Positions 1 to 64,000 of a stretch of 64,000 nucleotides of DNA are shown one piece after another. The translations under genes and the position numbers were made by a program. Below the pieces are notes generated by a model that was not told where the DNA came from, did not search any database, and saw only the letters and a program-made list of their open reading frames with translations. Numbering within the stretch: the first letter of the stretch is position 1; each line of letters opens with the position of its first letter. The stretch comes from Centroberyx gerrardi (Eukaryota > Chordata > Actinopteri > Beryciformes > Berycidae), in assembly GCF_048128805.1 (NCBI RefSeq), contig NC_136005.1:6189852-6253851 (forward strand). Reading direction: 5' to 3'.

Positions 1-70
1 ATCATCTGAGAGGTCTGTTTTTTCCTCTCGCAATTGACTGATTGAATAAATCTGGGACAAAGGCACTTAC

Positions 71-2310
71 ATTCATGAAAACATCTTCAGCGTAGTTGTC
101 TGTGTCTGCATCCCAGAAACACCTGGAAGACATCCTGGTGAAACACAGAGAGAGAGACAGAAGGTCATAGGTCACAGATTGTCACTTTTGAAGGACAAAA
201 TTCACGAATAAAGCTTAACCTCTGAACTGCCGATATATGTCAGGCATAATTCTTTATAAGTGGGGCGTCGATAGCCTAAAGGTTTGTGAAAGAGGATCCC
301 CACTTCAAATCCCTGCACTTGCTGGGAACATCTGGGCATGTACACTACCCATCAAAAGTTTGGGGACACCTAGCTTTTGAAGATTTTTTATAAATTAGCA
401 TGTTTTTTGTCGGTTTGCAATAACTTAACCCCAATCAAGACTAAAAAATCATACATGCAAATATTTGTGACGATAATACTAACACAATTAAACTATACGT
501 TCATCAGAAAAAACTCATACCTTCATACCAAAGAAGACACTTTGATGAACATGAAGCTGAGTGTTGAATAAATATATCCAAAGTATTAGGAAATTGCTTT
601 TTTATGTTAACAAAAGCATTGCATTTTTCTTAATTCAAAAATAACAGAGAAAATGAAATACTACTCTCAAAATTTAGAAAAGGCAAGGTGTCCCCGAACT
701 TTTGACAGGCGGTGTAAGTGAGGAACACCCTCCACTCCCTCAACAGCAGCTGCTGAGGTTCCCTTGAGCAAGGCAGTGAACCCCTGACTAGTCCAGTGGA
801 TCTGCTCAGTGGCAGCGACAGCAGAAGAGTGTGGTTAGTTGAGGTGTGGTTTACAATTCTCAGCCCCCAGCTGTGAACGTGTGGAATAAACGTGATGGCA
901 GTTATTACTGAAACAGAGCATGTATGCTCAGCCACCATTCCCAGGATATATAAAAGCTAGAAAATTATAAATAATAATGACAACCTACTGTATAGTAGAA
1001 TATACTACAATACTTTTAAATATTCCCTGCTCAGGCTCGCTCATGTCACTGACCACAATGCATCAAATACAATGATGAATGATGAAAAGCATTGTGAGCA
1101 CTGTGCATTAAAAAAAGATGATTGTGGTTGCTCTTCATTCTTGGGAGTTGCTGTCTTCCTAGTAAGTGGGGAATCTTAATGCAGATCTGTTTTTTGGCAG
1201 ACACCCCTGTCCCACCACAAAAAGGTGTTATTGTTGTGTCGGCTCACAACTTATTTATATAGACTTGTATCCCACCCCATCCCCATCAAAAGGCATGTTA
1301 AATAGAAAGAAAAACTTTAGACAAAATAGTAGTTTAGCAAATTGAAACAGTCATTCATAGTTCACCAATACCATGTGATTACTCACTTGACTCCTTCTCC
1401 ACGTTGTTCTCCAATGACGACTTGCACCACAAGCTTATACCTGTCAAACCCTGCACCTGTTGATCAAGAGAGGAGAGGTGACAGTGTGATAACTGTGTGT
1501 GTAGAGAAAGAAGAGAGACAGAAAGAGAAAGAGAGAGAGATGGAGAGTCAGCTAAAGTGAAGGTGCATCTCTCACCCTTCACTTTGTCCTTCACGCTGTC
1601 TGCCAGGGAGCGGGTCAGGTCCGGGACTTGCTCTGGGTCGTACTGCAGCCCAGACAGTCGCTCCCTCAGGATTTCACGAATACACTCCTTCACAACGGCT
1701 TGCTTAAACCTGGGAGAAGTAACAGTTAGCAGCAAGGCAGGAAGTTAATTTCTGGGTCCATAGTGGCTGGTTCATCCTCAAATTCACCAGTCACTTTAAG
1801 TATTTTACCAGTCATACCTGTCCAAATGACCAGTAAAGCAGACAAACTTATCAGCCACAGACAGATGCACCACCATTAGGCTGGTAACTAAAATTTGGTT
1901 AGCACCACCTTGGTTAGCAACCTAAAATTTACGACTGCAAATTAACACACGTTGCTGACAAACTTCTATTAACTAACTCATATGACACCAATAAAATGAC
2001 GTTTAAAACAACAAAACTGTATTCAGACTGACACGGTGTCAAACGAATGTCTTCATGGTTATGTACAGCTATTTATATACCATATAACCGCTAGGCTCGG
2101 ACAAACTAACGTTGGACAAACTGTCTGCACTGTCTGCACTGTAGTGGCTGGTAAGCTAACGCTAACGTTAGCTACGTTAATGACTATCTATCATCAGAGT
2201 TGGTGTTAGCTTAACTCCTAACGCAAACTTCTCTTGCTAGCACTAACACTTGGACAAACTCACTTCTGCTGGTGATTAGGTCGTATCAGATATGTATCTG
2301 ATCCCTCCAT
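71..2310 (-). CDS. dynlt2b: dynlt2b (tctex1d2), Tctex1-type dynein light chain, partial: coding exons 1-4, 3' end off the window
   Basis: Dynein-2 light chain used in retrograde intraflagellar transport in cilia (family knowledge). Four coding exons are visible on the minus strand: 2264-2310, 1576-1709, 1387-1450 and 71-134 (47, 134, 64 and 64 nt), all with AG/GT borders and consistent phases. Exon 1 starts at ATG 2310 and reads MEGSDTYLIRPNHQQ. Exon 2 gives FKQAVVKECIREILRERL and then LSGLQYDPEQVPDLTRSL. Exon 3 gives GFDRYKLVVQVVIGEQRGEG. Exon 4 gives SSRCFWDADTDNYAEDVFMN. This is the Tctex1 domain order of human DYNLT2B, which lacks only its last dozen or so residues here (expected in an exon left of position 1). 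The N-terminus is shorter than in human DYNLT2B. No frameshift is seen. Intron 3 (135-1386) holds a SINE and a Tc1/mariner MITE. Confidence 0.93.
256..930 (+). mobile_element. tRNA-type SINE interrupted by a Tc1/mariner MITE
   Basis: 256-340 and 717-930 together read like a tRNA-derived fish SINE, including the widespread segment around TTGAGCAAGGCAGTGAACCC at about 764-783. It is split by the MITE at 341-716. It lies in dynlt2b intron 3. SINE assignment is from memory of the motif; the limits are approximate. Confidence 0.5.
341..716. mobile_element. Tc1/mariner-type MITE
   Basis: Terminal inverted repeats are TACACTACCCATCAAAAGTT and AACTTTTGACAGGCGGTGTA, with TA at both ends. The interior is AT-rich and has no transposase. 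The same TIR family recurs at 40570-40886. Confidence 0.75.
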
Positions 2311-2411
2311 AGCTTGCCACAAAATTAAAAAAGCAATCCAGAGGAGATCAATTAAAAAACTGGACGGCTAACAAGTTAGCTAGCTCATCTTTGGCTTGCA
2401 GGGTTGTATCT

Positions 2412-2425
2412 GTTACCATAGCGAC
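2412..2425. promoter_or_regulatory. RFX X-box-like motif in the dynlt2b promoter
   Basis: GTTACC-AT-AGCGAC lies about 100 bp upstream of the dynlt2b ATG. It fits the X-box consensus (GTNRCC, 0-3 N, RGYAAC) with one mismatch, and a CRE-like GACGTC follows immediately. RFX sites are typical of ciliary gene promoters. Functional use here is inference. Confidence 0.5.
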
Positions 2426-2525
2426 GTCGTTCTCTCGCTTCCTGTTTCAAAATAAGAGTACCTTGTTTCTACATGGGGGAATTGGTTCTTCTTCTTTTTT
2501 AATTTTTGGCAGCCTGGACGCGGCG

Positions 2526-5375
2526 ATGGCGCACTGCTGTCCTCTACAGGTTTTCATGTCTTATTCTGGTCTGCACCTGCGGGTAGAAGCCAGTTATGGA
2601 GAAATACATTATTCTGCAATCGCTCATTCCAATAAAAATGTGTATAATGAGTATACAGTTAGACCAAATAGGAGACTCCTTTCAGAGTTTGAGGCAGAGT
2701 TTCTATTTCCAACACTCTCATTTCTCATCTGAATGTTTCCCAAACATATAGCCAATTCCTCAAGCCATAGTGACCTAGCCTCAACTTTCTTGTCATCTTG
2801 ACCAAACCGTATCTCCTCCTAGAGTTATTCCTGTCCTTGTCACAGATGACTGAATGGAATGAAAATGCCTCCTGCCTCTCCTCTCTTTCTGCGTGTTTTC
2901 TTCCACAAACACATCAGCAGCTCTTTGACAAGGTTTTGGCATTCTAGTGTTTCAAATGTCACCATTACTTCTAACACTTCACTGCACACCATGCATCCAA
3001 CTTTCTGAACTTTTCCTGCTTCCAAGGCCACTACAGCTGCAGCCAAATGATTAGACACCACCGTCTCACTTGGCTTCACTTCCTCCAGCTACCAAAGCGC
3101 CCACAAAAGTGCCATGATTTCAGAGGCAAAGGCCAGTAAAATTCACAATGAAACTGCATTTTGAGAGCATCTTTATTCCTTAATATAATGTATTTCCTGT
3201 TGGGGCTGGAGATAATGTGGGGAGGGATCATTCAAAAGTGTAAACCAATGGGACATTAAGATCATCAGTTAGGGATAAAAACAGTTTTATTTGATGGGAG
3301 GGGTGGAGGGGCGGGACTGTTCAAAAATCTGTGATGATTTTATTGGTAGGATTTTTATGTCGCCTTCTGGTACACGATGAAGTCACCACTAAAGGTTTTC
3401 CAGCAAGTAAAAGTAATGAGATTTCGATATTAAAATACAAGAAAATAACTTTTTTGTCATTTTTTTTAGCATAAATTGTCAAATAGGTTTATGTTACGGA
3501 AAAAAAGTAAAGTGTCTCCCACTTGTGGTATGATGATGTTGATGATTGCTTTAAATAGACGGAAGCCTTAATTGTCCAAGAAAGAAAAAAAGAAAAGAAA
3601 TAGAGCTATCTTCAAACTGGTGCATTTGAATGAGTTTTTCCCCAAGCTGCTCCATCCAGAAAACACTTCAGTGCAGGGCAGTAACCTAAAAATACCAGAC
3701 AGGACAAACAATGCAAGGTAGTTGGACTTTCTTACAGTCGAACAGTTCTGTTTAACATGTACATGAAGATGTATTAGAATAATCAAAGTTACTCATTTTC
3801 AATTCCAAATCAATTGCGTTGGAGTCAAAAAGCCAGAGGCATAAACACGGTGTGCTCAGGTTAATTGTTCACCAGTCAGTATTGTTAAGGCTGCAGGGCA
3901 AGAAGAAAGGAGGGGAACGTATTTGCATGATGACCCGGGTTAATATGGAGGCTAATGATCGAACAGGGTGTGATTCATTATGTTCAGTATTGATCATCAA
4001 TATCCAGCAGCCCTTAATAAACCCAGGTACGACTCACAAATGAATCGAATAACTCTGTGCTGTAACGTTAAACCTGCAAATGAGGTTAAATGAGCCAGAA
4101 GCGCCTTGATGTGTTTTTCTATTGATTCACTATAAAGGGCTGCTGAGAACACGAGTCTACACACACAATCTTCTCGGATGTGATTAAAAGTTTCAGAGCT
4201 TATTGTTTAATCTCAAGCGCCATTTAACTCCTGTAGTTCCTCCACCGGTGGCTGAATACGAGTCAGGTTAATGGAGGCTCTCTGTTTTCATCTGTCGAGC
4301 AGAGAGATCGGCTTGTTTCGAGAGATCGTCCCTTCAGAAAGACTCTTGGCTCAAGCAAACCTGCACTGGGAACAAGTTATAGAATCCTTTGTATTCTCTT
4401 TTTTTCAGAAAATAAGGGTTTCAGACTGAATACAAGTATAAAAGACTTGTTATAATGGACATGTAGGCTATATGTTTAGCGTGTACAGTAGTCGAAGTGG
4501 TACTGCATGCCGAGAGACTGAAAGTATAACTATCTTTAACATTAAATAGGCTTCAAAGTACAGAAATGAAGAGGTGTTTTGATCACTTAAAATGTAAATG
4601 GTTTGTCTTCTGCTGTAGGTTTATTTACTCAAAGTATAAGATTGCTTGGGCTTCAATGAAACTGCCGATAAGGTTTCACATGTACTGGAAGACAGATGAA
4701 ATGACGGTGATGAAGAAGGTATGATTAGGAAGTCAAAGAGGTGATTGATGCCTAAAAAGGAAAAGGATGTTGATTCGATAAGCAGATAGATAGATAGGTA
4801 GATAGATGGCATAGTTATGATATGTACTGTTTAAAGGTTGTGGCAGCCTTGCTCCAGCAGGTGGCAGTGTTACACGGATACAACTGGAAGCGCTTTAAGT
4901 TTCGTTTCTCTTGCATCCTTTCACTAGTCAAGTGCTTTTTATTTTTTCCACATTTTTATGAAGGAAATTAAATCAGCATTCCTCCTCGGTTAATCCACAC
5001 TAATCAGCTTTCTTGTGTTTAAAGCCATTATTAGGAGCATAATACTGGCTCTTTCAAAGATGAATGTGATGCTCACACAATGGTGGTAAATAAAAAACAA
5101 ATAAATAAAAAAATTGGGTAAATTATGGCTTTCAGTTGGTTATCATCATAAGGCACCGCAACCACCAATATAAACAAAAATCTATTATTTTCAGTTAAGT
5201 GTTAAAAAAAACTTGTTTCCCCCCTTAAAAGATGCTTTCTTCCCATAACTAAAAAGGTAAATAAAGTTTAGGTGGGTTTACCCTCCACTACATCTCTGCA
5301 TATAATCACATGGCAATATTAAGCATAAACAATAATGTTGTTAAACAATAATGTTGTTTATGCTTAACATCTGAC
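2526..5375. other. Intergenic region between dynlt2b and the RTP-like genes; no gene recognised
   Basis: Open frames here (for example on the minus strand at 2840-3079) match nothing recognisable and have no convincing splice context. The stretch contains one dispersed repeat (3120-3380) and a short GATA tract near 4785-4810, just before the left border of the RTP duplication. Confidence 0.6.
3120..3380 (+). repeat. Dispersed repeat, inverted copy at 49430-49640
   Basis: Blocks such as CAAAAATCTGTGATG and TTCAAAAGTGTAAACCAATG reappear in reverse complement at 49430-49640, in the same relative order. Class unknown. Confidence 0.6.
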
Positions 5376-5383
5376 ACTCTGAT

Positions 5384-5395
5384 GAAACTGAAACT
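5384..5395 (+). promoter_or_regulatory. Interferon-stimulated response element (rtp-like a)
   Basis: GAAACTGAAACT is an exact match to the ISRE core GAAANNGAAACT, about 190 bp upstream of the ATG. ISREs bind ISGF3 and IRFs. Confidence 0.75.
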
Positions 5396-5422
5396 TAAGG
5401 AAACCAGGAAGTCTCACCTTTA

Positions 5423-5434
5423 AGTTTCATTTTC
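5423..5434 (-). promoter_or_regulatory. Second ISRE, opposite orientation (rtp-like a)
   Basis: The minus strand reads GAAAATGAAACT, another exact GAAANNGAAACT core, 27 bp from the first element and about 150 bp upstream of the ATG. Confidence 0.75.
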
Positions 5435-5575
5435 TCCAAAACGTTCTGTTTACAGAGAACAGGATGATGTCAAATACCCCCAGCTGGAGGCTGATGTGTC
5501 ATTCTCACTAGCTGCTGGTGCACTGTAATCATCAGCTGGCAGAGTTTTGTTCTTTGTTTTGCTCAGTCAGCAGCA

Positions 5576-8230
5576 ATGGCAACACACGACTGGATGCGCA
5601 TTTTTGAGGCAAAAGTAGGGAAACTCAATCGCAGAGACAACTGGCGTCTGCAGTTTGATGACTCTCTTTCACCTGATAAACCAAACATGGGCTGGAAGAT
5701 GTACAAGAGGAGTGCATGTGCAAGGTTAGTGTCAATCAGTGCAAATGGTTTTTATTATTTATTTACTAGTTTATTTAACAGGGACAAATGCATTAAAGAT
5801 TGTTTCATATATAAAATACAAAATAGATGCCATGCATACAGGTTTTTAGCCACGGATAATTTGCAACCCCTGGCCCCGGCCAGGCTTTTGGAGTTAAAAC
5901 AGAAAGCTTAAACATTAAGCTTAAAAATAGCACAGAAACATTAAAATACAATACAGATAAGGACAGGGCCTAAGATGTTAGTAGTACATAAAATACAATA
6001 CATTTAACAATAACTACAGTATTAAAATTGTGTTTGTACAATATATGTAATTTATAGTGCAGCATTAGGTTTATTTGGAAGTTTCATATGTGTGTGTGTG
6101 TGTGTGTGTGTGTTCTTGTACTTCTATGCTTCAGAGAACCAGTTTGAAATTTTTGTGAGGTCATTTTGCAGATTGGAGTTTTAGTTACACAAACATTTCT
6201 GAGAGGCAGAGCTGCTCTGGAGGCAGAAATAATCTCATTGGTGGAATAAAACCTCAATGGGCGGAGCCAAAGAATCACAGTTCTTCCAGCCTGATGTGAA
6301 ATTTGGGTGAAAGAAGTATAGTCTTAAAATGCAAATACACGCTCTGGGTTCAATTCCCATCTTGTGCAAAGAAGATTATTAAGATTATTATTGTAATGCA
6401 AGGAATTATTATTATTTTTCTTAGGCCGAATGAATCGCATTTTTGAGGGGCTAAAGGTGCTCGAAAACTCACCAAACTTTGCACACGTGTCAGAAGTGGT
6501 GAAAAATTATATATTTTATGGGTCTTGCCCATGGGTGTGGCAAAATGGCTCAATAGCGCCCCCTCAAATTTGGTCAGCGTCTATAACAGACCTTGATGAT
6601 GAAAAGTTGGTAAAAGCTTGAGTTTTCGTAGAACGGCGTGGGCGTGGCAGCGAATTTCCATGTTTCGCCACGAAACAGGAAGTGGTTTGTACATGGTCAA
6701 ATCTGTCCCAAACTTAACACGTTTGCTAAGTTCCCCGGCCTGAACACATCTATGTGCCAATATTCAGTTACAGTCATGGGCGAGGCGTCGAATTTCCATG
6801 TTTCGCCACGAAACAGGAAGTGGTTTGTAACTTGGCTGTACGTGGTCAAATCTGCCCCAAACTTCACATGTTTGACGCCAGTCCCGGCCTGAACACATCT
6901 ATAGGCCAATATTGAATCATAGTCATAGCGCCACCTACTGGCAACACAGGAAGTGGTTTGTAACTCGGCTGTACGTGGTCAAATCTGCCCCAAACTTCAC
7001 ACGTTTGATGAGTGTCCCGGCCTGAAGACATCTACAAGCCAATTTTGAATCATAGTCATAGCGCCACCTACTGGCAAAAGGAAATGACATGTTTTATAAT
7101 GAAAATTCAGAGCCGCCTCGACCGGTCGGTGTCCAGTAACGACGCCACGGCTGCGGCACACCTCGACGTGCGCAAAGTGTGAGGGCCCGATCATCGCTGC
7201 TTGCAGCTTTAATATTGTGATTGAAGTTTTAATTTTTAGCGAAAGTTTTTCTTATTTAACTATGACCAAAGCCTTTCCCAAACCGTTAGCCAACCTGTAG
7301 GTGAAAATGGCGTGTCCAATTTGTGTTATTGTGACTGAATCCAATTCGAGGTGGAGGAACGTGATCGTAATTCCTGTCCATAGCACGTAATCTGGGTTTC
7401 AGACTTTGTGCTCATTTCACAAAATTTTATGAGATCATGTTAGTTTTGGCAAACAAGAAACTGTCACTAGCAAGCTAAGTCATGTCTTGATTTTTTCCAT
7501 CACCAAAGGAGCTCAGATGAGCGACTTTCACCAACATGTGATGTTTCCCGCTACATATTTGGAACATTCCAAACTAGGATGTTGTGCCTTGTTTGTTTCA
7601 GATGGATGCTGGGTAGTGTAGTGTGGTAAGCGTAAATACATGTAATCATAAGTTCTATTGATTTCCACCAAAATCAGGCTGAGCGATAATAAATATCATT
7701 TTGGTCTGTAACATATTCAGAATGGGAACCGTACGGTTTGTATTTTGCTTAATATGTCAAGTCATCTGCAATGTATTGGAATAGACAGGAGTGAACCAGA
7801 GCCAACAGGACTGACGCTGACTCTCTATTGCTTACATAGCACATTACATAATTCTGTGTGCTGTAATTCATGAATCCATATATCCCCTCTCCTTTGAAGG
7901 TTCTCCTGTTCCAAGTGTAATAGGAGCTGGCCCTCCAACCGGGTAATGGTGATCTTCCACATGCGCCTGTCGCAGAGCCAGGGAACAGTGAAGGTGAGGC
8001 GCTTCCGTCAGAACTGCAAGCAGTGCAGTGAAGCGCCGATGGAGGAGGCCACATTCGGCGCCGACAACATCAGCATCCTCCTGGAGAAGCTGGTGGAAAA
8101 GATAAGAGAAAAGTGCTACCATCAAAACCTGGGCAAAAAGAACCGGTCTTTCAGAAACGTGGACGTCGAAGGACCCCATGAGGCTGCCCATTGCGAGGCC
8201 TGCATTCAGGGCACCTGTTCAATGAATTAG
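5576..8230 (+). CDS. Receptor-transporting-protein-like zf-3CxxC protein, copy a (159 aa)
   Basis: Two coding exons, 5576-5724 (149 nt) and 7900-8230 (331 nt), joined in frame. The N-terminal exon reads MATHDWMRIFEAKVGKLNRR and ends in SACAR. Exon 2 opens with FSCSKCNRSWPSNRVMVIFH and carries CxxC pairs CSKC, CKQC and CEAC, the last in HCEACIQGTC. This is the zf-3CxxC domain of RTP proteins, which escort chemosensory and other GPCRs to the membrane; RTP4 relatives are interferon-induced antiviral effectors. The protein stops four residues after the last zinc-ligand cysteine, so the C-terminal membrane anchor of mammalian RTPs is absent. The closest fish annotation would be rtp3-like; the orthology is not settled. 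Exon 1 is about two thirds identical to copy b by eye, exon 2 much closer. Confidence 0.88.
5757..5990. repeat. Fragment of a dispersed fish repeat (LINE/SINE 3' type)
   Basis: TTTATTTAACAGGGACAAATG and the following CCCTGGCCCCGGCCAGG-type segment resemble a common fish retroelement tail. Similar TTTATTTAACCAGGGACCAT text occurs at 29216-29238. Class assignment is tentative. Confidence 0.4.
6400..7215 (+). repeat. Complex repeat with internal tandem copies in rtp-like a intron 1
   Basis: The phrase GGAAGTGGTTTGTA recurs at about 6679, 6819 and 6951, each followed by text like GTACGTGGTCAAATCTGCCC, and ATAGCGCCACCTACTGGCAA occurs twice. The 3' end, GGGCCCGATCATCGCTGCTT followed by GCAGCTTTAAT, is a widespread fish repeat terminus. 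No coding capacity. Confidence 0.6.
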
Positions 8231-9655
8231 ACCATCAGGCGTTTCTGATTCTGCAATTCTCTATTGTTGCTTTCATTAGAGCGTGTAAGTCAACTTAGAA
8301 ATTTAGGAAAAAAGCATTTGTTTCAGATTGACTGCCTTGTATTTTTGAAAACTTTATCATGAGATGGGTCATAAGGTCATAAAACATGCTTAAGGATCAC
8401 ATAGTTCATGTAGAGTAAATCAAGAAACTGAAGTTACAAGGTGTTAACTGTAGTAGCGGTGATGTGAAGTGCTATCATTTAAAGATTTACATTCCCTGAG
8501 CATCTGTTGTGCCCATTGATGCTTCTGTATTGTTGATGCTACTGTCTGTTACCTGTGAAGCCACTTATGCTCATGTTGGCCTGGGATCAAACCCACCAAG
8601 ACCTTCTCTCCTGTGGGTCTCCTTCATTGTATCGCTTTCTATATCAAGTTATTATCTATGTGTACATAAGCTTTAATATAAGTTTCTGTGGGAACTTACC
8701 GTCGGCAGTCTCTTTTTTCATATTAATATAGGACTATTAAAAGCATTAAACAAGTTGCAAACATAAAAACATGGAAATGTAATGAAGTAAGCTTATACAT
8801 TAACTACATTTCTTTATATGTGATGTATATACTGTGAGTATTTTCTGCATTCAAATAAATAATTGAATTGTTACTTGTGTGAATACGATTAATATGAAAC
8901 TGTCATGGAGGTCACACCTAGTGAATTGTGTCACTTCCTGCCTTCTAACATGAAGTTTGTGTTTTGATAGTGTGGTGAGATAGCATACGCTAAAATTATT
9001 GAATAGTTGCATGAGATGCAAATTTACTCAGACAAGAACCACCTTGCAGGTTAAACAAGCCTTAGTATTGTATCATATTGACTACTGCCCATCAATCTGG
9101 TGAAGAGCTGTACAAGCTTCAGTTAGTGCAGAATAAAACTGCTGTAAGTGTATGAGTATGTATGTATGCATGTGTGTACGCATATGTTTATATATGTTTT
9201 TATATGAACCCCAGGAAGAGCAGCTGTTGCCTTGGTAACAACTCATGGGGATCCAATTTGCATTCATTGTACAGGTAAATCATTGTAAGGATTTCTGAAG
9301 TTATGAATACCAGCTGGACAACTTTTACAAGTTCAGCTATTTTGGTCCGAAATGTTTAAAGTAATGATCTGTGATTGTCATTTTCATATAAATAAATGTC
9401 TGTTTTTGCAACCTATATCCAGTTCATGAAATCTCTTACATTTACTGTTCTACACACCCGGTGTCTGCTAGGTCTTTCCCGGGAAAATCCTCCGCTGCAC
9501 AGGAAGTGATGCACTTTAGACTCCTGGCAGCAGCAACAGCAGTTTGTTTGGAATAAATAGAAGAAGAACTGGGTAGTTATCATGAGCAGCGATAGCCATC
9601 ATGGCTGAACAGACAAAGAAAAGAGCGCCACCTACAGAGACTCAAACTTCATCAA
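8231..9655 (+). other. rtp-like a 3' flank and repeats; no further gene
   Basis: A probable 3' UTR is followed by a dispersed repeat piece at 9507-9650 (AGAAGAAGAACTGGGTAGTT), which recurs at about 27545-27640. No conserved reading frame was seen. Confidence 0.5.
8854..8859 (+). terminator. Candidate polyadenylation signal of rtp-like a
   Basis: AATAAA about 620 bp after the stop codon, inside sequence shared with copy b. Confidence 0.4.
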
Positions 9656-9685
9656 CAGATAGATAGATAGATAGATGGATAGATG

Positions 9686-9740
<55 letters not shown>

Positions 9741-9741
9741 G
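9656..9741. repeat. GATA microsatellite at the duplication junction
   Basis: About 21 units of GATA with two GATG variants, exactly at the boundary between the two RTP duplication units. A shorter degenerate version marks the start of copy 1. Confidence 0.9.
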
Positions 9742-10300
9742 GTGGGCATAGTTATGACAATATGTACTGTTTAAAGGTTGTGGCAGCCTTGCTCCAGCAG
9801 GTGGCAGTGTTACACGAATACAACTGGAAACGTTTTAAGTTTCGTTTCTCTTGCATTTCTTCACTATTCCTTCACTTTTTTACACATTTTAATGAAGGAA
9901 ATTAAAACAACAATCTTCCTCCTCAGTTCATCCTTACTAATCAGCTTTCTTGTGTTTAAAGCCATTATTAGGAGCATAATACTGGCTCCTTCAAAGAAGA
10001 ATGTGATGCTCACAAACAGGAATAATATTAATTACATATAAGCAGTGATGTGGTGCCAAATTAAAAAAGATGGATAAAGTATAGCTTTCAGTTGGTGATC
10101 ACCATAAGGCACCGCAACCCCCAATATAAACAAAAATAAATTATTTTCAGTTAAGTGTTAATTAATATTTTCCCCGTAAAAGACTTTATTCCTATAATTA
10201 AAAAGGTGAGTAAAGTTTAGGTGGGTTTACCCTCCATATACCTTTGCACCATATGCACATTTGGCAATTAGACAATCCAATGAAGCAATGACACTCTGAT

Positions 10301-10312
10301 GAAACTGAAACT
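10301..10312 (+). promoter_or_regulatory. ISRE (rtp-like b)
   Basis: GAAACTGAAACT, identical to the element in front of copy a, about 185 bp upstream of the ATG. Confidence 0.75.
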
Positions 10313-10339
10313 TAAGGAAACCAGGAGGGCTCACCTTTA

Positions 10340-10351
10340 AGTTTCATTTTC
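10340..10351 (-). promoter_or_regulatory. Second ISRE, opposite orientation (rtp-like b)
   Basis: Minus strand GAAAATGAAACT, retained from the ancestral promoter, about 135 bp upstream of the ATG. Confidence 0.75.
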
Positions 10352-10485
10352 CCCATACTTTCTGTTTCCAGTGCCAGGATGATGACAAATACCTCCAGCT
10401 TGAGACTGATGTGTCATTCGAACAAGCTGCTGATGCACCGTACTCATCAGCTGGCAGAGTTTTGTCTCTTTTCCAGGCAGCAGCA

Positions 10486-10746
10486 ATGGCAACATCGGAG
10501 TGGATGAGTATCTTCCAGACCAAAATAGGAGAACTGGATCGAACAGACTCCTGGCGTCTGGAGTTTGATGACTCTCTTGTGCCTGATAGTCCAAACCCGG
10601 GCTGGGAGCAGTACATCAGGAGTGCATGTGCAAGGTTAGTGAGCTGTCGATCACTGCAGTTGGAGTAATGTGTATACTGTATGGTATATGGTCAGTATAT
10701 GGTTTATAGTATGTGCATTATGTTTATTTGGAAGTGTGTCCCATGG

Positions 10747-10799
<53 letters not shown>

Positions 10800-11996
10800 C
10801 TTGTACTTCTACTCGGTTCTCTCTGCTTCTGAGAACCAGTTTGAGTTTTAGACCTTTGGAGTGAGAACAATTTTGTGAAGTGAAGTAATTTCGTAGGTTG
10901 AACTTTTAGTTACACAAACATTTCTCAGAGGCAGAGCTGCTCTGGAGACAGAAATAATCTCATTGGTTGAATAATTGGCAGAGCCAAAGAATTTGTTTTT
11001 CTGAATGCAAGTTAGCTAACTGGCAAACTTAAATGGCGGAGAAGGAACTCTGTTCAAAATATAAATCAAAATATAAATGGTTATCACTTATTTTTTGGGG
11101 TTGGGTTAGGGTTAGTCCATAGTTGTCCATGGCATTCATGATCTTGGAAGGTCAGCAGCTAGCTAACTATCTTACCTAGATATCTTACCTTGCATCTATA
11201 TCTTACCTAGTATGGCTAGTTTGAACTTGGTGCTAGACTTCATAATATTAGCTTCCTCTTTCTTACCTGTTGTCTTTTTCACTGGGCTTCAATGTAATGC
11301 TTAGCTAGAAAAACTGGTTCTTTGGCTCCGCCCACTGAGGTTTAACTCAACCAGTGAGATTATTTCCTCTTCCAGAGCAGCTCTGCCTCTGTGAAATTTT
11401 GAGAACTCCAATCTGCAGTCACTTTGGTCAGTCCTAAGGTCAGAATTGTTGATAGGTTTAGGTTAGATAGGGTAGAGGAATGGATGTATTGTGTGTCTGT
11501 ATGTGTTTAAATAGTGGGTGAGTAAAACAGCAAGAAGGAAAGACCTGTTGAGTGTGGGACACCACTGATTTCTTGCCTCCGTTGTACATCACATCATTCC
11601 CTATGCTGTAATTTATAAATCCATATATGACCTCTCCTTTAAAGGTTCTCCTGTTCCAAGTGTAGGAGGGGCTGGCCCTCCAACCGGGTAATGGTGGTCT
11701 TCCACATGCGCCTGTCGCAGAGCCAGGGAACAGTGAAGGTGAGGCGCTTCCGTCAGAACTGCAAGCAGTGCAGTGAAGCGCCGATGGAGGAGGCCAGATT
11801 CGGCGCCGACAACATCAGCATCCTCCTGGAGAAGCTGGTGGAAAAGATAAGAATAAAGTGCTACCATGAAGACCTGGGCGAAAGGAACCAGCCTTTTAGA
11901 AACGTGGACGTCAAAGGACCCCATGAGGCTGCCCACTGCGAGGCCTGCATTCGGGGCATCTGTTCAATGAACAGCACTCAAATGCTTTTTTTCTGA
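10486..11996 (+). CDS. Receptor-transporting-protein-like zf-3CxxC protein, copy b (166 aa)
   Basis: Two coding exons, 10486-10634 and 11645-11996 (149 and 352 nt), with the same split codon as copy a. The start reads MATSEWMSIFQTKIGELDRT. Exon 2 opens FSCSKCRRGWPSNRVMVVFH and keeps CSKC, CKQC and the terminal HCEACIRGIC. The tail runs on to SMNSTQMLFF because the stop used by copy a is not present, and there is still no transmembrane anchor. Exon 1 differs from copy a at roughly one residue in three, while exon 2 is nearly identical over long stretches. The neighbouring double ISRE predicts interferon induction. An annotation of rtp3-like is plausible but the orthology is unresolved. Confidence 0.88.
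10748..10799. repeat. GT microsatellite in rtp-like b intron
   Basis: About 26 uninterrupted GT units. The equivalent tract in copy a (6089-6113) has about 12. Confidence 0.9.
10887..11430. mobile_element. Palindromic MITE (family also at 6165, 46556 and 62490)
   Basis: The left arm contains TTTAGTTACACAAACATTTC and, further in, GAAATAATCTCATTGGTTGA. The right arm is its reverse complement (CTTTGGCTCCGCCCACTGAGG, AGATTATTTCCTC, AACTCCAATCTGCAG). No coding capacity. It sits in the intron of rtp-like b; a one-armed piece lies in the intron of copy a at 6165-6300. Confidence 0.7.
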
Positions 11997-14454
11997 CTCT
12001 GGAATTGTGTAGTGTAATGTAATGCTTTCATTATACCTTTCAAGTTATCTTAGGAATTTAGGAAAAAAGCATTTGTATCAGATTGACTGCCTTGTATTTT
12101 TGAAATTTTATCATGAGTTCTGAATGGATGTCATGGGTCATAATGTCATGAAACACATCTAATCTATAGGAAGCTGGACAGATAGATAAACTCTTCCAAG
12201 AGAGTGCAGTCAATTGAATGACGGCTTTATTCCACACCGCCGCTTCGTAGATACAATGTGTATAGGAATGAGTAAAACTGAAACAATAAGAAAAGCAAAC
12301 ATACATATATGCTTGTTGATGCATATCAAATATACACTGCCTACCTATAGTAAAGAATTACATTTGCATAGAAGTATAATCTACTAGATAGCATCAGCTC
12401 AAAGCTACCATACAATATGGGTGACAAAGAAACTAAACAGCCATCTACATTCATAAACATAAACGCATTGCATCAATATTCAGATAAAGCTATACTTAAA
12501 CGTGTAAACATCAATTTACAGACGATGCTTCTATAGTAATTGCCGACACGGATGGACAAAGATGATGGTGGACAGCATGCAGCTCCAAACAAAATGGCTT
12601 CCTCAGAGGTCACATGTTAATTAACACAACACACAACAGAGTCAGTACACATTTAGAAACATGAAAATCAAGATAACTGGAATTACAAGGTGTTAACCCT
12701 ACTAGTGTATATACTGTATGTTATTAATATAAATTTCTGTGGCAACTTACAGTTGGCAATCTCTTTTCTCTTTCATATTAATATATGCCTATTGAAAGCA
12801 TTAAACAAGCTGCCTTGCAAACAGAAATGTAATATTTAAATAAAGCCTATACATTCAAGAGACTGTAACTTTCTTTGTATGTGGTGTATATACTGTGGGT
12901 ATTTTCTGCATTCAAATAAGTAATTTAATTGCTACTTGTGTCGTGTGAATATGATCTATTGTCATGGTGGAAATACCTAGTTTGTGTTTTGATAGTGTGG
13001 TGAGAAAGTATTTGCTACAATCCTTGAATAGTTGCATAAGATGCAAATTTACTCAGACGAGATAACAATGGAAACCAATTTGCATTCACTGTAGGTAAAT
13101 GAAGGATTTCTGAAGTTATGAATACTAGCTGGAAAACTCTTACAAGTTGAGCTATTATATAACACAATAGTGATTCAACCTATGGCCAGTTCATGCAAGC
13201 TTTTACATTTGCTGTTCTGAACACCCGGTGTCTGGTAGCTCTTTCCTTGGGAAAAAAAAACCTTGGAAAAAACATAGCCATGACCTATGACAGTGGTTCT
13301 CAACATGGGGTTCCGGGGACCACCAGGGGTCCTTCAGGGGGTTCCAGGGGGTCCTACAGCAAACTGATGAATCATTAAACTTCACCATTACTTCATTTAC
13401 AAGAAGTTAACACAATTAGAGAATGTAGAAGAAAAGACTAATTTGATCATAATTTTACTGTTATCTCTCTACCTCTCTAAAGATGGTCATGCAATTCTGG
13501 ACAAAATCATATCTAACAATAAAAAATATTCTCAGATTTGGGTCCCGAGAGACAAAATCTATTGATGGCAGGAGGGCGGGGGGTGAAATTGGGGGACACC
13601 TGTTTCTTACAGGGCGCCCACTGCTTATTTGCATGGGTGCTGCAGGTGTGACACTGATGCTGCTGCGGTCAGTTTTCACCATCTGCGAGGCACACACCGG
13701 TTTACCAAGCGTCAATGTGGCTGAAGACTTGTTTAGTATTCAACCACCTGCAGGGAAAGCAGCAGCCTGGCAAAGCCTTCCTTACACCACAAGATTTGCG
13801 TGGGGGTTTTATCCGAGTCACGCTGGGTTTAGAGGGATACTATGTATATCTTTGTCACTAGGACTGAATTTAGACTTGCAAGAGTTTGTCTGCCAGGTAG
13901 GTAATGGATACCTGTGTCTCTGCTGTGTAGTTATGGATATCTATCTAGACACACTGCAAAAACTGACAAACTTGTTAAGTTATTTTATCTTGTATGCAGA
14001 CTTATCAACCTTATTTTAGGATTTTTTTTTTTTTGTGTGTGAAATTGTCTTACTGCACTGGCAATTTCAGTTTCTTTTTTTTTTAAGATAATGTAACTTG
14101 TTGTTTGTTGTTTCAGATTATTTACTTGGTAAAAGTGAAATTGTTTTGGAGAAAGAAACATTTTCTTCATTGTTTTATGATGATTTCTTGAGAGAAGTCA
14201 TATTGGCCAGTGCAGTGAGATAATTTGACTAAAAATATCACAAAATAAGAATTTTTTGCAGTAGGGCAACTAAGAAGCTAATGTGCCCATAACTTTCTGG
14301 GAAATGTAGCAGCAGCAGAAGATGTGGCGATCAGTCAAGGTGATGGTTTATGCAAATGTGTCTTTATTTTGTGTAAATCTGTGTCTCTCCAGGCATGCAA
14401 TACTGAAGAAACAGCTTCTCTCTAACAAGTCTAGGGACAGAAAATCTCCCTTTG
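11997..14454 (+). other. Region between rtp-like b and htr3-like A; repeats only
   Basis: Holds the 3' flank of rtp-like b with a candidate AATAAA at 12839-12844, an unclassified insertion at about 12160-12665, and a truncated hAT MITE at 13291-13570. The long open frame at 13483-14019 starts inside that MITE and shows no recognisable domain, so it was not called. Confidence 0.5.
13291..13570 (-). mobile_element. hAT-type MITE, truncated copy
   Basis: Begins with the hAT-like terminus CAGTGGTTCTCAACATGGGG and is the reverse complement of the full copy at 39369-39710 up to the ACAAAATCTATTGATGG region. The second terminus is missing. Confidence 0.7.
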
Positions 14455-17400
14455 ATGGCATCCAAAGATATGACACTGAAGGTAAAGTGTCTTTTCATGG
14501 TGCACATGCGTTGTGAGGTTATTTTTGAAACAAATAATCACCTGAAAGATCAATGATTATGATAAACGCTTTTCCCTTTGTGACATTATATCAATTACAA
14601 TTACAATTTCCCATTTGGCAGACGCTTTTACACATGAGATTTTAATACAACACAAGCAAGGATCTATATTATCTATCCTAACTTATTCTCTAATAATTTA
14701 TCCCTAACTGATATTAATTCTAGTGGCTCCAGCCATCAGTCAAGCCTTCTCTGACTCTGTTTATCATCGCCTTCGCTGTCATACAAGGTAAGCACAATAA
14801 TCATTCATCATCACTCATTATATTATATGTTTGTTTTATTTAAGCATGGTTGAAGCATGAGGTCCCACTGAAATCTACAGTTTTGCTCAAGAACGCCTGG
14901 CCGACAAAGCAGCATCAATGGCAAATGTTAAAGTTACAGAAAAATCTAAAACAATTGAATTTAAGCAAAATCAAATAAGAAATACAACAGTTAAGGCCAA
15001 TTGTTTATGCTGATTTAATACTTAAAGATCTGCATGAAGCCCTCTCTTGTTCTGATTGTCAGTCTCTTCACTGGTTGTTAAATTATTGGTTGCTGATTAT
15101 TGTTTCATTAAATATCCCATCAGTCAAAGCATAGACAAGCATGACATGACATAAAATGAATGCACAATAATAAGGACACCCTAGTTAAAGCAATTTGTGA
15201 TGTAATAGCCTACTGGCAATATGTGTAAACCAAATACTGAAAGATTTAAATTCCCAGGTATTGTATGTTAAATTGAAAATGATAAAATATGTCCTGAAGT
15301 TAAAAAAAAAAGAAAAGAAAAAAGAAAATGATAAATCAATCCAACCAAGAATTCATCTACCGAGTTAAACATTAGCCAAGTCCCTAAAATATTTAAATCC
15401 ATTCTGTTGGTTGCAGATCCATTGTTTGGATGAATAATCCCCTCAGTTGAAGCATATTCATGGTGTTATTTCTGGATCTCTCCGTCAGCTCCGTGTGGCG
15501 GCGTCATGCTGAACTGCTCCCGGCCGGACCCCCGGGCCCTGCTGGAGGCTCTGGCTCCGGTCTTTAAGCTGAAGTCCATCCGACCCGTCATGGACATGTC
15601 GACCCGCACCACCGTCAGCACACACTTCATCCTGTACGGAATACTGGGAGTGGTATGTTCAGTAGATGTTCAGTAGAGCTCAATAGATCTTCTGCAAAAG
15701 ATAAAGACGAGGAGTATATGTTTCTGAAATGTTGTATACTGTATGTGTCCGTTTTGAGAAATTACCTGAAGTTTATCATTCAATATCTCCAACATACAGA
15801 GGATCCAGTCTGTAAAGTGTTCTCAGTTTGTCAGCTGAGGACTTCATGTTTTTTTATCACTTATTTTTTTATTGGGAATTGTATCATACAAAAGTTAACA
15901 ATGAACATTAAACAGCGTGGGACACATATTTCATAGATATCTCGTGCATTGTTCTACATTTAAACCATTTTTATTCATATCAAGAGTTGGCTTTGTCCTC
16001 TTTGTTTGTGATGTAGCTATCCCATTTCTCCCATTTTCTATGGAATAATAGTCATTAGTCTTTGAGATAAATGTTAATTTTTCCATATCAAATATTTCCC
16101 CTACAATGTCCATCCATTGTTCAAGACCAGGGGCTTCAGTTTTGTATCAGTTTCTGGTGATTGCTTTTTTGCCAACAAGTAAAATCTTACAAAGGTACCA
16201 GTCACATTTTAGTACCACATCCTCTGATATTACACAGAGGTAAAGTACCTTACAATCATTGGGGATTTCGTATCCTAAGATCTTTCTCAAAGCTGAGCAT
16301 ATATTATCCCTGAAAACCTTAATTTTTTCACATTTCCAAAATATTTGACAGTGATTAGCTTCCATGTGTCCATTTGTCCACACAGCCTCCAGCATTGCTG
16401 TTATGTCAAGAGCTGTTAACTTATCTACTATCATTTCAAAATCACTATCATTTCTTTAAAGATGGTGCTATTGATCATTTTGTAAGAGTAGGTGCCACTT
16501 TTCTCCAAATTAAACTCTTTAGATGTACCGTTCTAACTGGTGTTTACAAACTTTTTTAATATTAGTAATCCCCAATTAGATGTACTTTAGGCCAGGGACA
16601 TCATTCTGAAAATATTTTGGTGTTATTATGGGGATCATGGTGTTATCTACAGCAGAAATGCATGTCTGCTCTACTGCTGGTGGGTTAGATAACAGTGGAG
16701 GGAGTGGTCAGAAAAAACATACAGTCTGCTGCTAACTTCTACCAAATGCACCTAAACTGAAATGAATCCATTCCTTATTGCTGGGGACCCCTGGGACTCC
16801 ACTTCAGGACCCCTGTTGTCCTCAGACCACGCTTTGGGAACCACTGTCATTATGTTCTGTGCCTTAAGAGAGCTATCTTTTCTTTCCAGGATGAAAAGGC
16901 TCAACTCCTGACGACTTACATTTGGTTAACTTTTGTAAGTAGTACAGTCTTCCATCTTATATCTCAATCAGCGGTAAATAAAATGGCAGGACACTAACAA
17001 CTAACAAACTAAGTAAGTTTCCCAGGGAATATCACAAGGAAAACAAGTATATTTTACACAGTCCGCGCGTGATTAAAAAGACAGAAAAAGTCTTAAAATA
17101 AATTGTAGAAATTTAAGATAGTACAATGTGCTATCTGCATTACTAAATACAGTTCACACAATTCATGAAATTATCAATGTCCTTCTCATCCTGGCAGGTT
17201 ATAGTTTCCACAGCTTTTAGTAGCTATGTTCAATCAGAAATAGCCTTGTTTTTCCAGCTTTGTTTGTTTATTTAGGTTTTTAAATTTGTCTTAAATTCAA
17301 TTCCAGGTAGCATTAAAAATGTCTCAAAAAGTCTTAAATGTGTCTTTCTGAACCCTGTATACCCTGACTTTAGAATTACAAGTATACTTGAGGATACTTT

Positions 17401-20400
17401 TCAGTGATTGAAAAAATTACCTGACACAATCTAAATCACACTGACGCAGTAAACACCGCTCTTCTAATACTTAAAAAATAAATGCCCAGAATGATATGAC
17501 TCTATTATTTACCCCAGGCCCACTCAGTGTATTAACACCAGTCTGTTGTTTTAGGAGTGGCCGAATGAGTTTGTCAGCTGGGACCCGATCCAGTGCGGCG
17601 CCGACCAGATTTCTCTCCCCAGAGACAACTTCTGGGTGCCAGATGTGGTGATCAATGAATTGTGAGTTCCATGCAGCTAAGTTGTAAATCCCATATCAAC
17701 AATGTAGTGACAGAGGAAATATTAGGTTACTATGTGTTTTTAACAGTTGCCTACCAGGTAATTACAGTAGGCAAAATAACAGAATGTTACAATTTAGTAT
17801 AGGCTGCTGTTGTTTTTTTTTGTGATCAATTAATCTCATGCAGAAGTTAGTTTCTTTTATCAATCAATAAGTCATGAGCATGTAAATCACCTACACGTCA
17901 TTAAAAGAAGAAAATAATAAAAAGTAAAGAGGTACATGTGATAGTTAACTTACATAATCAAATGAGTGAAATAAGGCAGGCTAAATGAGAAAAGCGTGAA
18001 AGAAAAGATTGGATTGGTTACAGTGTAGTTTTGTAGTGTTGTTGGAGTGAAGAGACCCGGTCACATATTCTATACGTCACCTAATGGGTGTGCTTAAGTC
18101 CTCTTACATTCGGAGTATGTAAGAAATAGTCTCAATGCAAACGAAACCAGTATGAATAATTATGGGCCATCTATTTATTCTGTAATTGTAAACATAAACC
18201 CGTCTTATCAGCCGTAATCACAAACCGGGGCTACAGTTGAGAAGCTGCATCTATTTCTTAACTATATCAGTGTGCAAACAGTTGAATTAAAGATCCCATG
18301 CTTTCATTTTGCAAACGTTTCATGGATAACCCCGTCTGCTTGTTCCTGTCTTGCAGCATGGATAAGAACACCGCCCCCTTCGTCCCGTATGTGTATCTGC
18401 ACCACGACGGCGAGGTGCACGACGCTCTGCCCGTCAGAGTGGTCAGCTCCTGCAACCTCAACATCTACACCTTCCCCTTCGACGTCCAGAACTGCACGCT
18501 CACCTTCAACTCCTACACCCACGTGGGTGAGGCGCTTCATATTTACAGTAGGACATGCAGGGGTGGAAAGGGTACCAAAACATTCCACTCCAGTAGAAGT
18601 ACTGTTAATTTACTGATATTTTACTGAAGTAGAAGTAAAATTACTGGTGTAAAAGCCTACTCAAGTAAAGGTTAAAAGTAGCTCATTTAAAATGTACTCA
18701 GAGTAAAAGTTACCGAGTTACTTTTTAGAAAAGGGAATGTTGTTAGCTGTGATCTTTTCCATGCAATTTTAAAAGGACAAGAGGAAAGAGTTGAAACTAT
18801 ATTCTTTTAATTGGAAAAATTAGAAATTACAAAATAAAGTGCACCAAGTAAAGCCAGATTTCTCTTCTTACTGTGAATGGATCCACAATTTGTCAATTTA
18901 CGATTGTCTAGTTTCTGATGCTTATGTAGAGCTACAAAATCTGTAGGGATGGGATTTAAAATGTAGCTGAGTAGGCTACAATACAGCAGAATGTTTTTTT
19001 TCTACATAAATCTCTGGCACAGCACCCCGGCCTCTAACTGACACCAACAATAAAGTAAAATTGCACCACAGAGACGAGTAAGCTAGCTTGTTACAGCAGT
19101 GGTCCAACAGAAACGTCTAATGAAGAGTATCTCCATATCTGGGCCATTATATACTGTATTTTACTTAGTCATATACTTTCCTGAAACATTTCCCAAGTGC
19201 ATATTGAACTTACTGAAGATACTGAAGAGTGATATCATTGTCACAATTACAGATAACTTAGAATCAATTATTTCGTGTTTGGAGAGTGTTTTACTGCAGA
19301 TGCACCATGAGAAAAACTGGGCAGTGATATGAGTCTATTTCAATTCAGTTTTCAGATGAGACAAGTCTTCATTTCTATCCCTGCCAAGAGATAATGAAGT
19401 GCCGAGACAAATTTGGTGTGGCCCCAGTTTGAAATAACTGATGTTTAGTGACACAGCTTAGGCAAGCTGGCCATTTACTTTGACATTGATTACGATGAGT
19501 CATTTGTTTTGACAGTGTCAGTGACAATAATGATTTTAATATTGCATTTTTCTTTCCATGAGAAATGCCACTTGTATATTATTGCACTTGTTAGACAAAT
19601 TGATAATGATGTCCTCTCCTCTCTCCTTCCATCTCCTTCCATCTCCTCTCCTCTGCTCTTCTCTCCTCTCCTCTCTTCCTCCTCTGTCCTTTCTTCTTTT
19701 CTCCTCTCCTTTCATCTCCCTCTCCTCTTCTCTCCTCCTCTCTTTCTCTCCTCTCCTCTCTCCTATCCTCTTGTTTCCTCTCCTCCTCTCCGCTTTCTTC
19801 TTTTCTCCTCTCCTTTCATCTCCCTCTCCTCTTCTCTCCTCCTCTCTTTCTCTCTTCTCCTCTCTCCTATCCTCTTGTTTCCTCTCCTCTCCTTTCCTCT
19901 TTTCTCCTCTCCTTTCATCTCCCTCTCCTCTTCTCTCCTCCTCTCTTTCTCTCCTCTCCTCTCTCCTATCCTCTTGTTTCCTCTCCTCCTCTCCTCTCAT
20001 TTCCTCTCCTCTCTTCCTCCTCTCCTCTCCTCTCCTCCTCTCTTCTCATTTCCTCTCCTCTCTTCCTCCTCTCCTCTCCCCTCCTCCCCTCTCTTCCTCC
20101 TCTCCTCTCTTCTCCCCTCCTCTCTTCTCCTCTCCTCTCCTCTTCTCTCCCCTCCTCCTCTCCTCTCATCTTCCTCTCCTCTCTTCCTCCTCTCCTCTCC
20201 TCTCCTCTCCTCTTCTCTCCCCTCCTCCTCTCCTCTCATCTTCCTCTTCTCTCCCCTCCTCCTCTCCTCTCATCTTCCTCTCCTCTCTTCCTCCTCTCCT
20301 CTCCTCTCCCCTCCTCTCTTCCTCCTCTCCTCTCCTCTCATCTTCCTCTCCTCTCCTCTCCTCTCTTCCTCCTCTCCTCTCTTCTCCCCTCCTCTCCTCT

Positions 20401-23400
20401 CCTGTCCTCTCCTCTCTTCCTCCTCTCCTCTCCTCTCCTCTCCTCCCCTCCTCTCTTCCTCCTCTCCTCTCCTCTCCTCTCCTCCTCTCAGCGAGGGATG
20501 TGAGGATGAACCTGGGTAAAGCAGTGGACGACATTACTAAACTCTCCAAGGAGGTGATGACCACCATGGGGGAGTGGCAGCTGCTGGACATCAGCTACCA
20601 TAAATACGTGATGGGAGATGATGACAATGAAGATGATATTTACGATGAGCTTGCATTCCACGTATGTTTAATGTCTGACTGGAGTGAGACCATTTCTCCT
20701 GCGGATGAGGTTTTTTTTTTAGGATTAGATTGGAAATTGCATGCCATGGCCAAATTTCAAGTAAAAGTTTAGATAATTATTATTTGTAGTTGTAGTAGCA
20801 GTAGTAGCATTATGATGAGGAGGATGAAAGGGATGTTGACGATGGTGATTATTAGTATTATATAATTATAATTGGTAGTAGTAGTGGTATTGTTGTTGTA
20901 AAATAATAATCGATACTTTTTATGTAGCCAATCCTGGAGTTCAGAGTAGAGAAGAGTACAGTAGAGTAGAATAGATTTCTGTACATTTTCTGTATATATG
21001 TGGCCTACTTTAGACCCATTAATGTGAATATGTGCACATTTTTCACACGTTATGTATTACTGTAATGTAAGCATGTCCTTGAGTGGAAATTGTCAGATGT
21101 GTATGTAAACATACTGTAACTCCTATTTCCAATTTATATTCTATTTTTCTTTGCTGTATCCCGTTTACTGTTTCCTGCAGCAACGGCCCAATTTCCCCAA
21201 AAAGTTTAATCTATTCTTAAATCTTTATATGAAGGTATAAAGGGAGTCAAAGTAGTAACAATAACAATAATAACATTTTGTGTAATGCTTTTCAAGGCAC
21301 TCAGAGACCATTGTTTTATTTTACATCAGGCAACAAAGCGCCATTGGAAAGAAGACCGTTTTCAAATGTGGACACAAAGGAAACCAAGAATGTGTTTTGT
21401 TTTGTTTTGTTTTCCAATCCAGATCACGGTGCGGCGCAGAGCCACCCTGTATGTGGTGAACCTGCTGATCCCCAGCTGCTTCCTGATCACAGTGGACCTC
21501 TTCAGCTTCCTGCTGCCTCCCCAGAGTGTGGACCGCTCCTCCTTCAAGATGACCCTGATCCTGGGCTACACCGTCTTCCTGCTCATCATGAACGACCTGC
21601 TGCCCATCACCGGGAACACCATTCCTCTCATAAGTCAGTATTATTCTGACGCAAATACACTCTCCGGTGATTCACTGAAATCTGTTACATCTGTTGTCGG
21701 GGCTGCTGCGTCTTTGCCACTTGCACTCCTTATTATCAGTCACTTCTAATGTGGCCAATCAAGGAATTTAAGATTATTCTGCTGTTATACTCGTTGTCTG
21801 CCGTGCAGTGTGCAGACAGACAGCTATCTCGCAATTACAAGTGCAAAGTGTGACGTAAACATTTTCTGCAGAAGATGCAGTGTCTTAGAACTGAATGCAG
21901 GCTGATTGAGGCTGGATTCAACATATTGACACATATAACACATTGATTACATATAATTTACACGCTTAGTGAATGGCATTCTGATTTGTTCATTTTGGTG
22001 ATACAGCACACGCTCTTCCCTGTGCAAATCCTCAGTGTGCTCTCTCTCCTCTCTTTTACTTTGGACAGTGGGTCACGGATTCTATTAAAAATGCATTATA
22101 GGGACGCTGTGAAAAATAAAACAAACATTGGGAACCACTGCTGCAGAAAGGGTCAGTCATCTCTCCCTCTCTCATTTCTATCACAGATGTGTTCTTCTCT
22201 CTCTGCCTGGCTCTGATGGTGGCCAGTCTGCTGGAGACGATCCTCATCACCAACCTGCTGTGTGGCTCCAGTAACTTCTCTCCCGTCCCCCGCTGGGTCA
22301 GAGTGCTCATTCTTCACATCCTGGGCCGCCTGGTGCGGCTTCCTCCAAAGCCTAAAGAACAAACAGATGCAGGTATAAGACTTGTTAGGAGATATACAGT
22401 ATTTTAATAAATGTGTTTGACTATAGAGCCCTAAAACAAACTTGAAATAATAAGTAATCAGGTTTTAAATCACTTCTTGAAACTCTTTGTTATGCGCTTT
22501 GTATGCAATGCGATGCGATGCAATACAATACGATAACTTTACTGTCTATGATGTGAAAATTTGTCTTTGGTTTCACCACAAGAAACAAGACAAGACAATC
22601 AATACAGACCTTTTAAACAACATTGACAATAAAAACAGTAAAAAAAACAGTTACTGAATACGGTGCAGGTGTGGCCTTGGCTATCTCACCTCAACAAAAT
22701 TGCAAGGGTATTTACTGTAAGTGAATCCCAAGTTCCTGGCCCTTGAAACTAAATTTCTAATTTAAATCAACAGAAGATAACAGAACATATTGGGACAGAT
22801 GCATTCACATGACTGTTTCCTAGAAAGGCCAATAGATTTTGGGGGTCTAAGAAAAGTCCAAGAAACCATATCAAAGTGGGTAAATGTAGTTATAATTACC
22901 ATTTTCATAATTGATTATGAAAATCTAACAGCACTGTTTTTTTACATAAAGTCGGTCTAGGAAAAGTCATGGAGGAACATTTTGAGGGCTGAAACATTTC
23001 TATTCTGAAATTCAGAACAGTCATCAATTGGCACAGTGAATGGCAGGTGTGCATTGCATTGTGGGATGGGCCAGGAGGACCTCTCACATGCTCTCTTGTG
23101 TTTCCTTGGAATACAGAAGTGAAGCCTGGCCCTGTAGCAGCACAGCAGAGCGAGGCTGATGGGAAACCTCCAGAGCAGATGGGGCCGGCGGTGGAGGACA
23201 AGACCCTGCAGGAGCTGAGGAGGCTGGGGAAGGACCTCCAGGCCATCCGCCTCCAGGTGGAGCAGCAGCTGACTGGGAACCAGAGCTCTGAGGACTGGAT
23301 CCAGGTGGGTTTCATCATCGACCGCCTGCTGTTCGGCCTCTACATCCTCTTCATATCAATCAGCTTCATTGCCATCATCATTATCTGGTCGAACTCATAC

Positions 23401-23409
23401 AGGCGGTAG
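14455..23409 (+). CDS. 5-HT3 receptor-like Cys-loop channel subunit A (478 aa)
   Basis: Ten exons: 14455-14481 (start exon, tentative), 14724-14787, 15489-15652, 16890-16934, 17555-17661, 18357-18526, 20492-20661, 21423-21633, 22187-22372, 23117-23409. All have AG/GT borders and compatible phases. Order in the protein: hydrophobic signal segment (about 14-30), ligand-binding domain, Cys-loop C168-C182 ([15 protein letters not shown]), M1 about 258-280, M2 ([20 protein letters not shown]), M3 about 321-342, cytoplasmic loop with amphipathic helix, M4 about 450-472. Loop D Trp97 and loop A Glu (INEF) are kept. Loop B is Tyr189 where human 5-HT3A has Trp183. Closest to the 5-HT3 receptor family; a cation channel is predicted from M2. 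The first nine residues (MASKDMTLK) rest on one short exon with weak support. Confidence 0.9.
15850..16445 (-). mobile_element. 5'-truncated L1-type LINE fragment in htr3-like A intron 3
   Basis: Minus-strand frames read like the end of L1 ORF2: [28 protein letters not shown] and [12 protein letters not shown], then WTLXGKYLIW-type text. The retroposon tail shows as a T-run at 15866-15874 on the plus strand. ATCACTTAT on the left and ATCACTATC on the right look like an imperfect target duplication. Frames are broken. Confidence 0.75.
16776..16852. mobile_element. hAT-like terminus
   Basis: The segment ending TTTGGGAACCACTG, with preceding GGACCCCTG-type text, matches the end of the hAT MITE at 39369-39710. 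The partner end was not located. Confidence 0.45.
18550..18725. repeat. Dispersed 'AGTAAAAGTA' type repeat end
   Basis: Multiple variants of ACTCAAGTAAAGG and AGAGTAAAAGTTAC, typical of a common fish DNA-transposon end. In htr3-like A intron 6. Class not settled. Confidence 0.4.
19612..20489 (+). repeat. Pyrimidine-only tandem tract abutting exon 7 of htr3-like A
   Basis: About 880 bp of CTCCT/CTTCT-type units with very few purines, running without a break into the AG that precedes exon 7 at 20492. Long open frames through it on both strands are repeat artefacts. Confidence 0.95.
20985..21195 (+). mobile_element. L2-like LINE 3' tail
   Basis: TGCTGTATCCCGTTTACTG and CGGCCCAATTTCCCC resemble the conserved 3' end of fish L2-type LINEs. 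A better copy lies at 54260-54440. No coding part. Confidence 0.5.
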
Positions 23410-25194
23410 ACAACTACTGACTGTTTTAAGGGGCTCCATTTATGTAGTGACTTAAATGTTTGTTGAATTTGCTCGATAGCCTACATCAAAATTTTGTTAG
23501 ACTTTTCTTTTGATGATGATATTCTTGATATTCTTCTCTGCAATTCAAGTCATTTATGCTATACATATACTATACAGTAGCTCATATATATACTTATATA
23601 TAACCATTACTGTAAGTATGAACTGTCATATTATTACTAGTGGACACAAAAAATAACTTTACTACAGTAAATAGACATAGTTTCTATTTAACCATGGGCC
23701 TAACTTTTTGTGTTATATTGTGCCGTTGTAGAATGGAGGAAACCATTGTATACAGAATAAAATTTATTGGAAAAAGAATTTCATAGTTTTTGATGATTGA
23801 CATCCAGTCAGTGTTGTGTGCAGAGTAATTATGTTGACTCCCATACAAATATTTTCCACAAAGTTTCTAAAATGATCAACATCTTTCAAAAATTTTATTA
23901 ATTAATTTATTTATTTATTTTTAATATCAGCCTTCAATTGTAACATCTATGCCAGGCTGTGCAGGCATCACTAAAATAAGCTAAAGTAAGCTAAGCATAA
24001 TTACATAATAAGCAAAATAGGCTAATTGCTCCCCAAAACAAAATCTTATCAATGCTGAAAGATAAACAGTGGTTAAGTATCATTCTTAAGTGTCAAAATA
24101 TGGAAACTGAAAAAAGCAGATGCATTATTAAACATACATTGTGAAATATGAATCCAACAAATAAATAAAACCCACAGATTGAACAAATAATGTGCTTACT
24201 AAGAGTATCTTGTATCTAAAATAGCATTAGCATATCTATAAAATACATATTATCCCACTTAAAAACAACAAAGGAAAAACATGCTGTCTGCAAAAGTTAA
24301 CCTTCATTCAGGATAATCCTCACCTGTAAGATTAAAAATAATTTCAAAGTAAAAAATAATAATAATAATAAATAAATAAATAACTGATCCTACAAAAAGA
24401 TTCAGAATTTCTGTCACTAGTTAGTAAAACAATATCCTTCAACTGAGCTTTTCTGTTCCTCTATTTAATTTTTTTTACTTTTTGAAAAGTAAGTAAATTT
24501 CAAACTGGGTTTCTTGATGGCATTATACATTAGGTGACTGGAAAATCTAATTTCTCTGGCTTGTAGGAAGAACTATCCTAGGATGTAAGGTGTTACGGAG
24601 TTTTCTTAATGGGACATTTAAGCAGGAAGGATGAATCCCTTATACATAATCCATATCTTAGCTGTTTTGATGGATCACATGTAAGGAACTTGGTTCAGAG
24701 AAAAAGTAAACGTAACTCACATCTTTCATTGCAATGCAAAATTGACACAAAATTAGAACAAAGGGATATTTTTTCAGCAAATTAGCACTGATGACAAATT
24801 GCTTTAAGATTTTTATGTTGGGCATTTCACTCTTTTTTTATTTCCTTAAATGGAAAAATACTTTTTTGCATCTTCTTAATGCTGTATGGTTTTCCCTGTT
24901 GATTGGAGTTTAAGTAATTGTGGGGATTCAGGCCAGAGCTATTTTTTTTTTATTATTATTATTATAATAAGGCTGACTGCCACATTCTCAATGAACTAAC
25001 TCCTAGTTGTGGGGTTTCAGAACACTGACATTGACAAGTAAATGTCAAAAACCGATACTAAGAATGTTCTACAAGTGATCTAGTGAATATTTGTATTTGC
25101 CACTTAAAATCTGTGAAGACAGCTTTGCAGGAAAGCCCTTACGCCACTCAAACTAAAACTAACGATTGCTTTTGACCCAATGTTAATGTTTTAG
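23410..25194 (+). other. htr3-like A 3' flank and upstream region of htr3-like B
   Basis: AT-rich with no recognised gene. The start exon of htr3-like B should lie here, but no ATG-bearing exon ending in phase 0 at a good donor could be selected. Confidence 0.5.
23756..23761 (+). terminator. Candidate polyadenylation signal of htr3-like A
   Basis: AATAAA about 350 bp after the stop codon. Confidence 0.45.
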
Positions 25195-28100
25195 CGCTGC
25201 CCGCTGACAGTCAAGCCTTCTAAGGTTCTATTCATCTTCATCTCTGTGCTCATGCATGGTAAGTAAAGTACAGTTCTTACAATACAGTATTATACATAAA
25301 TCTCATTTTCATAGATTTAGTACTATTATCACCTCCTGATGATCTTGTTCAGGATCAAGACAGAGTTGATTACCTCTACCTACCTAACTACCTACCTAAG
25401 TCATTGGTTGAATTAATTCAGGGGGGTTAGTGACACTGATGGTTTATTTTATGGCGTATGGAGGATGCTGTTATGATCTCAATCAATAATAATTGGCAAC
25501 TTTCCAGTATTTTGACATACAGAAGATGTCAAAGATAATGAATTTATTGGGGCATCCTCATGGCTCAGCAGACTCAGGCGACTGTGTGCAATCAAATAAG
25601 CAGAAAAACATATTGACAAACAAAAAAGAAAAAACACATTGAAAGTAAAGCATTACTCAGTTAATAAGCAGGCATGATCTAATGTATCTCTTATTTAAAG
25701 CTACACTAGGCAAGAATTTTAGGAAAAATACACCTGTCAAATCATCTTAGATCACAAGGTGGGGCTTCAAAAGAGAAGAGCGTCCAATCCGCCGTGAGAC
25801 ACCGTAGATTCGCCCTATTTGCCCAAATGAAATTCTTCTATCGGGTTTGGTCAATGGCGGGAAAAGTTCTCTACCCACAGGCAGTGACAAATCACAAAAT
25901 GACAAAATCGTAAAACACAAACTTTATCCTAAACAGCACTGAGCTTCGTAAAGGGAAAAGTTAGAACTCTCTTGACCTGTTGGTAGAAGTACGGCTGTTA
26001 TTTCTGGGTATTGAAATTCCAACATTTTTCCTCTCGCTGCCATTTGGAGCGAAGTCGCCTAGTGCAGATTCAAGAACCATACGACCGGTCTGCCGACAAA
26101 GCGTTCTTCTTCTTCCCTCCGTAGCTCCATGCAGTGCCGTCACGGTGAACTGCTCTCGACCCGACCCGCCGGCCCTCCTGGAGGCTCTCGGCCCGGTCTT
26201 CGACCTGAGCCCCATACGACCCGTCAGGAGCTTGTCGACTCCCACCACCATCAACATTAGCTTCACCCTGTTTGGCATTCTGGGAGTGGTACGGGGCACT
26301 TTATAAAGTATTATTAGTAATTGTTTGTAAGTATAATTATGTACAAAACAGTTTATAATGCAGCTTAAAGTAATGTTTTAACAAATTGTTAGGTCTTTAC
26401 ACTTGTTTGGTTCGATTCATCCGAACCCTAGAGCATTTACTCCTTTAGTTTGGTTTGTTTTGGCAGAAGAGAACAATGCCATTCGAACTCATGTGCCACC
26501 TAACAACCGCACCTTTACCGAGGCTATGGCTGACAACACAGCTAATTTTCACCGGGCTTTAAATAGTCATGTGTTGAAATATACTGTAAGGTCAAAAAAG
26601 CCTTTCATTAAAAAATCAGTGAATCAAACATAAAAAAGCTAAATGTTGGTTTCTTTTTCAGGATGAAAAGGCCCAAGTCCTGTCAACGTATATCTGGCAA
26701 AGGATAGTGAGTACTCAATTTGCAACCTGCATCTGTTCAGTTCTGAAACGACCAAGTTGGACATTAAGAAATCTAACCAGCTGTTCAGAGCTTTAGCTGC
26801 CCAAGACCTGAAGACTGAAGGGTGTTTCGTCACCTGAAAGCTCTCTATATCAGACTGCTTTAAGGACGTATTGCTAGCTGACATTAGCAAATGCTGTGAG
26901 TCAGTTGCTTGTGTCCTTGTGGCTGTGCTTGTGCACCAACCACCTGATATTCAGCAGGTCATCGTTTGTGGACAATTAATCCTGTGATTATCTTGTGTTG
27001 CAGTCATGGACAAATGAGTTTGTCAGCTGGGACCCAGATCAGTGCGGTGCTTCAAGGATTACTCTTCCAAGAAAAAAGCTCTGGGTGCCAGATTTGGTGA
27101 TCAATGAATTGTAAGTTCCATCTAGATCTCTACCCAAGCTATAAATGGGTCAGGACTGAGCCTGATCCGTGCTCCGTGCAAGAAAAGTGAGAGAATTACA
27201 CTTTCCCACCATGATTCCGTGAAGGAGGCACGACTAGGAACAGGTAGTAACGGTGCAACACGATTGGTCGGGGTGATGGTAAACTACCTTCAACTCCAAC
27301 AACCTGGGTTTTTTTCCCTAACCTTAACCAGCTTAGCTTTTCACATGATGAACAGTTGATGTCCAATTCATTCTAATTACATGCTGTTGTCACATAAACC
27401 AAATTATGGTCTGCGTGGTCCAACATGTAGTCTTCGTTTCAGACTTCGTGCTCATTTCATGAAATTTTATGAGATCACATTGGACTTTGAATAGGTCACT
27501 GGCCTGTTGGGTCTCCACATGACAGGAGAACTAGTATGATGCGTTTTACGTTTCCAGCAGCAGCAACAGCGGTTTGTTTAGAATAAATAGAAGAAAAACT
27601 GGGTAGTTAGCATGAGCAGTGATAGCCAGCGAAAGCATTGTTAATTTATTTGTAAGGAGATGTGTGTGGGTTTTGAATTTTGCTGAGTGGGCCTTTATAG
27701 GAGCAGCAGCCAAAAACTTGCCTTGTATAATAAAGTAGCTAATATGTTTGACTTGTTCCTTTTATTTTGCAGAACTTTGCAAGTTTAATAAAAATGCTTT
27801 GCAAATATAGTCATTCTTATTTGTATAAAAGAAAGCTAGTACCAATTATTGTGTTTCCTTTGATTTTATGTTTTCTTTTGAACTCCTGCTTTCTCCCGTC
27901 CTTCAGTATGGCGAAGAACTCGGCTCCGTTTGTCCCATACGTCTATCTCTGGTCTGACGGCACGGTGAAAGATTTTCAGCCCGTCAAAGTGCTCAGCTCC
28001 TGCAGGCTCGACATTTACAACTTCCCCTTCGACATCCAGAACTGCACTTTCACCTTCAACTCCTACTTTCACCGTAGTAAGTAGGAACTTTGTGGATCTT

Positions 28101-28372
28101 TATTTTTTCATTTGTCGGTTCTTTGGTGATTCAACCTTACAGAACATAACACTAGGGTTAGACCAATATATCAAGCCGCTGTTGGCCTTCTTATTAAAAA
28201 TCAGATATCGGCCAGTCAGTGTCATCCACCACCAATATGATAGATATGATGCAGTTTGTTTGATTACATTTTTATTGTAGAATTGATAAATACCAGACAG
28301 GGAAGCCCTTAACTTGATATAACTCTTATGTGACATTTTGATCAGATTCCACAGAAGAGTTTTGTTATTAGC

Positions 28373-28433
<61 letters not shown>

Positions 28434-31400
28434 TCATCATTATTATCATAATCATTATTAGCCTTGGTTTTTCAATGGAGATTTTCAGTGTCCCATGGCC
28501 TAAATGCTGTTTCAGAGGCTTTTCCACCCTGACAAGAATACAATTCTGGGTGCAACACTGAACACTTAATGTTTTATTTAATACTGTTTTGGCATGAAAG
28601 TGGTCAAGTTTAAAGATCTTGAATATCAGCATGATGTGTCAGTACCTCACTTTAACAGCAGCTTCAATCTAAAAATATCTGTATCTGTATCGGCCTTCAA
28701 AAACCCATATCAGTCAGTCTAGTAATTCTTATCCTGCAAGTTGAAAGGTATAAGGTGCACTGTACACATTGGACATGTTTTATAATAATAAAAGCATCAA
28801 ATGTTCCTCTCAGTGTCCGCCGTGCAGATGAAGTTGACGGTGTCTGCAGAGGATATTCTGAGAAACTCTAAAGACGTGATCACAACCATGGGTGAGTGGG
28901 AGCTGGTCGGCATCAGGTCAGAGAAATACCAGCCACCTGCTTCGGGTAAAGAACATCCCTCCGATGACCCTTATGACAAGCTCCGCTTCTACGTAAGGAA
29001 TTACTGTGGTTTGTAACCTTTTAGTGAGCAGGTGACTTTATGTTGAACAATGTTATTTATTCAGACAGTTAGGGAGGGACACAGGATAAAAAAAAGTCTG
29101 GTGAGATTTGATCTCAGGATCATGTGAATCCAGAGACAGGGGTTTTATGAACTTCACCACTGTGGGGCTGTAGCTTATTATTCCACTGCTTATTTTACAT
29201 AATAGTTTATTTTATTTATCCTTTATTTAACCAGGGACCATCTCTTTTTCATCTGAATGTTAATCTGAAAGAGTGTAACATGGGCTAATAGTATATAGTT
29301 ACCGTAACGAAGGTGCATGACCAACATCATATGCAGTTACCTGAACATGAATGCTGTATGTAAAGCCATTACAACCATTGAACAACAACAATGTTTACTT
29401 TTCTACCATACAAATGGACAGTACTTAGCCAAACTAGTGTTGACATTTGGTCACTTTGCGTTGTCAGACAGGATAATGCAGTTGCCCTCTATATTTAAAG
29501 CTACAGTTTAGAATGAATTTTGCCATTTGGGGTATTTTCACATAACTGTTCTTGATGGGTTCATTTTGTACAAGCAAAATAAGCTTTATGCAACTTTATG
29601 TAACCCATCAGAACTTAAAAGACAGTTCTGTTTTCTACATGTTTTCTGCATTACAAATCTAACCAGCCTTTTACAGCCTCAAAATACATGTAAAACTCAT
29701 GTTTAGCTTTTACATACTGACTGCCATTGCATCAAAAGCTCAGACAGTAAATTTCAGTTAAATAAATCTGTATCTAAACAAAGCCAGCGGTGAGGTGATA
29801 GTGTTAAAACTGAAATACATATTGGGCCTTTAACCACTGGCTATTTTGTTATTTCTGCTATATCATTACAGAATTGTGATCATATATGGCACATAAATAA
29901 TCAGAATTATTTAAATCACATTCTGCAACATAGGAATTTGTCTTGGTGACTTGGTGAGTTTCAGGACATACAGACACACAATATGGTACAATGACAGTAG
30001 AACCTCATGTCGAGTGGGAAGGCACGAGACATAATCTGGAGTGTATATGTCATTTTATACACAGTACATTCACAGCACCAGATGTGTCAATAAACATGAC
30101 GGTACTACTGTACATTTATTTACACCGTTCCAGATCACGGTGCGGCGCAGAGCCACCCTGTATGTGGTGAACATCCTGATCCCCAGCTGCTTCCTGATCG
30201 CAGTGGACCTCTTCAGCTTCCTGCTGCCTCCCCAGAGTGTGGACCGCTCCTCCTTCAAGATGACCCTGATCCTGGGCTACACCGTCTTCCTGCTCATGAT
30301 GAGCGACCTGCTGCCCATCACCGGGAACACCATTCCTCTCATGAGTCAGTATAATGCCCATACTGCAGATACATTCAGTGGAATTTGTTTCTTGTTTCTT
30401 GTGGTCTCTGTGACTTTGACCCTTGCACTCCTTACTATTGGTACTTACTATTGCTTGTAATGTTGCTGATCCAGGAAAGTCATCTTTTTTTTTACTGTTG
30501 CTCTCTTTGTAAGTCTCACTGGATAAAAGTGTTAGCAAAATGCCAGACGTGAATGTGAATGAAACGTTAGTAATGCAAAAGCAATTAATCTGGCCTAGAC
30601 CAGCAATGCTGCAATACTCCTGATTCTGATTGAGAAAAGAAATGTAATAGTTTTGTCCCAAAATTCAAAATCCATTTGTGATAAAAATCGCTCACAAGAA
30701 AAATTTTTTTTTGAAAAAACGAAAAAAAAAAAAAAAAAAATTGAAAAACTTTGTCTATTTCAAGATGTCTACAAAATACTATGATTTTTGAGAATAGAAT
30801 GACCTGTAGTTTTGAACTGTTGAATGAGGAATTTCAAGTAAAAGAGTTGGTTTTTTTTTTTTTTGCACAAATGGATCTATGGCACAAGAAAGCATCTTTG
30901 AAGAATATTATGTCCACTGACTCCAGTATCATTGGTCCCCAACCTCTGGTTCGGGACACTCCTAAAGGAATCATATTAGAGAGAGACCAAGGACAGCAAC
31001 TAGCTGTTATGATCCAATCATTTTCACATGTTATTTCTAGTAAAACAAACTACATAAGATCTTGTGAAATCTATCTTTCATTGACTTTTACTTTGACATA
31101 TACATGACTTGTGGGGACAGTGGGTCACAGATTCTATCAAAGGTGCATTATAGGGATGCTGAGAAAAAAAACAAACACTGGGAACCACTGCTGTAGACAG
31201 GGTCAGTCGTCTCTCCCTCTCTCCTCTCTCCATCTCAGATGTGTTCCTGTCTCTCTGCCTGGCTCTGATGGTGGCCAGTCTGCTGGAGACGATCCTCATC
31301 ACCAACCTGCTGTGTGGCTCCAGTAATTTCTCTCCCGTCCCCCGCTGGGTCAGAGTGCTCGTTCTTCACATCCTGGGCCGCCTGGTGCGGCTTCCTCCAA

Positions 31401-32484
31401 AGCCCAGAGATCCAGGAGACACAATCATCCAAAATCCTGCAGCACAAGGTAGAACGTCAGACCTGGGATGTGGTTTTGCACCGGCAACCAGATTAAATGC
31501 TCATTCACATCTAGAACAATAACTATAAAGATAACTATGAACTGTAACAATACATTGTTGCTCAAGCATTCACACTACAACGATATCGGTGATCAGTTCC
31601 TCAGCAAAAAGTGAGCTACCGAATTCTCTGCACCCTTCTTTCTTACAACTTTAATTTGATTGGTTGAAAATGTTTTATCGCTTTCTCTGCATCCCAAAAA
31701 TCGCTCTTGATGGTTTTATAGTTATATTTGTAGTGGGAACACAGACTTTCTATTTGCTTATAATGATTTAAATCTTTTTATAGTTATCGTTCTAGATGTG
31801 AATGGGCCTTAAGACAGATAATAAAGTGATTTCCGGTCCAAGTCTCTCACTGTTGGCCACTGAACAACCCCATGGGAATTAAGGGTTATGTGCCTTGCTC
31901 AACAATTGGTTTTGAGGGAGGAAAGCACATTGCACATTCATTTTCATCAACCAATCAATCAATCATAATCTTTATTTATAATGCAATTTTCGTATAAGTG
32001 AATGCAACTCAAAGTGCTTTCCAGTGCAGTAGATAAGACTGTTTAGGGATTCAAACCAGGAACTTTTCCAGTTACAATCCTGCCTCTTCAGCTTTTAGGC
32101 TGCCACCTACCACAGTGATAAGTAATTCTGGACTGAGTATCTTTGTGCAAAGCCATATAACCAGCCAGCGATGCCATCACCAGCTCTATTCCCTCTGTAA
32201 CAGAAATGAAAGCCTGCCCTCCAGTGGCTGATGGGAAACCTCCAGAGGACAAGGGGCCGGCGGTGGAGGACGAGGCCCTGGAGGAGCTGAGGAGGCTGGG
32301 GAAGGACCTCCAGGCCGTCCGCCTCCAGGTGGAGCAGCAGCTGACTGGGAACCGGAGCTCTGAGGACTGGAACCAGGTGGGTTTCATCATCGACCGCCTG
32401 CTGTTCGGCCTCTACATCCTCTTCATATCAATCAGCTTCATCACCATCACCTGCATTTGGGTGCAGTCGTACAGCATAGTGTGA
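25195..32484 (+). CDS. 5-HT3 receptor-like Cys-loop channel subunit B (476 aa seen, start exon not found)
   Basis: Nine exons: 25195-25258, 26125-26288, 26662-26706, 27004-27110, 27907-28076, 28814-28992, 30134-30344, 31239-31448, 32204-32484, phase-matched to subunit A. The first listed exon reads [20 protein letters not shown] and is preceded by an in-frame TAG that is also part of its acceptor, so the start codon must be in an unseen upstream exon. It has the Cys-loop [15 protein letters not shown], loop D Trp (STYIWQRI) with the Arg two residues on, loop A INEF, loop B Tyr (NSYFH), M2 [20 protein letters not shown] and M4 near the C-terminus. Exon 7 is longer than in the others (179 nt), giving a longer loop before loop C. 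Exons 8-10 are almost identical to A at nucleotide level while exons 2-7 are not. Confidence 0.88.
28152..28722. mobile_element. hAT-like MITE with internal TAG microsatellite
   Basis: The left end AGGGTTAGACCAATATATC and right end ATATCAGTCAGTCTAG are related inverted termini of a fish hAT-type family with ATATCGGCC motifs. The interior includes a TAG tract at 28372-28433. In htr3-like B intron between exons 6 and 7. Confidence 0.55.
31850..32110 (-). mobile_element. SINE-like fragment
   Basis: The text GGGTTATGTGCCTTGCTCAA and the following tRNA-like segment resemble a fish tRNA-derived SINE. Located in the last intron of htr3-like B. Limits approximate. Confidence 0.4.
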
Positions 32485-35400
32485 TTTTGCTTTTGGCTGT
32501 CTTTTTTTCCATTATACATTTGTAGTTGCATGAATGAATGAATGAACGAATAGCAGGGCAAAGTTCATCTTTTTACAAACATTTTCCCTCTCCTCTAGTC
32601 ATTGTAAAAGCTCTCAAAAATCCCATCTATCTCTCTCCTTAGCTCTTATTTTATTTATTTTACTTTTATTTAACGAGATAATTCTTACATTTATACTGTC
32701 AGGGCATTAAGGCTCTGAAGCGTGACTATTGTTGCTTGTAATCTTGGAATTAATGCAAATTCTACTGTTCCACTCTCAGCCAAAAGCCTAAATTGTAAAT
32801 ACTTTTGACCGATTAGTGGTTCACAGTAATTAAGACTCCACTGTTCGTGTGAGGTTTGCTTGAAATGCAAATTGCTTTTTTTCTGTGTCACTCAAAACAA
32901 ATAAGACTTAGTATTCTATAATATGTGGCACTAAGACCTCAGGGAAGTGTTCCCTTAAACTGCTCTAATTTCCCCTGTCCCTTTGGTACAGTATGCGTTT
33001 TCACATGAATGTAATTAAGTTCTGCATGCCATTGTAGAAAAATTTGCATTTTTGGGGTAATAAAATACTGTGCCTTTTATGAAAATAATCTCTTTTGTGT
33101 TTGTATTTTTTTTTACATCAGATTACAATCAGATAAACCCAGTGGATTTTCTGAAATTCTCTGAAAGAGCAACTTCTGGACCGGTGTCTTAGTCTCAGTC
33201 TTTTCAGTCCCTTTTCACTGTGAACTGTCTAATAAAGCAGAAATACCATGAAAATAATCTTTAAAAAAAGCTTTTACACTGAAATGCTCGGGGAATACGG
33301 GGGCATGATGCTTTCATCGTTTTTGGTGAGTTTTGCACAGTGGCATGTACCCTTTCAAGGGAGAAAATGAGATATACTTGCATTCTTTCTGACCTCTCAC
33401 TGAGATTAATGTAATAAAATCTAAAAATTACAGGTAAAAAAATTAAATGTAATGTGAAATTGATCAACTTTGGAATATCAAATAGGACCCTACCAAAGTA
33501 GTTTCCAATAAAGTTTATGTTTCAAACTAAGTAAAAATATGTTTCCACACAAGATACTCAACCAGTATTTATAGTATAAGTATTTTTAGATTATGTCACT
33601 TAGTTGGTAAACTATTTAGGAATTGAAACTTCCACCTTCATAAGAAGTTGCACTGTTCTGTCAATAAGAGTCAATACTCAACTCTTTTTGCCCTTAAGAA
33701 TTCCAAGTGAATCGGCGTTAGGTTGCTGAAAGTGAAGAGACATTTTGATAATCACTTTATTGATAATTTTGGCATTTTTAAAAATATGGCAGATATTTAG
33801 ACCAAACATGATCATACAGTTAATGGTGTAAAAATTAGACAAGTCAAATTGATGGAGAAGGTTTACAGTTGTGTTTCCAGGTTTTGGCATCTCGCAATTT
33901 TTTCATCTGAAGGAGATACAGACAATTCGTTTCTGCACAGACTGGATAAGAGAAGGAGGCAAGTGTCTTATGGTTTTATGGAGAGGATGAAAACATTCAT
34001 GTGGGCTTAAATGATCACTGCAGACCAATGTAAGCTGTTGAAGAGAAGTAAGGCATGTGCGCCTGGTTTGAATAGTCTACATATAATGGAAAACCTGTGG
34101 TATAAAAGACCTTCAGACTGGTTATCTGCCCCGTTCAAAATGAAAAAAATAATAAATAGTCACATAACAGATTATCAAACAATGACACTGCAGGTTGTGG
34201 ATTCTCTTCTCAGGTGCTGGTTAGAGCAGGAATAATCGTTTACATTGAAAGGTTTAAGAAACTATCATATTTACATATCTTTAATGTATATATACAACAA
34301 CAACAGAACTGGAGCGAACACATACAAAATCCATTAACGATAGACAAATATGAAACAAGTCAGGCACTGAAAGGTGTCGGACTTGTTTCATATTTGTGTA
34401 TCGTTAATGTGTCTTTGCAGGAGCCTTTTTATTTCATACGTCATGTGATTAACAAGGTGAGCTCACCTGAGGTATATTCCACTGTGATGAGCTGTGTGTT
34501 TACATATAGCTCTATATGTTATATTTGTGCAGGGCCTAACTCACAGCCAAAGTTAATACACCTGACATGTCAAAGCTGCTGGAGATCCCATTTAAAATAC
34601 CAATCTAATTATCATTTCAATGAAATGCAAAGAAGACAACCCACATCCTTGTTTGATTAGTCTTTTATGTAAAGATGCAAAACTGTGTTTTGATAGGCTA
34701 GACATGCAAGCCAGCAACGGAGAAGGCAATGCAGTCAGTCAGCGCTGCAGTATCTCAAAGGAGCCATCTGGGAATATTTCACCTCTGTGTGCTGTGTGAA
34801 GCGTGATCAAACGATCTCGCTAAATTGATTTTCTGTAATAATGTCGTCCCCCACAAATGATGTAGGCAGCCTTTGGGCCAATCAGTAACAAGATGCTTCA
34901 TCCCTCCAAGTTTCGTCAAAATTGGACCGGTGGTGCAGCTTTTGGCCTTTTGATGTTTGACATTTTTACCTGTAATTACATCGAGATAAGAGAAAGAGAG
35001 AGAGAGAGAGAGCTGATAACCCCATCAGGCCAATCAGTGTGTTTTTTAAATGACAGAAAACAGAAAAATCGGACCAGTGACGTCTGTGATGTCACATCTG
35101 AGTTACGAATTTTGACCTGAATACATGGCTGCTTCCCCCCCCCCGGTGGTTTACAGCAGTTTGTCGATGCATATAGGATTGCTACATGTAAAAAGTTGAG
35201 AGTGTGTTTTAGTCCCGATCCCTCTGGGCAGGCAGGCTGGGAGAACAATCAACCACCTGGATATTATTGTGTTTGTTTTCGTCTAAACGGTCACGAACAC
35301 CAGGGAAGGGTCTGTTTACACAAATATGACAGCCGTGCCTGAAGATGTCCCAAAAAACCTGTTGTACAATCCAAACACTCATTATGCAAACACAGCCGTC

Positions 35401-35648
35401 AGATGGAGTGGAGCTCTGCAGGCGGTTGGACCTCAAGCTTGGATATGGATAGGAAGTGTTTTCAGTGGGAGTCATGATGTGGATAGTGTAGCATCATGTA
35501 GAGTCTATATTAGCCTCTAAATCCAGTCGTGGATATCCAAGTTCGTTGCTGAGGGATTCTTGTGGTGACGAAGCAGACTGTTTTCTTTATTCTTTGCTTT
35601 TGAATCTGAGGGATTCATCATGAAAATGGTTGAGCAGAGACTGACAAG
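32485..35648 (+). other. Region between htr3-like B and C; no gene recognised
   Basis: A candidate AATAAA for gene B lies at 33059-33064. The region holds a long inverted repeat at 34332-34409 and a GA tract near 34988-35012. Otherwise unremarkable AT-rich sequence. Confidence 0.5.
34332..34409. repeat. Hairpin: 30-bp arms, 18-base loop
   Basis: Arms at 34332-34361 and 34380-34409 are reverse complements with one mismatch (centre TATGAAACAAGTC / GACTTGTTTCATA). See findings. Confidence 0.85.
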
Positions 35649-38600
35649 ATGACAGAGCCAAATAAAGCAGCTGAGCTCTTCTTCATCTGGCTGATGCTGC
35701 TTCACGGTAAGGCAGAAGGAAATTATGACAAGCCACAAAAATGAGCAAAACGAAAAGGAAGATATTCAGTGAAAAGCAAGTTGGTAGTTTAAGAGGCTTT
35801 TCTGCTCCTGTACAGCTGAAATATGAGCCAAATAAATACCAACAACAGGTAATATCTTGACTAGTGCTGAAACAATTAGTCAATTAATCGATTACTCGAT
35901 CAACAGAAAATGAATCGATTATCATTTTGATAATCGATTAGTCGTTTTAGTCACTCATCAAGTAAAAATACCAAACATTTGCTGGTTACAGCTTCACAAA
36001 TGCTAAGATTTGCTGCTTTTCTCTGTTTCATATCATTATAAAATGAAGACACTGGGGGGTTTTTTGGCTGCTGGTCAGACAAATTAAGCAATTTTAAGAA
36101 TCACTGTGGGCTCTGGTAACTTGTGATGGGCCTTTGTCATTATTTTTGACAAAATTAAAAGCATAGAAAACAGAAAACAGTGGAGCCACAAATAAAAGTA
36201 TAATGGCGTGATACACAAGTACAAATATAGTAAAAGTATAATAATTCAAAATTTAAGAAAATGATAGTATGTAGTGTCTGAAAGCTGCTTCATGACTCTA
36301 TTCTACTCTAAATTAACACACTTCCACGTTACAAACGGCATAAGTGTAACGTGAACCTCATGAAAGATGATATGAGGACTGGAACATTTTGTTGAGGAGG
36401 TATGAAGGATTTTGGGTGGAGGATTATTTGGGGTATGAAATTAATTTTATTTTCTACTCTTCCTTCTTATTCTCAGGTTTTGCAGCAGCGCTGAACTGCA
36501 CCAGCCCAACTCCTGAATCCCTGTTTGACGCGCTGGAGAGGGATCTGTTCTCTAAAAGCCTTGTGCGGCCTGTGAAAAGCTTTGCAACCCCAACTAATGT
36601 TTCTATCTCTTTCACCCTGGTGGGAATTTTAGGAGTGGTGAGTTCGCAGCTATTCCATCCATGTCTGCATATAAAACGCATCATGTTTGAATTCAGTTGA
36701 TCAAATTTCCTATTACTTGATCATTGATGGCTCGCACCAATAAACATCAAAATGTGTTTGTTTATTTGTTTATTTGTTAGGATCCCCATTAGCTTTGCCC
36801 TAAAGCACAGCTAGTCTTCCTGGGGTCCACATTTAAAAACATGCATTAAACATTACAGTCAACACAAATGGCAAACATAAACATAAACATAAGACATATA
36901 TTTAAAAAAACAAAACAAAACAGAACAAAACAAAACAAAACAAAACAAAACAAAACAAAACAAAAACAAAACAAAAACAAAACAAAACAAAACAAAACAA
37001 AACAAAAAAAAACATTAATATGTATAAAAAACATTAATATGTATGTGTCTTGTCTTTAGGATGAAAAGTCGCAAGCCCTTACGACTTTCTTATGGCAGCT
37101 CCTTGTAAGTCTCCCAGTCTCCAAAATATCTTCTTTTTTTTCCCAATAAATTTGAAGAGTTTCATTCCAAAATAAGATTAAAAAAAAAATATTCTTTAGT
37201 CATGTAGTGACCTCGTCTTTCAAAATGAGTGGCAGCTTCAAAGTAAAGCTCATTGGATTTTTATTGAAGTTACTGGCTAACTAAAGACCTTTTTTTACAA
37301 AATGAGATTCTCTTGAGACTTAAGATGATGTAATTACAGGTAATCAACATCAGGTAACTTTTCTTTTCTTCCTAAAATGGATATATGGCATTTTGGAATG
37401 AAACCCTTCTCTCTGAAAGTATGAGGAAGACACACAATAGTCTAAACCTCTCAGATGGTTTTATTTAAGGTTTTAAAGGTGTGTTTTCTACACTGTTACA
37501 CTGCTGTTCCTCTGTGTAGGAGTGGAATATAGAGGGGCTGAGTTGGGACACGGAGGAATGTGGAACCTGGAGAGTCTCCATCCCTCGAGAGAAGCTGTGG
37601 GTCCCGGACGTCCACATCTCCGAGTTGTAAGTTAAAGGAGCGTTAAGCAATCAGCCTATATCAGCGAGCCCCTTTACTTCTCTCATCCCCTTGAGATGCG
37701 GTGGCCTGTAATTGACACAAACAATAAAGTCACATTTTATGTTTTTAAAGATTATTTTTTGGGGGGAGTTTTTCTAATTTTTATAAGGGAGTTTTTGTTC
37801 CAAAACACAGGACAGACTGGAAAGTGAGTTTTGAAAGTAAGAAATCTCAGCAAACTAATCGCCGAGTCATCCTTATTGATGAACAACCCTATCAATCCCC
37901 CACAGATATACAGTATTATGGTCAGTTTGTGTTATGAGGCAGTAAAAACCTTAGGCTACTTATTGCTTATTTAACTTATGTTATCCTAAAAAACATTGCA
38001 TTACTCTACAAAGAGCAACCCTTTATCTTTAAAATGCATATTGATATGATGTTGAGACCAAGATTTATTTTCATTCCCTCATTACATCCATATGCAATCA
38101 GGCTGCAATTTTGTACAAAAACGTGATCCTCAACAAACTAGTGTCATATACACTGAGTACTTTTCATACTTTATACTTAATAAGCTCTTAATGTCAAATA
38201 TTTTTAGAGCATGTAAGGATATTGAGTATCAATTTGGGAATTATTTTCTGGACCTGATGCTCTAGCTGTGAGCCCACCTATTGCTTTACATTTACATGAT
38301 TATACATAATTGTATTTTAAAATACGTGACTTACATGACCTGTGGTTATTAATCTCTGTCTTATTTTACATGTCTCATAAGATCTTTGTTTGGTGTGGTC
38401 ATTTGATTTATTACTCTTGATTTATTACTCTATAATAAATTTAATGACCACACTGAGTTAATTAAATTAATTAGTTACTGTAATTAATAATACAGTCTAT
38501 TATTAATTACAGTAACGATGAGGAGAAGAGTCTGAGTACGACATGGATCTTCTTGTCTTTCCTTTCCTCTCTCTTTTTAAGATTTTTTTCATTTATATGT

Positions 38601-41600
38601 ATGTGCAAATAAAAACTTCTATTCTGTTCTGTTACAGTATGGATGAGGACCAGTCTCCCCAAACTCCCTATGTTTACTTGGACAACAAGGGTAACGTGTT
38701 CGACGACCGGCCGGTCAGAGTGGTCAGCTCCTGCCAACTAGGAATCTACACTTTCCCCTTCGACATCCAAAACTGCTCTCTGACCTTCGGATCCTACCTG
38801 CACTTTGGTGAGATAGATAGATAGATAGATAGATAGATGGATGGATAGATAGATAGATAGATAATTTTGAACTTTGACTTTTACGTGGACACCTTATCTC
38901 TACCCTACATAGATCTTAAGCCGTCTCATTTCAAAGCATTTCTATTGCAACAGTGCCAACCTCAATGAAGTTCCTGAATAGAAATGTAGTATGAGGCTAT
39001 AGGGGTTGTGTAGTATTACATTAAATGTGGCGAGAGAGGTTGTGCAATAATGTCTCAGTAATAGGCTATAGGGGTTGTGTGTTCAGTGCGTTAGTTGCAT
39101 AGTATGATGAAAATGGAGTTGCGCAATGGGTTGCTCTGCATTCTTTTCTTGGTATGTAGAAATGTGTGTTAAATTCTACTTTTTTTTTTTGTATGACAGT
39201 GTATGTATGCATGAGTGTATGTATGATGTGAAGCAAGGGCGTAGGTTTGATTTTGACATTGGTAGGGACACAAATGGGGGAGGTCCAGAGGGGATGTAAC
39301 CCCCACTGGAAGCTGAGGCATTTTACATTTATGATAGACTTCTGACCGCCATTTCATGTCATCTAGATCAGTGATTCTCAACCTTTTTCATATCGAGGAC
39401 CCCTAGTTTAGTCCACATTAGAGCCATGGACCCCCATTTGATGAGATTTTGTCTCTCGGACCCAAATCTGAGAATACTTTTATTGTTAGATATGATTTTG
39501 ATCCAGAATCCCATGACTGTCTGTATTGTAGGTAGAGAGATAACAGTGAAACTAAGATCAAAACAGTAATTCTTCTACATTCTGTAATTGTGTTAACTAT
39601 TTGTAAATTAAATAATGCTGAAGTTTAACAATTCATCAATTTGCTGGGGACCCCCTGGAACCTCCTCAAGGACCGCTGGTGGTCCCCGGACCCCACGTCG
39701 AGAACCACTGATCTAGATAGTTATGGTAGCCAATACACTCATTAACAGACACACAGACACAGGGAGTAGCACATTAATGAATCCTTTACTCAAATTTGCC
39801 AGCTGAATGGGACTTTGAAGAGCACATTTTGTTTTAAGGCAGGTACTGTAGTACTGTTGCCTATTCAAACCAACGATCTGTGTTTACATTTAAAATAATA
39901 ATAATAATGATAAGATATTGTAAACTATATCCAAACCCTACATACAAACAGCTGAGTGTCCACTGCCTTGCTCCTATTTGAAGGAGCCAAACACATGCCT
40001 ACGCCTGTCATTAACAGAGATGAACTGTTGGCATATTTGTTTTACATCAGTGTTGTCCAGTGTGGCAACATCAGCACTGTTCAATCTCACTTGTGACATG
40101 TAGGCTACTTACGGTCGTCACTCGACACAGACGCACGCGACACGGTACTTAAATAAACTAACTTTAATGGCTAAACACAACTGTTACTAATATAAAATAG
40201 CATGGAGTCTTCACTCGCATGCTCGCCGGTAGGCGGAGCTTTTGCTCTTCTTGCGTTTCGTTACAGCGTCCGTTGCTATGCCGACGCGGGACACCGATGC
40301 ACTACACCAATGCAGCGGGACTCGTAGTAGAGAACGCGATCTGTTAACATTGACTAGACACTGACGGACAAAACAACGTTTATTGTCAATCAAAATAATT
40401 GCTAGGGACATTTCAGAGTCGCTTGATATTGGTACGGACACGTCCCTACCGTCCCTACCCAATTCTACGCCCTTGATGTGAAGTATGCTGTATATGGAAC
40501 TGATGCTTTTTATTAAGTGACACAGCAACGCAGGGTCCAAGATACATTTTCCCATGGGGACAATAAAATTACACTACCAGTCAAAAGTTTGGACTCAACA
40601 CATTTTATTTTATTTTTACTATTTTCCACATTTTAGAATAATTGTAAAGACATCGAAATTATGAAGTAACACAAAAGGAATTATGCAGTGACCAAAAAAG
40701 TGTTAAACAAATCAAAACTATCTTATATTTTAGATTCTTTAAAGTAGCCGCCCTTTGCCTTGATGGAAAGGCAAAGGCTTTGGAAAGAAATTCATGCATA
40801 GGATCAACTTCACTATTTATATTTGTCTAAGAAACTAATTTCAACACAGTCAATCAGGTGTGTCCAAACTTTTGACTGGTAGTGTATCTCTTTATCTTAT
40901 CAGAGCAAACACATCATCACAAATTTGGCGTCTAATAATTCTCAGCAAACTGCGTTGTTAAATGTCATTCCAGGTACGGACGTCAGGATGGTTATGGGCT
41001 CCAGTGCCGAGGAAATTCTGGAGGAGTCCAGAGAAGTGATACAGACCAGCGGGGAGTGGGAGCTCCTCAGCATCAAAGGATCTCCGTCTGTCCTGGTGTT
41101 AGCTGAGGGAAGCTACTATGAGATAGAATACTTTGTAAGCACCTTTATCTTTCCAAAAATGCTACTGGATATATCTATTTTGGGTTATTAAAATGTTACG
41201 ACCTGAAATGCATCGGTCAATATTTCAAAAGAGCAGATGATTCGATACCTAAAACTATTATGAAAGCAAAGGTCTTAAGATGACCTATGAATTCAATAGT
41301 AACCCATAATGTGCCATATGTCAGAGTAGGTGTCAATTTTTTTTTCACATGACGGATATTTTGTCGTGAAACTCTTCAATTGTTAATTGCACTCTTCAAT
41401 AACGTAACACCAAAGCCATTATGAATGACACCAAATTTTAATTTTAAATTGGTATGCTTCAAAAGCAGACATTTTAACTAAAAGATTTTTTTCTGTTGGT
41501 CTAGTTTTACATTTAAGTTTAGTGTATTTTTTAGTCAGAAGTTCTCAAACTCAAGTAAAATACAATGCTCAAATTTCATTTCCTTAAATAGTAGAAAATG

Positions 41601-44600
41601 TTATGAATGGGCATCTTCCTGTATATTAAATTATGTTTTATTATATTAAATGTTTAATCTGTCTACAACATCTTCTTTCAACCATCAATGTAATTTAATG
41701 TCATTGGATGGCATTTTCCTTACTCTTGAGAACTCAAAACTCATAAAACAAGAAGAATAAATCTTGGGAGATTTAAAGATGCTATGTGTCGCATTTTTAA
41801 ACGTCAATATATCATTGTCAAATAAATTGTGATATCTTGTTATAATTACTGTAAACAAATTCCCTCCTGTTTTGTGCTGTAAAGCAAACCAACAGTTTTC
41901 CCACAAAATCTGACCTGGTGGCACACAATGTGAAACACAGTGTGAAGGCTATGGCTGGGCGATATGGTCAAAATCAATATCACGATAATCAATTTTTTTC
42001 GATATCAATGTATATCACGATAATTAATGTTCATCCCATTGTTAATGTTAGGGTGTGATGTCAAACTAAACTGAAATTTTCAAATAATACTCCTACAATA
42101 CTTAATTTTGTCTGAGTTTTTAAATAAAATTAGCTTATTATCATCAGTTTAGACAGCAGAATTGTCTCACGATATCTCAAAATCACCTTATCATCACGAT
42201 ATAATTCCACTCGATGTTAAACGATAATATTGAATTATCGCCCAGCCCTAGTAGAGGCCGTTAGAGGCTGCCAATCTTCTTGGCGATGGTCTAGTTTTTT
42301 TTATGGTAATTGTATGTATTGATGCTACACACAGCACATTTAAAGGAAATGTCAACTTTTGCAGAATAACAAACTAAGTCTAACTGGGTGATCTCCATGC
42401 CCCAGTCCTGACTAAAACCTTAAGGCTTTATACCTGTTTGTCTTCATGAGATCATTCTGAGGCGTAGACCGATCCTGTATGTGGTGAACCTGCTGATCCC
42501 CAGCTGCTTCCTGATCGCAGTGGACCTCTTCAGCTTCCTGCTGCCCCCCCAGAGTGTGGACCGCTCCGCCTTCAAGATGACCCTGATCCTGGGCTACACC
42601 GTCTTCCTGCTGCTAATGAACGACCTGCTGCCCGTCACCGGGGAGACGACACCCCTTATCAGTGAGTGTGATATGAGTGGATTTGTTTGGCATGTTTTCA
42701 TTTTTTTTTTAACATTTATATTTATATATATATATTTATATATTTATGTGAGAGCGTTCATGCGACACCATCTTTGACTCGAGCATCGCTGTGGGCTACA
42801 TAGAAGTTCTTATTCGGCGCCTACCATAGGCCTACATATGCAATAACGAGTCTAACGTTGGATCACAGGTAGGATCAGCAGCAAGTTCAGTTCCTCTGTT
42901 GAATACTACCTGAAGCCCCACCCACCCCCCACCCCACCCCACCCCACCCCTCCCCCTCACAGCTCAGGTGTGGGTACCGCTTTATTTTCTGGGTCCACAA
43001 TATCCTAATAATTTCCTAGAAAGGAACTGATAATTTCTTGGCAAGTTTCCTGGAAAGAACCATGAAATTATGTAGTAGTGATATAGAAAATGTAAGCAGT
43101 CCGTTTGGTGGAGTCGATAAGATACTTTCTAAAAGAGTTTCCTGGAAAGAACTGCAAAACTATAAATATTTATTGGAAAAATAATAGGCAGAGGTCAATT
43201 TGGTAAACCATGTGATTATTCATATAATTATATAATATAGTAATTTGGTGAATTCCTTCCTCTAATTAAATTGTTTTTATATAACTACTACATAATTTCA
43301 TGGTTCCAAGAAATTACCAGGAACTTACCAACTACCAACTACCATTGAACTCTCAATTAGTACATAATGTTGTAGTTCTTTGCAGGAAACTTCCTAAGAA
43401 ATTAACAGTTCCTTTCTAGGAAATTATTTAAAAATAGCAGACCTGAAGTGTGACCTGATGTGTTCATAAGGCAACTTCCAGTCCAAAAAAAATAGCTCCA
43501 TGAAGCAATATGGCAGCGCCCGTAAACCTCTACCTCTCGGCACTTTCTGCGCCATTTTGAAAGCTTGGAAAGTCAGCAGGGAAGGGGGCACAGCCAAACG
43601 ATACGCTACTTTCAGATAATATAATCCATAACTTAAACAGAGGACACAACTGTCTACTGTTGAGGGAGGGAGGAGTGTTTGTCATTAACTTTCCTTTGCC
43701 TAGATTGCCACAGCCACTCCAGGCATTTGAACTGGCAAACTTCTAGTCACCAGCCCGGTTTTTCTAACCTCTGAGCTACTGCTGCCCAAATACATTTTTG
43801 TCAATATGTTTACAGCACATGGAGGCACAGTACTTCACATTTACAAATGCATGTTATTATGGTGACATTCAAGTGCTATTTCAAAGTAAAATTTTGCATA
43901 CAAAAGGCTGTTTACACATTTGTGGATCATATGACATTTGTTTTGTGAACCACATGACATTTGCGTTTTCCTCTATTTGTTTGTGAATTTTGTCCATTTT
44001 CTACTGCAGCAGTGTGCTAATATACATCTGCAAATAGTCTACATGGATGCCTTGAGGGGAGATGAAGCTCCACCTTTTCTGAAACGCACTGCATTGGTGG
44101 TTGGCTTGCGCTGTTTGGTGACTTTCTGCAAACACAATTTAAAGTTTCTCCAAACACATTTTTAAAAGTATTTGTTTGTGGATCATGGTGCATTTTTGTG
44201 GATTGTCCCCTGTGGGTTACATTTAGTTAAGTCCAACAAAATCTTCCCTACAGTACACCAGTGATTCCCCAAATTGAATGATCAGATAATGAAGACATTG
44301 AGAACGCCTGACTTACGTGTGGTCTGCTCAAAGTGAATATGGCCATGAGTTAAACATTCAAGCACAGGTAGGAATTCTGAGTCACCTGATTAGATGTGAA
44401 AGCGGGCGTCCCTAAACCGATACCTCTAACTTACCACAGTATCAGTTACTGAGCACCTTACTTCTTCAAAGATTTGGCTTCAAACGGTTACCACCCCAAA
44501 TGCCTAAGGGCAGTTTCAGCTATTGTATGACTGGAACACCACAAAGGTCTGAGTTTCATATTTGTTTATGAAGGACCAGGATGGCTGAGTGGTTAAGGCA

Positions 44601-47600
44601 CTGGACTTAAGATTCAATGGATGCATGTCCTCGTGGGTTCAAACCCCATTCCTGGTACACTGTTGATCATCACCTGCGGTCTTTGTAAGAATCTCACCAC
44701 ATTAACAGGCAATGCTGAGCTCTTTACCTTTTTAAAGGATTGGTTTTTGATTTTAAAAGTGTGTTATGTATGATTAGCATGGCCAAAATGTAAAGTCATT
44801 GCAATGCCTACATGTCCTCACTGGTTCAATCCCCACTCCTGCAAAACCTTTAAACATCTGCCGATATTGCAGGAACAGAGTGTAGCAGGAGTGGGGTTTG
44901 AACCCACGAGGATATGCATCCATTGGATCTTAAGTCCAACACCTTAACCACTCGGCCATCCTGGTTCTTCTTCCATTATTGGTGTCATCCTAGAGTGGAG
45001 GTTCATATTGTTAGCAAAAATGAAAATGTATGCCTATAGAACAGCATACACTCCACTTAGGATTCTTAACTGCAGATGGGTTGGGAATTAAGCTGTAACA
45101 TTAGGTGGGGTTTTGAAGAGTATCTCTCTCCATTTTGTCACTCATGCAAGCAGAGAAAGCAACAGCACTGGCAGGAGGATTAAACCTACAGAGACTCGTG
45201 TCCACTGCAACTTGAATGCAATTCCTTAACCAAATTCCTTCAGCCATCCGTGTCACACGAGACGACTGCTTGAAAGGTCAAAAACCAGCCCACTGAGGAT
45301 AAAGCAGTGAGCGGCAGTATTTACCTATGAAGCTACTCAATAGCGCAGAACTCTGTGTTGTCAGAAACCAACAAGCCTTGACACACCCGACACCAATGGT
45401 AGGAGATTTCTAGCTTGCAGACAGGAATACCAGGAGTGGGACTTGAACCCACGAGGACATGCTTCCATTGCATCTTGAGTGCAACGCCTTAACCGCTCGG
45501 CCATCCTGGTCCCATGACAATGCTTGTTGAAAGGTCAAATATCAACCGACAATAGATGAACCAGTCAGCAGCTGTATTTATCCATGAAGCTACTCAAAAG
45601 CATTGAAACCATTCATTTATGTAAACCCAAAGAAACCTTCATTGTTGTTACAGAATTGGAATATGAAAGCCTGTAGGCAAATGCATTCACTGCACCTTGA
45701 CTGCAATGCTTGACACAAACAAATCCCATTACAGACAAAACAAACAATCCCATTACAGATAAAAACTCTCTCTTACTTTCTCTCTTTTCCCCTGAAGGTG
45801 ACGAGCATTGAAACAATCATTCATTTATGTGGCTTTTTCATTCATTGGCTTCTTTTACAGGAACAGAGTAGGTTTTATGAAAGGCAATAGAGAGAAATTA
45901 GGTCAGGCAACTTTAATGTCTGTGTTAGATTATGCAACATCTTCCAACATACTGTATATCTTTAAGATGCTGCCTACCATGATGGCCTCTGCATCATTAA
46001 GGATGTTTTCAGACACATCAATGTGAACTGATATTAGCATTTTAACTTTTCTTAGCTGCTTGGGAGGAGCAGCTCTATAAGAGGCTGGTTCTGAGTGTCT
46101 GTGTGTAATGCTTTTTGCAAAGGTGTAGGGAAATACACTTCAGTTATTATTATATCAGAAATAAAACCGGCCAACTGTTGGTACATGGTGAGCTCACACA
46201 GCCCATTGTTTATCAAACATTACTGCATAAATCATTGCATTATCTCGTATCTCTCTGATAATTTTGGCTGCCAACTTATCAAACCAGATCCCGATATTAT
46301 CTAGTCTTGGATATATCACATGCTGTATCAGGATGGATCTTTATTATGCACCAAACTAATTAATGTTCATGTTTTTGTAATATTCATATTGTTTGTTTGA
46401 TGCTCCTATTAGTAATGATTTATTATGTAGTGATTACATATTTTATCCATACTGATGCACCTTGCTTTTCATATTGATTTATATTACATTGTTGTGCTTT
46501 ATAATTGTTGCCATTTGATCTGTGCACATAAGAAGATGATTGCTCTCATGGTGTTGCAGATTGAAGTTTTAGAAATAATTTTATTGATTTAATTAAACTT
46601 CAATGGGCGGAGCAAAAAATTACCAGAAGTAATGTTAGACTGAAACCCAGTGAAAAATGAAGGAGTAGGAGGAAGCTAATATTTTGAACCTAGCACGCTT
46701 GCTACTAACAAAAAATGCAATCTAGTAATTTTTTTAGGTTAGCTAGTTAGCCTAGCAGACCTTCAAAGTTCATACTATATAGCCATACTAGCCATAGCTA
46801 TGTAGGTAAGCTAGTTGGCTAGCTGACTGACCTTCCAACATCATGAATGAATGAAAAAAGAAGTAATTGTCATTTATATTTTTATTGATATTTTGACCAG
46901 AGTTCCTTTCTTTGCCATTCCAGTTTTCCAGTTAGCTAACTTGTGCTCTGAAAATCTCAGAATATCCAAGTATTATTTCAACCAATACAATTATTTCTGC
47001 CTCGAGCAGCTTTGCCTCCGAGAAATGTTTGTAAAAACTCCAGTCTGCCACTGTGTCCCAGCCTTTATACATACAACTTGAATAAAAAAGTGTTTTTTTT
47101 CTTTTCTTTCCATTCTGCCTTCCTTTTGTCTCCTGTAGACGTCTTCTTCTTGATCAGTCTGGCTCTGATGGTGGCCAGCCTGTTGGAGACGGTGTTCATC
47201 ACGAACATCCAGTTCAGCTCCAGCCACTACAGTGCGGTGCCTCACTGGCTGAGCGTCTTCGTGCTGCAGTATCTGGCTCGGGTCGTCTGCCTCCCTCCCC
47301 AAGCAAGGAGCAACCGAGTCACCGTCAGCATCAACTCATCTGCTAGAGGTAACTGTGGGCACATAATAATGATAATAATAATAATAACGTTACTACTACT
47401 AATGCTAATATTTATACTACTAGTACTACTCATAACAATTTTGTATGGAACTTCTTAACAAAGTTAGCCCAACGGTTCGCGTAAAAATGGCCGCCACTCC
47501 GACGATCCAGGAATGTTGATATGAATGGAAATGACCGTTTTATCCATTCAAGTTCTGTAGGATCTTCTCCAGTGAAGCGGCTTGTGAGAATTGATGTTTG

Positions 47601-48332
47601 GTAGCACGCAACTATAGGTGTTCGGTTGTAGGTTGTGTTCCCTTGACTGTGCAGTAGACATTAGAGAGACAGGAAAGACTGGGAGCGATAACATGTGACA
47701 ACCAATAATAATAATAATAATTTGTCCACCAAAACTGTATGTTAGCTAGCCTACTATTCTTTAAAATGTACCAGAATTTGCTTTGATTTTGTGCTCTCAG
47801 TGATTTTTTGAGCATGACCTTTTTTCAAATAGTGGATATCTCATTTTGGAATGAAACTCAATTAGAGTGTCAAAGTGTATTAGGTATCATAATGTTGATG
47901 CCCAGTTATCTACACTTTACATTGCCAATACTCAATAACTAGCCATTTGACAAAAGGTGTCACACCATCTGACGAATTCTAACATCACTCTGTTCTTCCT
48001 TTTCTATTCACCCAGCGAAGAGTGTCAGCATCGCGCCTCCTGCGGAACCTCAGATCTACATCTCAGCAGTGGAGCTTCGGAAGCTCTCCAGCAGTCCGCC
48101 TCCAGAGAAACCCCCTCTGGACCCGGTGCTGGAGGAGCTCAGCAAGCTGACTAGGGATCTGTTGGCCATCCGCCTCCAGATGGAGAAACACTTCAAGGGG
48201 ACCCAGAGCTCGCAGGAATGGCACAGGATCGGGATAGTCATCGACCGCCTGCTGTTCGGCCTCTACATCATCTTCATCACCACCAGCTTTGTCACCATCA
48301 TCTGTATCTGGACCTGGAGTAACACGTTCTAA
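35649..48332 (+). CDS. 5-HT3 receptor-like Cys-loop channel subunit C (479 aa)
   Basis: Nine exons: 35649-35706, 36477-36637, 37060-37104, 37520-37626, 38638-38807, 40974-41134, 42451-42661, 47139-47348, 48016-48332. Exon 1 gives a complete signal peptide ([20 protein letters not shown]). Then come the ligand-binding domain with loop D Trp (TTFLWQLL), Cys-loop [15 protein letters not shown], loop B Tyr (GSYLH), a loop C YYEIEYF segment, M1-M3, a cytoplasmic loop ending in a charged helix, and M4 before the C-terminus SNTF. The acceptor before exon 7 is an unusual GAG (TTCATGAG), accepted because phase and homology fit. Exon 7 from TATGTGGTG onward is nearly the same as in A and B, its first 26 bases are not. 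Intron 7 (42662-47138) hosts tRNA-Leu genes. Confidence 0.9.
35867..36155. mobile_element. hAT-like MITE piece (GCTGAAACAATTAGTC family)
   Basis: AGTGCTGAAACAATTAGTC followed by ATTAATCGATTACTCGATC and an inverted ATAATCGATTAGTC is a familiar fish hAT terminus. The right border is uncertain. In htr3-like C intron 1. Confidence 0.5.
36764..37010. repeat. Retroelement tail-like piece followed by AAAAC satellite
   Basis: AGGATCCCCATTAGCTTTGC and CAGCTAGTCTTCCTGGGGTC (dispersed fish repeat text) lead into about 105 bp of AAAAC units at 36905-37009, 50 bp before exon 3 of htr3-like C. Confidence 0.6.
37640..37910. repeat. Dispersed repeat shared with 19000-19130 and 58480-58800
   Basis: GTGGCCTGTAATTGACACAA then AATAAAGTCACATTTT recurs at 58581 and, more diverged, at 19030. 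The following GGAAAGTGAGTTTTG block also recurs near 58730. Probably a SINE. Confidence 0.55.
38810..38863. repeat. GATA microsatellite at the exon 5 donor of htr3-like C
   Basis: The donor GTGAGA runs straight into GATA repeats three bases downstream of the splice site. Confidence 0.85.
39234..40475. mobile_element. hAT-type non-autonomous element, 1.24 kb, with a nested hAT MITE
   Basis: Ends CAAGGGCGTAGG and CTACGCCCTTG are inverted repeats. Both flanks carry the 8-bp duplication ATGTGAAG (39226-39233 and 40476-40483), the hAT hallmark. No transposase was recognised. In htr3-like C intron 5. Confidence 0.85.
39369..39710. mobile_element. hAT MITE inserted in the larger hAT element
   Basis: 342 bp with ends CAGTGATTCTCAACC and GAGAACCACTG, flanked by a perfect 8-bp duplication ATCTAGAT (39361-39368 and 39711-39718). 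An inverted truncated relative is at 13291. Confidence 0.92.
40570..40886. mobile_element. Tc1/mariner-type MITE
   Basis: Ends TACACTACCAGTCAAAAGTT and AACTTTTGACTGGTAGTGTA are exact inverted repeats with TA at each border. Same family as 341-716. Ends about 90 bp before exon 6 of htr3-like C. Confidence 0.9.
41951..42251. mobile_element. hAT-like MITE (GGCTGGGCGATAT family)
   Basis: Left ATGGCTGGGCGATAT and right ATTATCGCCCAGCCCTA are inverted ends of a widespread fish MITE, with internal ATCACGATA motifs. In htr3-like C intron 6. Confidence 0.7.
42905..43440. repeat. CCCCAC tract and palindromic MITE in htr3-like C intron 7
   Basis: A CCCCAC tract (42905-42957) precedes a long inverted repeat with arms TTTCCTAGAAAGGAACTG (about 43012) and CAGTTCCTTTCTAGGAAAT (about 43408). 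Confidence 0.6.
44575..44657 (+). tRNA. tRNA-Leu (anticodon TAA)
   Basis: 83 bases, cloverleaf of the eukaryotic tRNA-Leu-TAA type: A-box TGGCTGAGTGG, anticodon loop CTTAAGA (anticodon 44608-44610), long variable arm, B-box GGTTCAAACCC, acceptor ACCAGGA pairing with TCCTGGT. One C-A mismatch and a G-T pair in the anticodon stem suggest slight decay. No T4 terminator close by. Lies in intron 7 of htr3-like C, sense orientation. Confidence 0.85.
44798..44843 (+). pseudogene. tRNA-Leu 3'-half relic
   Basis: ATTGCAATGCCTACATGTCC and GGTTCAATCCCCACTCCTG match the second half of the neighbouring tRNA-Leu, without a 5' half. Confidence 0.6.
44883..44965 (-). tRNA. tRNA-Leu (anticodon TAA), antisense in intron
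   Basis: 83 bases. A-box TGGCCGAGTGG, anticodon loop CTTAAGA with a perfect stem (TTGGA/TCCAA), B-box GGTTCAAACCC. The acceptor stem has one C-C mismatch (3' side TCCTGCT). A TTTT lies about 25 bases downstream. May be functional. Confidence 0.82.
45169..45250 (-). pseudogene. Decayed tRNA-Leu copy
   Basis: The plus strand reads CTCGTGTCCACTGCAACTTG and then CCTTAACC..CAGCCATCC, a scrambled relative of the tRNA at 45428-45510. A shorter relic lies near 45680-45712. Confidence 0.55.
45428..45510 (-). tRNA. tRNA-Leu (anticodon CAA)
   Basis: 83 bases with intact acceptor stem (ACCAGGA/TCCTGGT), A-box TGGCCGAGCGG, anticodon stem TTGCA/TGCAA and loop CTCAAGA (anticodon CAA), B-box GGTTCAAGTCC. 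No intron. The body is of the tRNA-Leu-TAA type, so the CAA anticodon probably arose by one change. Antisense in htr3-like C intron 7. Confidence 0.85.
46556..47050. mobile_element. Palindromic MITE (same family as 10887-11430)
   Basis: The left arm CAGATTGAAGTTTTAG and CTTCAATGGGCGGAGC and the right arm ATTATTTCTGCCTCGAGCAG and AACTCCAGTCTGCC are inverted. Ends about 90 bp before exon 8 of htr3-like C. Confidence 0.65.
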
Positions 48333-49429
48333 TGACATGGCTGCACTTTGGGACTTACAAAAATTACAATAACTTTTTTCACCAAGAACATAAATGTACA
48401 GCTATGTGTACAGTTTTTCTTGTTGACATTTCAACAGCTTGCATGTAATATTCTGAGATGTGGTGCTTCTGAGACGGGTAAAGCATGAGCGACTGGATCT
48501 TGGGAAGTTTTTTTTTAGTTATGTAAGGGTGCTTTTACACCAGCCTTGTTTAGGCTGTTTGAATCGAACCCCAGAGTGTTTACCCCCTTGGTTCAGATCG
48601 TTTGGGGTGGGGGGAGCACCCTAATCGAACCCTGGTGCAGACCAAGCAACCGCTCTCTGGTCCGCCTCGAAGAGGTGGTCTCAGGCCGCTTCCAAGTGAA
48701 CTGTGGAGCGGTTCATTTCTGGTGAGAACACCATTCGAACACCATTTTGAGCGTCTTCCTCAAAATGCCTGTATTATGAAATTATTTAATACCCGCATTC
48801 TTGACAGGCGTTCATATGCGTAATCCTCTAGAGTCTATTGATCTGCCTCCAAATCAAGACCGACATGAACAGAATCTGACGTTGCTCCATGATGTAAGAG
48901 TATAGGCAGAAGTTGTGAGGGTTTTGTTGTATTTTTACCCGCTCACTGACCAATAACCAAACAGCATTTTCAACCAAATGGCTCTGGACCAGTTGATTTT
49001 TGGCTTTGTGAAAGCAAATTGAATTGAAGTTCAAAATTTGAACTTCAATACCCAGAAATCCTGTCGTCAGTAAACAGCACACAGTACGTTCATGTTTATC
49101 AGTGTGGCCGGTCTGATTGCTTCATAACAAAGGATACCAAAGGGACAAGAAATATCTCACGGTGGAGCGCACACTTACTGCTGTTTACAAGGCAGATTGT
49201 ATTTATTCACTCTTAAAGTCACAATAAAATTAAAAATTACTTTGTCACCTTGTTAGCTAAGTTAAGTTTCCATGTCATAATATATACCTATTTAACAATA
49301 AATGCCGAAAAAAATTAAAAATAAAATACAAAATCTTTATTTTTCTTATTTTTTATATCAAAATCATATTAATTTTAGTTCCTGGAAAACATGGTTACCT
49401 CATGTTGTACATAAAAATGGTGTACATAC

Positions 49430-49640
49430 AAATTCAAACCAATAAAACCATCACAGATTTTTGAACAATTCTGCCCCTCCATCTAATTAAACTGCCTTCC
49501 TCTCCCTAACTGATTTCCCATTGGTTTACACTTTTGAATGATCCCTCCCTGCATTATGTCCCGCCCCGACATCCTGTTTCAACTGGAAATACATCAAAAT
49601 TAAGACGAGTCTCAAAATGCTGTTTCATTGTGACTTCTTC
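49430..49640 (-). repeat. Dispersed repeat, inverted copy of 3120-3380
   Basis: See 3120-3380: CATCACAGATTTTTGAACA and CATTGGTTTACACTTTTGAA are reverse complements of its blocks. Confidence 0.6.
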
Positions 49641-49748
49641 TACTTGGCCAACCTGATCATACAACACTGTCTTTAAAGATAAAGAGTTCAGCATCACCTG
49701 TTAATGTGGTGAAAGTCTTACAAAGACCACATTTGATGATCAAGAGTG

Positions 49749-49834
49749 TACCAGGAATGGGGTTTGAACACATGAAGATCTGCATCCATTGGATCTTAAG
49801 TCCAACACCTTAAAAACCACTCGGCCATCCTGGT
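49749..49834 (-). pseudogene. tRNA-Leu-TAA pseudogene
   Basis: 86 bases with three extra T in the D-arm (GGTTTTTAAGG) and a disrupted T-stem (ATGTG against CCCAT). Flanks are copied from the intron cluster (see findings). Confidence 0.8.
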
Positions 49835-50399
49835 CCCTTGTTTCAGTATTAATGTCATCCTAGAGTGGAAGCTCATATTGTTAGCAAAAATAACAATTTA
49901 AACATATAGAAGAGAACACACTCCACTTGCAGATGTGTTGAGAAGTTTCATGTTTATCATGAAAGCACTAGGATTGGATAATGTGAGAAATGCATTGTCA
50001 TTAAGATAAAAACAAGGCTGTTTTTCTCAGTTCCTGTTGACATGTTTTCACCAGACAGCAACGATTTCTGGGTTTAATTGCTGGTGATATGAAATGTAAA
50101 CCCTAGTCATGACCTTAGAACACCGCTGTTTGCCTTTGGAGGGCATAATTGTGATTTTAATGATGATTATGATTTGAGACTTTACTGTTGATCATTGAGT
50201 TACAGGTTTTTAAGATGGCATAAAACCAAATATAAGCCCACGATAAGACACAAGATAAGTACACAACACTGGAGAAGGGAACAGATTGTAAATCCCATGG
50301 GTAGAGGTGTTCAAAAATACAATGGGTGAGTGGTTACCAGAGGTGTTGAACAACAAGTCCTGTGTTGGGGAGAGGGTGTGCGTTTAGACCCATCTGGAT

Positions 50400-50660
50400 G
50401 TGTGTGCGTGTTTTTGTATGTCTCTACTTATGAGGCTCAAATGTCCTCACAAGGATAGAAAGATGGGGGAAATCCTGCAAAGTGAGGACTATTTGCCGGT
50501 CCTAGTTTAGGGTAGTTTTGGGTTAGGACTTTAGGGTTAGATTTAAGATTAGGTTTAGGTTAGGGTATGAGGGTTACATTTAGGGTTAGGGGTGAGGGAA
50601 TGAATGTAGAAAGTGAAGGTCCTCATAAGTACAGTAATACAAAGGTGTGTGTGTGTGTTT
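50400..50660. mobile_element. MITE-like element with degenerate telomere-type repeats
   Basis: Ends TTGTATGTCTCTACTTATGAGG and CCTCATAAGTACAGTAATACAA are related inverted repeats. The middle holds several GGGTTAG/TTAGGG units. GT-rich sequence on both sides. Confidence 0.55.
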
Positions 50661-51053
50661 GCGTGTGTGTGTATCCATGTTTGAGCAAGAGAAAGAGCAG
50701 TTAATTTTACAATATTGCAATTTGAGATGTGACAGTTTTATTGGAAATCGCATCGGCACTTCTTTTATTTACTTGCAGTTTGCATTAAAGTAAAATACAC
50801 CAACACTTCATTTTTGTGATAAGAAATTAAATGAACATGCACACATCTGTCGTCCGTTCGTTTGTGCGTGTGTGTAGTTGCACGTACGTCCAAGTGTGAT
50901 TGTGGGTGTGCGTGTGTATCTTGTGTGTGCATGTGTTTCAGTGCGTGTGTGTGTGTGTGTGTGCGTGTGTGTGTGTGGACGCTGAATGCTTCACACAGCG
51001 ATCAGATCAGTGTTTCAGATGTTTGGTCGGTTAGAAGCGTCTGACCAGCCAGC

Positions 51054-52367
51054 ATGAATCTGTCTCAGCAGAACTTCAGCCTCATCTCAGGTTTACTCTT
51101 CATGACAGGTAATGAGAACTTACTGTGTGTTCAGTCAGTTATTGTTATGTTACTACTGTGGTATTTTTTTTTGTCCTTGGCTTACATTTCTAATTCATGT
51201 ATTCACTGCTTTGCTTGTTGATTTCGGTGAACATACATTTTCCATGCTGTAAAGAACTTTTAAACTCATACAAATGCAGTTTCGTCTTCGTCTTCTTCTT
51301 CTTCCTCCTCTTATTATTATCAATATTATTATTATCGATAGTCGTAGTGTTGCTTTTTGTTATTATTGTTATTCCTGTGGAAAAGTAACTTATCCAGTAA
51401 ATTTCGGGTTTAAATCTGCCTAGATGTGGTCTGATATTAAGGCTTTATCTCCTCTAGTCCTGCTTATAGCCTTTGGAAATAAGTCAAATTTTGACTGCTT
51501 TGAATTTTAGCATGGCATGAAAAAAGAAGACGAGAATATCTGTGATCAGTTAGCTGAGGAGACTGAAGTTGAAATCGAGGATAAAAACTTTCTTCCCTCT
51601 CAGTGAGCTGATTTGAGTAGCATGCCTTGCTATGTTTGATTAACTTTTAAATGATGAAAGATTGCCCTGCAGATCCATACACCATCAGACAGCATCTGCT
51701 CTAAGCTATATAATGTCAACAGTATGACACATAAACTGTAATGATGAGTAAATATTATATGTCTAGGGTGGGATCAGTATCGTGATGCCAGAAAAAGCAA
51801 CTAGGGTTTGCATTGGGTTTCATGTAATATTTGTTTAAAGCTCCGTTTTTCTTCCTTTTCCAAATTATGCTGCCGGATATTTTGTGATATTTAAAGGGTG
51901 ATGAAACCGCCTGTCGCCACCCACTCCCCAGTTTTGGGAGGAGGAGGGGTGGCCTTTGGAGTTAGGGGTGGTAACTTGATGACAGAATACCCACGTCATC
52001 ATTTCAAGAATATTTTTTCCACCGCTAGTTGGCATCAAAAAGCCAAGATTTGCGCACATAAAATCCAGGAAGACAACATTATGTGATGTATTGTCAAGAA
52101 GAATGGATGTTTCGTCATAAAATTGTCTTGAAAAAAGCTGAAAAGAGTGAGTTTCATCCCCCTCCAAGTAATAACTTATTACTTTTGTTTTATATTTATG
52201 CTGCATTACTGAATCATTTCTCAGCAGTTCTGTAAATGAGAATGGTGCCACTTTTTACATGTTTTGGTGTAGGCTCTTAATTTCTTGTAATCAACGATGA
52301 TTATTCTGTTTATATGTGCTGCCTGGTAAATAATGCAAAAATCAAGCGCTTTAAAAATGTGTCACCC

Positions 52368-52426
<59 letters not shown>

Positions 52427-53453
52427 CTCCCTCTCTCTCCAGTCTGCCTCTGTCACAGTGAGCTGACCTGTAAAGAAGGCCACAGCGGTCCGACCCATGA
52501 GTCCATGCAGGCCGTGTTTGACCGAAAACCCTTCAGGCCGGCGGTGAACCTCAGTAACCCGACCATCACCAACATCTCCTTCACCCTGTACGCCGTCCTG
52601 GGGGTGGTGAGCGAGTCAACTTACAAAAACTATCAGGAGCACCTACAGGATCCAGGCTAAAGCTATGATCCTGTTCAATCCACTTCAGTCGTGAGGAGAG
52701 CGAGGAGACAAACATGTTATATTCTAAATATGCTATTCACGTCACTGGATACACTGAATATATTATTACATATTATGACATAATTATAATGCATTCTTGA
52801 CTTGAGTGACCCTAAAGTGGCGTAGGCAACAATCAGCTTCACATGAGGTTTGTCTGTTGTTTTATTTCAGAATGAGAAGACACAGATACTCACTACCTTC
52901 CTGTGGCTGAGACTGGTAAGTGGCACTTTTTACCATCCACCTCATCTACTCTAATGTAATCTAATCTAATCTAATCTAATCTAATCTAATCTAATCTAAT
53001 CATCAGTCATCTTTTGGCTTAAAAAATCTATTGAGAGATTTACTGGCTGCAGCAGATGTTTGCAGTTTACGTGGGAAGTTAGGAGTTTAACTGTATTTCG
53101 TGTTTTTCCTCTGCAGTACTGGCACCATGAGTTCCTGGTTTGGGACCCTGACAAGTGCGACGGCGTCACCAGGATTTCTCTCCCCGTGAAGCAGCTCTGG
53201 TCCCCTGACATCATCGTCTACGAGTTGTGAGTTTGAACAAATTGATCTTCCTTTTTTTGCTGGATCAATACAGGGAAAATATCACTCTCACTAACTAAAT
53301 AACTCTTCACTATATTGAGTTGTAAAGATAACCTGCAAATATCTGAATCTGAATTTCTTTTTCTGATGTTTCCATATGTCACCTAAAATAAGCTACCTAT
53401 TTTACATCTCCCACCTAGTGATGGAGTGGTAAATGTACTTGTAAACTGATTTT

Positions 53454-53497
<44 letters not shown>

Positions 53498-56400
53498 TAG
53501 CTGATGGTCTTATGCAGAGCGACTTACAATGAGTGCAACATTAGAATAAGATTAAATTCCTACATCATCAATATTACTAGCAACCAATAGTAAGGACTGC
53601 AAGAGTTGGAGCCGTGACACTCGTAAGATAGATGCAACAAAATATTCCTGTGATCCAAAGAAGTGTGAGGGAAGGAAATAACAGCAGAGTTACAAAGGGT
53701 TTGTTTCTGCTACAAGACAAGAGCAAAAAGTGGGTAAACAACAAGAATATTTTCAGAAAATATAGGTTTTATACTCTTGGAAAGACACTATTTCCACTTC
53801 ACATTTTATGATATATCATAAACATTTATAAAAGGAGGGTTAAGTTCACACATTAAAAGCGTGAGTGCGTTCAGGTTTATCCTTCATTACATCTGACCTC
53901 CTCCCCCCTCCTTGTAAATTTCCACCTCCTCCTGTTCATCCTCCTTCTGTTTCTGCAAATTTTCACACCTCACGCTTCACATGGTTCTCTCTCCTAAATA
54001 CCGCTTTTGAATTTTTCCATTTTCTTGCCTCCTAAATCTCTCATACATTGCCTGAACCAATGTCTTAATTTCTCTCTTTCTTTCTTTTTCTTTTTCTTTC
54101 ATTTTGTCATTTGCATTTTGTCATTTTTCTGTACATACATTACCTCCATCATCAGTTTTTGATAAGAGGATAAATGGCAATGTGCATATTTAAGTCAACA
54201 CACACCCTAATAATGCTGTAATCCATACTTTATTGCATAGTTTCATTCTACTTAACACATTCTAGTGTTGAAATTCTTGGTTATGTGTATTTATGTAGCC
54301 CCCATTTGCTATATTCTTGCTCATATTTTATTTTTCTGTTTATATTTTTCCCTGCTGTATCCTATTACTATTTGCTGCTGACCCAATTTCCCCATGGGGA
54401 TCATTAAAGTATCATCTCATCTTATCTTATTTTTCTTTCTGTCATTGTGGTTTCATTTCTTTCTTTCACCTCTTTGTCTCTTCCCTCTGTTTTTCTCAGT
54501 GTGGATGACGATGTTTCCCAGGCGTGTCCCTACGTCTACGTCAACCACACGGGTCACATCCGCTGGGACAGGATGCTGCGGCTGGTGTCGGCCTGCAACC
54601 TGGAGATCTTCAGTTTCCCTTTCGACGTGCAGAACTGCACGTTCACCTTCGGCTCCTACATGCACACCAGTAACCACGCACCCATTAACATTTATATAAT
54701 TTATATAATCATACAGTCATTAACTCATCCAGTCATAGGCTACGCATGAATAAATGTGGATTGGAAACACAGGTGTTCCTCTCACTAAAGGTTGTTAAAT
54801 AAAGTTTTATTTAGTGTTTTTTTAGGAGATTGGACATTTGGTGAACTTACCTATTTAGTGATGAGAACACAGACACCAAAATGATCCATGTGTCCCCGGT
54901 AGATCATTTGCATACACTATGTTGAGTGATGGTAGGTGACTAGCATTATTTCAAAGTAGCAAGACCGACTTTTTTGGAATAAAAAGCTGTGAGTAGTTTT
55001 TATTATATGGCCTGTAGATTCATAAATTTAAAAAATGTAATATTTAACTCAATGTTACTTTTGGAAATATTTTAGATATTCATCCACAGCACAGTGATTT
55101 TTAGCTGTACACAGTCTCCCATTGCCCACTACCTTTACTTCCTAAACAGGAAAAGTAGTCCATGATAGTTCTTTCCTAATGTTTTTTGTGTAAATTTTAT
55201 GTAAATTTTATCAATCAACTACACAAAACCAACAGACTTCAAGATAACTTACCATTTAGCTGTATAGCTGCTACAAGATCTCACTTTTGTGATCATGCTA
55301 GAAATAGCACAACACATGGAATAACAATAAAAACAAGCGAATAAAAAATAAAAGATTTAAAAAAAAAATTAATACAAAGAATAAATGACAAATTAAGATT
55401 AATTACATACAAAACAGCTTATAAAATTAGTCTTAATCATTCATTTAAAAGATGAAATGATTTAGCTAGCCCGGATTTAGCTATTTTAGTTAGCTTAGAT
55501 CAATCTATCTAGCTTTGTCTTGCTCGTCGTCTTTCCCTCACAGTTCGGGATGTGAGGGTGAGTCCAGCTCTGACCTTTGAGGAGATGTCAGGAAACTCCA
55601 AGCGTTACCTGGAGGCCAGCGGGGAGTGGGAGGTGGTGGTCATCCTGGGAGAGGCTTCCATCCTGCGGTTCGGCATCGACGAGTGGGACATCATCACCTT
55701 CTGGGTGAGGCGTCGTACAGTCCAGGTCTCACTGGACTCATTAAAACTTAAACCGTCAACAAGTTGATGTAGTGGTGAATAAAAAGATGGGTGAACTGTG
55801 ACCTCCAGTCGGCGATTATCACACAGCAAACGACCACTAACATGAATAAAAATCAATGTTTCAGAAATGCATTTGTGTATGCTTTTTTCCCTTAAAGGCA
55901 TAGTTCACCCCAAAATGAAAATTCACTCATTAACTACTCATCCCCCATGTCAGCTGAAACTCCACTGAAGTTGGTAGGAAAACTAAACGCACAGCGAGCT
56001 CTATCTCAGCATCTCCCAGACTGTTGAAGTTAATGGAGCCATCTTTTTACAGCTCCAATAAAGCATAAAATGTCCATCAAATTTCTCCAAACAACTCGTG
56101 CAGCATTTGCACTGTGGGTCCAAAAGTCCAATATTTACCTCATCGTATCCTAAACTCCTGACATGGGGGTGAGTAGATAAAGAGTGAATTTTCATTTTGG
56201 GGTGAATATCCCTTTAAACACCCAATCTTTATATAACCTGCATTCTAAATTTCAGTTGAGTAATCTGTCAATCTACAGATTTGTTTAAATGAGTAAACTT
56301 AGTAATAAAATAAACTTTTTAACCTGGGCCACAGCAGATAAATACAATAACATGGGGGTTTGGTGCAAAGGCCTCAGAATGTAGCATAATTAACCAAATT

Positions 56401-59400
56401 GTTGTCTTATATTACTATATATAGTATGTTTGTTTCCTTCATGTGGATGTCCATTGGTTATTAATGCACATAAAACAAATTTCCCTTTTACAGATAATGA
56501 AGTTTACCTGTACCTGTAGTTTGATACTTCTTACCATCAATTTCTTCCTCATAATAAATTCAGCCTCATTTTTAGCTTCTGAAAATATCCCAATGTTATA
56601 GACTCACGCACATACTCATTGTTTATTATGTTATATATTATTTTGCCTCTGATAACATATGATAATACATTTTCAAATAACATATGAACCAATGACGCAC
56701 GTCAACACACGTCTGAAACCCGTGTCCCTCCCTGTCCCGTCCACCAGGTGGTCATCAAGCGGCGTCCGGTGCTGTATGTGGTCAACCTGCTCATCCCCAG
56801 CTCCTTCCTCATGCTCATCGACATCCTGTCCTTCTACCTGCCCCCCCACAGCGTGGACCGCGCCTCCTTCAAGATGACCCTCATCCTGGGCTACACCGTC
56901 TTCCTGCTCATCATGAACGACCTGCTGCCCAGCACAGCAAACGGCACGCCCATCATAGGTCAGAGGTGCCAGTCCCGGGTCCTTCCATTAAAAAACCTGT
57001 GTTTTTAAATTTTTCAGGCACTTTGACAACGTGCAGGAAAGGTTTCCAGACCGAATTTTGCCAATTTGACAAGCTTTCTGACGTCCTTGAACCGTTTTCG
57101 GTTACACGAGTAAATCATATTGTTTGAAAGTAAGTTTTCATATGGATGTCTTAAAAATGGCTGCCACTCTTCTTCTATGCCTCTTCCCTGTGCGGCGAGC
57201 CCAACGGAGCTAACGTTGTACAGCTCTACAGAGGTGTAGAGGAAGAAGAAAAGACATTTGTATGAAAACAACTTCCCCCAGAACAAGCACGAGTCTTATA
57301 ACCTACTGTAAATAAATCGCTTTCTATTTGACAGGAAAGTTAATAAATTGTGAATGAAATATAGGCTACCTACAAATAAAAAACATTTGTGTTAGTTAAC
57401 TTACACCTCTGTCTTTGACAATGCCAGCCCTGCCCGTCCCGGTCCCGCTTGATGTTTCAAATTGGCCCACCTCCTCTCTTTTTTGATTGGTCGCCTGATT
57501 AAAACCAATCATAACAGTTTCTGCCCTGAGAAGATGTTTCAATGAGCAAAACTCCTATCTGCCTACTTATCATTAACCATGCCCACTATTATAAAAGTCA
57601 GTGGGGTATGAAACCATTGCTTTCAAAATCTCATCCAAGTGCTTTGAGCAAGTTCTATAACATATTCTTACTATTACTACAGCTATGGAAGGATATGGAA
57701 TGGCTTGCAAGTGATTTTAAGAGGCATGGTTTCATACCCCACTGACTTGTGCTAGCATTGCTAACAAATAGAAATGCAAGCCCTAATATACAAACTTTTG
57801 GCTCTAAGAGGAGGCTTGATTAGTGATTAATAGGGCAGGCTTATAAAATCAATGAACCTTCCTTTTAAAGCTGCACTGTTCAGTGGTTTTTGCCTCCAAT
57901 TCCCATAAATCCTTCCAGGTTGCTTTAGTGACTTTTGATGATCTACAGAAAGAGTTATCCATACAGCAACTGAACTGATGTAGCTACAGTCAATATACAC
58001 ACTGCTAATATTGATTGTTTGACTCAAATTTCAGAATAAATAATTGGCTAATATCAGAGATTCTTTAGAAGCCATCTCTGTATTGGTTCTGGTGCTACAC
58101 TGCTCTTTTAGGTCTTTTCCATTGAGTGAAAGGCAGTGCCCGTATTTATTGCACTGCGTATCACTCTCCTTTTCCTGCTTGGAGACTTTTCAAAGATATA
58201 ACTTATTTTTTATGAACGGCTGAAGACAGAGGCAGTGAAGCCAATCCTGCGGAGCTGCGACTGCCACGCTACACTGCACATATACAGTCTAAAACAGCCT
58301 GCAGATCACAGCATGATTATTTTCTTTGTTTTTCTAATACATTAAACGCATGACCTCCTGTGCACCGGGAAGATTTCACACTGTTAGTCATGCCCAGGGT
58401 GTCTCATGCATCCCTGATTGGTTTTCTCCTTTTCAGCCCAAACACATTACTTTTGATTGAAAATAAGGCAATTGGGGTTTTTTTCATCTTTAAAAGAGCA
58501 TGAAGTAATCTGTGACTTCTATTGACCTCTATCGGTGACCAGTAGGAACTCAGCTCCCACCCCTCCTGTCCCGATTACAGTGGCCTGTAATTGACACAAA
58601 TAATAAAGTCACATTTTCACAATAGAGACGAGTAAAGTAGCTTATTAGAGCAGTGATCCAACAGAAAAGTCTAGTGAAGAGGAAATATATCACCTGTCAA
58701 TTTTGTGTTCCAAAACATTAGTATGGGCCAGAAAGTGAGTTTTGTAAGCCAGTAATCATTGAGTCATTGGTATTGATCAACAGTGTTACGGTCAAAGATC
58801 GTACTTATTGCCCCTTTAACGAGTCTCCTCCCCTCTCAGGTATCTACTTCTCGGTGTGTCTGGCCCTCATGGTGATCAGTCTGCTGGAGACGGTCATCAT
58901 CACCAACGTGCTCCACCACAACTCCATGAAGTACCGCGAGGTCCCGCGCTGGGTGAGGGTCGTCATCCTCAAACACATCGCCAACCTCATCTGCTACCGC
59001 TGGCCGGAGGAAGTCCCGCCCCCTCCTGAAGCTCAGGAGGACAAACCTGACAGGTCGGACGGAGGTTCAGGTCCCTGGATCATCCAGCCGGGCGTCAACG
59101 CACCCGGATCTGCCCAGCACCCCGCCAGCAACGGGGGCGAGAGAACAGGTTGATCCAACAGATTCACAAATGTCAAACGTCAATGTACAAACAGTATTGT
59201 ACTTTTGTGGACCCTCAAAATACTAGTGATCACCTATAAGATGAAATTTGAATGATCCTTATGGGGAAATTGGGCAAAAAAGTTGAGGCTCAGTTGGACA
59301 ATCCAGCCTGGGACCTTCCCCCCCTTTTCCAGTCTCTCCACACTGTAAACAACCCAATAAAGCAAAATGCCATAAAAGTCAATCTAAAAGTCAATAAAAA

Positions 59401-59906
59401 ATGAAAAATGACTTTTCTGCCCTTTTAGCTTATTCTAACTATCATACCTACATCCACTTGACAATTTATGCCAAAGAAAAAGACAAAAAAAGTATTTTAT
59501 TGTATTGTTATATCAAAACCTCAGTATGTTTACTTACTAGAAAACGGAAAATCTTTTATGTCCAATTCCCACCACGTATTCTTCCGGTATTGATTCCAGT
59601 CTGAATATGCAGAATCTCAACCTAGCAAATTCATGAATTGCGATCCCTCCCATCCCTATACCCATCCCAGGTCCAGTTGCCGTGGTGACGGTGCCCGCCG
59701 TGCCCGAGCTGCAGCAGATCTGCCAGGACCTGGGCGAGCTGCGCGCTCACCTCTCCTCTCTGCAGAAGGAGAGCGAGCGGCAGGACCAGTGGTGCCACGT
59801 GGGATACGTCCTCGACTTCCTGCTCTTCCGCATCTACCTGCTGCTCATCTCCTGCTACGCCATGGTCATCATCTGCATGTGGTGCATCTGGATCAGCCAG
59901 TCCTGA
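51054..59906 (+). CDS. 5-HT3 receptor-like Cys-loop channel subunit D (486 aa, 5-HT3A-like)
   Basis: Nine exons: 51054-51108, 52443-52606, 52871-52915, 53117-53226, 54500-54669, 55544-55704, 56748-56958, 58840-59148, 59671-59906. The signal peptide starts [18 protein letters not shown]. Cys-loop [15 protein letters not shown], loop D Trp (TTFLWLRL, Arg kept), loop B Tyr (GSYMH), and Trp in place of the loop C Tyr (DEWDIITFW). M1 [18 protein letters not shown] and the following [20 protein letters not shown] in M3 are the most 5-HT3A-like of the four. The M3-M4 loop is the longest of the four, rich in Pro, Gly and Ser. The exon 8 donor at 59149 (GTTGAT) is weak; donors after 59064 or 59070 keep the same phase and would shorten the loop by 28 or 26 residues. 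Confidence 0.9.
52371..52440 (+). repeat. CT microsatellite abutting exon 2 of htr3-like D
   Basis: CT units, a short TCTTATCTCC interruption and more CT lead straight into the acceptor AG at 52441-52442. Confidence 0.9.
52953..53000. repeat. TAATC tandem repeat in htr3-like D intron 3
   Basis: About nine TAATC units between exons 3 and 4. Confidence 0.85.
53458..53498. repeat. GT microsatellite in htr3-like D intron 4
   Basis: About 20 GT units. Confidence 0.9.
54180..54440 (+). mobile_element. L2-like LINE 3' end in htr3-like D intron 4
   Basis: CTGCTGACCCAATTTCCCC, then ATGGGGATCATTAAAGTATC and an ATCTC/ATCTT tail, the usual 3' terminus of fish L2-type LINEs. No coding region remains. 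Ends 60 bp before exon 5. Confidence 0.65.
55892..56217. mobile_element. Palindromic MITE with TTAA target
   Basis: Arms AGTTCACCCCAAAATGAAAA and TTTTCATTTTGGGGTGAATA with TTAA at each end (55892-55895, 56214-56217). A common fish MITE family. In htr3-like D intron 6. Confidence 0.8.
57595..57748. mobile_element. Short inverted-repeat element in htr3-like D intron 7
   Basis: Ends AAGTCAGTGGGGTATGAAAC and GTTTCATACCCCACTGACTT are exact 20-bp inverted repeats 154 bp apart outer to outer. No coding capacity. Confidence 0.75.
58480..58800. repeat. Dispersed repeat (family of 37640 and 19000)
   Basis: GTGGCCTGTAATTGACACAA, GAGACGAGTAAAGTAGC and CAGAAAGTGAGTTTTG are shared with the other copies. 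Ends just before exon 8 of htr3-like D. Confidence 0.55.
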
Positions 59907-62900
59907 TGGGGTCAGGGGGTCAAAGGTCAACCGAGGGTGTGGTCAGTTCACTTGCAATTCACTGGGTCTCTAAAATTAAAATGAAACTGCAATTTGTAGA
60001 AGTAAAAGTCACTCCAAACCTCCACCATCACTGAACTATTCTCCAACTTGCAAAGCTGCAGCCTCCGTAACAGTTCATGTTTGTTAAAAAAGATTTGACA
60101 TTTGTCTTCCGGGTTTAATTTCAAACAAAAAAGCATGTGAAATAGCACATTAATGCTGGAAATCGGACCTTCCCACCAGCACATGAATGCAGTATAAGAA
60201 ATATGACACAAAAAAAATTTTGATAATCATCTAATGGCAGATATTCCAAATCCAAATCATCACCAAAATCGAACCGACTGATCCCTGGGACAAGAGAGAT
60301 CTGTCCACCAACTTTCAGCCAAATCACTTTGTTACTTTTTGAGATATCTTTCTAACAAACAGAAAAACAATCAGATAGAAACATAAACATAAACATAACC
60401 TCCGTCCAACTTACAAATGTAAAGCTATGTATAACTATAAAAACTATATGTAAGGGACAGTTTACAGAGAGCCAGAGAGAAAATAAATCCCATCAGTCCA
60501 GTCACCCTGAAGCTGCTTATTTTGCAATAATGATCAGCTCCCTGTACATTATCCTGCTTACTACACAGAAATATTAATTCTAAATTATTATAAGGTTCCA
60601 ACAAACAGTCCAGCAGGACTCAAACCAAGCAGTGACGTCTTTCTGCCACAAGGTGTCACTAGTTAACTTGATTAGAAACTCAACTGGACCTGTTGACTCC
60701 AGACTGATGACTAGAAGTGAAACAGCAATCTGTTATTCAGAAATGACAGACTTCAGACTGTCTTCATTGGCCAATCAGAATTGAGTATTCAGTAAAGCTG
60801 CATATGTAACAAGCAATTGTTGGCAGGTTGGCAATAGTTGCATTTTCAAATACAAAACTGTCTGGGTGCAACTTATTGAAGGACTAAAACATGAGGGAGA
60901 GGGAGGTGGATTAGTGAGGTAAAATACTGCACAGGTACAATCATGACAAATTAACACATGAATGAAAATCAAGGGGAGAAATTTCCTATTATTTATTTTA
61001 TTTATTTTTAGATGAGAAATGTATTAAATATCTGAGGGGCCACATTCCACCTCAGTTTCTATGGGCATGATATTAACGGATTAGATGCAACAACCCAAGA
61101 AGAAAAAAACAAGATGATTTTCTTTTTTTTTTTTTTTGGCTTTTTCTGTTTGTTGAAGTGAACTGCCCGGTGAATTGAAAGTGAATTGATCCCACAGCTG
61201 ATGTGAACAGTCAGATATGTAGAGATCAGTCTGGTGAGGGGAGGAACAGAGTTGATGTCTGAGGCATTTTAATAATATGCAGGTGAAACACACTGGAATA
61301 AAGCAATTTAATATGTTACCAAACTGATTTAGAAGAACTTAAACCAACAGTTTATTCCTTTCTTATTGGGTTGACTAAAAGATAAATAAACTTTACAATA
61401 GGTCATTTCTTAGCTTAAGTCTTAACTATCTCTATGACTGTCTTATCTCTTAGTATGATGACTCGTCACCAATAAACTACCACTCAAATCTAGACTTAGA
61501 CTTATATATATCCATTTTGATTAAAAAAAAAAAGAAAAATCATTACCTTAATAATAATTCAAAATCTCTAAAATATAGCAGATTCAGTCTGTTAAAGTGC
61601 TGCCGTTTTGTCAGCCAAGGATTTACTTCTTATCCTTTAAAAAGTACCATCATCAGTTTTTTATACCGTGCTCTCAATCATTTTTTAGTATAGGTGTCAC
61701 TTTTTTTAATTGGTGGATTTGGAGTACAGCTCTTCAGTTCATCACATACTTCACACACTGTAACTGCAGTGCGCTCGACTCTCTGACTCCTGTCCTCATT
61801 ATCCGCTCTGTTAATTAGGACTAATTAGCCTGCACCTCCTCAGGATATCAAGTAATAAAACATGAAAAACTGTGATAAAACTTACATTTCGAGTCTCTCT
61901 CTCTCTGTGTGTGTGTGTGTGTGTGTGTGTGTACTGAGTTTTGTCTTCCTAATGACTCATTTTTTTCTATCTCATCATATTCTTCATCTCTCAAAACCAG
62001 GGTTGATGTCAGCTGATTTTTCCAATTCACTCATTTCAAGATGTAAAATGCATTTTAAGTATTTTGTTGACTTACAATAAGTGCAGCAGTTGAATGAGTT
62101 TCAGTATATTTCACCAACATTACAAGCAACCAGCAGCTAGTGAGGAGGTCAAGGGTCAGAGCCTTAGTGCCCTGACAGTAATATGAAAGGAATGCTGGGA
62201 GAAGTGTGAAGAAAAGAGCTGAGAGAAGGGAAATTTGTGATGACAGTGAATTAAAGAGTAGAGGAGGAAGACGGTTATAGAGACTTCCTGATGAGTTTTC
62301 TGTTTATGATGAAGGATGGGAGGTGGCTCAGCTCTTCTGACTGCTGCAGGAAGTATTTCACGGTGGAGCCTTCCTTCCTTCTACATTTTTTATAGATTGA
62401 ATAAAAGGGCATTTTTATAGCAAAAGGTTACCAGTGTCAATATTACACAAAATCCACTTCCTGAATTGAAACACACCCCTCCATGAAAACAAATGGCAGA
62501 TCGGAGTTTTAGATACGGAAACATTTCTTGGAGGAAGAAATAATCTTATTGGTTGAGTTTAACCCCCAGTGGGCGGAGCCAAAGAATCACAGTTTTTGCA
62601 AGTTAGCAAATTGGAAAACTTGAATAAAGGAACTCAAAACATAAAAAAATATAGGTGGCAATGGGAGCACTAGGCTTCATAATATTAGCTTCCTCCTCTC
62701 TTACCCCTTGTCTTTTTCACTGGATTTTATTTCGCCACAAAAATCTGTTTCTTTGGCTCCGCCCATTGAAGTTTAACTCAACCAATTAGATTATTTCTGC
62801 CTACGAGGAAATGTTTGTGTAACTAAAACTCCAATCTGCAACCAAACGCATCCCTGAAGCACACAAATCCAACGCAAACACATATCAACAGTCTGGCCAG
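59907..62900. other. Downstream of htr3-like D; repeats, no gene recognised
   Basis: Contains 3' UTR sequence, a repeat piece at 61575-61710 matching the sequence flanking the L1 insertion at 15800-16510, a GT tract at 61905-61932, and a palindromic MITE at 62490-62850. Confidence 0.5.
62490..62850. mobile_element. Palindromic MITE (same family as 10887-11430)
   Basis: The left arm GGCAGATCGGAGTTTTAGAT and GGGCGGAGCCAAAGAATCAC is inverted to the right arm CTTTGGCTCCGCCCATTGAAG and AACTAAAACTCCAATCTGC. Confidence 0.75.
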
Positions 62901-63098
62901 TCTTTTATTGTCAACATAATTACAGAACAAAGGCAAACGAACACAAATAATAATCGTAACAATAATCAATATTTATAATAGACATCTTTCTCTGTAGTGC
63001 ACTTTAAACCTCCGCACACCTCCATGTTAAAAAAAGGCAGTAAATGGACAAAGAATCCGCTAAGTTGAGGAGGCTTTCAGTAGGATCAAGTGGTCACT

Positions 63099-63146
63099 TC
63101 ATTCAGGGGCGCGAGCTGAGACTACAGTGTTTCCTTTAAAAGCAGC
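63099..63146 (-). CDS. Possible terminal exon of an unidentified minus-strand gene
   Basis: A TTTTTAACCAG acceptor is followed by 15 codons, AAFKGNTVVSARAPE, and TGA. An AATAAA on the minus strand at 62904-62909 gives a plausible 190-base 3' UTR. The protein was not recognised and 15 residues could arise by chance. The rest of the gene would lie beyond the right edge or in the last kilobase. Confidence 0.3.
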   Translation of the reverse strand, partial: AAFKGNTVVSARAPE

Positions 63147-63783
63147 CTGGTTAAAAAGAACAAAGAAATGGGTTGAGTTGCTGTCTCTGTAGCTGGAGGG
63201 CTGTTTGTGAAAGACTAGGGACGACGATACTTAAAACAGCGTCTCATGAGGGAGTGGTCACACAAAGCAAAGCCCCTATACAGTTTAAACATTGTTTAGT
63301 TTATGGTTGCTACACACAAATTTGTACTTATGACCAAAATCCAAGCCAAAATGTAGATTTTTGAAAGATATCCTGATGCCAAAATCAGTGGGTTACATGT
63401 TTTTGTTTCACAACTTTCTGTAACATATCACAAACCACAACTATTTTTTTTATCATTAATTAAGTATGAATGTCATATACGCAATTTAGGTTTTTTTTCC
63501 CCAACATATTCTTTGAAATAAAAGACGTCAAATAACATCTTTATAAATGAGGTGTCAGGCAGCTGGTTGGGGGATTAATCTCGCCACTTAGAGCCACTAG
63601 TGAGACACTTGAGATAAATCAGAAAGGGGAATTGTCTAAAGCCTCCGTGGCTGATTATGGCCTTTCTGTAATCGCAGCTAAAGATAAGCTGTGAGTGATA
63701 ACAGTGCATCAATAAAACCGATCAAGGTCTAGTCAGGTCTGTTGGAGGGGAAAAAACACCGTTCAAGATATGGAGGATTTCCG

Positions 63784-63826
63784 TCCAAATGGCGATGTAT
63801 GCAAAACGCATACATCGCCATTTGGA
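63784..63826. repeat. Perfect hairpin: 19-bp arms, 5-base loop
   Basis: TCCAAATGGCGATGTATGC, AAAAC, then its exact reverse complement GCATACATCGCCATTTGGA. Purpose unknown. Confidence 0.9.
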
Positions 63827-64000
63827 TTGGATTAATTCAGTTAATTCTATCCGTAAAACCAGAACTTCTTAATAAGCAAAGGTCAGAAGACATAATAGTA
63901 ACCCATAATATGCTTTGCTTTCAGGCAAGCAATCATGTAAGAGTAAGCCTAATTGTTTTTTTAAATGGTGGATCTCTCATTTTGGAAAGAAACTCTTCAT

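What the first reader, a model, noticed from the sequence alone, without database searches (positions are those of the whole stretch)
18357..54669. Loop B tryptophan replaced by tyrosine in all four receptors
Human 5-HT3A Trp183 (TSWLHT), which makes the cation-pi contact with serotonin, is Tyr in A (NSYTH), B (NSYFH), C (GSYLH) and D (GSYMH). Loop D Trp and the loop A Glu are kept, but the loop E residue matching Tyr153 is Ala, Phe, Asp and Asp. The agonist may not be serotonin, or its potency may be altered.
Basis: partly seen in the sequence, partly recalled or inferred. Interest (0 to 1): 0.75.

Follow-up and report, generated by a model that had tools for sequence, protein, structure and literature searches.

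The report
Fish serotonin-type channels lacking key tryptophan
Four neighbouring fish genes for serotonin-receptor-like ion channels share one inherited change in the pocket that grips serotonin, and one of them may have moved the gripping residue elsewhere in the pocket, as a worm serotonin channel did.

Summary
The window holds four tandem 5-HT3-like genes (A-D), open over all modelled exons. The residue aligned with 5-HT3A loop B Trp183 is Tyr (codon TAC) in 4 of 4. HTR3A and an HTR3B-like gene of the same genome keep Trp. A-D form one clade (support 92/91), so this is one inherited change, not four.

The same substitution in mouse 5-HT3A (W156Y, human W183) stays serotonin-gated, but EC50 rises from 2.70 to 306 uM and granisetron binding is undetectable (PMC6642186). 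Mouse and human B-E subunits also lack this Trp (PMC7655109), and serotonin-gated MOD-1 has Tyr there (PMC9471462).

New here: subunit D pairs the loop B Tyr with Trp at loop C position 234, the MOD-1 arrangement, and has Tyr at the nicotinic loop A position. The zinc (ZAC) analogy fails: ZAC Tyr176 lies two residues upstream.

Best reading: cation-channel paralogues with a largely kept aromatic box but weak serotonin and setron sensitivity; D is the best candidate for a relocated cation-pi site. Function is inferred only.

The parts
15491..23406 (+). Gene A, 5-HT3-like subunit, 8 modelled exons: 15491-15652 (5' border not defined), 16890-16934, 17555-17661, 18357-18526, 20492-20661, 21423-21633, 22187-22372, 23117-23406 (stop follows)
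   Evidence: GT-AG introns, open frame of 447 aa without start and signal exon; Pfam Neur_chan_LBD 1.2e-39 and Neur_chan_memb 3.6e-22
26145..32481 (+). Gene B, 8 modelled exons: 26145-26288 (5' border not defined), 26662-26706, 27004-27110, 27907-28076, 28814-28992, 30134-30344, 31239-31448, 32204-32481
   Evidence: 448 aa; Pfam
36488..48329 (+). Gene C, 8 modelled exons: 36488-36637 (5' border not defined), 37060-37104, 37520-37626, 38638-38807, 40974-41134, 42451-42661, 47139-47348, 48016-48329
   Evidence: 456 aa; Pfam
52460..59903 (+). Gene D, 8 modelled exons: 52460-52606 (5' border not defined), 52871-52915, 53117-53226, 54500-54669, 55544-55704, 56748-56958, 58840-59148, 59671-59903
   Evidence: 462 aa; Pfam; closest solved chains are 5-HT3A
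18514..18516 (+). A: loop B Tyr codon TAC, aligned with Trp183 of 5-HT3A
28064..28066 (+). B: loop B Tyr codon TAC
38795..38797 (+). C: loop B Tyr codon TAC
54657..54659 (+). D: loop B Tyr codon TAC
55684..55686 (+). D: loop C Trp codon TGG at the Tyr234 position, giving the TyrB + TrpC arrangement of MOD-1
   Evidence: no gap from here to the RRP motif of M1 in the alignment with mouse 5-HT3A
53219..53221 (+). D: loop A Tyr codon TAC at the Asn128 position (nicotinic TyrA), followed by the kept Glu129
   Evidence: TyrA equals Asn of 5-HT3 by PMC4006026

Best explanation
A-D are subunits of a 5-HT3-like, cation-permeable Cys-loop receptor family that arose by tandem duplication in this fish lineage. 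Their common ancestor replaced loop B Trp with Tyr once (shown on this tree, moderate support). Much of the aromatic box is kept: W90, E129, Y143, a Tyr at 183 and an aromatic at 234 in all four (shown). So the pocket most likely still holds an amine by cation-pi contact, but with a weaker loop B face. Serotonin is therefore expected to act only at high concentration, if at all, and setrons to be nearly inactive (inferred from the identical mutant of mouse 5-HT3A). In D the main cation-pi contact is expected to have moved to loop C Trp, as proposed for MOD-1 (inferred).
For: Four open genes with both Cys-loop receptor domains. Closest solved structures are 5-HT3A, best E 6.5e-98 for A and 2.2e-109 for D (B and C not searched). 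One gain of Tyr on the tree; clade support 92/91, and 90/92 with the loop B columns left out. Whole-gene dN/dS 0.31-0.56 over the six pairs. Pocket table: W90, E129, F130, Y143, T179, Tyr183, H185 each 4 of 4; aromatic at 234 in 4 of 4. The one C20 and one C7 gene read have lost several of these (C20 keeps E129; its W90 was not modelled). M2 keeps an acid at -1' (Asp for Glu) and Asp at 20' (positions recalled). Mouse W156Y: serotonin EC50 306 against 2.70 uM, no detectable granisetron binding (PMC6642186). MOD-1 has Tyr in loop B and Trp in loop C (PMC9471462).
Against: No expression, binding or current data. Complementary-face and loop F residues used by 5-HT3A are largely lost: W195, D204, F226 and Y153 in 0 of 4 (the first three in gapped stretches), more than a single Trp-to-Tyr change. 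B has Lys at 236 and Ala at 189, so its pocket may not work alone. D has Ile at 236. Support for D belonging with A-C is below the starred level (92/91). The W156Y values come from a mouse scaffold that kept everything else.
Confidence: 0.5

Rival explanations
1. A-D are accessory subunits, as mammalian 5-HT3B-E are held to be: they join HTR3A in heteromers, agonist binds at HTR3A interfaces, and the loop B residue of A-D no longer matters for binding.
For: Mouse and human subunits other than A lack the loop B Trp and loop D Arg (PMC7655109 passages). R92 is lost in A and C, and W195, D204, F226 in all four. The genome has an HTR3A with loop B Trp and Y153.
Against: A relaxed position should drift: C20 and C7 paralogues show A, V, V, V, V, V and M, I, V there, while all four window genes keep an aromatic, and D has two further aromatic replacements in the box.
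Confidence: 0.28
2. The agonist is a different small amine (for example tyramine, histamine, choline or acetylcholine), and the pocket was retuned for it.
For: D carries the nicotinic TyrA with the 5-HT3 GluA, and TrpC. Tyr or Phe in loop B is usual in GABA and glycine receptors, and Tyr makes a cation-pi contact in the rho GABA receptor (PMC4006026 passages). The loop C exon is 44% identical between A and B and 24-35% in the other five pairs, the lowest of the eight exons in 5 of 6 pairs.
Against: E129, held to contact serotonin, is kept 4 of 4. No ligand can be named from sequence.
Confidence: 0.2
3. Zinc-activated channel: the loop B Tyr acts like Tyr176 of human ZAC.
For: Tyr176 in ZAC loop B is essential for zinc gating (PMC13036004 section 6), and a medaka protein called olZAC is zinc-activated and as close to 5-HT3 subunits as to ZAC (same source).
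Against: In ZAC the Tyr is 5 residues after the second Cys of the Cys-loop (C-S-L-S-F-Y); in A-D it is 7 after, and the ZAC-equivalent residue is N, N, G, G. No ZAC chain is among the 60 hits shown of 118 for A or the 60 shown of 92 for D. Whether olZAC (8WGE) is held in that copy was not checked.
Confidence: 0.03

Closest known systems
5-HT3A receptor (mouse, human; HTR3A)
   Same: Cys-loop, W90, E129, F130, Y143, T179, H185, M2 with Asp 20' and acidic -1', closest solved structure of A and D
   Different: Loop B Tyr for Trp; Y153, F226, W195, D204 lost; a separate HTR3A gene, grouping with mouse 5-HT3A, exists on C11 of the same genome
Mouse and human 5-HT3 subunits other than A (B-E)
   Same: Lack of the loop B Trp (PMC7655109 passages)
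   Different: Those sequences were not compared here; window genes keep an aromatic at the site. Orthology untested; the one synteny marker tried (Dishevelled, for human 3q27, recalled) is not on C9
MOD-1, C. elegans serotonin-gated chloride channel
   Same: Tyr in loop B (4 of 4) and Trp in loop C (D only)
   Different: MOD-1 is an anion channel; A-D have a cation-type M2. MOD-1's sequence was not aligned here; its residues are taken from PMC9471462
GABA-A rho receptor
   Same: Tyr in loop B, with a cation-pi contact (PMC4006026 passages)
   Different: Anion channel; other loops not compared here
Zinc-activated channel ZAC
   Same: A functionally vital Tyr in loop B
   Different: Two residues away from the Trp183 position

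Membership tests
Cys-loop (pentameric) ligand-gated ion channels | Neur_chan_LBD and Neur_chan_memb domains | tested here: met
   4 of 4 proteins above both Pfam cut-offs
5-HT3 receptor subunits | Closest to 5-HT3 among solved receptors | tested here: met
   A and D: the 16 best PDB hits are 5-HT3A, then nicotinic subunits; B and C not searched
5-HT3 receptor subunits | Cation-selective pore signature in M2 | tested here: met
   Asp at -1' and Asp at 20' in 4 of 4 (alignment; position names recalled); ion selectivity itself inferred
5-HT3A (binding-competent subunit) | Loop B Trp183 | tested here: not met
   Tyr in 4 of 4
5-HT3A (binding-competent subunit) | Loop D Arg92 | tested here: not met
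   T, R, L, R: met in B and D only
5-HT3A (orthologue) | Groups with mouse 5-HT3A | tested here: not met
   A gene on C11 does (94/98); window genes form another clade
5-HT3 receptors | Opened by serotonin | not testable with these tools
   Needs recordings
MOD-1-like serotonin channel | TyrB with TrpC | tested here: met
   D only, 1 of 4; A, B, C have TyrB with TyrC
MOD-1-like serotonin channel | Anion-selective pore | tested here: not met
   Cation-type M2
ZAC | Tyr at the Tyr176 position of loop B | tested here: not met
   N, N, G, G at that position
Human 5-HT3C-E orthologues | Orthology by tree or synteny | not tested
   No C-E sequence was at hand; Dishevelled not on C9 is only weak evidence

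The most novel reading that the evidence does not exclude
Subunit D is a vertebrate cation channel in which the serotonin-gripping cation-pi contact has moved from loop B to loop C, so that worm MOD-1 and a fish 5-HT3-like receptor reached the same TyrB + TrpC pocket independently; together with a nicotinic TyrA it would make a hybrid amine receptor that I saw described in none of the listings or passages.
Probability: 0.22. Interest if true: 0.65.

Novelty: new variant of a known kind. Interest (0 to 1): 0.45.

Why it matters
Loop B Trp is held to be central to serotonin recognition in 5-HT3 receptors. A tandem set of natural receptors with open channel genes, most of the aromatic box and a shared Tyr there is a ready-made series for asking which residues really set agonist identity. 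D tests whether the relocation proposed for MOD-1 can arise in a vertebrate cation channel. For fish pharmacology it predicts serotonin-type channels that setrons would block poorly.

Tried and rejected
Zinc channel: rejected on position. Assembly or annotation slip: unlikely, since four separate loci show the same codon in open frames with GT-AG introns. Four independent losses of Trp: not needed, one gain suffices. Pseudogenes: no broken frame over the modelled part; B first looked frame-shifted after loop B, but the sequence printed (28770-28880) shows a CAG|TG acceptor that fits the strong GTAAGT donor. Link to human HTR3C-E by synteny: Dishevelled matches lie on C13, C14, C23 and C6, none on C9; no support, not a disproof. 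Other genes in the flank: the 6 open frames scanned between 2313 and 14016 gave no Pfam match at E up to 0.01; the rest of the flanks was not scanned. Structure prediction was not run: the tool asks for proteins that the DNA gives letter for letter, and spliced proteins are not; with no gap in the loop B alignment it would add little. A paper search for W183Y with 5-HT3 found 0; the value came from W156Y in mature numbering.
Full report
What is there. The window lies in a genome of 778,876,752 bases (C9:6189852-6253851); its size and its HTR3-type gene content suggest a bony fish (inference). Reading the exons by homology gave four genes in tandem on the + strand, A to D, each with the same 8 modelled exons; the start codon, the signal exon and the 5' border of exon 1 were not modelled. 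All 28 of 28 introns between these exons are GT-AG and all frames are open: 447, 448, 456 and 462 residues. Each carries the ligand-binding and transmembrane domains of Cys-loop receptors (4 of 4). The 16 best solved relatives of A and of D are 5-HT3A chains (B and C were not searched).

The observation. Between the Cys-loop and loop B the alignment with 5-HT3A has no gap. The residue at Trp183 is Tyr in 4 of 4, codon TAC each time.

Control within the same genome. A search with the loop B exon of B found 28 matches at E up to 0.01. By loop B residue: two genes on C11 have Trp (HTR3A, which groups with mouse 5-HT3A, and a neighbour that I call HTR3B from its place and its M2, recalled); the four window genes have Tyr; six on C20 have A, V, V, V, V, V; three on C7 have M, I, V; the 13 others look nicotinic (by motif, inferred) and have Trp. 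One further locus, L006, also has Trp. Of these, only the window set has Tyr. Candidates come from a first look, so weaker family members may be missed.

One event. A maximum-likelihood tree of 13 rows puts A-D together (92/91; 90/92 with the loop B columns removed), with D outside A, B and C (98/99), and HTR3A with mouse 5-HT3A (94/98). The nicotinic rows, HTR3A and HTR3B all have Trp, so Trp is most simply ancestral and Tyr gained once; the three loop B states (W, Y, aliphatic) need 2 changes in all. Neither clade value for A-D reaches the tool's starred level. Four of the rows (fish HTR3A, HTR3B, C20, C7) are hand-joined exon pieces and the C7 branch is long.

The rest of the pocket. Kept in 4 of 4: W90, E129, F130, Y143, T179, H185, and an aromatic at 234. 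Lost: Y153, F226, W195, D204 (0 of 4 each; the last three lie in gapped stretches). Mixed: R92 T, R, L, R; D189 D, A, D, D; E236 E, K, E, I; N128 N, N, S, Y. D is the odd one: Trp at loop C 234 and Tyr at loop A 128. Position 128 is Asn in 5-HT3 and is the TyrA of nicotinic receptors (PMC4006026 passages).

What the Tyr means. Mouse 5-HT3A W156Y (W183 in human numbering) was opened by serotonin with EC50 306 uM against 2.70 uM for wild type, and the paper cites no detectable granisetron binding for it (PMC6642186 passages). So Tyr does not forbid serotonin, but in an otherwise unchanged pocket it costs about 100-fold. Cys at this site abolished tropisetron and granisetron binding with comparable expression on Western blot (PMC5464333 passages); mutation of W183 also gave no saturable VUF10166 binding (PMC4220016 passages). 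MOD-1 has Tyr in loop B and Trp in loop C, and its cation-pi contact is suggested to have moved to loop C (PMC9471462, one passage; PMC4006026 passages). GABA and glycine receptors have Tyr or Phe in loop B, and the rho Tyr makes a cation-pi contact.

What is known. [quoted passage not shown] A survey of metazoan 5-HT3 subunits calls the Trp (W184 there) highly conserved in its 5HT3A set except in molluscs, flatworms and echinoderms (PMC9977066: outline with abstract, passages, sections 10 and 18). I found no paper on a Tyr-bearing fish clade, or on TyrB + TrpC in a vertebrate, in searches, of which I saw listings and the passages cited; this library lacks most subscription journals, and the fish genes may well stand in databases under names such as '5-HT3A-like' (recalled).

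Zinc. Human ZAC needs Tyr176 of loop B for zinc gating (PMC13036004 passages and section 6). The ZAC sequence puts that Tyr 5 residues after the second Cys of the Cys-loop; Trp183 and the Tyr of A-D are at 7. The likeness is by name only.

Pore exons are homogenised, binding exons are not. Between A and B the M1-M2 exon has dS 0.01, M3 0.08 and M4 0.16, while the five binding-domain exons have dS 0.47 to 3.03 (the last from 15 codons only); the loop C exon has 44% identity. M1-M2 is also low for A-C and B-C (0.24, 0.22). This points to gene conversion of the pore part while the binding part diverged. Positive selection is not shown: in the binding-domain exons dN is below dS in all 21 of 30 pair-by-exon cells where dS could be computed (9 were saturated). 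In the pore and M4 exons dN exceeds dS slightly in A-B M1-M2 (0.036 against 0.01), A-B M4 (0.184 against 0.16) and B-D M4 (0.873 against 0.83). Whole-gene dN/dS is 0.31 to 0.56.

Verdict. Observation confirmed; interpretation partly supported. Shown: the residues, open frames, the single origin on this tree (moderate support), and D's loop A and C aromatics. Inferred: cation selectivity, weak serotonin and setron action, relocation of the contact in D. Untested: expression, assembly, agonist, orthology with human C-E.

Noticed in passing
21423-21633 and 30134-30344 (also 42451-42661): M1-M2 exons of A and B are almost identical at silent sites (dS 0.01) while their binding-domain exons are far apart (dS 0.47 or more); suggests gene conversion of pore exons.
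   Followed up: partly
L038 (C11:30575001-30585000): The fish HTR3B-like gene keeps loop B Trp (FRSWLH) and a loop D WYRQ with Arg92, residues said to be exclusive to subunit A in mouse and human; its binding site may be complete.
   Followed up: no
23117-23406, 32204-32481, 48016-48329, 59671-59903: Of three MA-helix arginines known (recalled: R432, R436, R440) to limit 5-HT3A conductance, the first is kept in 4 of 4 and the other two are Q,N / Q,N / H,T / L,S in A, B, C, D (read from the alignments); higher single-channel conductance would be expected.
   Followed up: no
19612-20484: An 873-base CT-rich array (unit about TCCTC) ends 7 bases before the loop C exon of A; overlapping long ORFs in three frames run through it.
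   Followed up: no
38811-38863: An AGAT repeat array begins at the fourth intron base after the loop B exon of C, inside the GTGAGA donor.
   Followed up: no
C20:9677599-9742497 and C7:28505677-28517725: Two further 5-HT3-like clusters (6 and 3 loop B exons found) have aliphatic residues or Met at the loop B site; the one gene of each that was read has lost other pocket residues too.
   Followed up: partly
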